Shown here: positions 1-64,000 of the stretch, piece by piece
Layout of the letters: each line of letters opens with the position of its first letter
Position numbering within the stretch: position 1 is the stretch's first letter
Notes under the pieces: model-generated
Seen by the model: the letters and a program-made list of their open reading frames with translations, nothing else
The model's database searches: none
Told to the model about the DNA's origin: nothing
Origin: Mesostigma viride
Lineage: Eukaryota; Streptophyta; Mesostigmatophyceae; Mesostigmatales; Mesostigmataceae
DNA: 64,000 bases
Assembly (NCBI GenBank): GCA_009746045.1
Contig: RPFO01000002.1
Location: forward strand, 1,170,240-1,234,239
Reading direction: 5' to 3'
Position numbers and translations under genes: made by a program

Positions 1-1590
1 GCGTTGGCAGCCGTTTTCATACGTCAAAGGACGATGCATGGAGCTACTGTCCGGCAGGAGGAGCGGCCTGCGCTGGTCCCGGATAGCTTAAAGAAGTCGA
101 GTTTGACCAGCGTTCCTGTCGCAGCGACCTCCACTGCTCGTGTTAGTGCGCACTTCATGATGCCATGAGTCGATGCATGTGAAAGTTGACCGCATCCAGG
201 TAGGAGAAGGTTTGTATCATCGTTTGGTTTGTAACGCTGCCAGTTTCTTGTTGTTTACCGGCACCTGGCCGGTGTCACTTCAAGGCAGGTTATTACGTTG
301 TGCTGCACTCTGCGGCTGGGCCCCGTTGTGTAAGCGTATGTGCCCTCTGTAAGAAGCATGGTAGTTCCTGCTATGGTGCCCATGTCACAGGCCAGCCTTG
401 GAAGGGCCCCCAAATAGGCTAGATGTCTAGATAACTGGTTATTAGAGTCCATTCATGCTTGTATATCTTGCCATGCTGTTCATGTGCTACCTTAAGAGCA
501 TCACCTTGTTGGAAAGTATTATAACTGCGTCGGTATTGAGGCTTGGTGAGTGCGCTTATGCGCTTGGAAGGTCACAACTATCATTATAATGCATGATCAC
601 TGTGCGTGTTGATTATAGAGGCGGTGGATTCCTTGTAGTTACGTGCAATACCCATGGCAGGGTAATGCTGCCTGCAGTGCTCCGCGACAGCCCCGTCGGA
701 AGTGTGTGTGCGTGGTCCCTTTGGATCGAGCATGCCATGTCATGCCATGCTTACCGTGTCGTGGGGAAACCTCGTAAGGTCCGAAAGACACGTTAAAGGC
801 AGAGGAAACTGAGTACTAGCGCCTTTTTTCTGCATCTACCTATGGTCATGTTGTGTTCATGGTGCCGCCGCAGCGACACCCTGTTTTATTAAATCATAAT
901 TAAATAGGTATTGGGCATATATGACTGATGTTAAGTGCTGGGAACCCCAAAACAATCATAATAATGCATGACCTATCCTCATATTTGGAATAAAGTTTGT
1001 TGTCTCATTGTAATTACATGCAACACCCAATTTATAAAAAGGCCTCAATTGAGGCCTTTTTCTGGGTAGATAGACAATAGCTCCCGTCGCCGTTGTTGCT
1101 GCGCCAGGGTCAAGTCGTCATCAGGGAGGCAGTTAGATGAGATGCTTAGGCTGACACACGGATTTCCGGCCTGCGCGCCGCGTATTGCCTACCGCGGCTG
1201 AGCGGGACACCTCAGTACTGTACGGCAGGGCGTACGGTACTGAGGCGTCATGTGGACTGACGTGCAGTTAGTGCCAGACTGTTCCTAGGTGCTAGATCGA
1301 CCCGCCAGGTCCGGTGTAGCCGGGCCTGACGGGCCGAGTCTTAGCTGGTCGCTAGTGACGTGGTGGCATGGCATTGCAGTGTCCAGTTGTCCACTGGTAG
1401 GTGCTGCAGGTAGCACTGCCATAGGCATATAGGCGTAGCACTGGGGAGTGCCGCAGCACCCGAGTTTGCCCAGACGTTCCATTCTGAGCCCTCAAGCTTA
1501 CACTACTCTCATTGTATTATTGCTAATACAACCATCATTCCATTTCAGCTTTCGGCAGTTGTCCATCGTCGTTAGACGCGTTCCAACTGA
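1..1590. other. No gene recognised; palindrome at 1036-1061
   Basis: I find no convincing coding sequence, RNA gene or element end in this stretch. The short open frames at 255-452 and 593-796 have no recognisable domain. The one clear structure is a perfect 26-nt palindrome at 1036-1061, with core GGCCTCAATTGAGGCC flanked by A and T runs. A segment near 1594-1640 (motif GGGACCACTAGGTC) recurs at about 21890 and 45220, so it is repetitive. Confidence 0.5.
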
Positions 1591-1599
1591 GGCAGATGC

Positions 1600-2376
1600 G
1601 GTGTTCAAACTGAGCTGGGACCACTAGGTCCGGGCTAGCAACATCTGGGTGTAGTTCATGGCAGGTTTACCTAGCTTCCTGGGAATGTCCTTGGGGCCAG
1701 GCCAGGTCAAAATATGCCGCCCTGGTTGGCCAAGCCGCTGGGGGCCGGCCAGACCAAGGGCGGTGTCGACCTGGCTGGTGCGAGCAAGATGTCCCACAAA
1801 TGCTATCCTACGCTGCCTAATCTCGTCTGAAATACGAGGCATACCCTGATACAAAGACTCTAATGACCTACGCTGGGAAAACCCTACATTCAGGACCTGT
1901 CGGAGCATCCTGTAAACCGTGCCGTCGAGCTTAGCTGCCAGTGTGTCCGTGAGTGTCCACGCCTCGGCGCCATACGTAATTAAGCACCGTGAGGACGAGG
2001 ACCTTAAATATCGAGCATATGCGCTTGCGGTGCTCGCCCAGGCCCTTTGAGCGCCAGTAGGTGGTGAGCGAACGGAGCCTGGACCAGGCCAGGCCGATGC
2101 GGATGTCCACATCGTCAGCGGTGTCAGGGAGCATGCTCAAGCTCCCCAACAGTTTGAAGCGATCGCGGAATCAACGGGACCTCCGTCCCGTCGAGCAGGC
2201 GCGGCAGCGGTGGGCTACTGGAGGCCCCAATTAATCACCATCGCCTCAGTTTTGACACTAATCTCCAACCCCGCCGCCCTCGCCTCCAAGCCCAGACAGT
2301 CCAGCCAGGTCTGAATGTGTTCGGGGCGCGCGACGAGGGTGGTGTCGTCCGCATAAATCAGTCCTACATAGTAACA
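1600..2376 (-). pseudogene. LINE ORF2 fragment: end of reverse transcriptase and C-terminal domain
   Basis: Read on the minus strand from about 2370, the sequence encodes a YADD reverse transcriptase active-site motif (in the context LIYADDTTLVA). It then gives the conserved LINE tail: YGAEAWTL, KLDGTVYRMLRQVLN, GMPRIS, RQRRIAFVGHLART. Frames switch more than once, with stops near 2220 and 2150, so the copy is dead. Its 5' part is cut at about 2376, where a SINE-like repeat begins. The plus-strand copy at 63650-64000 and the fragment at 45245-45760 belong to the same family. The exact clade (RTE, Jockey or L1-like) cannot be settled from this piece. Confidence 0.75.
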
Positions 2377-2384
2377 AACCTGTT

Positions 2385-2640
2385 ATGTAATTAATTTAAC
2401 ACGTGCTCGGACTTTGGGGAGTCACGGAGCACCTAACACTTGCTTGTAATTCCTGAAGAGTGCACAACGGGTAGGGGGGCAGAGAGACCCCCCTTTGCCG
2501 CCACAGGCATGCCACAGGGTGCATGCTCAATCGAAGCCGTCTAGCTAAACGATCCGGGGCATCCCCTGTTGTGGGTGCACTATGTCCCGTGTGATGATCA
2601 TTGTGCACCTTGCTATGGAGACGTGCATGAGCAATAAAAC
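2385..2640 (+). repeat. SINE-like repeat B, copy 1
   Basis: The copy starts with an AT-rich TTAATT stretch followed by a GTGCTC...GGGGAGTCACGGAGCAC motif. It then shares the order 'gtgcacaac.gg', 'agagac', 'aggcatgccaca', 'gatccggc' and 'gtgggtgca' with the copy at 3455-3760, with many mismatches. No internal polymerase III B box matching the consensus is visible, so calling it a SINE rests on size, copy number and the TTAA-rich junction. Confidence 0.45.
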
Positions 2641-3454
2641 AAGCAGTGCTCAGCAGGGCTAGGCGAGGCGCATAGCTCTATGCTGGCTGATCAATCATGT
2701 CAGTTGGCTACTGGTAGTAGGCTATGGGCAATTGCAAATTAGGTATGACACATCATGGTGGTCCACGAGCGGACATGGCTAGCTGACGGCGGAGCTCAGA
2801 ACTTTTGTGTCTGAGCCCCAAATTCAGTCAGATCAGTCAAGCAATCTATGCGTCTTTTCTAGGCGCATCTGCTACTATTATCGGTTACAGCTGTAACGCA
2901 GTATTGTGACAAGCCTGAAGCTATTACGCAAAATAATGACCACGCAAAAGCACCACGTTTTTCTAAGACGCACACGCTGATATATTTTTCCCGAAGCTAT
3001 TACGCAATAAATATATTATGAAGGGTTCTTCCTGTCAGAATCATGTTGCATGCCCATCTCACCTCCGTAATCTATCATTCTCAATGAAAATATATTATGA
3101 CGAGCAAACGCTCCTTAGATACGCAACGCAGCCTGGCGGCTGCGCTAAGCCCCCTGAAAATACGTCTGCAGCTCCGGCTGCAGCTTCGCCCTCAGGCCCG
3201 GAAGGCAGCGGTGCCACTAGCCAAGCGCTGGTGGTCGCCCAGGTCCCCCCCATGCAATGTGGCCTCGCCCTTGGCATCGCCTAAGCCCAAGCGCAGTCGC
3301 CCTTCCGCACCGAGCGGCGAGCTGGACCGAGCATAACTTTGATGCCAGCCAGTCCGGCTTTTATTATTAACAGCCCCCAACCCGGCTCTTGGAGTGCTCA
3401 CGTGTTTTATGGGTCGCACGCACGGCCTCGCTCCTTAATCAATTTAAAAAAGGC
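2641..3454. other. Intergenic, nothing recognised
   Basis: The open frames around 3018-3419 overlap each other on both strands in a proline- and alanine-rich stretch and show no family features. A motif of the type GAAGCTATTACGCAA repeats at about 2918 and 2994. No gene is supported. Confidence 0.4.
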
Positions 3455-3760
3455 ATAGTTGTCTCACTTCATAATTAAACTCGATCGTGCTCCCGTTGGG
3501 GAGTCACGGAGCACCGGAGTGCGTTTAATCCCTGTATGTGCACAACAGGAAGAAAGAGCAGAGACCCTCTTCCTCCTTCATGCCATGCAGAGGCATGCCA
3601 CAGCAGCAATCGGACACGGTAGACGATCCGGCAAGTTCTGTGGGTGCAATAATAAGACCCATGTGAGCATACTACTGTAGTATCATAACAAGGAGCGTAC
3701 GTGGGCACTGGGCAAGTAATCTGCATGATCATGGCCAGGACGTAGCATGGCTGTACAAGG
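3455..3760 (+). repeat. SINE-like repeat B, copy 2
   Basis: Begins with AATTAAACTCG and the hairpin-forming GTGCTCCCGTTGGGGAGTC, then follows the same order of blocks as copy 1. Its later part (GTGGGTGCAATAA, GACCCATGTGAGCATA, GGAGCGT) is found reverse-complemented at 21376-21600, which shows it is a dispersed repeat. Confidence 0.5.
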
Positions 3761-3909
3761 GCTATAAGCTAAGGCTGTGGCTGGTTGTGTCCCATGCGTT
3801 AGGAGCGGTGCACGTGACTATAGGTATGGGGCACGCGGCTAGGCAAACATTCTAGGCATGGCTGCATGCCATGCAGGGCGGCAGTGACTACCAAGGATTC
3901 AAGCTAGGG

Positions 3910-5010
3910 CTACATACAGTATTCTAGCCCGCAGGGGGCGACCACATCTTGTGGTTTGATCATCAGGTCCCCGTCCCTCCAGTACACCTTGGGCTTCTGG
4001 GGGTCCTGCTTATGGCGGAGGTATTCCGGCCACAGGTCGCGTCGCTGCTGTTGCTGAGCGGGGGTCAGGTCGTCATCCAGCGTCCAGGTGAGGTCGTGCA
4101 ACCTCTTGCGACGAGAGAGGAACCGCTGCTTATCCTCAGGGGAGGGGAAGGTGAGCAGGACTGGTGGGGGAGCCGCCTTGTCCCGTAAGTGCATGGGGAA
4201 GGCGGTGGCACCCACGCAGTTCTACCTCACCTACCACTGAGGCCCATGAGGGTAAGAAGCTGGTTAGCTTGAGCTCGTCAGCATTGAAGAGAGGTTGACG
4301 TCTCACCTGGCTTAATTCTGGGGGAAGCGACGTAGCACCACTCGGCACTCGCGGCGAGCGCGGTCGGTGACCTCCCGTTGCTGGACCTGGCGATGCATGG
4401 TCTTCCAGCTCCTGGAGCTTCGTGGCCGGCGATGGCGTCGGTGGTGGAGGCGGTCGCTGACCGCAGCAGGTCCGCGTAGGAGAGCGGCGGGAGGTCACCA
4501 GCATCCTGCCGGGGTGCATGGCTGGGATGCAATGGTGGCCGTCTGCTCCGCTATCTTGGGGACCTGTGTGCATGGCCAGGGCCTCGGTGTGGGCGGTGAT
4601 GGCCTCAAGCTTCTTCATGAGCACGCCACACTTGCCCTCCACCTGGTTATTAAAGGCGAGAGACAAGTGCAGCAATTGCATTTCCGAAGCCTGCGCCGCG
4701 GTGTGTAGCGCCGTGAACTGGGGTTGTAGCTTGTGGACGACCCGGGTTTCCACATTGGAGACCCGGGCCTCGACCGTGTTGAGCGTGGTGTTCAGCAATG
4801 TCAGCTTCTCGGCCAGCGGCCAGGTCACGTGCTCCTCCAGCACTGCGCGGATGTCATCCTTGCAGAGGGAGGGAGCCGATGGGGCTGCCGGCTGTGCGGG
4901 GGCGGGGGCGCTGAGCGCTCTGTTGAGGTCGCCGAGGCTGCGCTGGTAGTGGCTGGTCAAGATAAACAGGCGTTGGCTTGGTTCGGCATAAGTGTAGAGC
5001 CAGGACGTGT
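3910..5010 (-). pseudogene. LINE ORF1-like protein, frameshifted and cut by an LTR
   Basis: The minus strand reads a long open frame entering from the LTR boundary at 5010. It first gives helical, heptad-like sequence (LLNTTLNTVEARVSNVETRV), then a proline-rich linker, then KLTSFLPSWASVVG. The frame changes near 4210 and continues as PVLLTFPSPEDKQRFLSRRK, LDDDLTPAQQQQRRDLWPEY and VYWRDGDLMI. Coiled coil, then an RRM-like 'VLLTF...DKQRFL' segment, then 'LTPAQ..RR.L.PEY' is the layout of L1/Tx1-type ORF1 RNA-binding proteins. The frame switch and the LTR insertion at 5011 make it a pseudogene. The apparent start codon inside the LTR is fortuitous. Confidence 0.65.
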
Positions 5011-5496
5011 AGTTAGTCTCCATGCTTTGCTGCAGACTAAGTCTCAAAGGCATTGTGAATACAACGTATGAATAAGCCTTGTAAACCTACGTTGGTATGT
5101 GAATATAAATACCACGTGGGCTATGCAGATAGGAATGCTAGTCGAGTCGCATACGTTTCCCTAGATAGGTACTTTGGGTACTGGGGTACGTGACAGATGT
5201 TAATAGTACCCAGTATACGTAGTGTCCTGTCATTGGACGGTACTAGAGTATCCTAGATAGGGACCGTACTGCAGCATGCATTGATCTGTGATCACACGAT
5301 GCAGTGACTAGACTGCGACCTGTCATCGTGCGGCCTCGGGCCAACGGTCTGCACCCAACGGTCACTGGCGGCGCAGCCAGTGAGAGGAACGTTGATAAAG
5401 GGTAAACCTATTTTCTAATGAACCAAGCAATTCATTGCTCATTGCTCACAGTGCTCTCAAGCAATATACCAAGTCGGTCATTCCCATTTACTAACT
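5011..5496 (+). repeat. 5' LTR of Copia-B
   Basis: This 486-bp segment starts AGTTAG and ends CTAACT. Reverse-complemented relatives lie at 23318-23790 (a solo LTR with a 5-bp duplication) and 61649-62164, and these fix the two ends. A TATA-like TATAAATA lies near 5103 in plus orientation. The ends are not the usual TG...CA. Just inside the element the sequence TGAATTTTA follows the LTR here and in the 61649-62164 copy, so it may be the primer-binding region, but it matches no tRNA 3' end I recognise. The 5-bp left flank is CGTGT. Confidence 0.8.
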
Positions 5497-5528
5497 TGAA
5501 TTTTATCTGCTACCAATGGCTATCAACA

Positions 5529-8500
5529 ATGTTCAAGAACGTTGCGAAGAAGTTGGACTTTAACGATGGTGATGACGGGCAGGATAGGCGGATGCCCAAG
5601 GACAACAACAAGAAGCCGGCTGGGGATGCGGCTATTTCTAAGAAAAAGAAGAAAAACAAAAAGAACAACAATGTCTGCCAGGAGGAGGGGACGGCGGCCG
5701 CAAGGCCGACCGACCTACCCCCCTCCCCTGAGAAGCCGGAGGACGAGACGGCTCGCCCCCGGGGGACCGACTTACCCTCGACTCCGGCGGCTGCAACAGC
5801 CGAAACCACGGCTGGAGCAGCCATGGCTGCGGAGCCCTCGGCGGTCAACCCCCCCGAGGCTCCCCAGTTCGGCCCTCAGTTGCCGACCATTCGGGAGCTC
5901 ATGCCCCGCCAGACGGCTTCTGTGGGGCCGGACGGGGCGATCACGTTTCGCCCCGCCACGTCCGATCTTCGTGTCCCCTTCGCCCAGGGGCACAATCATA
6001 TCGAGCTTCAGTTTGGGCGGCCTTCCACCCTTCTTCGAAAGAAGAAGGAGATGGAAAGCGTAAAGCTCGCGCGGGTGGTGCGTCGTCCCGTTGAGCCCAT
6101 CGGAGGACAACCCATGTCCGATGATGAGGTCTCGGATACTGCCAGTCTCCCCGACGGGGAGACTGAGATAACCCTCACCCCAGCGCTCCTGGCGGTGGAG
6201 CAGGCCGCGCTGGTGGCCAACGAGGAACGTCGCGCGAGGCAGCGCGACCGGGAGGTCCGTCGCGAGACGGCCTTTCGGCTCGCCGCCAAGCGGCAGGAAT
6301 ATGAGGAGGAGGCTGCCCGTCGCCTGGCAACCCACCAGGCGATGGCGGCGGCGTACCGTGAGGCAACTCAACGGCTACGCGACCTTCTACAAAATGCTGA
6401 CTATCCGATGGAACACTCGGATGGTCAAGACCTGGCCGCGCTTGCGCGGTCAGCCCATTTTAAGGCCATGAGGTCCGTAACCCAATCAAGGGCAGTGTTC
6501 AATTATACGGCGTATTATACGGTATAATACGGTATAATACGCGTTATACAAGGTCGAGCGGAGAATTTTTATCCGTTTTATACGATTTGCGTATTTTTAC
6601 GTATAATACGGCGAATAACACGTATGAGCGCACGTATAATGGGGTTTTCGCGCTCATCCGAGGTCCGGCAGCCAAATTTTTCGGGCGGGAACCAAGGCGG
6701 GAAAGCAAGGGAACTTAGAAACACTACGGAAACCATCCACTGGTTGACATTTGGCGACCGTGAGACACAAGGATCTTACAAGCAAGCTACACTGTAGCAT
6801 GGCAAGTTGGCAACCCTCCATGCTGTTTAGGTGCTCAGCCCTTGCCTCTCGGGCAGCCATGCACCGAATATTGAAGTCATACAGAAAACTGACTGGTACG
6901 AGAGCATGGCCGCTTTATATTTTCAACTGAAATTTTGTAGGCATGATCCTTAGGTCTTGAAAAGCTTATACCCTTGGCCAGGCAACGTTTCGATGTGCGC
7001 AGATATGTCTCGACCTTCTGCTCGATGCGGCAACCTCGTTTCAGCAACCAGGTGGCGACCGTGCATGTGCTAACTGTTGATAGGCGGGAAATGCCCCTAC
7101 ATTTGAACGCGGATAGATGTTTCACGTTATTCCTTACATGATTTATAAGCGACGACGGCCAGGAAAGACTCGCAGCTACGTCCATCAGGTGGGCATGCTG
7201 GCTCCGTCAAGAAAGGTAATATGCGGTTTTGATCTGGTACGTGCTATCCTGTTCACGTGTTAATTGTACTGTATCAAGTTGTTGGGTGGATTGTAAAATA
7301 GTCGTAGACCTGTAATGGAGGTTTTCTGCTTGTCTTTTGGTTGCTTTACTGCCTCTACGCATTATTGGCTTGTGATGGTTGGGGAATACCACTACGACAT
7401 GCAGATTTTGGACCAGATTTGTCTGCTACTATTAGCTTATGCTTCATCGAAAGCAGTGACGTAGTGCTTGGCATTGTTTATAAATATGATAAGCTTGATA
7501 ACGCGATGTTTTTTCTTGCTAAAAACATCTCGAAACAAGTGGTTTTCTGGCCAGATCTAGCCACTATTTCTTGTTTTGCTCGCCAAAGTAAGCCTTCTTC
7601 TTGTGTGCTCCTCATGCATGCAAGAAACATGGAGATGCCCAGGACCTGCTTGCATGGAAGCATAGCCATCTTACTTCTTTTGCTTTTTTCATCTTTCCAT
7701 TTCATTTGGCGTTGTTTTTTAGGGTATAATGCATAGGTAATCTAGCTCCTCGTGAACCCCGGTTTACACGTCCAGTGTTTCCAAGCACTGCTGAGCAGTG
7801 GCAACCCATGTATCATGTGTAATTTAGTGTCAGAAACATGTGGACTGCTTGAAATGATATCAAAATGCATGAAACAACCCCAAAAACGATGAAATCCAGT
7901 ATTTGCGTATAATTTCCGGATAATACCGTATTGTACCGTATTATCCATTATACGGACCCCGCGCGTACGTATAACCGCGTATTGCGTATAATTGAACTCT
8001 GATCAAGGGTAACGGAGGCCATATTGGCTAAGCATGGGGTGGTGGCTGAAGATGCCCCCCCGCTGGAAGCCACCAAGGGATCCTCCCCCCCCCAACCCTG
8101 TCAGTCCAAGGTGGGCCTTCTGGTCCTGGACCAGGGGAAGGGAAAGAGGAAGGACTATGATGTCCGGGATGCTCTGGTGGTGGGTGACCCCCTGCCTGAC
8201 ATCCCCTCGGATGAGGCGGCCTTTCAGGCTGCCCTAAGAGAACATGAAATTCGCAAGGAGATGAAAAGGCTCCTCAAGGAAGAGGCAGCGAGGAGGGCAG
8301 CGGCAGACACCCCTGCCCGCCCCTCCACCGCTGGGGCTGGCCCTAGCGGGGTCACACGGACCCCCCCGGCCTCACCCCGGGCCCCCAGGGCCCCCTCTCC
8401 CCCTCCCCCACCACCCCAGGTTCGCCCTGTGGGCTGGGGCCCCCTCCCCACCCAGGGGGGGGTGCCAGGACCCCAGGATCGGGCCCTGGGGGGAAGTCCA

Positions 8501-8767
8501 GAGGTGCCCCGGGCACCCACCAACCCAACTGCTGAGGCCCCCCAACGGCAAGGGGATATTCTAGAACAGCTAGCCATCCTTCAGGCTCAGCTGGCCTCTC
8601 TGCAGGACCAACAATTGTCAGCCAACCAGCTGCAGACAGTGGAGGGCCTTCGTGCCCTGATGTCCCGGTACGAGCGTGGCACCATGCATGAACCTGGACC
8701 CCGCTCGACTCCAGCATGCCACCGATGTCTTCTTGAGGGCGAACCCCCCTCCAACAGGTGTGTATAA
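5529..8767 (+). pseudogene. Copia-B upstream ORF (ORF0), split by a hAT insertion
   Basis: The first part (5529-6492) starts at an ATG after the LTR and encodes an acidic-basic head (LDFNDGDDGQ, KKKKKNKKNNN), a proline-rich middle and a charged helical tail (VANEERRARQRDREVRRE). The hAT element follows. From 8010 the frame resumes exactly when the insertion and one 8-bp duplication are removed, giving about 574 codons in all. The rest is again charged and helical (ALREHEIRKEMKRLLKEEAA), followed by a proline-rich stretch. It overlaps the gag core, which is in another frame, by about 90 nt. The 61649-62164 element has the same start. No known domain is visible; it may be an N-terminal Gag part or a separate protein. 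Confidence 0.6.
6493..8001. mobile_element. Non-autonomous hAT-type transposon
   Basis: The 1509-bp element has terminal inverted repeats CAGTGTTCAATTATACG (left) and CAGAGTTCAATTATACG (right, read inward), 16 of 17 identical. It is flanked by the 8-bp direct repeat ATCAAGGG at 6485-6492 and 8002-8009. A CAG-type terminus with an 8-bp duplication is the hAT signature. TATAC/GTATA-rich subterminal blocks lie at both ends (about 6505-6560 and 7905-7995). The internal open frames at 6877-7185 and 7341-7736 show no BED finger or hAT dimerisation motif, so I regard it as a deletion derivative mobilised in trans. It interrupts the Copia-B upstream ORF. Confidence 0.85.
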
Positions 8768-9381
8768 CCCCCACAAAAAGGAATCAAAGATCAATATTGC
8801 TGGTTTACCTGAGGGACATACCATTGAACAAGCCAAACAGTTTGTCTTTGCTCTGGAGTATGGGATGGAAGGCCTAAACCTTAGGCATCAGTTTAAGGCT
8901 CTCAGGGCCTCGTCTCATCCACCTTTGACCTTTCACCAATCACCTCCTGCAATTAGAGCACTGATTCAAACCTATCAGGAACGCACCCTCACACCTGAGG
9001 TAGCCATTGAACAGTGGCCTACCTTTATCACTGATCTGAAACAGCTAATGCTTACCAACAACCACATGGAAGCAGTAGAACGTTTCAACTGGCTGGCTGC
9101 TTATAATGTCAATAAGGTTAACAAAAATAACCTCTCTGGGGATGCAAAAACATACAGGGTAATGATAGAGAAAGACCTTGAGCTTCTCAAGCTCCAACCA
9201 AGGTATCTCATCCACACCTGGCTAACAAAAGCTGGTTTGCAACCCTCTGTCCTGGCTACCCTGCTTACAGGCCTCAAGTCCCTCTGGGATAACTTCAGGC
9301 CGGGCTGCCATGCTCTACATCGAGGAAGCAGTGGACCCCCTGGGAACTGGAAACCCCCAGGCCCAGGTCACCCCACACTAG
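8676..9381 (+). pseudogene. Copia-B Gag core, cut by element G
   Basis: This frame runs on from NLDPARLQHATDVFLRANPP through a helix-rich region (TIEQAKQFVFALEYG, AVERFNWLAAYNVNKVNK, MIEKDLELLKLQPRYLIHTW) of the size expected for a Copia Gag capsid. It lies in the frame +1 relative to the upstream ORF and overlaps it by about 90 nt. It stays open to 9381, where element G begins. Joining 9381 to 40621 keeps it open, and the Gag zinc knuckle lies beyond at about 41252. The true start may be a frameshift from the upstream ORF or an internal start. Confidence 0.55.
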
Positions 9382-9705
9382 GAGTTAATTTGAAGCCCCC
9401 GTAACCTGTCCGGTAACTTCGACGCCCCCGTAACCTGCCCGGTAACCTCGACGGGGCAGGTTACGGGTCCGTATTCGTTCAGGCGGTTTAGGTTACCGGA
9501 CCGGTTACGGTACCATTCGGAATATTGGCCCCGAGATTCGGTACGGCCCAATAACTGGGCCGGTTATGTTTACGGGGGCGTGAACGGCTTCGGTTCAGGT
9601 TATACGTTGGGGTATACGGGACGGGTCAGGTAGTGGGTACGGCGCCATAGCTGCCCCAATATTAGGTACTGGGCTGGTTACGGGGCCGTTATCGTTAACT
9701 GGATC
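9382..9705. repeat. Left subterminal GTAACC-rich zone of element G
   Basis: Right after the GAGTTAATTT end, the motifs CCCGTAACCTG, CCGGTAAC, GGTTACGG and GGTTACCGG recur in both orientations for about 320 bases. The same motif density is seen at 39890-40600 next to the other end and nowhere else in the window. Such clusters are typical binding arrays for transposases of elements with short TIRs. Confidence 0.65.
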
Positions 9706-10289
9706 GTAAACCGCGACATAGCTGGCTAGCTACGCATGCACACTGTGGAAGACGTAGAAGACGCGTTAATTGACGACGAAGACATTGGTAATTAAGTCTT
9801 TCGCAGTCAGGACAGCCTCTGTTGTGTATCGATGGAGGACGCGCGGGCCTGGGAAGCACGCTGGGTGGCAAAGCGCACAGCGGCAACCGCATTCGCAGAA
9901 GAATCTCTGGCAGCAAAGGTACGTCGGACCCCTCACAAGACGGCTGCCATGGGAATTAATGAATATAGTAGCTGAGAACGCATATGCGTATATGTCGTCG
10001 CCAGGGGACGCTGTCGCAGACTATAGCTTCTCGCAAAGGTTTGAGGGGATTCATAAAACGTATTGTGGCAAGGATGATGTGGGTATGGTTGTGTTCACCC
10101 TATCGTCGCAGTTGACCACCCTATCGTCGCAGCGGCATCACAGCGCTCAAAAGCTGAGGGGCCGCCATGCAATGTCCCTGTACTTTTTATTGCGCAGATA
10201 AGGAAGCGTTGTAGTGAGCACCATGTTGCATGGGTTGCATTCGTTATACTGCCTGTAGATAGTGGCCACGACTAGTTTATTTGAGCTTA

Positions 10290-10998
10290 CCCTTGTTGTA
10301 ATGATGTGACAATACTTCAATGTGGTGAGCCAACCATGCTTGATATGATCTGCTGCGTGCAAGCTGCCATAATACCGTGATCCAGTTGGATGATCCTACT
10401 TGGTTCCCTGTCCTCCATTGGCCATGTTTTTTGCCCATGTCAGTTAGCGCAGTTTATGATGTGTTGTTTTGTTGTTTAGCTGGGTTGGCATAGGCCTTAC
10501 ACTCTAACCCGGGGGAAACAGAGAAAATGCTGGTTAGGCACGTGAGTGCTACCGTCAGTGTTCACATAGTTGCCATGCACCCAGTGCATTGTCGTGTCTG
10601 CTCATCTGCCGGCTCACCGTGGCAGCGTTGATTTCTGATTTTCCCTTGTTGTAATGATGTGACAATACTTCAATGTGGTGAGCCAACCATGCTTGATATA
10701 ATTTACTGCACGCAAGCTGCCATAATACCGTGATCCAGTTGGATGATCCTACTTGGTTCCTTGTCCTCCATTGGCCATGTTTGTTGCCCATGTCAGTTAG
10801 GGCAGTTTAGGATGTGTTGTTTTGTTGTTTACCTTGGTTGGCATAGGCCTTACACTCTAACCCGGGGGAAACAGAGAAAATGCTGGTTAGGCATGTGAGT
10901 GCTACCGTCAGTGTTCACATAGTTGCCATGCACCCAGTGCATTGTCGTGTCTGCCTCATCATCTGCCGGCTCACCGTGGCAGCGTTGATTTCTGACTT
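10290..10998 (+). repeat. 353-bp tandem duplication
   Basis: A unit starting CCCTTGTTGTAATGATGTGA at 10290 is repeated from 10643 with only scattered differences and ends near 10998. It contains no recognised coding sequence. It lies upstream of the first clear exon of the protease-like gene, so it could be its 5' region, but no promoter element is evident. Confidence 0.8.
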
Positions 10999-11059
10999 GT
11001 TCCCCCGCTCCGCATGCGTTGGGATTCCGTTTTGGCGTTGCCGTTGAATACAGGTGAGG

Positions 11060-14000
11060 GAATGCAAAGAACCGCTTGACTTCTCTGAAGCATCAGCAAA
11101 GTTTGACGTACATGGCGACCCATGGAAGCGTGAGGCGGGGGCAATATACATGGAACAGGAATTGAAAAAATGGCATCAACAAAATCCCAAGCTGTGGAGC
11201 AGCCTGAAATTTGTAAAGAATGGAGTTGTGACCAGTACACTTCAGGGAAGTGTAGCGGTGAGTCACTCTCTTATTTTAGTTGGCGGCAATTTATTGCTGT
11301 GATGCAGGCTGCCATGCCAGCAGTCTTCCCTAATGTGTGTGGTAGGAGTACAAGACAAAGGCAGTTATGGTGCTGGCCTCTGCACTGACCCTGCCGCTAC
11401 ATGGTTGGTAATGTTGCTGCTTGGTTGGCTTTCCTTTGACGTGCATATCGTCCAATTCCGTAATGCAGAAAGAACGCCTAAGGAAGCACATCATTACCTG
11501 GAGCAGGGCACGAGAGGCAGCAGAAAAGAGAGAGGAAGAGAGTGAAAGAGAGGCGGCGAAGAAGCGCGAGGAACAGGATCGGAAAGGCAAGAGGCAGCGG
11601 GTGGAGGAACATGGCAACGAAGCCAGCGGCAGAGAGGAGCTGCGAGCAAGCATGTCAACTGCGGTGGATGCAGACGTGGGGGAGGCACATGCGGGGCAAG
11701 CATGTGTAGGCCTGGAAATCGTGCCAGGGCCCACCGTGATTGCAATTGCCGAGTTCCTGCTGAAGCGAGCACTGGCCTCATTGCCGCAGTTGGCAGCCAA
11801 CAACGCGACAATCACGGAAGTGGATGCTTTGTGCAAGGAAGAAAACTCGGGATCGGGGAGTCCAGCGGTGGACCTGATGAACAACACAGCCTGTGCCCTT
11901 GCAAATGCCGCGCTGCAGTTGGTCTCCAACTCCGTCCATGTTGATGGCAAGGTCAGTGGTGGCACAGTTTCTTCCTGTTTTGGGTATGACGCATAAATAA
12001 TTGCCCCTTGTATGTACGGGTGCGGTCGATTGACCTCCCTCCAGCAACATTGCAACATCCGTTACTGACGTCCACTGCATGTGGCGGATGCGTTCCTTCT
12101 GCATGGGGTTTGCCTTGTGTGCCGTTATTGTGCAGGGTGTCGTCAGTACATCGGATGCACTGGGGCCCCAGGCCGGTCAGGGGGGCATTCCAGCGGAGCA
12201 GCAAGCGAGTACATTGACACAGGAGGGGACAAGGCAGGCCGAGGTGGGGGGCAACACCGGGGGGGCGGCAGCAAAGGTGGAGCGGGGGAAGCAGGAGGAG
12301 GCGGGGGAAGCCAAGCCTGAGGGGGGTTGCGCCGGGGGGGAGGCAGCGAAGGTGGAGCAGGTGAAGCAGGAGGCGGGGAAGCCAAGGACGAGGAGGGGAG
12401 CAGCGCCGGGGGGAGGCAGCGAAGGTGGAGCAGGTGAAGCAGGAGGCGGGGAAAGCCAAGGACGAGGAGGGGAGCAGCGCCGGGGGGGAGGCAGCGAAGG
12501 TGGAGCAGGTGAAGCAGGAGGAGGGGAAAGCCAAGGCCGAGGAGGGGAGCAGCGCCGGGGGGGAGGCAGCGAAGGTGGAGCGGGGGAAGCAGGAGGAGGC
12601 GGGGGAAGCCAAGGACGAGGAGGGGAGCAGCGCCGGGGGGGAGGCAGCGAAGGTGGAGCAGGTGAAGCAGGAGGAGGGGAAAGCCAAGGCGAGGAGGGGA
12701 GCAGCGCCGGGGGGGAGGCAGCGAAGGTGGAGCGGGGAAGCAGGAGGAGGCGGGGGAAGCCAAGCCTGAGGGGGGTTGCGCCGGGGGGGAGGCAGCAAAG
12801 GGGAGCGGGTGAAGCAGGAGGAGGCGGGGAAGGGCAAGGCCGAGGAGGGGAGCAGCGCCGGGGGGCGGAAGCAAAGGTGGAGCAGGGGAAACAGGGTCAG
12901 GCGGGGCAGGGCAAGGCCGAGGAGGGGAGCAGCGCCGGGGGGGAGGCAGCGAAGGTGGAGTGGGTGAAGCAGGAGGAGGGGGGGAAGCCAAGGACGAGGG
13001 GGTCAAGACCAGAGGGGCGGCAGCAAACAGGAAGCGGGTGAAGCAGGAGGAGGGGGGAAGCCAAGCCTGAGGAGGGGGTCAAGACCAGAGGGGCGGCAGC
13101 AAAGGGGAAGCGGGTGAAGCAGGAGGAGGCGGGGAAGGGCAAGGCCGAGGAGGGGAGCAGCGCCGGGGGGGCGGAAGCAAAGGTGGAGCAGGGGAAACAG
13201 GGTCAGGCGGGGAAGGGCAAGGCCAAGGAGGGGAGCAGCGCCGGGGGGGCGGAAGCAAAGGTGGAGCAGGGGAAACAGGGTCAGGCGGGGAAGGGCAAGG
13301 CCAAGAAGGGGGGGAAGACAGGAGGGAAGACAGCAAAGGGCAAGCATGGGAAGAAGGTGGAGATAATCGTGGTGTCGAGTGATGATGAGGAGGATGAGAA
13401 GGCGGAGCCGAGGAACTTAGCGACCGATGAGAAGAAGAGCAAGGAAACACGCTGTCGGTTCTGTGTCATGACCGATAAAGTTTATCATAAACACCAGCAC
13501 CAGCGTCTGTACCCAAACAGACTCACCTTCACCAACTTTGAATCAGGCTGCCATGTGGACGCAGGTATCATGTTTGTCTGGGCGTTGATCCTCGCGTCCT
13601 ACTGGGGACGCATGTGGGGGCTGATTTTGATAGTTGGGAGAGCGCGTGGAGAGGCCCACTGCAGTGAACGATGCGAGGTGGGATGGCAGCTGATGCAGTG
13701 TGTGTGGTACCTAGCCTTTGGCACGCCGGACCATCAGGATTTCTACCAACCCAAGCTGGATGAGGCAAGGGACAAGCTACGAGATGCGCTTGCGAGGGTA
13801 TCCACAGATGTGAAGCCAACGGGAGAGGGCGTCCCAGATGCAACGGTGAGACTGTTGCTTGACCATGTCAAATTTTGCAACATCAAAGAGGGCAACTGGA
13901 TGTGCAAGCCCCCCCGCGTCACCGAGGAGCCTTCTTTTTCGCTTCTCGACCTCTCGTATCGCGAAGAAGCTCACCCCACGCCGCTGTCCGTCACCGACCG

Positions 14001-14478
14001 CATCAAAAAAGCGTGCCAGTCATCGCTGTGGGCACATCAAGCGCACGCCACGGAAGGTGAGCAGTATCCTGAACCACTGTGCTTCCACCCGCGCACGTTC
14101 GCTGAGATGCCCCCATACCTGGCCTTCTGCAACCTCCACAACTGGAAAACGCTGCCATGCAGGAAGTACAAGGGAGGGGATGTGCCAGTGACAGTGAAGG
14201 GGGTGCAGTTGATGGTGGATGGCAAGATGTGCACAGTCACATTGCGCCTATTTGCGCTCATCCGGTTTTATAGTTACAAACATTTCACGGCGCTGCTACC
14301 CGCTAGTGGATGGGGGGATGTGAATAACTGGAATGAGCACGACGGGATAGCGGCGAAGGGCAAGAACGGAGAGCCCCTGGCAAGGGTGCGGCACGTGGGA
14401 AACGTGACCACATACCTCGAGCAATGGGGCTACCACATGGTGGCTGCGGGATACCAGGTTGTACCGCCTAACTGCTGA
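11060..14478 (+). CDS. Spliced gene: coiled coil, E/K/G repeats and C19-like cysteine protease domain
   Basis: Several exons are suggested, with candidate junctions at about 11263 (donor GTGAGT), 11458 (acceptor before AAAGAACGCC), 11951 (donor) and 12137 (acceptor). The 11458-11950 part is a charged helix (REAAEKREEESEREAAKKRE) and then a hydrophobic helical region. A repetitive E/K/G/A segment follows (12250-13330), then an NLS-like and acidic stretch (VSSDDEEDE). The last 350 residues contain ESGCHVDAGIMF, and near the end KHFTALLPASGWGDVNNWNE followed by HDG. A Cys box followed by HFTA and W...HDG resembles the Cys and His boxes of ubiquitin-hydrolase-like (C19) peptidases seen in some large transposons. 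That assignment is inference from short motifs; exon ends are approximate. It is probably a native gene of element G. The stop is TGA at 14478. Confidence 0.45.
12250..13330 (+). repeat. Coding minisatellite of about 75 bp, G-rich
   Basis: Units of about 75 bp containing GAGGCAGCGAAGGTGGAGCA and GGGGAGCAGCGCCGGGGG recur more than ten times. In the favoured frame they encode blocks such as AAKVEQVKQEEGKAK and EEGSSAGG. Copy-number and 1-2 nt length differences move the frame between units, so the assembled frame is not reliable. Runs of G suggest quadruplex-forming potential on the plus strand. Confidence 0.75.
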
Positions 14479-14514
14479 GGTTATCCCACGAGACGCCCCA
14501 CCCACTTTCCACGC

Positions 14515-14670
14515 AGCCTGCTCTACAGCTGTAGGTGCACCAAGGGCACCTGCACCAGCATGATCTCTCAGAGCTCAAGGGGGGCCTGGCATGGGGTGGA
14601 AGATCAGCATGGCTATACAAAGGCTAGGGCATGGCTTCTCATCAGAGAGTGACTCTCTGCATACGTAGCG
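14515..14670 (-). repeat. SINE-like repeat A, partial copy
   Basis: Contains the reverse complement of the family core: GTAGGTGCACCAAGGGCACC, GATCTCTCAGAGC, GATCAGCATGGCTATA and AGAGAGTGACTCTCTGCAT. Related copies are at 15740-15890, 16060-16420, 20725-20836, 42670-42957, 46734-46960 and 51455-51758. Confidence 0.6.
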
Positions 14671-14794
14671 CTGGGCTAAATTCTGATAATGCATCATCCT
14701 GATAATGCACACATGTCACCATTGTCTCAGTTAATGCAATATGCAAGACACATTAATTAATTAATAAATTAGGAACATAACTCTGGGAGTACAT

Positions 14795-15739
<945 letters not shown>

Positions 15740-15740
<1 letters not shown>

Positions 15741-15890
15741 CACTTCATGCACCTGGAGCAGGTGTAGTTAACTGACATTACATCCTACCCTCGCAAGGAA
15801 GTAGCCCAGAATGTATTAAAGGCCATATGCACAGCTTCAGGGATATGTGCCAAATGTACTCCCAATGGAGTCATGTAATGAATTAATTAA
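15740..15890 (+). repeat. SINE-like repeat A, 3' part
   Basis: Contains GCAAGGAAGTAGCCCAGAAT, GTATTAAAGGCCATATG, ACTCCCAATGGAGTCATGT and the AATTAATTAAT end typical of the family. Confidence 0.65.
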
Positions 15891-16059
15891 TGAGGAACAT
15901 GACAGAGAGTGACTCTCTGCATAGGAAGCGCAGGGCTACATTCTTCATGCATCATCCTTGCCAGCATGACATGTCCCAACTGTTGTATTGTGGTCCGCAC
16001 ACATGTCACCATTGTCTCAGTTACACTAATGCAATATGCAAGACAGATTAATGAATGAA

Positions 16060-16420
16060 CATTACTCTGTTGCCATGCAGGGAGTACATGTAGCACATAT
16101 CCCTGACAAGGGCCATATGGCTTCCAATGCAGGTCTACCTAGAGATAGCCACGCGGCCTTCGCGTCTTTCCTCTCAGACAACTACCCTAGTCCTTCCACG
16201 GCGTTGGATCGCCATGCGTCCAGGCATAGCTGTCTCACTTCATATGGCTTTTAATACATTATTGGCTACTTCCTGCAAGGGTAGGATGTAAACTACACCA
16301 GCTCCTGTAGGTGCACCAAGGGCACCTGCACCAGCATGATCTCTCAGAGCTCAAGGAGGGCCTGGCATGGGCTGGAAGATCAGCATGGCTATACAAAGGC
16401 TAGGGCACAGGCATGATGAG
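16060..16420 (-). repeat. SINE-like repeat A, interrupted copy
   Basis: The 3' end (GGGAGTACATGTAGCACATA) lies at 16066-16125. The rest (ATATGGCTTTTAATACATTA to GATCAGCATGGCTATACAAA) lies at 16236-16400. About 110 bases of unrelated sequence separate the two, with the ATATGGCTT motif present on both sides. Confidence 0.55.
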
Positions 16421-17556
<1,136 letters not shown>

Positions 17557-17689
17557 CCTAAACACACAAGCATGCCAACGTTTATGCAAGGAAGAATTCA
17601 ATGTAGGGAAGAAGGGAGGGGAGTAAGGAAGAAGCCTGCTGCCGAGGGAGGGTGGAGGCAGGGATTAAGTGTTTACCTTTTTGTCATTC

Positions 17690-18056
17690 CGTGCAAACAG
17701 ATATTCACATGTACGTCAGCGTTGCAAGTAGCGCAGCAGCAATTCTTTTTGGGACAAGCTTCGTCTAAAAGTATAGTTTTGTTAGGATCGGAAGTCTGAA
17801 CGTCCCGGCTGTTACCGCTCGTTGTCTCTGGCACCACAATAACGTTGGCGCCTGGCGTCATTGGGATCGATGAGTCATTGGGATCACACGACGCACTTCC
17901 CTTACTGCCAGGAGGACCACTGGGGCGCGTTTTCTTCATAGGACCCGGCCTTTCCCTTGCTGCCGCCAGCCGAAGCGGCTCCATTATGCTTGGGCTTTCG
18001 AGCCATACCTCGCGTCTTTCCTGTTGAAAACACCCGTGTGTCCTGCGAAATAACAC
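17690..18056 (-). CDS. Possible first exon, basic protein, unknown function
   Basis: On the minus strand an open frame ends in DEACPKKNCCCATCNADVHV and then reaches a good donor (AAAAAG followed by GTAAAC) at about 17690. A second frame starts at an ATG near 18006 with ARKPKHNGAASAGGSKGKAG, so either the frame or the splicing is unclear. Basic, glycine-rich starts of this kind are common in transposon proteins. No downstream exon was found before the GGCA array. It sits just left of element K and, with K removed, would be divergent from the 28209-29750 gene. Confidence 0.25.
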
Positions 18057-18169
18057 AGCCGCTCAGCCGGTGATAAACGTTAAGCTACGCCGGCAGCTTC
18101 CCCCCCTCCCTATAAAGATTTATCCAACTATATTAAAAACCAACAGAGAATACCTGCTTGCATTGGAGG

Positions 18170-18700
18170 CACTATGTACTCCACACTATGTACTCTTGGA
18201 GTACATAGTGTGGATTACATAGTCACTCCTTCCTATGTAATACGGGCGTGTCTCACCGCGTCGGCAGTCCCCTATTCGGAAATCCCGGATCATATGTACT
18301 CCGGACTATGTACTCTTGGAGTACATAGTGTGCCACCCTATGTACTCTTGGAGTACATAGTGTGGAGTACATAGTCACTCCTTCCTATGTAATACGGGCG
18401 TGTCTCACCGCGTCGGCAGTCCCCTATTCGGAAATCCCGGATCATATGTACTCCGGACTATGTACTCTTGGAGTACATAGTGTGCCACCCTATGTACTCT
18501 TGGAGTACATAGTGTGGAGTACATAGTCACTCCTTCCTATGTAATACGGGCGTGTCTCACCGCGTCGGCAGTCCCCTATTCGGAAATCCCGGATCATATG
18601 TACTCCGGACTATGTACTCTTGGAGTACATAGTGTGCCACCCTATGTACTCTTGGAGTACATAGTGTGGAATACATAGTCACACCTTCCTATGTAATACG
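18170..18700 (+). repeat. Left 152-bp repeat array of element K
   Basis: The motif CACTCCTTCCTATGTAATAC recurs at 18224, 18376 and 18528, with a variant at 18680, giving a period of exactly 152. Each unit has two palindromes of the form CTATGTACTC-TTG-GAGTACATAG and a unique block ending GGAAATCCCGGATCATATG. The same units appear reverse-complemented at the other end. Confidence 0.9.
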
Positions 18701-18705
18701 GGGGT

Positions 18706-18850
18706 GTAATCATATGTAATCATGTGTAATCATCGGTAAAAATCGGTAATCATTTGTCCTTTTTTGGTAATCATGTACGTGTAATCATGTGTAATCATGT
18801 GTAATCATCGGTAAAAATCGGTAATCATTTGTCCTTTTTTGGTAATCATT
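18706..18850 (+). repeat. Short tandem repeat of GTGTAATCAT units
   Basis: Two copies of a block of about 70 bp hold several GTAATCAT motifs and a TTTGTCCTTTTTTGGTAATC segment. It adjoins the 152-bp array and precedes the kinase gene by about 160 bases, so it may be part of its 5' region. Confidence 0.7.
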
Positions 18851-19014
18851 TCGGTCAGGGTCACGTGTGCTTGTCTGCATGATCGATCGTCCAGACAAGC
18901 TGCACTGCCCCCAAGACCCTAAGTTACACAAGATGATGTTGTTGGGTGTTGAAATGGAACAACGAAGGTCGAAAGCCTGCGCTTAATGTAAATTATTAAT
19001 TACGAGCGACCACC

Positions 19015-20457
19015 ATGGAAAGTCCCGTTACAGCCACAATGGAAAATCCCGTTGACATCGCGCAAAAACAGGAAAAGAGAAAGCGGCAAGTGGCCGAAGC
19101 AGTCCGCCGGTGGCGGTTGAAAAAGAGGGGGAAGAAGAGGGGGACGACTCAATGCATACGTAGTCAGGCGATGGAGGGTGGCAACGCCGCTCCCCCTATT
19201 CGTCAAGACAACGTCGGTGCGAGAAGCACCATAATGCCTGGGCGTGATGGGTTGCACGCTTTCCGGCCAGTGCCCGGGGCTGCGAGTGTCGCCCGCCCCA
19301 CGGCTATCCCCGCCTGTGCTGCAGTTCGCCCCGTCAACCCCGCTGTGATGACTCGCGACGTTGCCGTGTCGCCACTTTGTTTGGCTACCATCCCAGATCC
19401 CCCGCTGGCACCCACCGGGGCATGCCATTCGGTGCACACCAAGGAAGCATTGCACAGCAAAGGACATACCGGCGTTGCACGTGCACAAGATGCTTCCAAG
19501 CGTCCGGACGCCTGCTGCGGTACACCGAATGCGTGGGAAGCAATGCAGGCCAGGCTGGCAGAGATGACCACCTGTGCAGAAACCCGGGACATTGTTGAGC
19601 GGGGCCTGATGCGGTACCCCCACGTGAGTTTGGGGAAGCGCTTAGGCGCCGGCCTCTTTGGGTCTGTGCACCTTGTCAAGTCCACTTTACCTGGCTTTGA
19701 CCATCCTCTGGTCGTGAAAGTGGCAAAGATCCCGCGCGCCACAAACCTCGTGCACATACAGCAGGTAATTGTGGATCTGAGTGCTGGAGTGGCCAGGGAA
19801 GCTGCTCTCATGACCATTGCGGGGCGTCGAGAGGGCACCTGTCCACGTGTCGCAGGATTGTGGGCCCCAGTTGAGACTGTAGGTGGCATAGTCATGGAGA
19901 TGGTGACGGGTGACTTGAAGGCTGCCCGTGATGCCTCCGAATACAACCGTCCCTTTGATGTGCGCACGCCTCCCATCTTGGCGAAGTGCGCCAAAGTTTT
20001 ATCCAATTTGCACTCGGTTGGAATCATTCATAACGATCTTAAGTGTGACAACTTTTTGTACAAGGTTGAGGAGGGCACGGCGGAGCCAACCATCTACATT
20101 GGAGACCTGGGCCAGGCAACCAGAGTGAACGAGATGGCGCCCATGCGTGTGCCGGGGCAGTCCCGGTGGCACCCGGCCACGGTCTTGCATCCAAGTGCAA
20201 AGGCCTTGAGGGGAACGATACAAGCTCGGCCAGAGCACGATGTTTATGCTTTCTTGGTCATGGTGGACGACCTGTTCAGGAGGTCGCCCAAGTGCTTTGT
20301 CCGCAAGGCAACGGACCCAGTTCTGTGGGAGCTGTGTAGGAAGATTGCTTTTCGACAACAATACAAGCACGATATTGTGTTACCTGACATGGCCGGGCTG
20401 GCGGACATGTTCCACAAAGCCCGCATATTCGTGCCCGATGCTTACCCCAAGCAGTAA
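19015..20457 (+). CDS. Transposon-borne serine/threonine-type protein kinase, 480 aa
   Basis: Single exon. The ATG lies in a strong context (CCACCATGG). Residues 15-45 are strongly basic (KRKRQVAEAVRRWRLKKRGK), suggesting a nuclear signal; a low-complexity linker follows. The kinase domain starts near 204: glycine loop G211-A-G-L-F-G216-S-V, lysine in VVKVAK (235), αC glutamate in AREAA (262), catalytic loop H339-N-D341-LKCDN346, metal motif G-D364-L-G and D409 in HDVYAF. HRD is HND and DFG is DLG, but the catalytic Asp, Asn and metal Asp are kept, so activity is plausible. The peptide-binding segment lacks a clear APE. Family placement is uncertain. It lies inside element K, opposite in strand to the transposase. 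Confidence 0.85.
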   Translation: MESPVTATMENPVDIAQKQEKRKRQVAEAVRRWRLKKRGKKRGTTQCIRSQAMEGGNAAPPIRQDNVGARSTIMPGRDGLHAFRPVPGAASVARPTAIPACAAVRPVNPAVMTRDVAVSPLCLATIPDPPLAPTGACHSVHTKEALHSKGHTGVARAQDASKRPDACCGTPNAWEAMQARLAEMTTCAETRDIVERGLMRYPHVSLGKRLGAGLFGSVHLVKSTLPGFDHPLVVKVAKIPRATNLVHIQQVIVDLSAGVAREAALMTIAGRREGTCPRVAGLWAPVETVGGIVMEMVTGDLKAARDASEYNRPFDVRTPPILAKCAKVLSNLHSVGIIHNDLKCDNFLYKVEEGTAEPTIYIGDLGQATRVNEMAPMRVPGQSRWHPATVLHPSAKALRGTIQARPEHDVYAFLVMVDDLFRRSPKCFVRKATDPVLWELCRKIAFRQQYKHDIVLPDMAGLADMFHKARIFVPDAYPKQ

Positions 20458-20460
20458 CCG

Positions 20461-20635
20461 TGTTGCATCCCAAGTGCAAAGGCCTTGAGGGGAACGCTAC
20501 AAGCTCAGCCAGGGCACGATGTTTATGCTTTCTTCGTCATGGTGGACGATCTGTTCAGGAGGTCGCCCAAGTGCTTTGTCCGCAAGTCAACAGACCCACT
20601 TCTCCATGAGGTGTGTAGAAAGATTGCTTACATCT
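20461..20635 (+). pseudogene. Partial tandem copy of the kinase 3' part
   Basis: Directly after the kinase stop, about 170 bases repeat the coding sequence for the segment from VLHPSAKALRG to about CRKIA, with several substitutions (for example GTCATGGTGGACGATCTGTT). It has no start and is followed by unrelated sequence. It is a local duplication scar. Confidence 0.85.
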
Positions 20636-20724
20636 GTACAGTATGATTACCCCATATTCATCTTAAGTGGAAGGACATATGCTACTCGTGCATGTGGTGT
20701 GTGCCCGAGTAGGTGGCAGTTTAC

Positions 20725-20836
20725 ATTCCCCCACCTGCAGGAAGTAGCCCAGAGTGTATTAAAAGCCATATGCCCCTTCTCAGGGCTATGGGGTACATAT
20801 TCTCCCAGCGGAGTTATGTTACTAATTAATTAATCA
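20725..20836 (+). repeat. SINE-like repeat A, 3' part
   Basis: Has CTGCAGGAAGTAGCCCAGAG, GTATTAAAAGCCATATGCCC, CTCCCAGCGGAGTTATGTTA and the terminal TAATTAATTAAT. Confidence 0.65.
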
Positions 20837-20954
20837 CACGTTCATGGCAGGGGCGAGACACATAAGTTATTTTTTTTTTTTATAATTCATCCATGTACAC
20901 GTACAACGAGGGAGCTAGCACCCTAGCTTGTATCACTGCCTCCCTGTTCTTACG

Positions 20955-21372
20955 TGCAGGGCCAAGACGTGGACCCTCACCGCCAACCTTGCCAACTTCT
21001 ACCCCATGCCATGCATTGAGCTAGCTGAATGCACTTTGGCAATGTTCACAAGTTTCTGGCGTTGTGGCAGTTGGTGATTTCCAACTGGCTGCAACATCTT
21101 AAGGCTCCATTCATTGTCAATGGTATGCTGGCCAAGCCAGAGATATTGAGTAAGTCAGGACAAGGCCAAGAGGGCCCAGGTCATCGAGGACTTACCCCCC
21201 CCCTAGCTGCAGTGGGGAAGGAGCGTGTTTGCAAACATGGGAGGCATGCTAGACAATTAGATCGCTAGGGTCGCCAGCACCATAGATATACCATACGACT
21301 GTTTGCGTCGGCCTGCCTGTATAGATAGCTTACACCGGTATAGGATTGCGTGCACCCATCCCTCCATCCACA
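20955..21372 (+). repeat. LINE 3' fragment with short CATC tail
   Basis: From about 21130 the sequence parallels the LINE 3' end at 45640-45830: GTGTTTGCAAACATGGGAGG, CATGCTAGACA, CACCATAGATATA and ACCGGTATAGGATTGCGTG, then CCCATCCCTCCATCCA. This shows that a CATC-type tail is the normal end of this LINE. Confidence 0.65.
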
Positions 21373-21375
21373 CCT

Positions 21376-21600
21376 TGGGGTTAATGCTCCGTGACTCCCG
21401 GCCCAACGGGAGCACGAGTTTAATTAATTCATTGGGTCACTTTCGTAAATCAGTGCATGCATGTACGTCCTGGCTATTATCAGAACACTTGCCCACGCTC
21501 CTTAGTATCATATGCTCACATGGGTCTTATTGCACCCACACAACTTATTGGTCCGGATTATCACGAGATCTTGTGGACAGCATGTGCTGGCAGTAAATTA
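21376..21600 (-). repeat. SINE-like repeat B, copy 3
   Basis: Reverse complement of the B family: TTAATGCTCCGTGACTCCCG at the left, then AAATCAGTG..., CACGCTCCTTAGTATCATAT, TGCTCACATGGGTCTTATTG and TGCACCCACACAACTT. It sits directly beside the LINE tail, as does the copy at 46586. Confidence 0.55.
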
Positions 21601-21885
21601 CATTAAATTAGAATATGACTCCATCATTGGGACATCATGTAGCACGTATTCGCTAGCATGCTGATGGGTGGGCGTGAGCGAAGCCACGAAACCTAACTCA
21701 GCTAACTCTAAGCTAATCTAAAAAATCAGGGCTCACTCAACATCAGCAAAGCGCCACTTCCTCCTGGGGTGGGGTGGGGGGGCTTGCCCACGGGCGCTGA
21801 CGTGTGGGCCTGGACAATGGTCTGCCACCTCATCCTGTCCTGCATGGCAGTCCAAGCAAGAGCGAGGGAGGATTAAATGTGTTGT

Positions 21886-24800
21886 TCAACCAGGGCTGGG
21901 ACCACTAGGTCGGCTGCCTGTAAGTGAAGAAACAATCCACATGACTTGTCCTCGCCTGCATGTCATGCAAGTTCTTACATCACATCTTGTACAGTAGCCA
22001 CCATGACGAACCAGCAGACCCTGTTGACGACGAGACTTGAAGAAAGGAGGCGTGTCCCGGTCACAGTCATCAAGGCCGTACACCCGGTTCCCTGCGTTAT
22101 GGATCAGTTCCCTGTTTCCTTCCTTCTTGCGATCCCCCTTTCTCATGGGGATTGCAGATGTGGTGCACCTGGGGTCGTGGACAGTCCCGTTGCATTGGTG
22201 GACCATCGTCACAGCAGCCGTGACACGATAAATAGGGAAGAGTTCACCGGCTACCGGTTCGGCAGCCTTCTCGAACAAGGGCAGCTGCTGGCGTCTGCTA
22301 AACTTGCCCAGTTCTTCGTACCACGTGGGCACGATCCACAAATAGGATTTGCCATCATTCCCTTCCACTGACACTACAGCTGTGACTTCACATATCCAAT
22401 GCTCTCCAGCGTCATCAGCAAGCACGTACCGACGCGGATCCTCCGCGGCACCGACTCTGTAGTCCTGCGGCCTGTAAGCATAAGTATGCCCCACCGCCAC
22501 GGTCGCCTTGTATGTGACTGCCTTGCGCCATAGCCGCACACCCGGGGTCTTCAACTCATTCCACGTCTCCGCCGCCTCGGGAAAATACTCCTTGAAGCGA
22601 TGCAAGACAATAGCCGGCGTCAAACCATGCTGCACGTGCTCCCACTCGATGACCCCATCAGTACCGTTGCGTGTGCTGCGGATCAGAAGCTTGGGGATGC
22701 CGCCAAAACATGTCCTTACCCGTCCCCCAGCACGTCCCTCGGTGTGTTCAACTGTAGGGTACGCAGCCCCGTCCGCCAATGCCACCCCCAGTGTAGCCGT
22801 GCCGCTTTAATTGGCCGGAGAGCCATTCCTCATGCACACCTCCACTCTTCAACAAGTACTTGGCAGCTGGGCTTGATAGCAGTGCTTCACGCGCCTGTGG
22901 AGTCAAGAACTTCTCTGGGTCCTCGAGCCCCTTGAGTATATTATCCAACGCGTGCTGCCTCTCCCCTGCGAAAACAGCGATGCATGGTGAACGGGGCGAT
23001 GTATCAATCCTTGCAAACAGTACATGCAGTGAGCTAGGCTCATTATTGATTCCTGAACTTAGTGCACGTTGCCCCAGGACACTCACCTCGTAACCTCCTC
23101 ATGGTGCCTTACAATATGCATAACGTCTACAGGGTGGGCTGTCAATGGGCCAGGTTTGGGATCGCCACCTTGCATGTATGCCCTGGAACACACCCGATAG
23201 AGGTGGGCCATGGGGGCCATTCTGACATCCAAAATCACACATCCCAACCCCAAACCCTAAACTATTTTAAACCCTAAGCACAGCCCGGCCCTTATGCATG
23301 TACATGTCCACGGTACTAGTTAGAATGCGGTGGGATATATTGCTTGAGAACACTGAAGGCTGTGAGCAATGAATTGCTTGGCTTATTAGAAAATAGGTTT
23401 ACCCTTTATCAACGTTCCTCTCACCGGCTGCGCCGCCAGTGACCGTTGGGTGCAGACCGTTGGCCCGAGGCCACACGATGACAGGTAGCCGTCTAGTCAC
23501 TGCATCGTGCGATCACAGATCAATGCACGCTGCAGTACGGTCCCTATCTAGGATACTCTAGTACCGTCCAATGACAGGACACTACGTATACTGGGTACTG
23601 ACATCTGTCACGTACCTCAGTACCCAAAGTACCTATCTAGGGAAACGTATGCGACTCGACTAGCATTCCTATCTGCATAGCCCACGTGGTATTTATATTC
23701 ACATACCAACGTAGGTTTACAAGGCTTATTCATACGTTGTATTCACAATGCCTTTGAGACTTAGTCTACAGCAAAGCATGGAGACTAACTGTACTAACTC
23801 GGCTGGAAGCTTGCGTTGCACATGAAAATAGCAGCAGGCTGGTAATAATCCTTACATTTCAGCAGCAACCATTTGTCAGCATCTAGGATATGGCGGGCGT
23901 TTACGCTTCTCATCAGGTCCCCAATAATGCCGTGATCCCTCTCAAACGCATGGCCGTCCATATCCCAGAGCCTGCCCACGTCCTTGGTCTGGTGCGCCAC
24001 ATGGAGCCCCATATGACAGTTGGCTGTGGCAGCGTTGTGGCCTCGCTCGTTTGCAGTCTTCCCCCTCTGTGCAACCACGCCAGCATTGGCGTACTTTCCA
24101 CGAGGCCATAGGGCATTGAAACGTTTCAGGAACTCGCGATACACCTTGTCGGCATTGTCAGCATGCGTCGGGGAAGTGTACTCGCTCAGTACCATCTCCG
24201 TCCACTGCGATGAAAGCAAACATGAGCAGCATTACATTGAAAGCACGTTTCTAGCCAGTCACGTTTACAATGCGATTATAATATATATGTTTGACTCATG
24301 GGGCTTGTAGGTAAAAACCTAAAACAGCTCACACATCATGAAGTTACATGTCTATTCAAGTGCACATGATGTAGCATACGGGGAATGTTAGGTTGGCAAG
24401 GTCTTACCACGCAAAGGTCCCGCACCATTTGAGCAGTGCCTCGAACGCGCTGGGGAGGCCGTGCGTTAGGTTCTTTGGCAGACTCCCGCACTCGAAGAAT
24501 CCATTCCATGGCATGTGGTACCATCGGCAGGCACTGCAGGAACTGCATGGCCTTGAAGAAAGGGTATCGGGTGAACGGGTTCTTGGGCAATGCGGCCCTT
24601 CCGCTGGTGGTGGGCCACGCTCTCGCATATGCATCACATTCCCGGATCTCATCGGATTTCAGGAGCCGGGTGCAGATGAAAATGAAGACGGTTTTGATGA
24701 TCCCCAAGCACAGCAAGTGAAAGATCTCAATGGGAAACTGTCGAAACCTGTCCCAGTGCCTGAGACCCTGCCATACGGAGGGACGGCTGTGCTTAATACC

Positions 24801-26948
24801 GTGCTCCGCCTCCGCCTCCTTCGCGAGCTTGGCCCTGGAAAACGCAATGTGTGGGATGGAAGGCACAAAGTTTCACAATCGGGATACGTCAAAGCATGCA
24901 GACCTTGTGGAATGGTCTACGAAAGCTTGGCAGATATCCGAACCACCACGGCAGACCTTATGCTACAGACCATCTGTGCACGGTCAGACCTTGTTGCTGC
25001 CACACACACAATTGATGACTGCACACAGGGCGGCGTTGCTTTCCTCCCGCTGGACCTGGGTACCATCCGCCATGCATGCATGGTGCGGCCGGTGAATGGG
25101 TCTACATAAGACTGGTAGATGCAACGTGGGGTGCTACCAGACCAATTGTGTTATATAGCATGGAGTTCATGTAGGGTTAACTTACTTCTCACGAGCCGTC
25201 AGTCCCTCACGCTCCATGGTTGCGCACACAGCTCGGTGGCCCTCCTCCGTACGCAGCTCAAGCACCACTTCGGTGTGCCCCCAGAACTCGGAGTGGAGAG
25301 TACAAAAGCCGCAGCCATGATTGCTGCCAGACGCCATGAGCCCCATCTCTGCAAACCGCGCCCCGGAATCTAGCAGCCAAAAAAAGGGTACTCTGACCTC
25401 CATCCACGACACAACACCGGTCAGAGGGTCTGCCATTTCCATGGCCACCCCTTGCTGCAGTGGGCGGATCTCGTTATCCAGCAGCCACTTGTTGAAGGCA
25501 TCCGCATCCACATGCTTTGGCCTCAGCGTGACCACGTGATTGCGGGCAGCCGATCGATCCAGCGTTAGGATCCTGAACTGATACGACACCACATCGGCAT
25601 CCGTATTGTCAGTGATCTTGAAGCTATCCATCCACAGCACGATTGGGATCACAACGACGGGCAAGCCCAGCCGCGGGCGGGCCTGACACTTGCGGAGGGG
25701 GCCCTTCTGCCAGTCCCTGAAATCACCTATGGGCTGCATCAAAGGGTGGCCATGGGGATCCCTTAGATCATTCCCATCAGCATCTGTTTCCACGATGCCC
25801 CCGGTCGTGACTCCGTATGTCCGTGACAAGAAGTAGTCGTGTTTCCCAACTGTGCCCTCTTGCTCCATTTCCGCGAAGTCTTCTTCAGAGTGAACCCTGA
25901 TATGGCGCTTGTAGGTCCCTGCCTCCACCAATTCCGTCCAGTTGCTTGCAAATAGCTCCTTCTCATGAAACCCGGGACTTCCCCTTTTCAGGTGCGTGTG
26001 TCGCCACTTGTTGGCATACAAGTACTGCACCTCGAAGAGCACCTTGACAGAATCCGAGAGCTTGTCGTCACGCTGGTACAGGACGCCGGTCAGCCTCACC
26101 GGGGCCCCATAAGGCTTGCCTTTGTTCACACCGTCCTCAGTCACCGAGACCTCGAGGAAGTCACCGACCGTGAACGTCTGGCCGGATAGCGCTATCCCAC
26201 GAAGGCGGCACAGAGGATGGTCGTGGAAGAAGGTACTCATGTGGAAACCTGTGCGCCGGCCATCCGCAAGCACCTCGGGCCGCACATGCAGGTGGCGCGT
26301 GACATTGTGCTGGCGTAGCAGATGTTGAAGCCGGGTCTTGATGCTGCACGTGTGGGCGACAGAGCCGTTAGGGAGTTCAATTCGCGTGACATGGTGCGTT
26401 GGGAGCTCCTTTTCCACCTTCCTGACCACAGGGAGCGTGAGCCGGTCGGCATCTTCCGATCGGTACTTGGGGTCTTGTCTCATGGCAGTTCTGCACAGCA
26501 CGCCTTCGTCAGTCCGAGAATCGATTCGCTTATGGTATGCAAACTCCAGAAACTCCGAGTGCGACCGAAAGATCCCGTACCCAGTCTCATTTCCCTGGCC
26601 GTCTGTTGGGGCCGAAGGCACTGAGCATGGATCAGGAGCTGCCACCGTCATGCGCCCGTCTATTTTCCCCCCTGGACAATGGCTAAGTCTCCGTTGCACG
26701 GCGGGCTCCTCAACGGAGTCAGCACTATTCCCGCCGTCGCCTCCATCCCCTGATTCAGTTGCATCCACTTCATCTGACCCAGCGTCGCGCGACAGAGCCC
26801 TCCCAGCGTCAACATCATCGTCAAGTGCAGCGTTATCCACCAACTCGTCCTCAACGTCCTCATCGCAGTTGTTGATGCCAATGACGGTGTGAGCCACGGC
26901 GATGTCTTGACGCCTTTTTTTCTTGCTGAAGAGATACCGGTGCGGCAT
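21886..26948 (-). pseudogene. TNP2/Plavaka-like transposase of element K, spliced and interrupted
   Basis: The first large exon starts at an ATG at 26948 (MPHRYLFSKKKRRQD). It has an acidic N-terminal region, then LPVVVIPIVLWMDSFKITD and VPFFWLLDSGARFAEM...SNHGCGFC, and ends at a donor GTAAGT near 25185. This parallels the TNP2 pattern of an early Asp and a late 'GK..CPYC' cysteine pair. Downstream pieces are HWDRFRQFPIEIFHLLCLGI (24866-24336; the 'FR..P.D..H...LG..K' signature) and CHMGLHVAHQ...WDMDGHAFERDHGIIGDL (24219-23796; 'LH...G.....FERDN'). More frames follow at 23086-22748 and 22785-21886. A solo LTR lies within the gene. Introns are likely but several breaks may be mutations. Confidence 0.6.
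23318..23790 (-). mobile_element. Solo LTR of the Copia-B/C family
   Basis: This 473-bp segment begins AGTTAGAATG and ends GAGACTAACT and is flanked by the 5-bp direct repeat GTACT (23313-23317 and 23791-23795). It matches the LTRs at 5011-5496 and 61649-62164 over their full length. No internal sequence lies beside it, so it is a product of LTR-LTR recombination. It defines the exact LTR ends of the family and shows insertion after element K was in place. Confidence 0.9.
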
Positions 26949-27379
26949 TTGTAATCGCTTTCTTCGACGGGAATAATTAGGCACCCTGAAACCGTCCCGG
27001 TGGAGGGTCGTCCGTGCCTTTCATCATAAGGCTCAAAGACACCGACGACCAGCCATGCAGCTAAAGCCACTGTTTAAGTTCCTGTGCATGCCGAGGGTCC
27101 TCCACTCCCTTGAGTATCCTAGTGTCCAGCGTGTAGTTCTTCTTGCCTGCGTTAATTGGGCAATAACGGTAATTCAACAAGGCGAACAAAACATTAATTC
27201 CATGCATTCGGCCTGGCCAAGTTTTGCGCTGTGCCGCCGCCACTTCACGAACCACGGTAATGACGTTTATATAATATAAGCCCTAACCTACTGTGATATA
27301 ATGAAGTTGGTGTCACGTGAGCACAGGACCTTCAATTGCTATTCTCCAAGTGGCAGGGATTATTAGGACTATCTACTCC

Positions 27380-27973
27380 ACACTAAGCTATGTACTCGAG
27401 TCATGACGCGGTGAGACACGCCCGTATTACATAGGAAGGAGTGACTATGTACTCCACACTATGTACTCCAAGAGTACATAGGGTGGCACACTATGTACTC
27501 CAAGAGTACATAGGGTGGAGTACATATGATCCGGGATTTCCGAATAGGGGACTGCCGACGCGGTGAGACACGCCCGTATTACATAGGAAGGAGTGACTAT
27601 GTACTCCACCCTATGTACTCCAAGAGTACATAGGGTGGCACACTATGTACTCCAAGAGTACATAGTCCGGAGTACATATGATCCGGGATTTCCGAATAGG
27701 GGACTGCCGACGCGGTGAGACACGCCCGTATTACATAGGAAGGAGTGACTATGTACTCCACACTATGTACTCCAAGAGTACATAGGGTGGCACACTATGT
27801 ACTCCAAGAGTACATAGCATGTGAAGTACATATGATCCGGGATTTCCGAATAGGGGACTGCCGACGCGGTGAGACACGCCCGTATTACATAGGAAGGAGT
27901 GACTATTTACTCCACCCTATGTACTCCAAGAGTACATAGGGTGGCACACTATGTACTCCAAGAGTACATAGTG
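27380..27973 (-). repeat. Right 152-bp repeat array of element K
   Basis: Reverse complement of the left array: GTATTACATAGGAAGGAGTG recurs at about 152-base spacing with palindromic CTATGTACTCCAAGAGTACA blocks between, ending GTACATAGTG at 27973. Confidence 0.9.
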
Positions 27974-28208
27974 TCTCCAATGCAGCAGCACTCCGCTATG
28001 GACTGGACTCATGACGACTGCCCGAAGCAGCTCCTCTGCGAGTGAGCCACGTGGACCGGGGCCGACGCGTCGCCTTGATTTTTGAATTTCCGAACGCGCC
28101 AGACCATACCGCCGCGTTACATTTTGCACGAGCGCACACTTGAAAGCCTCACCAGTGCCCAGAATGCAGCACCAGTGCCCAGAACGCAGCGCAGCAGCGG
28201 AAGTGAAT

Positions 28209-29750
28209 ATGGGAAAGCGCCGGACTGACATGGCGGCACCAAAGGGTGCAGCCACAACAAAGGGCGGGGTCTCGGCACGCGAGGCCCCAGGGAGAAAGAA
28301 GGCCAGGCGGGCCGACGTGGAAAGAAACGACCACTGGGGGAAGCAGGAGGCGGAGAACCTGGACTCGGACATACAAACCTCCGACGACGAGGACGACGAC
28401 GACGACGACTATGACGACGATGGCTTGGACACCACGCCTCAGAAGGGTGGGCAGGACAAGGGCTCGGGCAGCAAGGGGAAGACTAGGAAAGCTGAGGCAG
28501 GCAGCGGGGGCGCTACTCATAGCAGGCTGGACCCTAGCGGGACAGCCGCGGACGTCCGCCAACTCAAGAGCGACATGGCGAAGCAGAAAGAAATGACCGA
28601 CAAGATGTATGAGATGCTTCAACAGTTACTGGACCATGCAGGGTCGGCAGCCCTGGTCGCAGGAGGCCACGCCCACGCAGCCGACCCGGCTTTCCAGTGC
28701 CTCAGGACCTGAGGGGAGCCCGGCGAGCGACGCTCGCGGCTCGATCGACGCTGGCTTCGTTCCAGTCTTCGAATGGGTAAACCCCTCTGCTGTATTAGGG
28801 GAACCCTTTAAAGTGCATCTTCCGTATGGTTCTGCTTGGAGTTGTTTGGGGTGATTATGATCTACGAAATGCAAATGCAATCAACAGTACTTGTCACGTG
28901 TGTCGTTTCACTTATGGTTGTGTGTTTTGTTTGGGTCTCGCAGTGGAAAAAGAAGGAGATCCAGGCTGCGTTTGACGACATGGATGGCCACTTTCTCACC
29001 CCTGAGGCCATGGACCAGGAGGATGACGGGGGGCTGTGGAAGAAGTATGTTGCCATCGTGGCGGACGTGGCCATCCAGAACAATTACATGCCAGCGGGCA
29101 GGAGGGAGGCCGCCGCCAAGCACGCAGCATCGGCAATGCGATGCCACCTGACATCAACCAGGTCCAATGCCAAGAAGCAGATTCGAAAGATGACGCTAGA
29201 CAACAAGAAGTACGTTGAGGCGGCGGCAGCGCCAGCCGGCGACATCCGCTCCAAGGGGCGTAAACGCCTGGTGTATGACGTAAGTGTATGACTTACGGGG
29301 TCACTTTGCTGCTCAACTAGGTTTAATGGGTGGTGGCCTGTCGAGGAACGTGTGGACTAAAAACGATATGGTAAAGCCTTGCTGTTCTTCCTTGTGCCCT
29401 TTGCAACATCATGCATTATTATATATCCATGCTGTCGTATGCATTACATTCTACACTTGCTCACTGTCATGTATGTGTGTACGCTTGCAATTGGACTTGC
29501 TCGTGGTGTCAGTGCGCAGTTCCTCCTTCGCAAGTTCAAGCACTGGAACGTGGACACGATGAAGCAGCGAAAGGTCCTGATTGACCATGTCGGCCTTGTG
29601 GTAGACTCCGTGTGGGAAGCTGAGGCTGACATGAGGGCCAAATCAGCTAGCGGCCTCGTGGCGAGGAAGTTTCTGACCACCGCTGACGCAGCCAAGTTCG
29701 ATGCAGACCTGGACGACCTCATTGAGGAGGAAGCACTGGACGAGTGCTGA
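28209..29750 (+). CDS. Spliced gene of element G, nuclear-type charged protein, function unknown
   Basis: Exon 1 starts at an ATG at 28209 (MGKRRTDMAAPKG). It has basic patches, an acidic run (SDDEDDDDDDYDDDGLD) and a helix (VRQLKSDMAKQKEMTDKMYE); its donor is not settled and the frame otherwise stops at 28712. Exon 2 is 28944-29279, after a CTCGCAG acceptor and before GTAAGTG. Exon 3 is 29520-29750, after a GTGCGCAG acceptor. Exons 2 and 3 join in phase 0, giving YD then FLLRKFKHWN and ending in an acidic tail. The exon 2 helices (VADVAIQNNYMPAGRREAAA) look globular. No known domain is recognised. Confidence 0.55.
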
Positions 29751-30139
29751 TAAATGGCATTAGCGGAAGACAATAATTACTATCCACAACTTGTGCACGG
29801 TATACAATGGCATCAGGCCATGCCTTGGCTGGACCCCAAGTCCAGACTTACCACCAGCTGGTAATGTTACGCTAGGTGGAACCTTGTATTATGGCAGGAC
29901 CTTGAAGACATTGATGATGATACTGCCTTTGAATACTCTGTGTTTTTCTGATGTGAGCCAATGATGCTATATGTTTTATCATGGTGGGCCGCACCTTGTC
30001 TTTTACACTTACACTTATGGGCTGGTTTTTTTTAGTATGTTAAAATCTGAACCGTTTATTAAAAATTTATCAAGATGCGACATTTCCCATGCTTTTGGCC
30101 ACCTAAACCACCTGCCACATGCCCTGGAACTGTGCCCTA

Positions 30140-30390
30140 GTGATGCTCTAATATGCCCCATGCCCCATGGCTCATGCCCCATCATGCCCCATGCCCCATG
30201 CCCTTCTACTGCATGTTCGATGCTCCATGCCACACATGCCACGAACCGCAAGCCAACTGTCAAACATCGTTGCTCCCATTCCCCCATACCCCATGCCCCA
30301 TGCCCCATGCCCCATGTGCCCAAAACCAAGCCCCCCATGCCCGGCCATATGGCCTAATTGCTCCATGCTCCATGCCCCATGCACCAATTA
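30140..30390 (+). repeat. ATGCCCC-type simple repeat
   Basis: Irregular repeats of CCATGCCC/CATGCCCCATG extend for about 250 bases near the left end of element D. Proline-, methionine- and histidine-rich open frames here are artefacts. Confidence 0.8.
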
Positions 30391-30800
30391 AGTGCCCTGG
30401 CACATCCCATGCCATATTACAATGCGCGTGATTTTCATCAATGATGTGTGTGTGTGCTTCTTGCGCCTACTTGCCTGTGTTATGACCATGCCAATGCAGT
30501 TTGAAGTCACAACAACTACTGATCAAGGAGCTGCAGTCCAAGTATATTGCATGAGGGACCCAGCACAAGAACCTTTATGATGTCAAGTGCAGCTGGGCAC
30601 TGTCAAGACGAAATGGCACGGCCAGCTTACATGCTGACTCTCTTGGCCATCACATTTTTCGCAAGCCCAATACCTTGTCATCCTGCTATGTCCAAGGTAG
30701 CCACTAAAAGCCAGCCACATTGGCAAGAAAGTTGTCTCCACCGATAGGTCACTACACCTTGGTCACTGGTCAGCCACTAACAAAAGGATGGCAGCACCTA

Positions 30801-32627
30801 CTATTGCATGTGACACCCGCTAGGTTGCCCATAGATGCTGCCGTTGAACTGGTACGGCAACCCGCGCCCCGCGCTGGCATTGCCATGGTACGCCGACAGT
30901 GGCAGAGCGCCATGGGACTCAGAACGGCTGTTAGGTACTAGGAGGCATGCAAAGCGATCCATCGTGTCTGCCAGCCGGTGCATGGCTAGCTGTACACCAT
31001 GGTCAGCTGCCATGCCTGAATGGTTGAGAACACCGCGGTCGCTCATGCTTCTGACTGCTGATGTATCGCCCATGCCGATGCCCAGCAACCCATAGTTTCG
31101 CTGCAACTGCGGCTGAACAGGCTGCAACATCTGCTGCAGGAACTGCTGCTGCTGCTCCCGCGGCTGCTGCTCCACTAGATGCCACATCTGGTGCAAAAAC
31201 TGCAACCTCGTTTGCGGCTGCAGCTGCGGTTGTGGCTGCTGTGGCGGAGGCGGTGGCGGCGGGGATGGCACCGGCTGCAAGTGCGGCTGCGACTCCAACA
31301 TGTCCAACAGCTGCTGCAGGATCGGCTGACTTGTTTGCGATGGCTGTGGTGATGGTGGTGGCGGCAGAGGCTGCTGCCGTTGCAGCAGTGGCCACGGCAG
31401 TGACGGCAGCGACTGCGGCTGCTGCGATGGCAGCGACTGCGGCTGGTGCGACGGCAGCGACTGCGGCTGCTGCGACGGCAGCGACTGCGGCTGCTGCCAC
31501 GACAGCGACTGCGGCTGCTGCGACTCCTCCCCGCGCTTACGTAGCTGCGCCACCTCTTCCTCCAACTTGCGCCGCTCTTGCTCCAACTTGCGCCGCTCTT
31601 CCTCCATCTTGCGCCGCTCTTCCTCCATCTTGCGCCGCTCTCCAGCTGCATTTTCCAGCTCCTTAGTGTACTGCTGCAGCTTGTTGTCAGATGCGCGCTG
31701 CACGCTTTGCCTGGTCGCCAGTCGCTGTGCTTCCTGGTGTGCAAGCATGGTTTCATCGTCGGTGTCTGTAATCATCATGTCCGCACCATGACCAATCCAA
31801 TCCTCATCGTCATCCACAGACACCACAGCAACCCTGCCTTTAGCTGCCCTGGATACGCCCTTAGCTTGGCAATTGGATGTTGGTGGAATGTTTTCCTTGT
31901 CAGCAGAAGGTGCCACCTTCCTCTTTTGTCTTGTTGCCGTGCTTGCCGCTGCCTTTGGCGCGGGTGCAGCTTTGGACCCGGCTCCCTTGGATCCCGCTGC
32001 CGTGGTTGCCGCTGCCTTGGGCGCGGGTGCAGCTTTGGACCCGGCTCCCTTGGATCCCGCTGCCGTGGTTGCCGCTGCCTTGGGCGCGGCTCCAGCCCTG
32101 GTCCGGGTCGCTGCCGTAGGCTCTGCCGTGGGCGCACTCGGTTCGATGACCTTGGTTCGCTGGCTCTCTGTTTCTGTGGCCGGCATGGCCGTGATCGCTG
32201 GAGTTGGTTGGCCAGGGGTAATGGAGCTCACCGCATGGGCCAAAGCCGCTGTTGCGGTGAGATTGTGCAGTGCGTTGTGGCACTGCTGGACCGACAAGAC
32301 TTGGAGCCCACCGGTAACCTTCATGACTGATTTGCTCCCGCGCCTCACGAATGGTGTGCATGGAGGCTCATCAGTGGCGGTGCAGCGCAGGTAATAGAAT
32401 TCATGCCAAAGTCGCAGCGTATTCTCGTCACAATGCTGACGCACCCGACTGCATGATCGATTGTCGGGCCCGACCCTGCAGTTTGTAGGTGCCAGCACGA
32501 AACCGGCATTTGGGTGCACAATAACCACGCAGCACGCTTGGTCTGACACGTAGCTGTGTGGGGCGACCACGTCACCCACACTGACTTGACAAAATTGTCC
32601 AGCAGCATTTGTCCAGGAGACCGTTCC
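30801..32627 (-). CDS. Element D protein with BAH-like N-terminus, coiled coil and Q/P-rich tail
   Basis: The open frame is preceded by an acceptor-like CTTGTGCAG just upstream of 32627, so an earlier exon is likely. The first about 90 residues (GTVSWTNAAGQFCQVSVGDV, VAPHSYVSDQACCVVIVHPN) look like a small beta-rich module, perhaps BAH/Tudor-like. An A/T/K-rich stretch follows with duplicated GSKGAGSKAAPAPKAAA units. Then come an acidic patch (SVDDDEDW), a strong coiled coil of ERRKMEE/ERRKLEQ heptads, and a long Q/P-rich region. The end (ADHGVQLAMHRLADTMDRFA) is again helical. This looks like a DNA- or chromatin-associated accessory protein, but no family is recognised. Confidence 0.55.
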   Translation of the reverse strand, partial: GTVSWTNAAGQFCQVSVGDVVAPHSYVSDQACCVVIVHPNAGFVLAPTNCRVGPDNRSCSRVRQHCDENTLRLWHEFYYLRCTATDEPPCTPFVRRGSKSVMKVTGGLQVLSVQQCHNALHNLTATAALAHAVSSITPGQPTPAITAMPATETESQRTKVIEPSAPTAEPTAATRTRAGAAPKAAATTAAGSKGAGSKAAPAPKAAATTAAGSKGAGSKAAPAPKAAASTATRQKRKVAPSADKENIPPTSNCQAKGVSRAAKGRVAVVSVDDDEDWIGHGADMMITDTDDETMLAHQEAQRLATRQSVQRASDNKLQQYTKELENAAGERRKMEEERRKMEEERRKLEQERRKLEEEVAQLRKRGEESQQPQSLSWQQPQSLPSQQPQSLPSHQPQSLPSQQPQSLPSLPWPLLQRQQPLPPPPSPQPSQTSQPILQQLLDMLESQPHLQPVPSPPPPPPPQQPQPQLQPQTRLQFLHQMWHLVEQQPREQQQQFLQQMLQPVQPQLQRNYGLLGIGMGDTSAVRSMSDRGVLNHSGMAADHGVQLAMHRLADTMDRFACLLVPNSRSESHGALPLSAYHGNASAGRGLPYQFNGSIYGQPSGCHMQ

Positions 32628-32787
32628 CTGCACAAGTCGCGGTATGGGAAGACAAGCAATGCAATTTACATAAAAACGCAAGCACTAGTCAGCTACCATT
32701 CCCGTTGAATCACAACCAACAAGCAAGCCATAGTCTAGGTGACTGAAGCTAAGTTCAATTGGAGTGCCTTCCTACCAAGAGAAACAG

Positions 32788-32950
32788 ATTCCCTCGCGGG
32801 GGCGTGCAAACTCAGGCATAGCGTATAGGGCGCGTGAAAACGGCAAAGGCAAAGCGGAGCCCGCCGCCTTGCGGCGGGCTCCGCTTTGCCTTTGCCGTTT
32901 TCACGCGCCCTATACGCTATGCCTGAGTTTGCACGCCCCCGCGAGGGAAT
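32788..32950. repeat. 163-bp near-perfect palindrome
   Basis: Arms of about 80 bases from ATTCCCTCGC (32788) to CGGAGCCCGCCGC pair exactly with the second half ending GCGAGGGAAT at 32950, around a CTT centre at about 32869. The same protein can be read on both strands, as expected. It lies just upstream of the coiled-coil gene's exon. It could be a fold-back insertion, a hairpin end scar or a regulatory cruciform. Confidence 0.95.
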
Positions 32951-33077
32951 ATAGCCCGCAGCCCTACCGCTTTGCAACCCCCCACGAGTGAAATTTTATA
33001 TTTTATAGTGCCAAGCCGTGCAGGGTTTTATATACACACAGTGTAGAGCACTACTGTACACACAGTCTATAGCATTG

Positions 33078-33749
33078 TCAACCAAGCAAATCCAAATACA
33101 TGTCACAGAAACAGTTTTCCTTCAAACACACCTGGTATAACGAGCCGCCAGGAGCAAACTCGACTGGCGAGGTGCCCTCACTCTGAGAAACCAAAGGAGT
33201 TTCAACAGGAACTCCTACAGTGATAGGAACTCCTTCCGCCGTCGCGTTGCTCAGCGTCGTTTGCAGCACTTCACCGGACGGCTGCACATCGCCGTTCGCC
33301 AGCCCGGCTGAGATTTCCGGCAAGTGGCTCTGCGGCGTTTCCTGTGTGACCCCAGATGTCGCAGCCGTTACCGGATGCGTGATTCCTGGTGAGGACCCTG
33401 CTCCGAAATCCACCTCTAGCTGCCGTGAGGTGGGGTCGTTGGGACGCAGCCTAAACCTGTTAGCAAAGGCAGCCATGGCATCGTCTGGGGCATCTCCTGG
33501 TAACTGAGCATCGGGCACCGTGCACTGCACACATTTCCAAACCGTCTGTCCACTGCTGTTAGTACCGGTAGGGTTTGGTGACAGCAAAAACGTGCATGCA
33601 GCATGCGCCTTTCTCCCACACTTTCCGGAGCATTCACAGGTAGCACCCTTAAGAAACTTAGGGTCATTGCCATTTGCTGAGGCTACATGGCACTCTGCGA
33701 TACCAGCCTCACAGTTAGCATCGTCCAATGCATCGTCGGCAGTAGCCAT
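33078..33749 (-). CDS. Element D PHD-like zinc-finger protein, 223 aa
   Basis: Starts at an ATG at 33749 (MATADDALDDANCEAG). Residues about 13-80 hold an ordered set of metal ligands: C-x6-C-H, then CECSGKCGRKAHAACTFLL, then WKCVQC. The Cys-rich start, CxC, HxxC and W-x-C-x-x-C fit a PHD/RING-like treble-clef finger, where the W before the last pair is typical of PHD. The rest is low-complexity, proline- and threonine-rich. It is divergent from the transposase-like gene, sharing the symmetric repeat region between them. It may bind chromatin or target the element; that is inference. Confidence 0.55.
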   Translation of the reverse strand: MATADDALDDANCEAGIAECHVASANGNDPKFLKGATCECSGKCGRKAHAACTFLLSPNPTGTNSSGQTVWKCVQCTVPDAQLPGDAPDDAMAAFANRFRLRPNDPTSRQLEVDFGAGSSPGITHPVTAATSGVTQETPQSHLPEISAGLANGDVQPSGEVLQTTLSNATAEGVPITVGVPVETPLVSQSEGTSPVEFAPGGSLYQVCLKENCFCDMYLDLLG

Positions 33750-33894
33750 ATGGGAGAAACCTCACGTAATTGTTACCGATCATACGCCATCCCCGGTTGA
33801 TCAATTCGCTTTGCGACTTGCGGGCACAAGGTTTTACGGGTGAACTCCCGCGCTCACAGCCTCCGTTGAGCAAACCTGTTTCAATTGCCAACCG

Positions 33895-34388
33895 AGATGT
33901 CAAGTTGTCAAACGAGATGTCAAGTTGACAACCGAAGTGCCTCCTGAACTGTCAACTAAAAGTCTAAAGCCGCAATCGACAGTACTACAAGTTGACAGTT
34001 CAGAAGGTAGGTCGGTTTTGCGCAATTGCCTACCTTCTGAACTGTCAACTAAAAGTCTAAAGCAGCAATCGACAGTACTACAAGTTGACAGTTCAGAAGG
34101 TAGGTCGGTTTTGCGCAATTGCCTACCTTCTGAACTGTCAACTAAAAGTCTAAAGCCGCAATCGACAGTACTACAAGTTGACAGTTCAGAAGGTAGGTCG
34201 GTTTTGCGCAATTGCCTACCTTCTGAACTGTCAACTAAAAGTCTAAAGCCGCAATCGACAGTACTACAAGTTGACAGTTCAGAAGGTAGGTCGGTTTTGC
34301 GCAATTGCCTAGTTGACAGTTCAGGAGGCACTTCGGTTGTCAACTTGACATCTCGTTTGACAACTTGACATCTCGGTTGGCAATTGAC
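33895..34388. promoter_or_regulatory. Symmetric inter-gene region with four 93-bp repeats
   Basis: Outer arms, ACCGAGATGTCAAGTTGTCA at the left and its reverse complement at the right, enclose four head-to-tail units of exactly 93 bases (GTCAACTAAAAG at 33951, 34044, 34137 and 34230). Each unit contains a hairpin pairing GACAGTTCAGAAGGTAGG with CCTACCTTCTGAACTGTC. The motif TTGACA/TGTCAA recurs throughout. It lies between divergent genes starting at 33749 and about 34743, so a shared promoter, a transposase-binding array or a replication site are all possible. Confidence 0.75.
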
Positions 34389-34742
34389 CATCTCGTAATT
34401 TGGTGCCTGCAAGTCGGTGAACAACCTGTCAGCTCGCCGACCAACTCGACTTCCCGCCTAACTCAGGTGCTTCCCCGCGTATTATGCATGACACTTCACT
34501 GCCAGGTTGGCTTGTCCCACGCCAACCTGCGTACTTCCGCGGCAACTGCATTTTGCCACTGTCGACTAACTGCTTGTGAATGTGTTACGAGGTAGTAATG
34601 CATTACGAGGATGAACTGATGTAAATGTGTGGAAATTAGGTCAGTCTTCTGTAGGAGTTGTGCATTGACTACTAGTTTCTCTATCAGTCTGTCATGTGGA
34701 CAGGTCCACGTTCAGTTGACAGCTGCGCACCATGCGTTGAAA

Positions 34743-37616
34743 ATGGCGTCTTCTTGTTCGAGGTCAGCCACCCCCGGCGGCAGGACAGCAGCCTTTGTCG
34801 ACAGGGATGGTAGCGTGTGCGTCACCAATGTTGGCTCCCTCGGCACGGATTCTAACCAGCCGGGGGCAGCTGGCTGCCTTGGTAGCGAACGCAGGCAAGC
34901 AGGGAGAAAGAGCATCGCCACGGTGCGGTCGGAGAAACTGGTGGACAGCGTCATCGTCGCTGACATGAGCCTTATTCGCACATGCTGCCAAAAGGATTGC
35001 ATGGGACCAGTCGGCACCTCAGTCCGGGATTTCCGAGTCTGGTGTGCAGCCAGAGAAAAGTACCTTGGCTTGCAAAAGCAGGAGGAGCGCAGCCAATTCG
35101 TGGTCAGTCTGCTGCAGAAGCACGGACTTCAGAACATCGTCGTCGAGCCGCCGGGAGGCACGCATCCGATTTATTGGAAGTACGATGTGAAGGGCCAGAT
35201 GTCCCTGCCTGTGAGCATGCCAAATGGTGACAAGGCCGAGATTGTCGCCTGCCACAAGGTTATCCAGGCTGTCCTGTGCATCTCGGCACCTGTGTGGCAC
35301 AGTCTCTTGAAGGCGGCGGTGCATGCAGAGTCTGTGCACGAGTCGGGCGAGTTCGCCTACGATGATATCACCCTCGACGAGCTAGGCTTGACCTCTGAAC
35401 AGCTGCAGCAGGCAGACAAGGCGGCGCGGATCACCGGTCGCAGTGAGGTGAGGGAGGTGACTGCCAATTGGATCATTGCGTACGCGCAGAGCAAGGGCGA
35501 CTACAACCCAGCGAGCGGTGAGAATGTGGTGCAGCTGGACCTCGACTGTCTGAAGCTGATCTGGGAGCAGGACTACTGCGAGGATGTGCGTAGCATGGTG
35601 GGCGACCACCTGAACTACAAGGCCTTTCGTGAGGTGTGGCTCAAGGTGGCAGAGGGCAACTACCACCCTGGCTCCCCCAAGATTGTCTTCAGGATTTTCA
35701 AGCGCAATGCCGGCATCTGCAACGACTGCGCCAACCTCAGGGAGATGCGGAGGGGCATCGGGCAGCGGCAGGACCTGCGCGCCACGTACGAGAAAGCGTG
35801 GGCCCTGCACAACGCAAGCCACCGAGATGAGAGGCGATACTTCTACGAGCGCAGGCACGAGTTCATGCTCGCGCTGTGTCTCTGGGCGTTCCTGCAGATC
35901 GTCATCGACAAGATGGACAAGCAGAAGAGCCGCGTGCCTTTCCTCTCCAACGGCTCCGATGTGTGGAAGCAAGTGGCTGACGGCGTGTTCCCGTTTTCCT
36001 GGTACGCGTGCGTGGTGCATGGCTGGAAGGCCCTCTTTTACTGTGGCCTGCCCTACTTGTTGACCAAGGGGCAGACGGGCTCCCTTACTGTCACCATGCT
36101 GATGGATGCTCTCTCGCTGGTGTGCAAGGCTGAGCCATGGGCGAAGGACGGGAGGCCAATGCCACCTGACCTCCATGTGCAGGTTGACGGGGGGAGCGAA
36201 AACCGAAACAACACGGTGCTGTGTTGGGCCGGGATGCTGGTGGCCACCGGCATGTTCAAGAACGTCTTCCTGCACCGCCTGCTGAGGGGCCACTCGCACT
36301 GTGACCCAGACCAGATGTTCGGTATCGGTGTGGGTTACATGAAGGACGGACGCTCCGGCTTGGAGTGCACACCCTATGCGACGCTAGAGGCGTTTATCGG
36401 GGGCTGGAAGGATGCCTTCAAGAACTCAGATGCCGACCCGACCAAGATGCGTCACGTGCCGGACGGGACGATGGTGCGGATGCTGGCTCAAGCCTACAAC
36501 GTGGCCGCCTGGATCGCAAAGCATAAGGACAAGGACTTGGCTGGGTGGGCCAACAGCGCCGATTTTTGCCAAGACATCGGGCCCGACAGCATTCCCTACA
36601 AGGGGCCATCGTCAGCTAAGCCGCACCACACCCATTTTCGCAAGGCCGAGGATGGCCGGGCATATTTCGGGTGGCAGCTTCTCCGCCGCGGCACCTGGTT
36701 CCCGGTGGGCTTTAAGGAAGGACAGCCCATGTACACCGAGGACGGGGAGGTTTACTATGGGTGCCGGGTGTTTGCTCCAGGCACGCCGATGGAAGACCTG
36801 GAGACGCCGCCGCCCTGGTGTCCGTTCGACGCGGACTGGTTCAAGAATGAGCTCCCGCGCATCAAGCGAGTGATTGCGGGCATCCCTGGCAACCCGAACC
36901 TGCGGCGCTATTTCTCGAGCTGCATGCCTGAGCTCCTGTCGTGGGGCGACTGGCTGGACAAGCTCCCAAGGCAGCCCGGCGCAGTCCCAGTGGAGTGGGA
37001 AATCGAGCCGTGGCTGACACCCGCCATGGTACGTGCCATTCGCGGCCGTGCACCGGCAGCGCCTACTCCCGAGCTGACGCGGGACGAACGTCTGGTGGAG
37101 CTGGCCACAGAGGCGGCTCGCATCGCGCAGCCCCTGGTCGAGCCGGTCCGCCACGCCGGCTTCACGCAGGCTGCATGGGAGCGGGCGAATCACCGCATCG
37201 AGCTGCAGGTCGCGTCACGCACCGCCTGCGATGCGTTGAAAGCAGGTGACAGTGTTCTGGCAGTCTTGCCGGAGCACGTGGCGTCAAGCCCCACGTGGAC
37301 GCCAGTGGTCTACGCCACCGTGGCGTCCGTGGTGCCACCTCAGGTAGGCACGGAGGGGCAGCGCTACGAGCTGGAATGCTTCCGCGCACCGTCTTACTTT
37401 GGGAAGTGGCAGCGCTGGAGCCCTCACTCGGCCATTTGTCCACCGCCGAGAGGGGTGCCGAAGCACACTTTTCAGGTGGCACCCTCGTCCATCCTCTTGT
37501 CCACGTGGAACAAGGGGAAGAAGAAGTATGCCGTTTCACTCAGCAAGGACGGCGTGCTGCTGAAAAACACAAGGGACGCCATCGCCAACACGCCCGCGCT
37601 AGTCACACGGCGATGA
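34743..37616 (+). CDS. Element D transposase-like protein (DUF7869-type RNase H-like core)
   Basis: The frame is open from 34629, but the first good ATG is at 34743 (AAAATGGCG; MASSCSRSATPGG), giving about 957 residues. Early parts have a CCQKDCMGP cysteine cluster. The core has three blocks in order: IVIDKMDKQKSRVPF (about 35900-35945), DLHVQVDGGSENRNN (36170-36212) and RGHSHCDPDQMFGIG (36283-36330). An Asp in 'D.MD..K', an Asp in 'D...GxNxN' and 'GHxHxDxD' are shared by a broad family of transposon proteins annotated as DUF7869 and probably form an RNase H-like active site. The C-terminal part (AGDSVLAVL...WQRWSP) may be a Tudor/BAH-like module. Family membership is from memory of the motif pattern. 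Confidence 0.65.
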   Translation: MASSCSRSATPGGRTAAFVDRDGSVCVTNVGSLGTDSNQPGAAGCLGSERRQAGRKSIATVRSEKLVDSVIVADMSLIRTCCQKDCMGPVGTSVRDFRVWCAAREKYLGLQKQEERSQFVVSLLQKHGLQNIVVEPPGGTHPIYWKYDVKGQMSLPVSMPNGDKAEIVACHKVIQAVLCISAPVWHSLLKAAVHAESVHESGEFAYDDITLDELGLTSEQLQQADKAARITGRSEVREVTANWIIAYAQSKGDYNPASGENVVQLDLDCLKLIWEQDYCEDVRSMVGDHLNYKAFREVWLKVAEGNYHPGSPKIVFRIFKRNAGICNDCANLREMRRGIGQRQDLRATYEKAWALHNASHRDERRYFYERRHEFMLALCLWAFLQIVIDKMDKQKSRVPFLSNGSDVWKQVADGVFPFSWYACVVHGWKALFYCGLPYLLTKGQTGSLTVTMLMDALSLVCKAEPWAKDGRPMPPDLHVQVDGGSENRNNTVLCWAGMLVATGMFKNVFLHRLLRGHSHCDPDQMFGIGVGYMKDGRSGLECTPYATLEAFIGGWKDAFKNSDADPTKMRHVPDGTMVRMLAQAYNVAAWIAKHKDKDLAGWANSADFCQDIGPDSIPYKGPSSAKPHHTHFRKAEDGRAYFGWQLLRRGTWFPVGFKEGQPMYTEDGEVYYGCRVFAPGTPMEDLETPPPWCPFDADWFKNELPRIKRVIAGIPGNPNLRRYFSSCMPELLSWGDWLDKLPRQPGAVPVEWEIEPWLTPAMVRAIRGRAPAAPTPELTRDERLVELATEAARIAQPLVEPVRHAGFTQAAWERANHRIELQVASRTACDALKAGDSVLAVLPEHVASSPTWTPVVYATVASVVPPQVGTEGQRYELECFRAPSYFGKWQRWSPHSAICPPPRGVPKHTFQVAPSSILLSTWNKGKKKYAVSLSKDGVLLKNTRDAIANTPALVTRR

Positions 37617-38263
37617 AATGGGATGGCTACGTCTCCCAGCAGGCGACTGAGGACTCCGCAAGCCGCGCGTTCCAGGATCTCGTGGCTGGCGGGATTCCGG
37701 TGGGCACGCGCGTGTGCGCCATGTTTCAGGCAAGGCGGGAGCACGGCAGGGTGGCGGCGGTGGATGCCGCTCGTCAAATGGCCCTCATCCGCTGGCAAGA
37801 TGACCCGACTCATGCATGGGAGGAGGAATCATATTGGCATCAATGCTCATACCTGAACCTGCAGTCCCTTTTGTGTTCGTGCCCTGGGATCGTTATCCCA
37901 CAGCTTGAGGAGGGCATTCTTGCAGCGGGGGACCTGAAGCTGCAGGGCTCGGCTGGGCAGACTGCAGGGGCTGAGCCTGACGTGGCCGAGGAGGATGCAT
38001 CCGCACATGCGGAGCCTTCTACGCGAGGCGGTAGGGGCGTGCAGACTCGTGGGAGGCGCGGGCAGCCGCCAGCGCACCCGGCAGCTGGCACAAGTCGTGC
38101 GGCACCCCTCGGAGGAGGGAGGAAGCAGTTGAGGCGGGCGGCAACTGCCACGCGTCACTCCTACAATGCTGCAGATTTGGAGGACAGTGACTTGGGCGAG
38201 GAGGATGTGGAGGAGGCCAGCCAGCCCAGCGACGAGGAGAACGACAGCATGGATGATGACTGA
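37613..38263 (+). CDS. ORF overlapping the transposase stop, acidic C-terminus
   Basis: An ATG (MKWDGYVSQQATEDS) overlaps the transposase stop in an ATGA arrangement and opens a 216-codon frame. The N-terminal half has a compact module (GTRVCAMFQARREHGRVAAV, MALIRWQDDPTHAWEEESYW) resembling a chromo/Tudor-like 'variable-charge-aromatic' fold. The rest is G/R-rich and ends in SDEENDSMDDD. In a eukaryote this is more likely the true C-terminus of the transposase reached through a frameshift error or an intron than a second cistron. Confidence 0.5.
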   Translation: MKWDGYVSQQATEDSASRAFQDLVAGGIPVGTRVCAMFQARREHGRVAAVDAARQMALIRWQDDPTHAWEEESYWHQCSYLNLQSLLCSCPGIVIPQLEEGILAAGDLKLQGSAGQTAGAEPDVAEEDASAHAEPSTRGGRGVQTRGRRGQPPAHPAAGTSRAAPLGGGRKQLRRAATATRHSYNAADLEDSDLGEEDVEEASQPSDEENDSMDDD

Positions 38264-38514
38264 ATACATTGTCTTGCCTTGTGTGGCACGGGTGGTGTGG
38301 GCGGCATGGGCCAGCCGGGAGTGTAGGGTGGTCGAGATGCTTAATTGCATGGCGTGTATTATGCTTGGTGTGTGGCATGCCGTGACATGACGGGATGACA
38401 TTACGGCATGGGTGGGCTGCTCGGTGGCCATTGTGGTCTGTCTTACAATAGCACTAGTGGCACCCGCTGGCTTCGCCCAGCCCAAAACAGGGTCCCTTTT
38501 TTTGGCAGTACTTC

Positions 38515-39238
38515 GCCCCGCTGCCCGCTGCCCGCAGCCCGCAGCCCGCAGCCCGCTGCCCGCTGCGCGCTGCCGGCCGGGCCCACTTCAAATGTTCCGC
38601 CGTCCAAGCCAAGTGTGTGACACTTTTTCGCTATTTTCGCAAAAAAAAAATAAAATTTCGCACGAGTTCGCGTGATTTTCGCGTGATTTTCGCAAAATTT
38701 TCACACATTTTCGCACGATTTCGCACGATTTCGCACAATTTTGCATGATTTCGCACAATTTCGCATGGATTTCAACCAAGGGTCGTTTTGGGGAGTGACG
38801 TTTGACAAAATTTCGCATGAATTCACACACGTTGTGCACATCAAAATTTTTTACCGTCGACATTTTTCACATGAAATTTCGCACAATTTCAGCAAATTTC
38901 GCACAAATTCGCACGATTTCAGCAAATTTCACACGATTTCAGCAAATTTCGCACAATTTCGCACGATTTCGCACGACGAATCACTCTGCAGAGTGACGAT
39001 CGTCGAAAAAGTCAAAAAAACGACCAAAAGTGTCACACTTTTCGGAACATTTGAAGTGGGCCCGGCCTGCCCGCTGCATGCCCGCTGCCCGCTGCCCGCT
39101 GCCCGCTGCCCGCTGCGCGCTGCCCGCTGCCCGCTGCCCGCTGCGCGCTGCCCGCTGCCCGCTGCCCGCTGCCCGCTGCCCGCTGCCCGCTGCCCGCTGC
39201 CCGCTGCCCGCAGCCCGCAGCCCGCTGCCCGCTGCCAA
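38515..39238. repeat. Fold-back structure of GCCCGCT and TTTCGCAC simple repeats
   Basis: GCCCGCT-type repeats (38518-38575 and 39060-39235) bracket an inverted pair, GGGCCCACTTCAAATGTTCC at about 38580 and its reverse complement near 39045. Between them lies an AT-rich core of TTTCGCACAATTTCGCACGA units. It resembles a small non-autonomous insertion within element D, but no duplication was identified. Confidence 0.6.
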
Positions 39239-39889
39239 GATGACCATATTTAATGCTGGTGAATGCAATTGGTGGTCACCTTCCGCGGAGCCGCGATCTT
39301 GCTATCAGGCTACTATGGCACTAGTTAACAATTATGATAGCAAGCACGCAATTGAAGCCAGCCTGTCAATGAAGTGTTACTGTTCCACATGTTGATCATC
39401 AAGACGCCTCATACCTGTGCCATGGTGTCAGTTACATGATTGCTTTTATACCATATTGGAGTCATGAATAGTGCATTACATAAGAACTGGCTCCAAGTGC
39501 GGCACTGGTCCTCAAATCAAGCATTATTTGAGCAGCAAATCAGAAGTTGCAGCTCGCCCACATTTGACGCTACCCGAGCCGAGATGTAAAACCTGGACGG
39601 CAAGTGTATGTGGTGTTGAATGGAGCAATCCATGTGTGGTAAGCATGGGGAACAATCACACATTAATCCCTTGTTCCTTTTCACATAGTTAGCGTAACAG
39701 TTTATGACGAAACAACAAGAAATAAAGCAGAAATAAAGATTCAAGGGTTTATTAAAAATATAAACCCTGGATTTTAACATACTAAAAAAAACCAGCCCTA
39801 TGGTTCTCTGAATAAATTATTTTAATATCATATGTATGTGCATAATAAATTGTTAGAGACTGTCTACATCAAATCCTGCATTTTGAGAT

Positions 39890-40616
39890 CCATAACCAAG
39901 ACGGTAACTAGTTATGGGTTTGGTTACTGGGCCATAACCATGGCAGTAACCAGGCCTGTTTACGGGGCAATAACTAGTAATGGTTACTGGCCTGGTTACG
40001 GGCCAGTAACCAGGCCCGTAACCTGCCCCAGTACATAATACCGGACCAGTAACCATGGCAATAACCAGGACCGTTTATGGCGCCGTAACTAGTAATGGTT
40101 ACTGGCCAGGTTACGGGCCCGTAACCAGGACAGTAGCCATGCCCGAGACTGGCCCGTAACCTATGCTGATGCCAAATACCGGACCCGTAACCATGCCAGT
40201 AACCATGCCCGTTTACGGGTCAGTTACTTGTACAGGTTACGGGCCCCGTAACCAGGCCAGTAACCCATCCCGGTTATCAGAACTGGTCCCGTAACCATGC
40301 CGGTAACCCATCCCGGTTCTCAGAACTGGTCCCGTAACCATGCCAGTTTACCGCCCGGTAACTTCTACTTGGGCCGTAACCATGACCGTAACCCAGATAG
40401 GTTACGGGCATGGTTACGGCTCCGGTAAAAGTTACCGCCCAGTAAACGCTCCGGTAACTATTACCGCCCGGTAACCATTACCGGCCGGTATTTAGTCTGT
40501 TGCATTCCGGGTTACCGGCCGGTAACCTGGCCGGTAACCTTAAACGTACATGGTTACCGGCCAGTAACCGCCCCGGTAACCTCAACCGGGGCGTTTACGC
40601 CCCGTAAAATTAACTC
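39890..40616. repeat. Right subterminal GTAACC-rich zone of element G
   Basis: More than thirty GTAAC/GTTAC motifs in both orientations (GGTTACGGGCCAGTAACC, CCGGTAACC and similar) fill about 700 bases up to the AAATTAACTC end. This matches the left zone in motif though not in length or order. Confidence 0.75.
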
Positions 40617-40783
40617 CTAGCTAGTGCAAGAAGGTCCAGGGTGTCCAAGGCCACAAGCGCAAGGGGGGGGCCAGCCAGGGGGGAGCACCAAAGACCCACA
40701 AGTCCTCCCACCAAGGGGGCAGTGGCTCTCAGGGGCGTGGCAACACGTGGCACCGTGTGCCCCTGCATGGCAACCCCAACCCC

Positions 40784-41226
<443 letters not shown>

Positions 41227-41236
41227 ATTACCTGGA

Positions 41237-42590
41237 AACCCTGGCATACGGTGCCTGCGGTGCTTCCAGCGGGGGCATGACAGGAACCATTGCCCCCACA
41301 ACGACTCCCTGCACACCGACGCGGACATCTGCCCGGGTTGCTGGCACGCACGTCATCCCCTGGGACCTCCAGGCAGCCGGTGCAACAGGCCTCGCTACCC
41401 CAACAAATGTGAGTTCTCTCACCTTGCTTACTCTGAGGATGATGATCTCATTACCATTGGGGATGGCAGCCAGGGCATAATTGATTTTGAGGCAGCAACC
41501 TTACTGTCCTCCCAACACCCTGTACTGGAACCTTACATAAAAGCACTAACCCCTACTGTTGACAACTCCATAGATATCAAGGAGCTTGCTCATCAGCTGC
41601 ACCTAGCCATGGGTCATGAAACAGTGGCTGAGGAACTGGCCAGACGGCTGGGGGGTAGTAGCATGGGAAAACCACTCAGGAATGCAGTAAAACTGGCTAG
41701 ACAACACTGTCAAGAATGTCAGTTTAACAGCCCCAAACCTCAAAAATGGCATACTGCAACTCCTTCCACCACTAGAGGCATGATAGTGGGGGATGTGATG
41801 CACATCAACAAAGATGTCCAACCCTACCTGATCCTAAAAGATTCATGGTCCAGGTTCACAGTAATGGAACCCCTACCTGGCAATTGGCATGTCTGCAGGG
41901 CAGCTACGTGTTGCACTCATGATTGCTTTACCCAGATTCTACCCAGTTGACAGAATTTTGCTTGATCAACAATTTTCTTGTCTGACTTACCTGGAAGGGT
42001 GTGAAGCAATAGAGATTGCTGGGCTGGAAGATCATGAGGGTCAGGGGGTCATTGAAAGAACCATCAGATCTGTCAAAACCCTACTAGCCAAAAATCCCTC
42101 CAAGGATGCTACTTCAGGGGTCTATTGTGACAGGGCACTCTGGTGTCATGAAATGTGCACAACCCTAAACATGAGACCTGTCTTGCATGCCAAGTGGGGT
42201 GAGGTAATCCCAGCAGGACTGCAGGCAGGTGTATATCCCCCAGAGGTGATAGCACTGTACAACACTGCACGTGCACAAACCTCAGCAAAACTGGCAGAAA
42301 AAGATAAAACCCATCCCAGGCCAGTATTCCAAAAAGGTGATCAAGTCCTCTATTACAAGGAAAACAGCTTTGGTAAGGTTGGAACTTGGCTAGGTCCAGT
42401 TACCATCCGTGGATTTACCAAAAAAGGCAAGACCGTGGAGGTCAAGCACAATATCAATGGGAAGCGTCACAGGGTGAGCTGTCATAGAATTAAGAAGTAT
42501 TATTCTCCCGATTCTACGTCGGCCACAAGCCCTGACAAGCGACCCCCTCGACCACCGCGGCCCCAGCAACTCCAGCCCCAGCCAGCTTAG
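41237..42590 (+). pseudogene. Copia-B zinc knuckle and integrase
   Basis: The frame from about 41237 encodes a CX2CX4HX4C knuckle (CLRCFQRGHDRNHC, from 41252), then the integrase zinc module (HQLHLAMGH...CQEC) and the first acidic residue in GMIVGDVMHIN. A frameshift lies near 41890-41950. The next frame (41889-42590) carries the second Asp (RILLDQQF) and the Glu (GQGVIERTIRSVK), and a C-terminal part (GDQVLYYKENSFGKVGTWLG). All three catalytic positions are visible but are split by the frameshift. The frame ends at a TAG at 42590, followed by a SINE-like insertion. Confidence 0.75.
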
Positions 42591-42669
42591 GCCTAGCCTT
42601 TTTAGTCATGTACATGTGTGTCTATGATGAGCCACCCTCCAGATGATGCCTAGCTTTATTTAATTACGC

Positions 42670-42957
42670 AGTGCCCATGCAGGGAGTAACTCTCTGCTGA
42701 GACGCCATGCCCTAGCTTTTTGGTATAGCTATGCTGATCTTCCCCCCCATGACAGGCTCCCCCTTCGCTGGGCATAGCTTGAAGATCATGGGGATGCAAG
42801 TGCCCTGGTGCACCTAGAGCAAGGGTCCTTTACATCCCCACCCTTGCAGGAAGTAGCTTAGGATGTATGATAGGCCATGTGCCCCCCTCTCAGGGGCTAT
42901 GTGCTACATATACTCCCAACGGAGTTATGTTACAATTCAATTCAATTCAATTCAATG
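42670..42957 (+). repeat. SINE-like repeat A, near full-length
   Basis: Runs from ATGCAGGGAGTAACTCTCTG through GCCATGCCCTAGCT, AGCTATGCTGATCTTCCCC, GGTGCACCTAGAGCAAGGGT, TGCAGGAAGTAGCTTAGGAT and CTCCCAACGGAGTTATGTTA to a short ATTCA-type tail (about 42933-42957). It lies between the integrase and protease parts of Copia-B. Confidence 0.75.
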
Positions 42958-43188
42958 GCAGACGTGCCTGGGGAAGAGTCTTTAAGCATGGACTCACTAC
43001 TTCTATCTGGCAACTCCAGCATGCCCAGCAGTAGCCCTGAGCCACCAATTACTGTTGACAGCACCACAGCACCCTCTGTGAACCCTTCCACCCTCAGTGA
43101 AGCCAGGCCCACTTCACAACCTGGGGATAGCTTAACCAGGCACGAGGTAGCTGGTTAGGAAGAATTAGCTCAGACCCAAGGCACCAAA

Positions 43189-43650
43189 TTGTCTGTCAAC
43201 CCTCCCGCTCTGAGGTCAAGATTGGCAGTCGCCTTGCAAGCATTACACAGGTCACATAAGCAACAAGCTGCTGTGGCCGAAGGGCTGGCAAAAGTCTCAG
43301 CTGTGTGCACTAGTCAGGACCCCTGGACCCTGGCAATAGGCACTCAGGCACAGGTCAGTGTGATCAGTGCACAAGCCATCCCTGGTCTTGAGATTGCACC
43401 TTCATTTTGGGCACGGGTGCACGATTTCTCAGGCCAAAGCTCACTGGATGTAGTGGGACAAGTGATGCTCCCTATACTTGGTATTCAGACACCCTTCCAG
43501 GTGGTGGAGGGGTACTCTGGTAACGCCTTGTTGGGGGAACCTTTTGTATCCTATCCTGGGGTGCTTATCTCAGCTAATGAGCTCAGTGTCACAGGGGTGG
43601 GTGCAGTTCCTCTGGACCACTTTAAAATCCCTCTCTCCAGTATTGTCCCT
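43189..43650 (+). pseudogene. Copia-B protease-like domain (active-site Asp lost)
   Basis: The frame contains LAIGTQAQVSVISA, matching the retropepsin 'DTGAxxSxI' loop with Asp replaced by Gly, then VHDFSGQSSLDVVGQV and FQVVEGYSGNALLGEPFV, matching the second conserved 'hhG' block. It lies downstream of the integrase, as in Copia-A. The frame continues into the start of the reverse transcriptase region (to 44247). The missing Asp makes it inactive. Confidence 0.7.
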
Positions 43651-43655
43651 GGTAT

Positions 43656-45165
43656 GGATGCGGCTGTCATCAAGGCAGTCAACACTCAGTATGCACCAGG
43701 GGAGATCCCTGATCTGGACAAGGTAGTGCACAGCCAGCTCCTCCATCCCTCAGCCTTTGGGCTGCGTAAGTGGGACATAGCGATGCACTCACCCCACCAA
43801 ATCTCCCACGTCATACAAGAATGCAAAACACAAAAAGGGTTTACCAAGTGGCTGATGGCCATTGTCCACCAAGCCAGGCAGGAATGGGTCCTGCCCAACC
43901 CCAAAAACCCTCAATACAAACCTCCTGTCACCCCTTCATGGGCCAGAGGGAGCCAAAAAGCTCAGATTAAAATTTGTTCTCAAACAAAAACCACAAAAAG
44001 TGGGCTCCCCAATTTTCCATGCCAGACCATGTGTCACAGAAGAAGGGGACCTCCACACTGCCAAAAGGGGAAACTTACACACCTGGGCTGCAACAAACCT
44101 CACTCAGGATCATGCTCTCCCTCTTCCTCCACAACCTCAATGCAGGCCAAGATTTTGTCTGCAAGGCCACTGATATCAAAAGGGCATTCCTCAGGGGGGA
44201 CCCAGAAAAGGCTGAATCTGTGTGGAAAGGGAAGGTGTACGTGGTAGACACCCCAGCTGTGTGGAAACCTTACATTGATGAGCCCCACCTTATTATCAAC
44301 ATTGGGGTGGAAGGGCTTGTCAGTGCCCCCAAAATTTTCAGAGACTCAGCAGAGGAAGTATTCAAAAAGCTCAAGGCCACGTATGATGACCTGGACCCCT
44401 GCTTTTTTGTTGTACCCACCCCCTCTGGACTGCTGTTCTTTGTGTGGCATGGAGATGACCAACTCATTTGTGGGCCTAGAGCTGAGGTGGAAAAATTTAT
44501 TCAGCAGGTCCAGGAATCATATGAGATTGGCAAACAGGTGGAATTGAGCACAACCCCCATCCAGTTCTGTGGCATCATGTTGCAGCTGCACAGGCAGCCA
44601 GATCAGTGGGTCTGCTCTCTCTCTCCTCCTGCAGAATATATTCAAGATTGTCTAGATCTGCTGCAACACAACTACCTCCCCTTACACATGTGTGCCACTG
44701 TTCAGGGCAAACTGGGGTGGTGGTCAGCCATCTGTGGGGCTCCCTTAGCTGTCATCAGCAGGGTCACCCATGATGTTCTAGTCAAAATAAAATGCAGTCA
44801 CAGGCAGGAAGTTGGTTAATGACTGCCCCCCCCTCATCCTCCATGGCCTGAATCTGATGGAAGACATCCACATCCACAGTGTCATGGACAGCTCCATGGA
44901 GAGCAGAACAATCAATCAGATGGGGGCACGGGAATCAGGGCTGTTTTTTCTCACCAACAGGTCAGATTACATGTCCCTCACTTCCTGGTACAGCAGGCTA
45001 CACCGCAGAAAACCTGGCAGCAGCAACTCAGCTGAATGTCGTGCTGTGGTGTCTGCTGCATTGCATGCTCGTTCCCTGCAGCACATGCTCACCTGGTTAC
45101 AAACCCAGGCAGGCAGCACATGCAATGTCATCTCACATCTCTATACTGACAGCTTCTCTAGGTTC
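43656..45165 (+). pseudogene. Copia-B reverse transcriptase and RNase H
   Basis: Frames shift near 43960 and 44815. Motif A is DIKRAFLRGD (about 44170), motif C is FFVWHGDDQLICG (about 44445), and a downstream FCGIMLQLHRQPDQW block follows. RNase H begins near 44870 with HSVMDSSMESRT and has LTSWYSRLHRRK, AECRAVV and LYTDSFSR; it is cut after that near 45165. Copia-A has the same HGDD in place of YVDD. The 3' end of pol and the 3' LTR are missing. Confidence 0.75.
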
Positions 45166-45244
45166 TGCATAGCAGTCCAAGCATGAGAGAGGGAGGAAAT
45201 GCGGTATTCAAACTGGGCTGGGACCACTAGGTCGGCCAGCAACA

Positions 45245-45823
45245 TGTCAATGCCTAGCCTATATGACGGGACCCTCACAACCGACCTTGCCAGAAAGCTG
45301 GACGGCGCGGTCACCGACATGCTGCAGTCAATTTTCCATGTACGGAATAATACGCTGCTCACGTCTCGGCAGTGGCCAGTGAGGACTTGTACCTCGGCAT
45401 GCCACATATATCACCAGCACCATTAAGCAGCGGCGCATGTGCACAGCTAATAGGGCACTTGGCTCGCACCAACCAGGTTGACACCTCACATGGCCCCTCC
45501 GCAGGGCTGCGACCAGCTCAGCCTGGCAGGCACCTCCTCACGTGGGCCGGGCCCAGCAATGCTAGACGCCGCAAGGCCCGCACTTTCAAAGAACAGCTCA
45601 GTAGAGGACATGGGGGGCCTAGGCCTCTCCGTGATTTGGAACAAGATGATGGACAAGGTCAAGTGGGCTAAGGTCATAGAGGACAACGACCCCCCTCCAG
45701 TGGGGAGGCGTCTGCGTGTTTGCAAACGCGGGAAGCATGCTAGACAGGACCCCTAGGGTCGAGGGCACCATAGATATAGAGTTAGATTGTTTTTGTAGAT
45801 TAGACCGGTAGGATGGCGTGTAC
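45245..45823 (+). pseudogene. LINE ORF2 C-terminus and 3' UTR
   Basis: Encodes in pieces ARKLDGAVTDMLQSIFHVRN, DLYLGMP, AQLIGHLARTNQVDTSHGPS and GRHLLTWAGPSNARRRKART, parallel to the minus-strand copy at 1600-2110. Frames change near 45370. The 3' UTR has GTTTGCAAACGCGGGAAGCA and CACCATAGATATAGAG and runs into the CATC array. A short segment (45178-45245) before it matches 1594-1640 and 21856-21915 in the opposite LINE sense, suggesting an inverted junction. Confidence 0.65.
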
Positions 45824-46584
45824 CCATCCATCCATCCATCCATCCATCCATCCATCCATCCATCCATCCATCCATCCATCCATCCATCCATCCATCCATC
45901 CATCCATCCATCCATCCATCCATCCATCCATCCATCCATCCATCCATCCATCCATCCATCCATCCATCCATCCATCCATCCATCCATCCATCCATCCATC
46001 CATCCATCCATCCATCCATCCATCCATCCATCCATCCATCCATCCATCCATCCATCCATCCATCCATCCATCCATCCATCCATCCATCCATCCATCCATC
46101 CATCCATCCATCCATCCATCCATCCATCCATCCATCCATCCATCCATCCATCCATCCATCCATCCATCCATCCATCCATCCATCCATCCATCCATCCATC
46201 CATCCATCCATCCATCCATCCATCCATCCATCCATCCATCCATCCATCCATCCATCCATCCATCCATCCATCCATCCATCCATCCATCCATCCATCCATC
46301 CATCCATCCATCCATCCATCCATCCATCCATCCATCCATCCATCCATCCATCCATCCATCCATCCATCCATCCATCCATCCATCCATCCATCCATCCATC
46401 CATCCATCCATCCATCCATCCATCCATCCATCCATCCATCCATCCATCCATCCATCCATCCATCCATCCATCCATCCATCCATCCATCCATCCATCCATC
46501 CATCCATCCATCCATCCATCCATCCATCCATCCATCCATCCATCCATCCATCCATCCATCCATCCATCCATCCATTCATCCATC
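45824..46584 (+). repeat. 760-bp (CATC)n array at a LINE 3' end
   Basis: An almost perfect CATC/CCAT tetranucleotide array with one variant (CATTCATC) near its end. It follows the LINE 3' UTR exactly where the copy at 21372 has only a few CATC units, so it is an expansion of the LINE tail. The IHPS and MDGW protein repeats read from it are artefacts. Confidence 0.97.
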
Positions 46585-46585
46585 G

Positions 46586-46960
46586 GGTTTAATGCTCCGG
46601 ACGTGATCAACTCCCCAATGGGAGCACGAGTTCAATTAATTAATATGACGGGAAGTCTAGTGGCGACCTAGCTTGCCGTGCACGGCCTGAGGCCTGCCAC
46701 ATGAGGACAAAACACGCGGGCTGTGTGGGCTCGCATGTTAATTAGGAACATGACTCCGTTGGGAGGACATGTAGCACATATCCCTGAGAAGGGGCATATG
46801 GCTTTTAATACATTCTGGGCTACTTCCTGCAAGGGTAGGATGTAAACTACACCTGCTCTAGATGCACCAAGTGCACCTGCACCCCCGTGATCTCTCAGAG
46901 CACAAAGGGGGCCTGGCACAGGGTGGAAGATCAGCATGGCTATATACAGGGCTTGCATGG
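46586..46960 (-). repeat. SINE-like B end followed by SINE-like A copy
   Basis: 46586-46640 carries TTAATGCTCCGG...CTCCCCAATGGGAGCACGAG and an AATTAATTAAT run, as in the B family. 46734-46960 is a reverse-complemented A copy: TTAGGAACATGACTCCGTTG, CATATGGCTTTTAATACATT, CTACTTCCTGCAAGGGTAGG, GATCTCTCAGAGC and GATCAGCATGGCTATA. Confidence 0.65.
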
Positions 46961-47453
46961 TGCATGCCAGCTAGCCGTCTGTCTGATGTGTCTACCTGAT
47001 CTGTGCGGGCCAGGTGCCCAGCTAGGCCTCTTACAGCATAAGCTCTTATGCAGCATAAGCTATGCCGTCAGCCTACTGACCTATGGTATTGCATGGTTGT
47101 ATTGCACCCACAGTGAACATTGCACCCCGGCACCATGCTGTGCAGAGAGCGCTCTGTGGCCTGCCCACTTTTGGCAGTACGTGAGAGAAGCTAGGGCGCC
47201 CTCCCTCCTCGTTGTGTACAGGGGTTGAAGGTTACTTTTGTCTGTATTGGCACCAACGTGGCACCAACGTGGATTAAGATTGCGTGTTCATTCTATCAGT
47301 AAGACTTGATACAAGTGCTGTGTGTTTCTCAAAGATACATCACGCGTGGCTTCCAAAATAGATCACGTGTGTCTCTCCCAAATCCTTCAAAAGAAGCTCA
47401 TGAATGAATGAAGATGCGTGCCTAACTAAAATAAGATTTATTCCTAAAATAGC
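46961..47453. other. Intergenic, downstream of the sialidase-like gene
   Basis: No gene or element end recognised. It probably contains the 3' UTR of the minus-strand sialidase-like gene; no clear polyadenylation signal stands out. Confidence 0.35.
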
Positions 47454-49569
47454 TCACAGCGGCCACTTGCCGCCCACAATGGGCTTCCCCGCCTTCATCT
47501 TCTTCACGTCGATCGCCACGTGGCGCATGCGCAGGCGGTGCCACGTGTACAAGATGTGCACGGTGCCATCCCGTGCCTGTATGATCGCTGGGTAGCTGAA
47601 CTCGCCCGAATCCTTGTCGCCGTGCTCCAGCACGCCCACGGCGCGCCAGCTGACGCCCATGTCGTCGGAGATGGCCAAGTTCAGGGGGAACCGGTTACGC
47701 TTGATCGCATGGTTGTAGATGAGCAGGTGCCGCCCATCTGCAAGGGTGACCGCGTCGATGCCCGAGTTGGGGTTGGGCAGGCCGGAGAAGACCATTGGTG
47801 TGAAGCTGAACCCGCCATCGGTGGACATGGCCTTGACGATGCCCTGGGACTCGGTGCGGGCGAGCAGGGTGATACTGCGGCCGTCGGCACCGCCCACGAG
47901 CAGCGTGGGCTGGATGGCCTTGACGCTGCGCTTGTTCAGGGGCACCGAGCGCTGCCACGTCTTAAGGTCGGTCGTCGTTTCCAGATGGGCCTGGTGGGTG
48001 GGGTTGGGGGGGTGGGAGGGGTGGGGGCGGGGTTGGGGGGAAGGGGGGGAACGGCGGGGAGGGCAGGGAGGACGGGAGAAGTGGTTGAAAGCTCAGCAGC
48101 CAGCATATATGCTGACTGTTGGTGTTCATGTGGGCACTGTGCATCTGAAGCGTTGATGTGAAACAAATCACCATCCTCCAATCATACTTGCATGTCATTT
48201 AAAAGCTGAGAGTGTGCCCACACACCCCTAATGCATTAGAAGCATCACCCCGCCCATTACAGACTAAGCTTGAAACCTAACCTGCCAGTAGGCGGCATCA
48301 CCCCTCCCCTGTCAGTACGCGGCCTCCCCCCCTCCCCTGCCATTCGGTGGCCTCGCCCCCTCACCTCCCAGTAGGTGGCCTCATCGCTCGAAGGCACCAG
48401 CAGCGTGCCGTCGCCCAGCAGCACCGGCTTGTTCTTGCTGGGGCCATACACTGTGGGGGGCAGCGCGATCTGCTTGCCCCACGTGACGCCATTGTCAAAT
48501 GACATCCTCATGTAGCCCTTCCACGCCCTGGGGGAAGTGGGTAGAGAAGATGGATACATAACGCCGACAACCAATAGAAAAAATCCATACAATAATCTAC
48601 GGGTATTGGATTAGGCAAAAGGTGAACAAGAGCAGCAGCATCCATACAATGATGGATGGATATCGGTTGGCAGTGGGTAGGTTCACCAACCGCCGGCCTA
48701 GCCACGCACTCAACACACACAGCCTGCGAGACCCAGGAGACTCAAACAGAGTGCCCCATTTGGGCGCAGCATCCCCCCACCACAACCCCCCACCCCACCC
48801 GCCCGCCCGCCCGCCCCCCCTACCTGGGCGTGGTGCCGATCTTGTAAAACAAGAGCAACGGTGCGCCCTTTCCCGGCACCTGGAAGAGCACCGGGTTCCA
48901 CGACGGCTGGCGCCCGTGGGACATGTGCGCCCCATTGGCCACCTCCACTGGCGTGCTCCACACCTTCTTCCCGGGCTCCAGCCGCGACACCCAGATGCCC
49001 ACATCCACATGCCGCTCGTGCGTGCCGCCGAACCAGGACGCCACGATGGTCCGGTCGGCCGCCTCGGCCAGGGTCCCTGCGTGGCACTGCGGCGTGGGCG
49101 GCGGGCTCGTGTAGACAAACTCATCGGAGAGTGCGCCGGCGAGTCGGCCCACGATGGGCTCCACCGGGTGGCCGCGTGCGACCGTTTCCTTGTCGTGGGA
49201 CTCAAAGAAGTGGGCGTGGGCAACGAGGTGGGAGGGGGGGAGGAGGGTGATAACGGCCAGGAGGGCGACCAGCCATTCGGAGGATCGTGCATGCCACTTT
49301 GTGGTGGACCGCCCGGTGCGGGATCGAGTGGCTGGACTTGGGGCTGGTGTCGTGGTCGGTTGTCGGGGGGGCATGGCCCCCTCGCTTGGTCTTGTGGCCG
49401 CGATTGGGTGAGCGCTTGCGAACGTGCCCTTGATGGCATGCGTGCTCACGCTCGTGCTTGTGCTCGCGCTCGTGCTACTACCTGCACTTGTGGCGGTGGT
49501 TGGGCTCATGTTGGTGTACACGTGGATGGCTGTGTGGGCCCGCGCGCTCGTTCCAGTGATAGTGGCCAT
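47454..49569 (-). CDS. Sialidase-like (BNR/Asp-box) protein, three exons
   Basis: Exon 1 runs 49569-48824 (donor AG/GTAGGG), exon 2 48527-48365 (acceptor CCCCCAG, donor GTGAGG) and exon 3 47990-47454 (acceptor CCACCAG). The exons join in phase and give 481 residues, or 416 if the ATG at 49374 is used. A hydrophobic segment (WLVALLAVITLLPPSHLVA) about 90 residues into the longer form suggests a signal or membrane anchor. Three Asp boxes are visible: SFDNGVTW, SDDMGVSW and STDGGFSF. WNPVLF and QPTLL blocks match bacterial-type six-bladed sialidase/BNR proteins. It would act on glycans outside the cell or in the secretory pathway; the substrate is unknown. It is the only likely host gene here, and its closest relatives may be bacterial. 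Confidence 0.8.
48000..48075 (+). other. G-run tract in intron 2 of the sialidase-like gene
   Basis: Many runs of three to nine G within about 75 bases on the plus strand, which is the template strand of the gene. The tract doubles as the pyrimidine tract before the exon 3 acceptor on the minus strand. It meets the usual sequence rule for quadruplex formation. Confidence 0.6.
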
Positions 49570-49950
49570 GAGCGTGGCTTGGCAAACAACGTCGCTGTCT
49601 CGCAAAACGGGCTGCCTTGCAAAGCACCTGGGTGTCCCTTTCGCCCTCAGTGTCCCCCCTGCAGGACCATGGCTTCTGTTTTTCGGGCAATGCCGCTGAC
49701 GCGGGCAAAGCTGCTGATGATGTTAACAGTGGCGGGCGTCAGTACCAGTGGCAGCATGGTGGTCCCGAGGGACAGGTGTCATCGCCCGGATGCCGCCCCC
49801 ATACAGGCGCCCCCAGGTCAGGCCCACCAAGGGCACTGCCCCGAAGAAGAAGGGGCTCCTTGGAGTGGGGGGAGGAGGGCGGTCCAGGTGGTTTGCCTGC
49901 GTGGTGGCACAAGGGAGTGCCGCGGAAACAGGGCAGTATGGGGAGACTAA

Positions 49951-51454
49951 TGTTTTATAGATGTGACAGCTGCGGCAGTCATGGAATTTATAACAGTTTA
50001 TCACAGCCATAACATCGCTCAAAGGATAGCCATAAAGAGTTTGAACCATGCAGCTGTGCCAGCAACAGTTGTCGCCATCGTCAATATACGCACGATAATG
50101 AAATGGTTGATGAGACCATAGGGACAAGAGTTACAGTGATGAGTATGTGAACTAGCTCGGCAATAGAATGCTGCCATTTCGAATGGTATGATTGACAGCA
50201 CTGCTCACTGTATGACTGGCGAGCTCTTCTCAAGCAATGCAAGGGGGCACCATCAAACTGTCGAGGCCCATGCATCGAACGTGTCAGCGAGCTAACCTCA
50301 CAAGTAGGATCACAGCACCAAAATCCAGAATTGCAATCTGTAATCCATAGCTCATTTGCCTGGGAGACGCACATGCTGTCCTTATCAGTCTGGGTTCGAG
50401 CTATTTGGACACAAGCGTTTACCACCATGGCCATGGAAGTTGTAATGACGGCAATGCCAGCAAGTCACCACAGCTGATTAGGGGACAGACCATGCAGGAG
50501 CGCGCACGCTTGGGGAAGGCATGGCTTGGCGAAATTCTCGTCTTAAGAAAGGGGTTGCTATCTCATGTGGCAAGAACGAATGCTGGCACTGACTCCCCGG
50601 CATGGCACAGCCTCGGTGAAGAGAGGCAATCACGGATGCCAGTTGCCTATACCAGCCACTTCAGCTAACAGCTTGCTAGACTTCTTCAAAAGTGCAGATT
50701 TCGTACCTTACGCGCCTAAAAAATGCTCCGCCTCAATGGGTCCATCACAGAAAATCATCCCGTCCTTTTTTTGATAAATTTCGTCTTTGCTGACAATGCG
50801 GAGGCAGTCGTGACCATCCGTTGCATATTTCCACAACTTTCGAAAAATAAGTTGAGAATCACAGCAGGAACAAGCAGTAAGCCACTTATCGACTGATGAA
50901 TCGTCTGGAATCCCTCTGCTCTTCCTTCTTTGCCCTGAGGATATGGCGCCACACTGGTTTGTCATGTTTCAGTTTTTGTGTGGGTTAGGTCTGACATCAG
51001 GACGCTGGAGGCATGACGATCTTCCTTTACAGTAAGGGAGGGAAGTGTTGTTCCGCTTCATTGTTAGTCACTACTGGCGCCGGCACGGATCACTGTTGCA
51101 GTGTTGCATTAGCCAACATAATTATGCCACTGCAGGCTTAGCAGGGATTATTAACTACTTGCTATATTTGGAATAAACGTACACACACCTATTTACCTGG
51201 AAAAATTATGCCACTGCAGTCAGCCAGTTAGCTTACACCGCCAGCCCCACGTGCTGGGGTCCGGCCAACCCAGGGCTGCTAAAATCAAATCCAGGGTTGG
51301 CGATCTAAGTTGAGAGCGGTAGGATCATAAACCTGATGCGGTATACCTGACATAATCTCTATCGCATACCACTGACGATGACCACTACTTTAGCCAAGCC
51401 CTGCCTATAATGGGACCCCCATGCCGGGATGTTGCATTAAGAATTTAGCCATGC
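49951..51454. other. Intergenic, no gene recognised
   Basis: AT-richer sequence with only short, unconvincing open frames (for example 50081-50434 minus and 50565-50774 plus). The 5' region of the sialidase-like gene should lie at its left end. No element ends were found. Confidence 0.4.
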
Positions 51455-51758
51455 TACAGTATGCCACTATGCAGAGAGATGCTCCGGCTCTGTCGAGACG
51501 CCATGCCCTAGCTCTTGTATATAGCCATGATGATCTTCCCCCACATGACATGCTCCCCCTTAGCTGGGCATAGCGTGATAGATCATGAGGGTGCGGGTGC
51601 CCTGGTGCACCTAGAGCAAGGGTAGCTTACATTCCCACTGGCACCCTTGTTGCAGGAAGTAGCCTAGAATGTATTATTGGCCATGATGTGCCCCTTCTCA
51701 AGGGCCGGCTATGTGCTACAGATACTCCCAACGGAGTTATGTTCCTAATTAATTAGGA
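51455..51758 (+). repeat. SINE-like repeat A, near full-length
   Basis: Complete order of family blocks from TATGCAGAGAGATGCTCC through GCCATGCCCTAGCTCTTG, TGATCTTCCCCCACATGACA, GGTGCACCTAGAGCAAGGGT, TGCAGGAAGTAGCCTAGAAT and CTCCCAACGGAGTTATGTTC to the TAATTAATTAGGAA end. With the 42670 copy it gives the best view of the family consensus, about 290 bp. Confidence 0.75.
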
Positions 51759-51814
51759 ATACCACTGACCAGCCATTTGTACCTACTCTCTTGCCCAAAA
51801 CCAGCCCTGCGATC

Positions 51815-52661
51815 TTAAACCTGAAATTTCAAAATCCAGGGGCTCATGATCTTAAACCTGAGAATCTTAAACGTGGGGCTGGCGGTGTACTTGGCTGTCC
51901 GCGACACTCCCGGAGCTAGTGTAGCATACCACCCCCCGCCCCCCCGTTTTCCGGGGGGGGGGGCATACGGAAGTCTCTTGTTGAGCTGGCCTAGGTAGAT
52001 GGACAGGACCATGCGCCAATTATCCTTGATCAACCCAGGTGCGGAGATGGCATTGTCCGGAAGATCACTAGTACCTGAAAATTCTAGGACCACCGGGCGA
52101 ACAAAAGGCACCCTAGTTGTTGTGTCAGGCACCAACTTACGCTCCAAAGTCCACTTAATTGTGGCGCAAAAGGCGAGCACCACTTGGCACTTCATCAACC
52201 GGTTCAACAGCACGGTATATGCAAGCCACCTTTCACATGACGCAATAATGGCCTTAGTCCACCCATCTAGTAGCCCCTCCTCCGTTTGACACTCCACGTC
52301 AGCATCATGGTAAGAGATAGGGCTTTGGGTAGCAACATCATGACGTCCAATGCCGAGACTAGCCAAGCTAGGACGTTTAGGAAGCAACAGCTGAGTTACC
52401 AACGGCACATCACTCTCACGGGCATAGTTCACGTTCCGAATGTTGCCTAGATGACAGCAACAAGTTGGCAGTCAGACATGACAGCATAGTCCTCAAGAGG
52501 CAGATCGACATGCCCCTCCCGCCGCAAGCAGGTGGAGTTTACCCAGACATCCTCCCGCACAAGGAAGTAATTCTGACCAAGTATTGGTGGACCTCTATAC
52601 CCTTCCACCACGCAATACTCAACTAGCACCCCCATCACATTGACATCAATAACACCAAGGA
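51815..52661 (-). pseudogene. Copia-C protease and reverse transcriptase fragment (left of Copia-A)
   Basis: 52661-52447 encodes GVLVEYCVVEGYRGPPILGQ and NYFLVRED, the second half of the protease-like domain. 52432-51815 encodes the linker and start of the reverse transcriptase (HDVATQSPISYHDADV, CERWLAYTVLLNR, VPFVRPVVLEFSGTSDLPDN, IKDNWRMVLSIYLGQLN). The order protease then reverse transcriptase matches Copia-A. The fragment ends near 51815 beside a SINE-like A copy. Copia-A is inserted at its upstream edge. Confidence 0.7.
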
Positions 52662-52666
52662 CAGGG

Positions 52667-53363
52667 AGTTAAGCTTTCTTCGCACACGCAATGTGAAGGA
52701 TATGGTTGCAATGCAGCAATGTGTGAATATGGTTGGAAACGGAGCTTTGTTAAATCGGATAATGTTTACAGCGCTCACACACTTGAGGCTTGTACACGCG
52801 CTTGCCAAGTCAAGGCACAACACGTGAGGCGGGCTCGCAAGAGATGCCCATTTGGCACTGGCCTATTGTTTATATACTTGTGCACTGTGCTTGCTAGTCC
52901 TGAGCAGCCTAGGAGGCCTGCTCAGTAATAACACCCCCGGTACAGTATTCACTACCTGTACAGCGCCCAGCTCCTATACAGTAGGTCTGCCATACAGGCA
53001 CAGTGACCACAGAGCACAGTCCACAGTGACTATTGCATCTGCACCTAGAAGTCCAGGACTAAGCCTGCGGTACCAACAGACCACAGGTTAAGGTTCCTAT
53101 TTCCTGCGTACGACGTATTAATCCAATACCGTCGTAGGTACAGCACCTAATTCCTGTCAGCCCAGGAATTACTGTCGACCCCATATGTCGTCGGCAAATA
53201 TTCACGTCCGACTTAGAAGAACAGCCGGCTCGCGCTCGCGCGCGACCGGGAAGTCGGAACGCCATAACTTTCTTGATACTTGTCGGAATGAACTCGTTCC
53301 GGTGCCGCTGGAATCGCAGAGATATGCCGAATCAGGATCACGCCAATGCGCTTGGCGTTAACT
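52667..53363 (-). repeat. 3' LTR of Copia-A
   Basis: Matches the LTR at 60002-60697 end to end; differences seen are a 1-base indel near the AGTTAAG end, T/C at about 53050 and T/C at about 53282. A TATATAAA box lies at 52869-52876 on the minus strand. Confidence 0.92.
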
Positions 53364-54111
53364 CCAATCCTTTCTTTTCTTGAGCTGTAGCAGCTCACAC
53401 AAGTCTACATACAAACACACACAATGGGTACTGGATATCCTCCCCAGACTACAAGTCACAACCCGCTGGGCATGACAGTCAGCTTGGATTCCTTATTATA
53501 TGTACATAGCACCCATACTGGCTCAGGAGCACAAACAAATTACAATGAGTCCCTATCCCTTCACGGGAGGCTCGTTGTGTTACCCATGTACAAGAGGTTG
53601 GCCAACTGTGGCAGCCCATAGGTGTTCAGTTAAGAACTTGAGAAGTATGTACAACCTTCAGGACCTTAGGCGAAACCCCACAGATCACCCACAACAGCTC
53701 ATCAGAAAACATTGCTGACCCCCAGACGGGAGTCGGCGCCGGTCTGCTGCCCCTTATCGAACCAGACACAACATCTACGCGAAGCACATGCAAAACACAA
53801 GCTCCTATACTCGTTCCAACCGTGGAAAATCAGGGGACCTGTCGCCACCTCACCAGCATGGTGGATGGGTCAGCCAGTCCGTGAAACTCCGCCTTAAGAC
53901 GGCACCAGGGAATCGAACCCCGCCCACAAACCACAGATCTGGGGAAACCTCAGACTGAGATGAAAACCCCAGATAGACATCTCTCCATCAGAGACAATGT
54001 CAGACATTCCCACACCAGAGACATGTCTCACCCCTCAAGGTGTGCTCAGGATTATGTACAATCAAGCTCCCAGCCTGATATCCAGAGACTTAAGCACCCA
54101 GCTCTCAGCTT

Positions 54112-57100
54112 TTAGACAGATAGACCGACTTGACAGTCAGCATTCATGAGCTTCCTCAGTACATTGTACTGGGCTGGGGCCTTGTGTGGCAGCTTTGTCA
54201 ATGCATCAGCAGGGTTCTCCTCGCCAGGGATATGCTTCAAGTCAACCAAACTGGCCAACTCCTTCAGCAACAAATAATCCAGGTCCCGGCTCCTGGCCAG
54301 CTGCTTGTGAACAAACTGGACCATACCCATGCTGTCTGTTAGCAACAACGTCTCCATCTGCAAGGTCCAAGGGGTAACTGAAGCCAGCTCCAGCATTAAC
54401 TCCTTTATGTACAGGCTGGACTGGATCCCCTCGCATATGGCCCTGCATTCTGCCACATCTGAACTGATACAGACCCTCTTCTGCAGTCTGCTGTACCAGC
54501 TGAACAAACTTGCCCTGCTCTGATAAAAAGCAAACAGAGCAGCAGATCTCCCCCTGACCTTGGTAACCTGGCGAGCATCCATGGAACTGTCAACAAAGAT
54601 CTCCAAGGTGATAGGCTGGGTAAAGTCAATCCCAGACAAAATCAGATCAGGGGTACTCTCCACCAACCGGGCTATGACTCGAGGCTTCTCATCCTCAAGC
54701 ACCTCATCAGGCATTCTGCTATGGACCATCAAAGACGGACCACAGATGCTGGCAAACCAGGCCCACATGCCTCTCAACTCAGGTCCTGCAGCCTGGGTGA
54801 TCTTCTCTGGCAAGGCCTTCACAATGGTCTGTTTATAATCTCCTCCAGCCTGAAGCCTGATACTCCACTCCCCGTCCCTCCTGAACAGGGTAGCCTGCAT
54901 TCCACAGAACACTACAGGCTTGTTGGGCTCCTGCCACAGCTCCTTGCCCAGTGAAAACTTGCCACTGATGACAGGAATAAACTTCTTCAGCCAGGTCGTG
55001 GGGGCTAGCAAATGCAGATCATCTCCATGCAAACTAGCATACACTGGCAGACCCTCCCATTGGGCCAGCAGCAAACAGGGATCAACTGAAGACACTCTCA
55101 AGCCACACTCACTGATCAGAGCTTCCTGCAGCGTGAGTCTCCAGATGATTGGGCTCGACCTGAGTCCTTCCAGGCCCTTCAGAATAACCAGGAATTGTTG
55201 ATGCAGCTCCAGCTTCCAGATGGCAGGCACCTCAACACAGTAAGGCTCATCCTGCTTCCACACCCTCCTGGCCACTTCTGGATCAGATTTTAAAAATGCC
55301 CTCTTGAAGTCCAGCAGCACTGATGACATAGCTGCTCCCCTGTTCAGCAACCCCACGTAGAGACATAGCAAAATTCTCCATGTGTCGTGTAGCATCCCTG
55401 GCGTGTATAGCTCCTCTCCTGGCAGACTCCCCGTGCCGTGATACTCATTCAGGACAGGCCTGACATGGGGCACTGATACCTCATCCACAACCTTCCTCTT
55501 CAGCACAAATCTCAAAGCAAGCTTCCTTGATGCTGGGGGACGTCTGTCTGTTGGTGCAGCACACTCAAACTGCAACCACTCCTCCAATGCCTTGGAGAAG
55601 GCGAGCTTCCAAGCCTCAAACAAAGTAGGCGAGCTCATCTCTTGGACCAGCTGGTCATATGTCAAAGGAGAGTGTGCAGCAAGGCTCCTGTGAGTTATGC
55701 CAATACTGCTGGGGTGCAACACAGCTGGAATCACCAAACTGGCCGCTGGGGGCACCTCCCCTTCATCCCATTTTACACCCTTGACCGGCTTGGCCCTGCA
55801 CCTGACTGGAAATGTTGTCCTGAAATTTTCTAGGGGAATCATCCCCCAGCCATCTCTTCTCAGAGCTGTAGCTCTGATAGAAATCCCAGGATTGCCCAGA
55901 AAATTCTGACCCAAAATCACAGGGCCATCATAGTCCTCTAGGACAAGGAAGGTCACATCCACACCCATGACAGGGGCAGTAACCTCTCCCAACACCCTTA
56001 GATGCGTCCTACCACTGAAATCAGACACCCAGGGGCAACTTGGTTCTCCGACCAGCAGTTCTCCTGTATGCTGAGGTCCCATGACAGAAACCTGTGCATT
56101 GGTATCTATCTCCATGGCAGCTACCTCAGGTTCATCCAACTGGACAAGCTTGGACACCTTAGGCTCCTTCTTGGCTCTTTGCAAAGCCTGTACAATATCT
56201 GATAGACGCACACCCCTAGGCCTGGTGTCGGGCCGTTCCGGAGGTGCAGCCTGTCCGCCTGCTTGCCCAACCACCGTATGTGAAGGTACCCCAGGGGCCG
56301 GGCCAGGGTCACCCTGAGGGCTCGATACAGCTGTAGCACCCTGATCAGGAAGCTCCACGTCACCCCCGCCTTGTACACCAGCGGGCACCTGGAAGAGGTC
56401 TCCTTGATTACCTCCCCGGGGACGGATCTTTGACCAGGACAGACGGTGCACTGCTTGGGAGCCATCAATGGCCACCCAGCACTTATGGCCAGCGGCTTCT
56501 ACTCGGGTCACCACCCCATCATGCCAGCTGCCACGTTTCCCTGGAAAGCTTGGTTCCTTCCACACAACAACCTGTTGTCCAACGTTAGGTTCTAGGACAC
56601 TCCAGCCCTTGTCTTTCTGCCTCAGCTTGAGGAACTTGGCCTCTAGCTTCTCCTTCCATGCCTGCTCAGCATCAGCTGGCAGCATCCTGGTATGCAGCAT
56701 AAGAGGATTGATGGCAATGTCACCAAAGAACATGGGAGTCCTCAGGTTCAGCCTGTCCTCCACAGAACGTAGCCATGCAGATGTCACAATGGCAGATGAC
56801 GTCCTTGGAATCCTCTCCACCAGCAGCACAGTCTTGATCTCTTGGATGGCTCTCTCCACCACCCCTTGCTGGCCGTGGCTCTCCCTGGGTGTAATCAGCA
56901 ACTCTGGAAACTCTGGCAGGTTCTCACAGCACTCAAACTGAATGTCACACTGCAACAACTCCAACCCAGGGTACCTGCTCCTTGTCAACTTCAGAGCAGC
57001 AATCAATGTAGGCTTCTCCATGTCAGGCAGGATCTCTAGGGTCTTGTACTTGGTATATCTGTCCACTGCCACCAGCAGCTTCAAACCCCTGATTCTCTGA

Positions 57101-57702
57101 ATATCTACCTGCACATGGCCTGGCTGCAAAATAGGAGTCCTGGCATGAGACTGCTTGGGCTTTCTAGCAACTAGCCTGCACTTGCAAGCTTGAGCAACCT
57201 GTTGGCAGATGGAGTACAACTCACTTCCTCCCAGCCGTCTAGCAACTTGCAAAGACTGAGCTGCATGGCCAAACATGGTATGCAACCTTGAGGCAATGTC
57301 ATACAAGAGAGAAAACCTTTTATTGTCATTATTAGCACTCAAGGTATGTACAGATCCCTTATGTACAGGAGGCACCAGGGTCGTGCCTGTCAGACTGTCT
57401 CCAGCCCTATCCTCATCCTGACCATCCTGTGCCAGTCCTGCACGGTCAGAATGCTTCTGAGATCCACCTGGGTCCACATCACCAGGTCCTACCTCAGGCT
57501 CAGCACCGCCATGGCGGGCACGTTGGCGAGTAACCACTGCAGCTACAGCTGGCATACTCTCTGTGGTAACCAAGCTTGCCCCATCGTGTCCAATAGGCTC
57601 TTTCACTAGAGCATGGGGCTGCCCCTCACTGCTGTCACTAGCAGCTTCATTACACACCCCTGGGGGCACCCTCCAGGGTTCAGGGATGTGTGCAGGCTCA
57701 TA
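54112..57702 (-). CDS. Copia-A Pol: integrase, protease, reverse transcriptase, RNase H
   Basis: An open frame of about 1196 codons follows one TGA after gag without a frame change. Numbering from 57669: integrase zinc module 130-165 (LHTMFGH, CQQ, CKC), core Asp 189 (HVQVDIQ), Asp 242 (LQCDIQFE) and Glu 272 (HGQQGVVERAIQEIK). The protease-like domain has IDTNAQVSVMG at about 522 and VILGQNFL at 584. Reverse transcriptase motif A is LLDFKRAFLKSD (787) and motif C is SLHGDDLHLL (882). RNase H has VDSSMD (1027), AECRAI (1074), TDSMGM (1112) and KHIPGEENPADALTK. Order is integrase-protease-RT-RNase H, unlike standard Copia (protease before integrase). HGDD stands for YVDD, and DTG is DTN. All else looks functional. 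The first codons after the TGA hold no ATG start. Confidence 0.9.
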   Translation of the reverse strand, partial: YEPAHIPEPWRVPPGVCNEAASDSSEGQPHALVKEPIGHDGASLVTTESMPAVAAVVTRQRARHGGAEPEVGPGDVDPGGSQKHSDRAGLAQDGQDEDRAGDSLTGTTLVPPVHKGSVHTLSANNDNKRFSLLYDIASRLHTMFGHAAQSLQVARRLGGSELYSICQQVAQACKCRLVARKPKQSHARTPILQPGHVQVDIQRIRGLKLLVAVDRYTKYKTLEILPDMEKPTLIAALKLTRSRYPGLELLQCDIQFECCENLPEFPELLITPRESHGQQGVVERAIQEIKTVLLVERIPRTSSAIVTSAWLRSVEDRLNLRTPMFFGDIAINPLMLHTRMLPADAEQAWKEKLEAKFLKLRQKDKGWSVLEPNVGQQVVVWKEPSFPGKRGSWHDGVVTRVEAAGHKCWVAIDGSQAVHRLSWSKIRPRGGNQGDLFQVPAGVQGGGDVELPDQGATAVSSPQGDPGPAPGVPSHTVVGQAGGQAAPPERPDTRPRGVRLSDIVQALQRAKKEPKVSKLVQLDEPEVAAMEIDTNAQVSVMGPQHTGELLVGEPSCPWVSDFSGRTHLRVLGEVTAPVMGVDVTFLVLEDYDGPVILGQNFLGNPGISIRATALRRDGWGMIPLENFRTTFPVRCRAKPVKGVKWDEGEVPPAASLVIPAVLHPSSIGITHRSLAAHSPLTYDQLVQEMSSPTLFEAWKLAFSKALEEWLQFECAAPTDRRPPASRKLALRFVLKRKVVDEVSVPHVRPVLNEYHGTGSLPGEELYTPGMLHDTWRILLCLYVGLLNRGAAMSSVLLDFKRAFLKSDPEVARRVWKQDEPYCVEVPAIWKLELHQQFLVILKGLEGLRSSPIIWRLTLQEALISECGLRVSSVDPCLLLAQWEGLPVYASLHGDDLHLLAPTTWLKKFIPVISGKFSLGKELWQEPNKPVVFCGMQATLFRRDGEWSIRLQAGGDYKQTIVKALPEKITQAAGPELRGMWAWFASICGPSLMVHSRMPDEVLEDEKPRVIARLVESTPDLILSGIDFTQPITLEIFVDSSMDARQVTKVRGRSAALFAFYQSRASLFSWYSRLQKRVCISSDVAECRAICEGIQSSLYIKELMLELASVTPWTLQMETLLLTDSMGMVQFVHKQLARSRDLDYLLLKELASLVDLKHIPGEENPADALTKLPHKAPAQYNVLRKLMNADCQVGLSV

Positions 57703-58889
57703 TCAATGATCAGCAGCCTTGCCCTTGCCCTTGTCCTGGGATGGACCAGCCTTGTCCTTGCTGCCACCCTGAGCTGGCTTGCTCTGACCTTCCTGCCTCA
57801 GGTACGAGGGACACTCATTCCTGAAGTGACCCTTCCCCTGGCAGAAATAACATTCCACCTGACTGATGTCCCGTGAGGTCCCACTGCTGGGCCCAGCCTT
57901 GGGAGGACCACCCACCCTCTTGAAGTCAAACTGGGACTGTGGATGTCCCGACTTCGGCGGGGTCCCCCGTCCAGCCCTTCTGTCACGCCCCCTCCTGGAC
58001 CTTCCTCGACCCCTTGAAGAGGTCTCAGGCCCTCTCGAGGACGCTGGGCCCCCGTGGCCCGATCCCCTCATGGACTTAACCGTGGGTTCAGTGGCCTCCT
58101 CATCATTCTGACGAGGGCGCTTACCCCCACGTACTTGCCGCTGAAACACTCATACAACTGATCCGTCATGGCTGCCCAGCCATGGACCTGTCGCATGTGG
58201 ATGGTCACATTATCCATGGTGACCGGATCCAGTTGCAGCGACTTGAGAAAGTCGCCCATGGCCATCCGATCTGCGACGAAGAAGCCCTTGGCCATGGCGT
58301 CCTCCCTCAGCTTGACGAAGTCTTCAAAGGCGTGGACCACTAGTTGCCCCTTGATGGGCTTGTAGTCCAGGTATTCTTGCTTCAGGTGGGACCCATCTAT
58401 GGTCCTCTTGTCACTCAGGAACGACCTGAGTCGCGTCATAAACGCCGTCCAGGTGTCCCCCGCCGCGTGTCGCTCCCGAACAAACTTGAACAGCCGCCTC
58501 GCCGACTGCCGTATGTAGGCACTAGACGCCAGGATGCGAAGCTTGTCACCGTTGTATATCTCCGTGTACAAGTTCATGTCCTCTAACATCCTCTCAGCAT
58601 CCCGGGGCTGCCAATTGTCCTTGATGGACTGAAACTGGCCTAGCACCGCGTACCCCTCAGCAACGGTTGGTCGCTTAGGCGCCGCTTGATCTGCGGCTGG
58701 CGCGTGCTGCCCGCCCTGCGATCCTTGGCTCTGATTATCTGGCACCTCAGCCTGGTCTCCCAGCGCCTGGCCGTCCCCGCGTCCATCGCGTCCACCGCGT
58801 CCATCGCGTCCATCTCGTCCATCCAGCCCAGCGCCGCGCCGTCCGAAGCCCATAAAGCCCGCTTGTTGGTTGATAGCTCCATCCTCCAT
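57703..58889 (-). CDS. Copia-A Gag in two overlapping frames, with zinc knuckle
   Basis: The first frame (58889-58068) starts at ATG (MEDGAINQQAGF). It has DGR repeats, then a helical capsid-like region (YAVLGQFQSIKDNWQPRDAE, ARRLFKFVRERHAAGDTW, FVKLREDAMAKGFFV). The second frame opens just after a TGA at about 58150 and runs to 57703; it is RG-rich and has the knuckle CYFCQGKGHFRNEC (CX2CX4HX4C), ending GKGKAADH and a TGA. The two overlap by about 80 nt in a -1 relation, and the overlap contains a run of five G (near 58125). This could be programmed frameshifting or a single indel in this copy. Confidence 0.8.
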
Positions 58890-58991
58890 GATGGCCTCTG
58901 TTCAGATCTGCTACAGCCAGCCAAGTGGCCAAGCAGCAATTAAAGCAATATAAGCTACTGAACAAGAAAGGAAAGTGCCAAGTGTTACCAC

Positions 58992-59909
58992 TCAGGCAAG
59001 ACCACCACGGCTGGCCCCAGGCGCGTCCTGGTTCTCCTTGTCGCTGTCGTCGTCGCTGTCGCTCACCACAATCAGCTCTGGTACCCTGCTACCTGCTGCG
59101 CCGTCGTCGACCCGCTGTCGGCCCGCGATGACTGAATCGTCACCGTTGGTAAAGTAGACAGGTGACAACCCGTCGTTGGCACCTCGCGGATTGTACGTTG
59201 GCACCTCGTGGTCGCCAAGTGCCTCGTCGCCTAGCCCAGCGACACCCCCTGCTCCTACCTCAAGGTCACTCTCGTACCAAGAGGTGCAAACTCCTCCCAA
59301 CGCGTCACACGAACGCGAAGGGGCGGGGGCAGCTCCTGAAAAGGAACTCTTACTCGCTCTGGAAACCTGCCGACTCTTGTCGCGCGCTGTCCTCCGGCGA
59401 TGGCTTCCGCTGTCGCCCCGACCTCTGCAAGCCGCCTGTGATGCTCCGCTCCGCGTCGTTCACGCCTAACTGGCCCGCTGCAACACCCTCGTCGCCGATG
59501 CCGCCTGCGAAAGCACGTGGTACTCCCGCGCCCGCTACTGTCGGCACAAACTCGTGTCGCCCTGCGCCAGCTGCTCCGCAACCTCGCCTCGCCTTGCTGC
59601 CAACTCCGTCCGCACTCGCTCTGCTACTGCAGTAATCACCGTCTGGATGCCGACCAACCCGTGAAGCTCCTGCTCAAGGTCGTCGATGCTCCGGTGCTCC
59701 GGAATGACGATGGTTTGTACGTGTCGCAGAATTCGCTCCCAATCTTCGACCTGGTCGTCGACGAATTGCACGAAGCTGCGATTTACAGGCGGACGATCTG
59801 CAAGCAACAAAGATAGATCCCGAACGACACGGCGTAATTCAGGAGAAATCGAACCCCCAGCAGACTGCCGAAACCGGAAATCCTGCTGCCGTTGTTCCTC
59901 CTGCACCAT
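58992..59909 (-). pseudogene. Copia-A upstream ORF (ORF0) in the gag leader
   Basis: Starts at ATG 59909 (MVQEEQRQQDFRFRQS) and gives a helical stretch (VDDQVEDWERILRHVQ, VITAVAERVRTELAARRGEV), then changes frame near 59550 and again near 59340. It ends in VPELIVVSDSDDDSDKENQD before a stop at 58992, about 100 bases before gag. An acidic, helical protein ahead of gag parallels the Copia-B upstream ORF at 5529-8767. Whether the frame changes are damage or introns is not clear. Confidence 0.5.
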
Positions 59910-60001
59910 TCACCACCGACGAGCTCCTCTCGTCGTAAACGCTGCACACCGCAACCGGCAACGACCCTCCTGGCCGTTCCGCTGAGACTGGTTGTAATTT
60001 G

Positions 60002-60697
60002 AGTTAAGTTTCTTCGCACACGCAATGTGAAGGATATGGTTGCAATGCAGCAATGTGTGAATATGGTTGGAAACGGAGCTTTGTTAAATCGGATAATGTT
60101 TACAGCGCTCACACACTTGAGGCTTGTACACGCGCTTGCCAAGTCAAGGCACAACACGTGAGGCGGGCTCGCAAGAGATGCCCATTTGGCACTGGCCTAT
60201 TGTTTATATACTTGTGCACTGTGCTTGCTAGTCCTGAGCAGCCTAGGAGGCCTGCTCAGTAATAACACCCCCGGTACAGTATTCACTACCTGTACAGCGC
60301 CCAGCTCCTATACAGTAGGTCTGCCATACAGGCACAGTGACCACAGAGCACAGTCCACAGTGACTATTGCATCTGCACCTAGAAGCCCAGGACTAAGCCT
60401 GCGGTACCAACAGACCACAGGTTAAGGTTCCTATTTCCTGCGTACGACGTATTAATCCAATACCGTCGTAGGTACAGCACCTAATTCCTGTCAGCCCAGG
60501 AATTACTGTCGACCCCATATGTCGTCGGCAAATATTCACGTCCGACTTAGAAGAACAGCCGGCTCGCGCTCGCGCGCGACCGGGAAGTCGGAACGCCATA
60601 ACTTTCTTGATACTCGTCGGAATGAACTCGTTCCGGTGCCGCTGGAATCGCAGAGATATGCCGAATCAGGATCACGCCAATGCGCTTGGCGTTAACT
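60002..60697 (-). repeat. 5' LTR of Copia-A
   Basis: Starts AGTTAAG and ends GTTAACT in plus-strand view. A TATATAAA box on the minus strand lies at 60203-60210 and would drive element transcription. The sequence next to it inside the element (rc of 59980-60001, CAAATTACAACCAGTCTCAG) should be the primer-binding site but does not start TGG, so priming may use an internal tRNA region, as in Drosophila copia. Confidence 0.9.
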
Positions 60698-60702
60698 CAG
60701 GG

Positions 60703-61648
60703 AACTTCGTTGAGCCAGCAAAATCAGTCACACACTCCTAGTGCACAGAGGGTCTCATAGGATTGTAGTGCAGGGATGAGACAATGGAGGTTCTCGCCAG
60801 CTTATCTACCTGAACATCCTAGCTAGCTCATACCATGCATGCCGTGATCACCCATGGTACCAAATGCGGATACCATCGCTGCCTTGACGGGATTTTGCAA
60901 AGCGTCTGTAGGAGGTTTACGCATTGATCAACCTTTCTACAGCAAGGGTGAGAAAGCCCTTACAGCTTGGGCGCTCAAGACACGACCTGCCCTGTCGAGT
61001 ACTACTATCCCTACCAACGCAGGGATCCTCGATCCCGACCAACGCCAGAAGGGGGGAGGTTAGGCAAGCTGTCGCGCAAGCTCTCTGCCTGTTCTACCCC
61101 TAGGGTGTGTAAGTGGTGTGCTACCACAGCAACATCATCATCATAGTCCCCACTCTGCAACTCCAACTCAGCTTCCCCACTAGGCGCGCTAGTACCACTG
61201 CCGTCCCCTGCATTGCCACATACAGGAGCCGAAGAGGAAGGAGGAGTCACAGTGCTAGAGAGCCTGCTAGTAGGGTCGGAGTACAACTCCAACACTCTAG
61301 ACCAAGCCTCCACATCACGGATGTAGGGCTTCACCCCAAGCCATAATGACCTCAGTGCCCTCATAGTCCGCCACGCATTTACGCATACTAAGCAGCATTA
61401 CAAGAAATGACCTTGGCTGGACCAAGCCACCTGACACGCTTACCCAGGGCACCTTCCTATTATTGTTCTTCTTCTGTTTTTTTTTTTTTTTTTTTTCTTT
61501 TTGGAGATAGCCGCATCACCAGCCGGCTTCCTGTTTTCTTTGGGCATCCGTCGAACCTAGCTGCCCATTCTCATTATCATCGTATGTCAGCTTCTTCACG
61601 ATCTTATCGATAGCCATGCTTGCATGGAGTGAACATTTGTAAAATTCA
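60703..61648 (-). pseudogene. Copia-C 5' internal remnant (upstream ORF start, partial protease)
   Basis: Beside the LTR at 61649, the minus strand starts MAIDKIVKKLTYDDNENGQ and then reads, out of frame, KPAGDAAISKKK, which parallels the Copia-B upstream ORF start. A run of about 22 T (61478-61499) follows. A frame at 61364-61011 (LWLGVKPYIRDVEAWSRVLE) is not identified. The last bases before Copia-A encode VTDFAGSTKF, the protease segment that continues at 52661. The integrase is missing, so this copy carries an internal deletion. Confidence 0.6.
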
Positions 61649-62164
61649 AGTTAGGAATGATAATGCTCGAACGCGGTAAAGTTGCTTGCTTGAGAGCACA
61701 GGATATGGTTGGCAATTATTTGCTTGCTTATTAGAAATAGGTCAGTCACCCTTAATTATCAACGTTCCTCTCACTGGCCACGCCGCCAGTGACCGTTGGG
61801 TGCAGACCGTTGGCCCGAGGCCGCACGATGACAGGTAGCAGTCTAGTCACAGCATCGTGTGATCACAGATCAATCCACTCTGCAGTACGTTCCCTATCTA
61901 GTAGGATACATACTCTAGTACTGTCCAATGGTAGGACACTACGTATACTGGGTACTGACATCTGTCACGTACCCCAGTACCCAAATTAAGTACCAACGTA
62001 CCTATCTAGGGAAACATATGTGACTCGACTATCAGTCCTATCTGCATAGCCCCCGTGGTATTTATATTCACACACCAACGTAGGTTTACAAGGCTTATTC
62101 ATACGTTGTATTCACTGTCAATGCCTTTGAGACTTTAGTCTGCAGCAAAGCATGGAGACTAACT
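61649..62164 (-). repeat. 5' LTR of Copia-C
   Basis: 516 bp from AGTTAGGAATG to GAGACTAACT, matching the solo LTR at 23318-23790 and the Copia-B LTR, with small indels. The next five bases outside (AAGCC) would be its target duplication; no partner end was found on the left, where the element is truncated near 51815. Confidence 0.85.
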
Positions 62165-63640
62165 AAGCCTACAGTTTGGCTCAATGCCGCGTTAAGTTAC
62201 GATGGCACCCAGGCTTAAGTTACGGTCGCCGCCCACACTTCGGCGTCGCGGGAACGTTACTTAACGCGGGAATGACTGTATTCGGACCGAATATTGGGGT
62301 ATCGGGCGCGCCGCGCGCCTGGGCCGGCCGGCCGACCCATGCGTGACGCGCGAATTTGGCAGGGCAGGCCTACACAAGCAGTTGCCACGTGTCGGCATGC
62401 ACATACCCTATGTACACGCCCACAAGCCAGGCCAGCCGCGTTGCGTGCGTTTATTACCGCAATTTTTGCCAACTTCGAGCGTGGTGACGGGGCAGCCGCG
62501 CCAAGTGTCTGGCAGCTCAGTGCGTTTCAAAATTTCTCTTGCATGACAGGCGATAGGTCATGGATGCCTAGAGTCACGCATTATTGAGGTTAGGAAATCC
62601 TTTTGCAAGACCACCCTCAGTGCGGGCTGCGGCTGCAATACCTGTATAAACGGTCGGGACAGCGTCGAATTCTTGATCATTAGTATCTGAATGAATTCGG
62701 TTTGCTCATAATAAAGGGTATTTTCTATGGATAGGTACTTCTCTGGGTAGATTTTCTCGTAGGAGTCCTTACCGCAACAATGGGAAAGCATGCAGAGGGC
62801 TAGAAATGGCAAGGTTAAGGCCGTTGCAATATGTTTCTGGATCATCCAATTAACTCGTCCAGCTCCGCCGATGAAGTGCGTGCTGCGTCTGGCGCACACT
62901 AGGAAGATCCGGCCTGGTGCATGGTACGTCAAAAGGCTGGACAAGATTTTCAAGCAGAAGTACCTCCCATGACTGGGTGCAATTACTGCATTTGAAAGTT
63001 CTGCACGAGTTTGGTTTCCGTATATTGAGGGGCCACGTCGACGGTGAGAAGTGGGCCAAAGACGCTCGAGCGTGCGAAAAGGTTCCCCAAGGAGGCAAGG
63101 CTGGCTGCATGCAGGCACTTTTTTAGGGGAAGACAACAGGCAGAGGATGCGTCTCGAGTGAGCTAGCTCCACGCAGGAAAGCTGGATGATCCCAATGAGC
63201 GGGACGATGGTGATGTGCCCGGCGGCGTGTCGGCAAACGTGGACGTCGTCAACCCTGACGACGAGGTTAACTTCTATAATGTATAGCATGCGTAGCATTT
63301 GGATTTCTTGCTGATATTAGTTTTGGAATTCAAATGGTAATGGCAGCCTTCGTGGTGCTACAGTCTAGAATGCTTCCCGGCCTTGGGCCTAGCTGCGCGC
63401 GCAAGCTCTTGCTTGCTTGTGAACCATTCAATCAATTATGCCAGTGCATGCATAACCCTTATGTATTGCTTGGGAATGCCTTCAGGTGATTGTGCATGAG
63501 GTTAGTTGTCACTATCTAAGTTGATGTTTAGTTATATACACAAGACTTATGGCTGGCCACTTCCTTAACATTACGTGAGGTGAGTGACTAGCGTTATTGC
63601 ATGATTTGTTGGTGCATGAGAACAATGCCATTAGTTAGCA
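62165..63640. other. Intergenic, no gene recognised
   Basis: The left 120 bases contain repeated TTAAGTTACG-type motifs. A minus-strand frame at 63298-62558 and a plus-strand frame at 62790-62972 (GKVKAVAICFWIIQLTRPAP) overlap and neither shows a known domain. A decayed transposase cannot be excluded. Confidence 0.35.
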
Positions 63641-63649
63641 AAAGGCATG

Positions 63650-64000
63650 GAAATGATTGGGACCGAGAATGATTGAAACCGAGGCGATGGTGATTGGGGC
63701 CTCCAGTAAACCTGCTCGACGGGACGGAGGTCCCGTTCCGCGACCGCTTCAAGCTGTTGGGGAGCTGGCTTCCTGACACCGCCGACGATGTGGACACCCG
63801 CATCGGCCTTGCCTGGGCCAAGCTCCGTTCGCTCACACCCTACTGGCGCTCGAAGGGCCTGGGCGGGCACCGCAAGCGCATGCTCTTCAAGGTCCTCGTC
63901 CTCACGGTGCTCACGTATGGCGCCGAGGCGTGGACCCTCCCACCCAAGCTGGCAGCTCGGCTAGACGGCACGGTTTACCGGATGCTCCGCCAGGTCCTTA
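63650..64000 (+). pseudogene. LINE ORF2 fragment running off the window
   Basis: Encodes LDGTEVPFRDRFKLLGSWLP, DTADDVDTRIGLAWAKLRSL, YWRSKGLGGHRKRML and TYGAEAWTLPPKLAARLDGT, colinear with the 1600-2376 copy but better preserved: the frame is open from about 63710 to the end. It is incomplete at the window edge, so the element may continue. Confidence 0.8.

Follow-up and report, generated by a model that had tools for sequence, protein, structure and literature searches.

A CACTA-ended, multi-gene element of about 21 kb in Mesostigma viride: a candidate multi-copy cut-and-paste transposon with a hypervariable gene end

Features of the locus and limits of the element

The window (the whole 64,000-nucleotide stretch of DNA analysed, from the genome of Mesostigma viride) contains a large element whose genes, ends and later insertions are listed below (coordinates, strand, description).

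9376..40626, strand., whole element, 31,251 bp with the later insertions counted in; CACTAG...CTAGTG termini common to other copies
9374..9375, strand., left copy of the 2-bp target duplication CA
9376..9391, +, left terminal inverted repeat CACTAGGAGTTAATTT, the same in 15 of 15 copies
9395..9720, strand., left GTAACC-rich subterminal zone
11463..11963, +, internal exon of gene 1, with 96% identity to a part of the annotated protein Mv11830
12221..13311, +, 78-bp tandem repeats within gene 1
13372..14475, +, C-terminal domain of gene 1, hypervariable and resembling a cysteine protease by eye only
17676..18005, -, gene 2, cysteine-rich exon(s)
18173..18849, strand., internal 152-bp repeat array, left arm; joined to flanking element DNA in all seven copies reaching it
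19000..20457, +, protein kinase gene (Pfam PF00069)
21889-22806 and 23797-24231, further ORFs of the transposase-like gene
23319..23790, strand., later insertion of a small repeat, GTACTA duplicated; all 5 copies tested lack it and have an empty site
24339..27020, -, transposase-like gene; C(2)C and H(3)H motifs, a GTAAGT donor and a weak match to BAH
27405..27974, strand., inverted right arm of the internal 152-bp repeat array; joined to element DNA in both of two copies
28194..29747, +, gene 3, with three probable exons
30019..39798, strand., insertion 'C', a transposon of its own that arrived later; TIR GGGCTGGTTTTTTTTAGTATGTTAAAATC, TAT duplication, empty site ACACTTATGGTTCTCTGAAT in copy C446
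34620-38263, +, DUF7869 gene within insertion 'C'
39880..40600, strand., right GTAACC-rich subterminal zone
40607..40626, -, right terminal inverted repeat; the window copy has an additional CTAG ahead of CTAGTG
40627..40628, strand., right copy of the 2-bp target duplication CA

The inverted ends and the GTAACC-rich zones described by the initial annotation are both borne out. GAGTTAATTT occurs singly at 9382 and its reverse complement singly at 40607, and 37 of the window's 51 GTAACC/GGTTAC words fall in the end zones 9382-9720 and 39880-40616. CTAG-N10 inverted pairs averaged 0.0 in 40 first-order Markov 64-kb sequences, compared with five in the window, four of which belong to one dispersed repeat. 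The flanking CTAG had been taken for a direct flank or target-site duplication; the ends of other copies ruled this out. Because both the left and the right ends of other copies carry CTAG, it is part of a 16-bp CACTA-type inverted repeat (CACTAGGAGTTAATTT), and the limits 9382-40616 give way to the shared termini at 9376-40626. In a comparison of both ends across 15 copies (the window among them), the left end reads CACTAG followed by GAGTTAATTT in all 15, with unrelated DNA outside, and the right end reads AAATTAACTC followed by CTAGTG in 13 of the 14 copies other than the window, these right ends having the form AAATTAACTCCTAGTG. A 2-bp flank duplication of variable sequence is present in 14 of the 15 copies (window included); two of these rows, C1912 and C2009, are flanked by identical DNA, and the duplication therefore occurs in 13 of 14 distinct insertions.

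Other genome copies with the same ends, for which the initial annotation had proposed a search, are present, since left and right ends recur genome-wide. With the left end as query, 36 of 40 scored matches begin at query base 1 (179 candidates; window included), and with the right end, 37 of 40 extend to the last query base (166 candidates; window included). Among the scored matches, left and right ends are paired in the same orientation on one contig at 17 other places, at spacings of 22-69 kb (shortest, 22.2 kb); the wide pairs (up to 69 kb) contain other DNA. For copy C113, a guess of 2 kb for the right end missed, and the end was found ~5 kb further on. Copy C1801 lacks 11690-16221, i.e., most of gene 1, and its right end is altered too.

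A Copia relative without the insertion is continuous across the insertion point (pieces 84-90% identical), and together with the 17 other end pairs it supports the view of a large DNA element with inverted ends sitting in a Copia gag region. This unoccupied relative does not read as the predicted empty site ACACTAGCTAGTGC. Joining the flanks with one CTAG, as had been suggested, does leave one frame open through the junction, but it is a different frame in which gag continues with its CCHC-type part; since all three frames are open over 250 bp in the unoccupied relative, the frame test decides little there. A protein search for relatives of the Copia gag found none. The evidence for the Copia insertion is the sequence continuity across the site in the unoccupied relative, and the window copy landed in the gag region.

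We consider it highly probable (roughly 0.88) that the window holds one copy of a multi-copy, ~21-kb, multi-gene CACTA-ended cut-and-paste transposon with a CMCT-type transposase (the CACTA/EnSpm-Mirage-Chapaev-Transib group), enlarged later, and with the end of gene 1 possibly under diversifying selection.

Integral and later-inserted blocks

Two 9.8-kb transposons had been annotated inside the element. One of them, at 30019-39798, is indeed separate, with an empty site in another copy; the other, at 18.2-28.0 kb, is integral and continuous with element DNA. Without the two later insertions, the element's own DNA amounts to ~21.0 kb (31,251 minus 9,783 minus 478), and the window copy was enlarged afterwards by 9.8 kb, the DUF7869 transposon, and by a 0.5-kb repeat. 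Set against PIF/Harbinger-like elements, insertion 'C' has a 3-bp duplication (TAT) with an empty site, and only DUF7869 matched in Pfam; none of the papers covered by a literature search mentions DUF7869.

The structure of the 18.2-28.0-kb block invites another reading, in which an ~11.6-kb element bears two independent 9.8-kb transposons. Long inverted arrays of 152-bp repeats border the block, which contains a kinase gene and a transposase-like gene of its own; the annotated protein Mv11830 links gene 1 with the kinase as though two things had been fused; and in copy C119 part of the kinase block (18261-19197) lies reversed, apart from the 17.6-18.2-kb stretch that usually borders it. However, among the ten copies fetched for the internal comparison (three of which do not reach the block), element DNA runs on without a break across the left edge in all 7 that reach it and across the right edge in 2 of 2, none has the element without the block and an intact site, and no flanking duplication of the block was seen by eye. 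A nested transposon with ends GCATTGGAG is refuted by this continuity, and the stacked arrangement is very improbable; judged by these junctions, the predicted kinase and transposase-like block is a regular component of the element and not chance cargo. Even less probable is a viral or virus-derived integrated element (e.g., Polinton-like), which the large size, the several genes, the protease-like stretch and a chance-level Pfam match of gene 3 to a phage protein (E 0.03, under the cut-off) might have suggested. The CACTA ends and 2-bp duplications speak against it, as do Pfam scans of six frames over 9382-14381 and 27980-32979 and of long ORFs tried elsewhere, in which no capsid, polymerase or packaging families were found, including the Polinton/Maverick protein-primed polymerase B, capsid and packaging ATPase. 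Viral-contig pattern scans, which detect close relatives only, returned none for the gene 1 end or the transposase-like ORF, and none for the DUF7869 protein; solved-structure searches gave nothing useful.

The gene 2 stretch 17676-17900 is 97.8-99.1% identical in 7 copies, and pN/pS is 0.42 in the kinase gene (7 copies) and 0.30-0.39 in the transposase-like ORFs. Of the ORFs and read-through frames tried, none matched a Pfam transposase model; the transposase assignment rests on motifs read by eye: on the minus strand, CGFC is followed by the GTAAGT donor, which lies between the exons, and then by HGIKH, with the acidic residues also assigned by eye. The accessible part of PMC12730594 describes the CMCT clade by a C(2)C and an H(3-4)H motif between the second D and the last E of the DDE transposase, by termini that are mostly CA..TG, and by duplications of 2 to 5 bp. 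The termini and the 2-bp duplication fit that definition, and the CGFC/HGIKH order, as read by eye, resembles C(2)C/H(3-4)H (PMC12730594, same part). On sequence grounds, the element fits the CMCT (CACTA-like) clade, with 2-bp and not 3-bp duplications. Movement would most likely be cut-and-paste, with the 16-bp ends as the substrate of a CMCT-group transposase of DDE type whose gene would be the minus-strand one at ~27.0-24.3 kb. Insertion duplicates 2 bp, and the GTAACC repeats are probably recognised by an element-encoded DNA-binding protein.

The hypervariable end of gene 1

Divergence among copies is far greater in the gene 1 end than in the rest of the element. Of 105 pairs compared over this end, 97 have pN above pS (means 0.070 vs 0.047); a tree-based estimate gives a smaller excess (1.50, p 0.02, 8 sequences), and the ratios for the window vs C1824a (0.92) and vs C557 (1.24) are near neutral. 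Frame-breaking indels, at least one in 10 of the 14 other copies and none in 4, may represent decay or assembly error, and the one in-frame stop is in C447. A single-sequence fold of this end was too poor for use (mean pLDDT 38.6). The amino-acid excess in the C-terminal domain may reflect diversifying selection, as if the protein faced a moving target (the host or rival copies).

A competing account attributes the elevated change to exchange with diverged alleles, to decay under relaxed constraint or to assembly error in the repeats, and we rate it at somewhat below even odds. Between C2022 and the window, the kinase is 100% identical and the gene 1 end about 92%, and C1824a has a pS of 0.052 in this end; alleles therefore seem to have been exchanged. 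The frame-breaking indels noted above also favor this account. However, close pairs are poor in synonymous change, with S:N of 1:15, 1:22, 2:40 and 1:35 and a weaker 3:14 (p 0.097, 0.022, 0.002, 0.001 and 0.45, respectively), where relaxed constraint predicts a synonymous share of about 22%. Absence of constraint predicts about 9.8 nonsense states, against the one stop codon, in a single sequence, that was observed; error should also affect the 3' flank, which differs by 0.67%. In a further reading, in our estimate rather unlikely, the family could be a giant CACTA-ended transposon that carries a kinase of its own together with a protein whose variable patches are diversified by positive selection and pass from copy to copy as a cassette. 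If so, the transposon would bear, in the gene 1 product, an arms-race or copy-recognition protein and not a transposition enzyme. Should the selection signal hold, the family would offer a natural panel of elements differing mainly in one protein domain, with which one can ask what a transposon protein races against.

Relation to known transposons

With this element, an early-branching streptophyte alga gains a large, gene-rich CACTA-ended family with near-identical copies and clean 2-bp duplications. The gene model Mv11830 stands as a warning, as it is built on transposon exons, the kinase domain included. In CACTA/EnSpm elements, a 3-bp duplication is usual. Against a strict definition of that superfamily, the CACTA...TAGTG termini are present (15 of 15 left ends, 13 of 14 other right ends), as are the subterminal repeats (the 37 of 51 GTAACC words in the end zones), whereas the duplication is 2 bp in 14 of 15 rows and, unlike in CACTA/EnSpm, no Pfam transposase match was obtained. 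Duplications of 2 bp with CACTA ends blur the 3-bp rule defining CACTA elements. Among the matches listed in a literature search on CACTA/EnSpm transposases, no paper names Mesostigma; in one on CACTA with positive selection or hypervariability, the sole transposon paper among the matches listed was PMC12730594, the others being mostly plastome or gene-family studies.

The giant eukaryotic transposons in the available portion of PMC6431247 are likewise large with many genes, but Polintons, Terminons and giant gypsy elements, as presented there, use enzymes other than those of the Mesostigma element. Plavaka, ESTA and other CMCT lineages, in the accessible part of PMC12730594, share mostly CA..TG ends, 2- to 5-bp duplications and accessory genes, and have the C(2)C and H(3-4)H pattern that CGFC and HGIKH resemble by eye; PlavakaA ends in TGT..ACA and PlavakaB in CATCA..TGATG, neither of which is found in the CACTA-ended Mesostigma element, and ESTA duplicates TA, whereas the Mesostigma element duplicates varied 2-bp sites in our sample. 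Soybean Tgmt*, a 20.5-kb CACTA element, is similar in its CACTA ends, subterminal repeats, size of about 20 kb and several gene products, and differs in its 3-bp target duplication, compared with 2 bp here; the Mesostigma element carries a kinase and a fast-evolving gene, neither of which the accessible text on Tgmt* mentions (PMC2613891). The initial view that this make-up is undescribed holds in part: the ends place the element near CACTA/EnSpm, of which a 20.5-kb member is in print (PMC2613891, accessible text), and what looks new is that CACTA ends go with a duplication of 2 bp, along with the gene load and the hypervariable domain.

Ends, target duplication and copies of the element

The element at 9376-40626 is real, large and CACTA-ended, with a 2-bp duplication. 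Within the window, GAGTTAATTT is unique, at 9382, as is its reverse complement, at 40607, and the two end zones hold 37 of the 51 GTAACC/GGTTAC words, bearing out the GTAACC-rich zones of the initial annotation. The genome searched comprises 440 Mb in 2243 contigs, with the window at G000:C1591:1170240-1234239; the NIES-296 assembly is described as combining PacBio, Illumina and optical maps and as 66% repetitive (PMC6947507). Against this genome, 36 of the 40 scored matches to the left 619 bp (among 179 candidates) begin at base 1, and 37 of the 40 scored matches to the right 737 bp (among 166 candidates) extend to the last base.

Among the 15 copies with both ends available, window counted, the left end reads CACTAG followed by GAGTTAATTT in all 15, while the DNA directly outside CACTA varies. 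The right end reads AAATTAACTC followed by CTAGTG in 13 of the 14 non-window copies, the exception, C1801, being altered; the window's own right end is CTAGCTAGTG. Identical 2-bp sequences flank both sides in 14 of the 15 rows (CA, CA, GG, AG, GA, TG, AA, TC, TA, TA, CT, GG, CT, TG), a count in which C1912 and C2009 (G000), whose flanks are identical on both sides, are separate rows; these two appear to represent a single insertion present on two contigs, by duplication or as a redundant contig. From this alignment of ends and flanks, the inverted repeat is therefore 16 bp, CACTAGGAGTTAATTT, and the duplication 2 bp; the CTAG proposed earlier as the duplication sits within the inverted repeat.

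The same ends recur elsewhere: left and right matches, paired by hand on the same contig and in the same orientation, join at 17 places besides the window, spanning 22.2 kb to 68.5 kb (C1824b). The shortest spans are 22.2 kb (C1912, C2009), 23.2 kb (C1690), 26.9 kb (C1391, C1513) and 27.7 kb (C1502), and the longer ones contain other insertions, e.g., an LTR-bounded element of ~8.5 kb in C1824a. The 2-bp flanks agree at 13 of the 17 places; C1801 was read and its flanks do not match, and C1391b, C1535 and C887 were left out of the flank reading. Copy similarity and the clean duplications suggest recent activity of the family. Locus L029:873-5704 and the C119 copy (L015) are a probable second subfamily, sharing ~350 bp of the left end and a gene 1 stretch of 90-91% similarity, with different DNA in between.

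Target site and later insertions

Inside copy C1824b lies a Copia relative lacking the insertion, its pieces matching the window flanks at 84% and 90% identity, which passes uninterrupted from left-flank into right-flank sequence (CAGGACCCCAAGGTCCAGG), providing direct sequence evidence for insertion into a gag region. The anticipated unoccupied site thus exists, but its sequence is not the predicted ACACTAGCTAGTGC. The argument from a reopened Gag frame adds little, because three of three frames are open across 250 bp of this relative; no gag relatives turned up in a protein search. Elsewhere in the window, an LTR-type element occupies 52666-60698, and its two 699-bp direct repeats share 99.6% identity.

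Only one of the two 9.8-kb blocks taken for inner transposons is separate:

30019-39798: separate transposon, 9.78 kb, with 29-bp ends, TAT duplication and divergent genes
Within it, minus strand: zinc-finger-like gene
Within it, plus strand: DUF7869 gene

Copy C446 has the empty site for this transposon, ACACTTATGGTTCTCTGAAT, with a single TAT. Its DUF7869 protein, in a cluster of 6 members, could be a transposase that has so far escaped recognition; its relative P0001 ends in 31 residues that the window does not encode, apart from one chance 5-mer. An 80-nt perfect fold-back with a 3-nt spacer lies at 32788-32950.

The other block, 18.2-28.0 kb, is flanked by inverted 152-bp repeat arrays. 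Alignments cross its left edge in all 7 copies reaching it, out of 10 fetched (C557, C446, C1391, C1801, C1824b, C113, C2022), and its right edge in 2 of 2 (C1801, C446); by this continuity the block belongs to the element itself, although C119 has a reversed piece, 18261-19197, without the adjoining stretch. In that copy (L015-L016) the piece occupies roughly 15.0-16.0 kb of the retrieved DNA, and its usual left neighbour is absent. The 472-bp repeat at 23319-23790 is missing from 5 of 5 copies tested. Subtracting the later insertions leaves 31,251 - 9,783 - 478 = 20,990 bp of DNA belonging to the element: the large size was real and well noticed, but the element itself makes up about two thirds of the 31.2 kb first put forward. 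The small dispersed repeat occurs at 5011-5468, 23319-23790 (duplicating GTACTA) and 61686-62164, and very long, nearly pure microsatellite arrays lie at 14795-15740, 17062-17556 and 45824-46584.

Genes and the variable end of gene 1

ending at 14478, plus strand: gene 1, with a tandem array; its C-terminal domain contains conserved cysteine and histidine stretches
19000-20457: kinase (PF00069, E 8.7e-10)
27020-24339, minus strand: gene carrying CGFC, then a GTAAGT donor, with HGIKH further downstream

By eye, the C-terminal domain of gene 1 looks like a cysteine protease; gene 1 matches no Pfam family above cut-off, and the fold prediction of its end is unusable (mean pLDDT 38.6). Copy C1801 lacks 11690-16221, hence most of gene 1, and the kinase is found in all 7 copies reaching its place. 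The annotated protein Mv11830 (P0003; cluster of 10 members) fuses gene 1 exons to the element's kinase; its gene 1 portion is not identical to the window's, and therefore another copy keeps the same gene order and the gene model was built on the transposon. The M. viride gene model jgi Mesvir1 6999 matches a window protein (printed identity 100%, 80% of the query; 1 difference in 803 residues by tblastn).

Across seven comparisons to the window, differences cluster in 13360-14478, where bin means are 2.7-8.0%; most other bins lie at 0.0-1.1%. Also raised are 13315-13360 at the tandem-array edge (11.8%), 10280-11004 (2.3%), 11004-11466 (1.5%), 15745-16240 (5.0%), 17560-17900 (3.8%), 18860-19018 (2.9%) and, from one copy, 28194-28706 (6.3%) and 26100-27020, 27020-27400 and 27980-28194 (1.6-2.3%). 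With 10 more copies fetched, 14 of 20 non-window copies had >900 aligned columns, giving 15 sequences with the window (C999, C119, C1801, C1690, C446b and C2111 were dropped). Nonsynonymous change per site (pN) exceeds synonymous (pS) in 97 of 105 pairs (means 0.070 and 0.047); amino acids vary at 121 of 364 codons, and 18 vary synonymously only. The 221 bp past the stop differ by 0.0067, against pS 0.033 and pN 0.053 (66 pairs covering both), and one stop codon is observed (C447) where ~9.8 nonsense states are expected without constraint. In a comparison with control genes from the same copies, pN/pS is 1.89 for the gene 1 end (S 41, N 270), 0.42 for the kinase (S 21.2, N 27.8), 0.30-0.39 for the transposase-like ORFs, 0.98 and 0.30 for exons 1 and 2 of gene 3 and 1.00 for gene 1 exon 11466-11954 (S 5, N 16); ORF 21889-22806 has S 0, N 2. 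For the window and close copies, S:N is 3:14, 1:15, 1:22, 2:40 and 1:35, with binomial p of 0.45, 0.097, 0.022, 0.002 and 0.001 (neutral synonymous share 0.224), values that are non-independent and uncorrected.

Against reading this excess as selection, 10 of the 14 non-window copies carry at least one frame-breaking indel in the gene 1 end (C113, C1824a, C1535 and C1824b carry none), which may be decay or errors in assembled repeats. Counting changes by parsimony over 8 sequences yields 1.50 (p 0.02), and single pairs with the window give 0.92 (C1824a), 1.24 (C557) and up to 5.30 (C113). In C2022 the kinase is 100% identical to the window's while gene 1 has diverged, a pattern that points to exchange between lineages, by which selection tests can be misled. 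Intergenic 15745-16240 differs by 6-7% in four copies and by 0.4% in C557, suggesting that copies are mosaic. The hypervariable domain is the part of the element worth following; possible targets of gene 1 are host silencing, proteolysis and rival copies.

Proposed mechanism and related systems

The minus-strand gene matches no transposase model and has a weak BAH match below cut-off (E 1.4e-4). Most likely, a CMCT-type transposase would act on the CACTA ends by cut-and-paste, and binding could take place at the subterminal repeats, a scheme modelled on Spm/En TNPD and TNPA (PMC2613891). Common features given for the CMCT clade in PMC12730594 are C(2)C and H(3-4)H motifs, mostly CA..TG ends and 2- to 5-bp duplications; beside these two motifs we set CGFC and HGIKH of the minus-strand gene, its acidic residues being read by eye.
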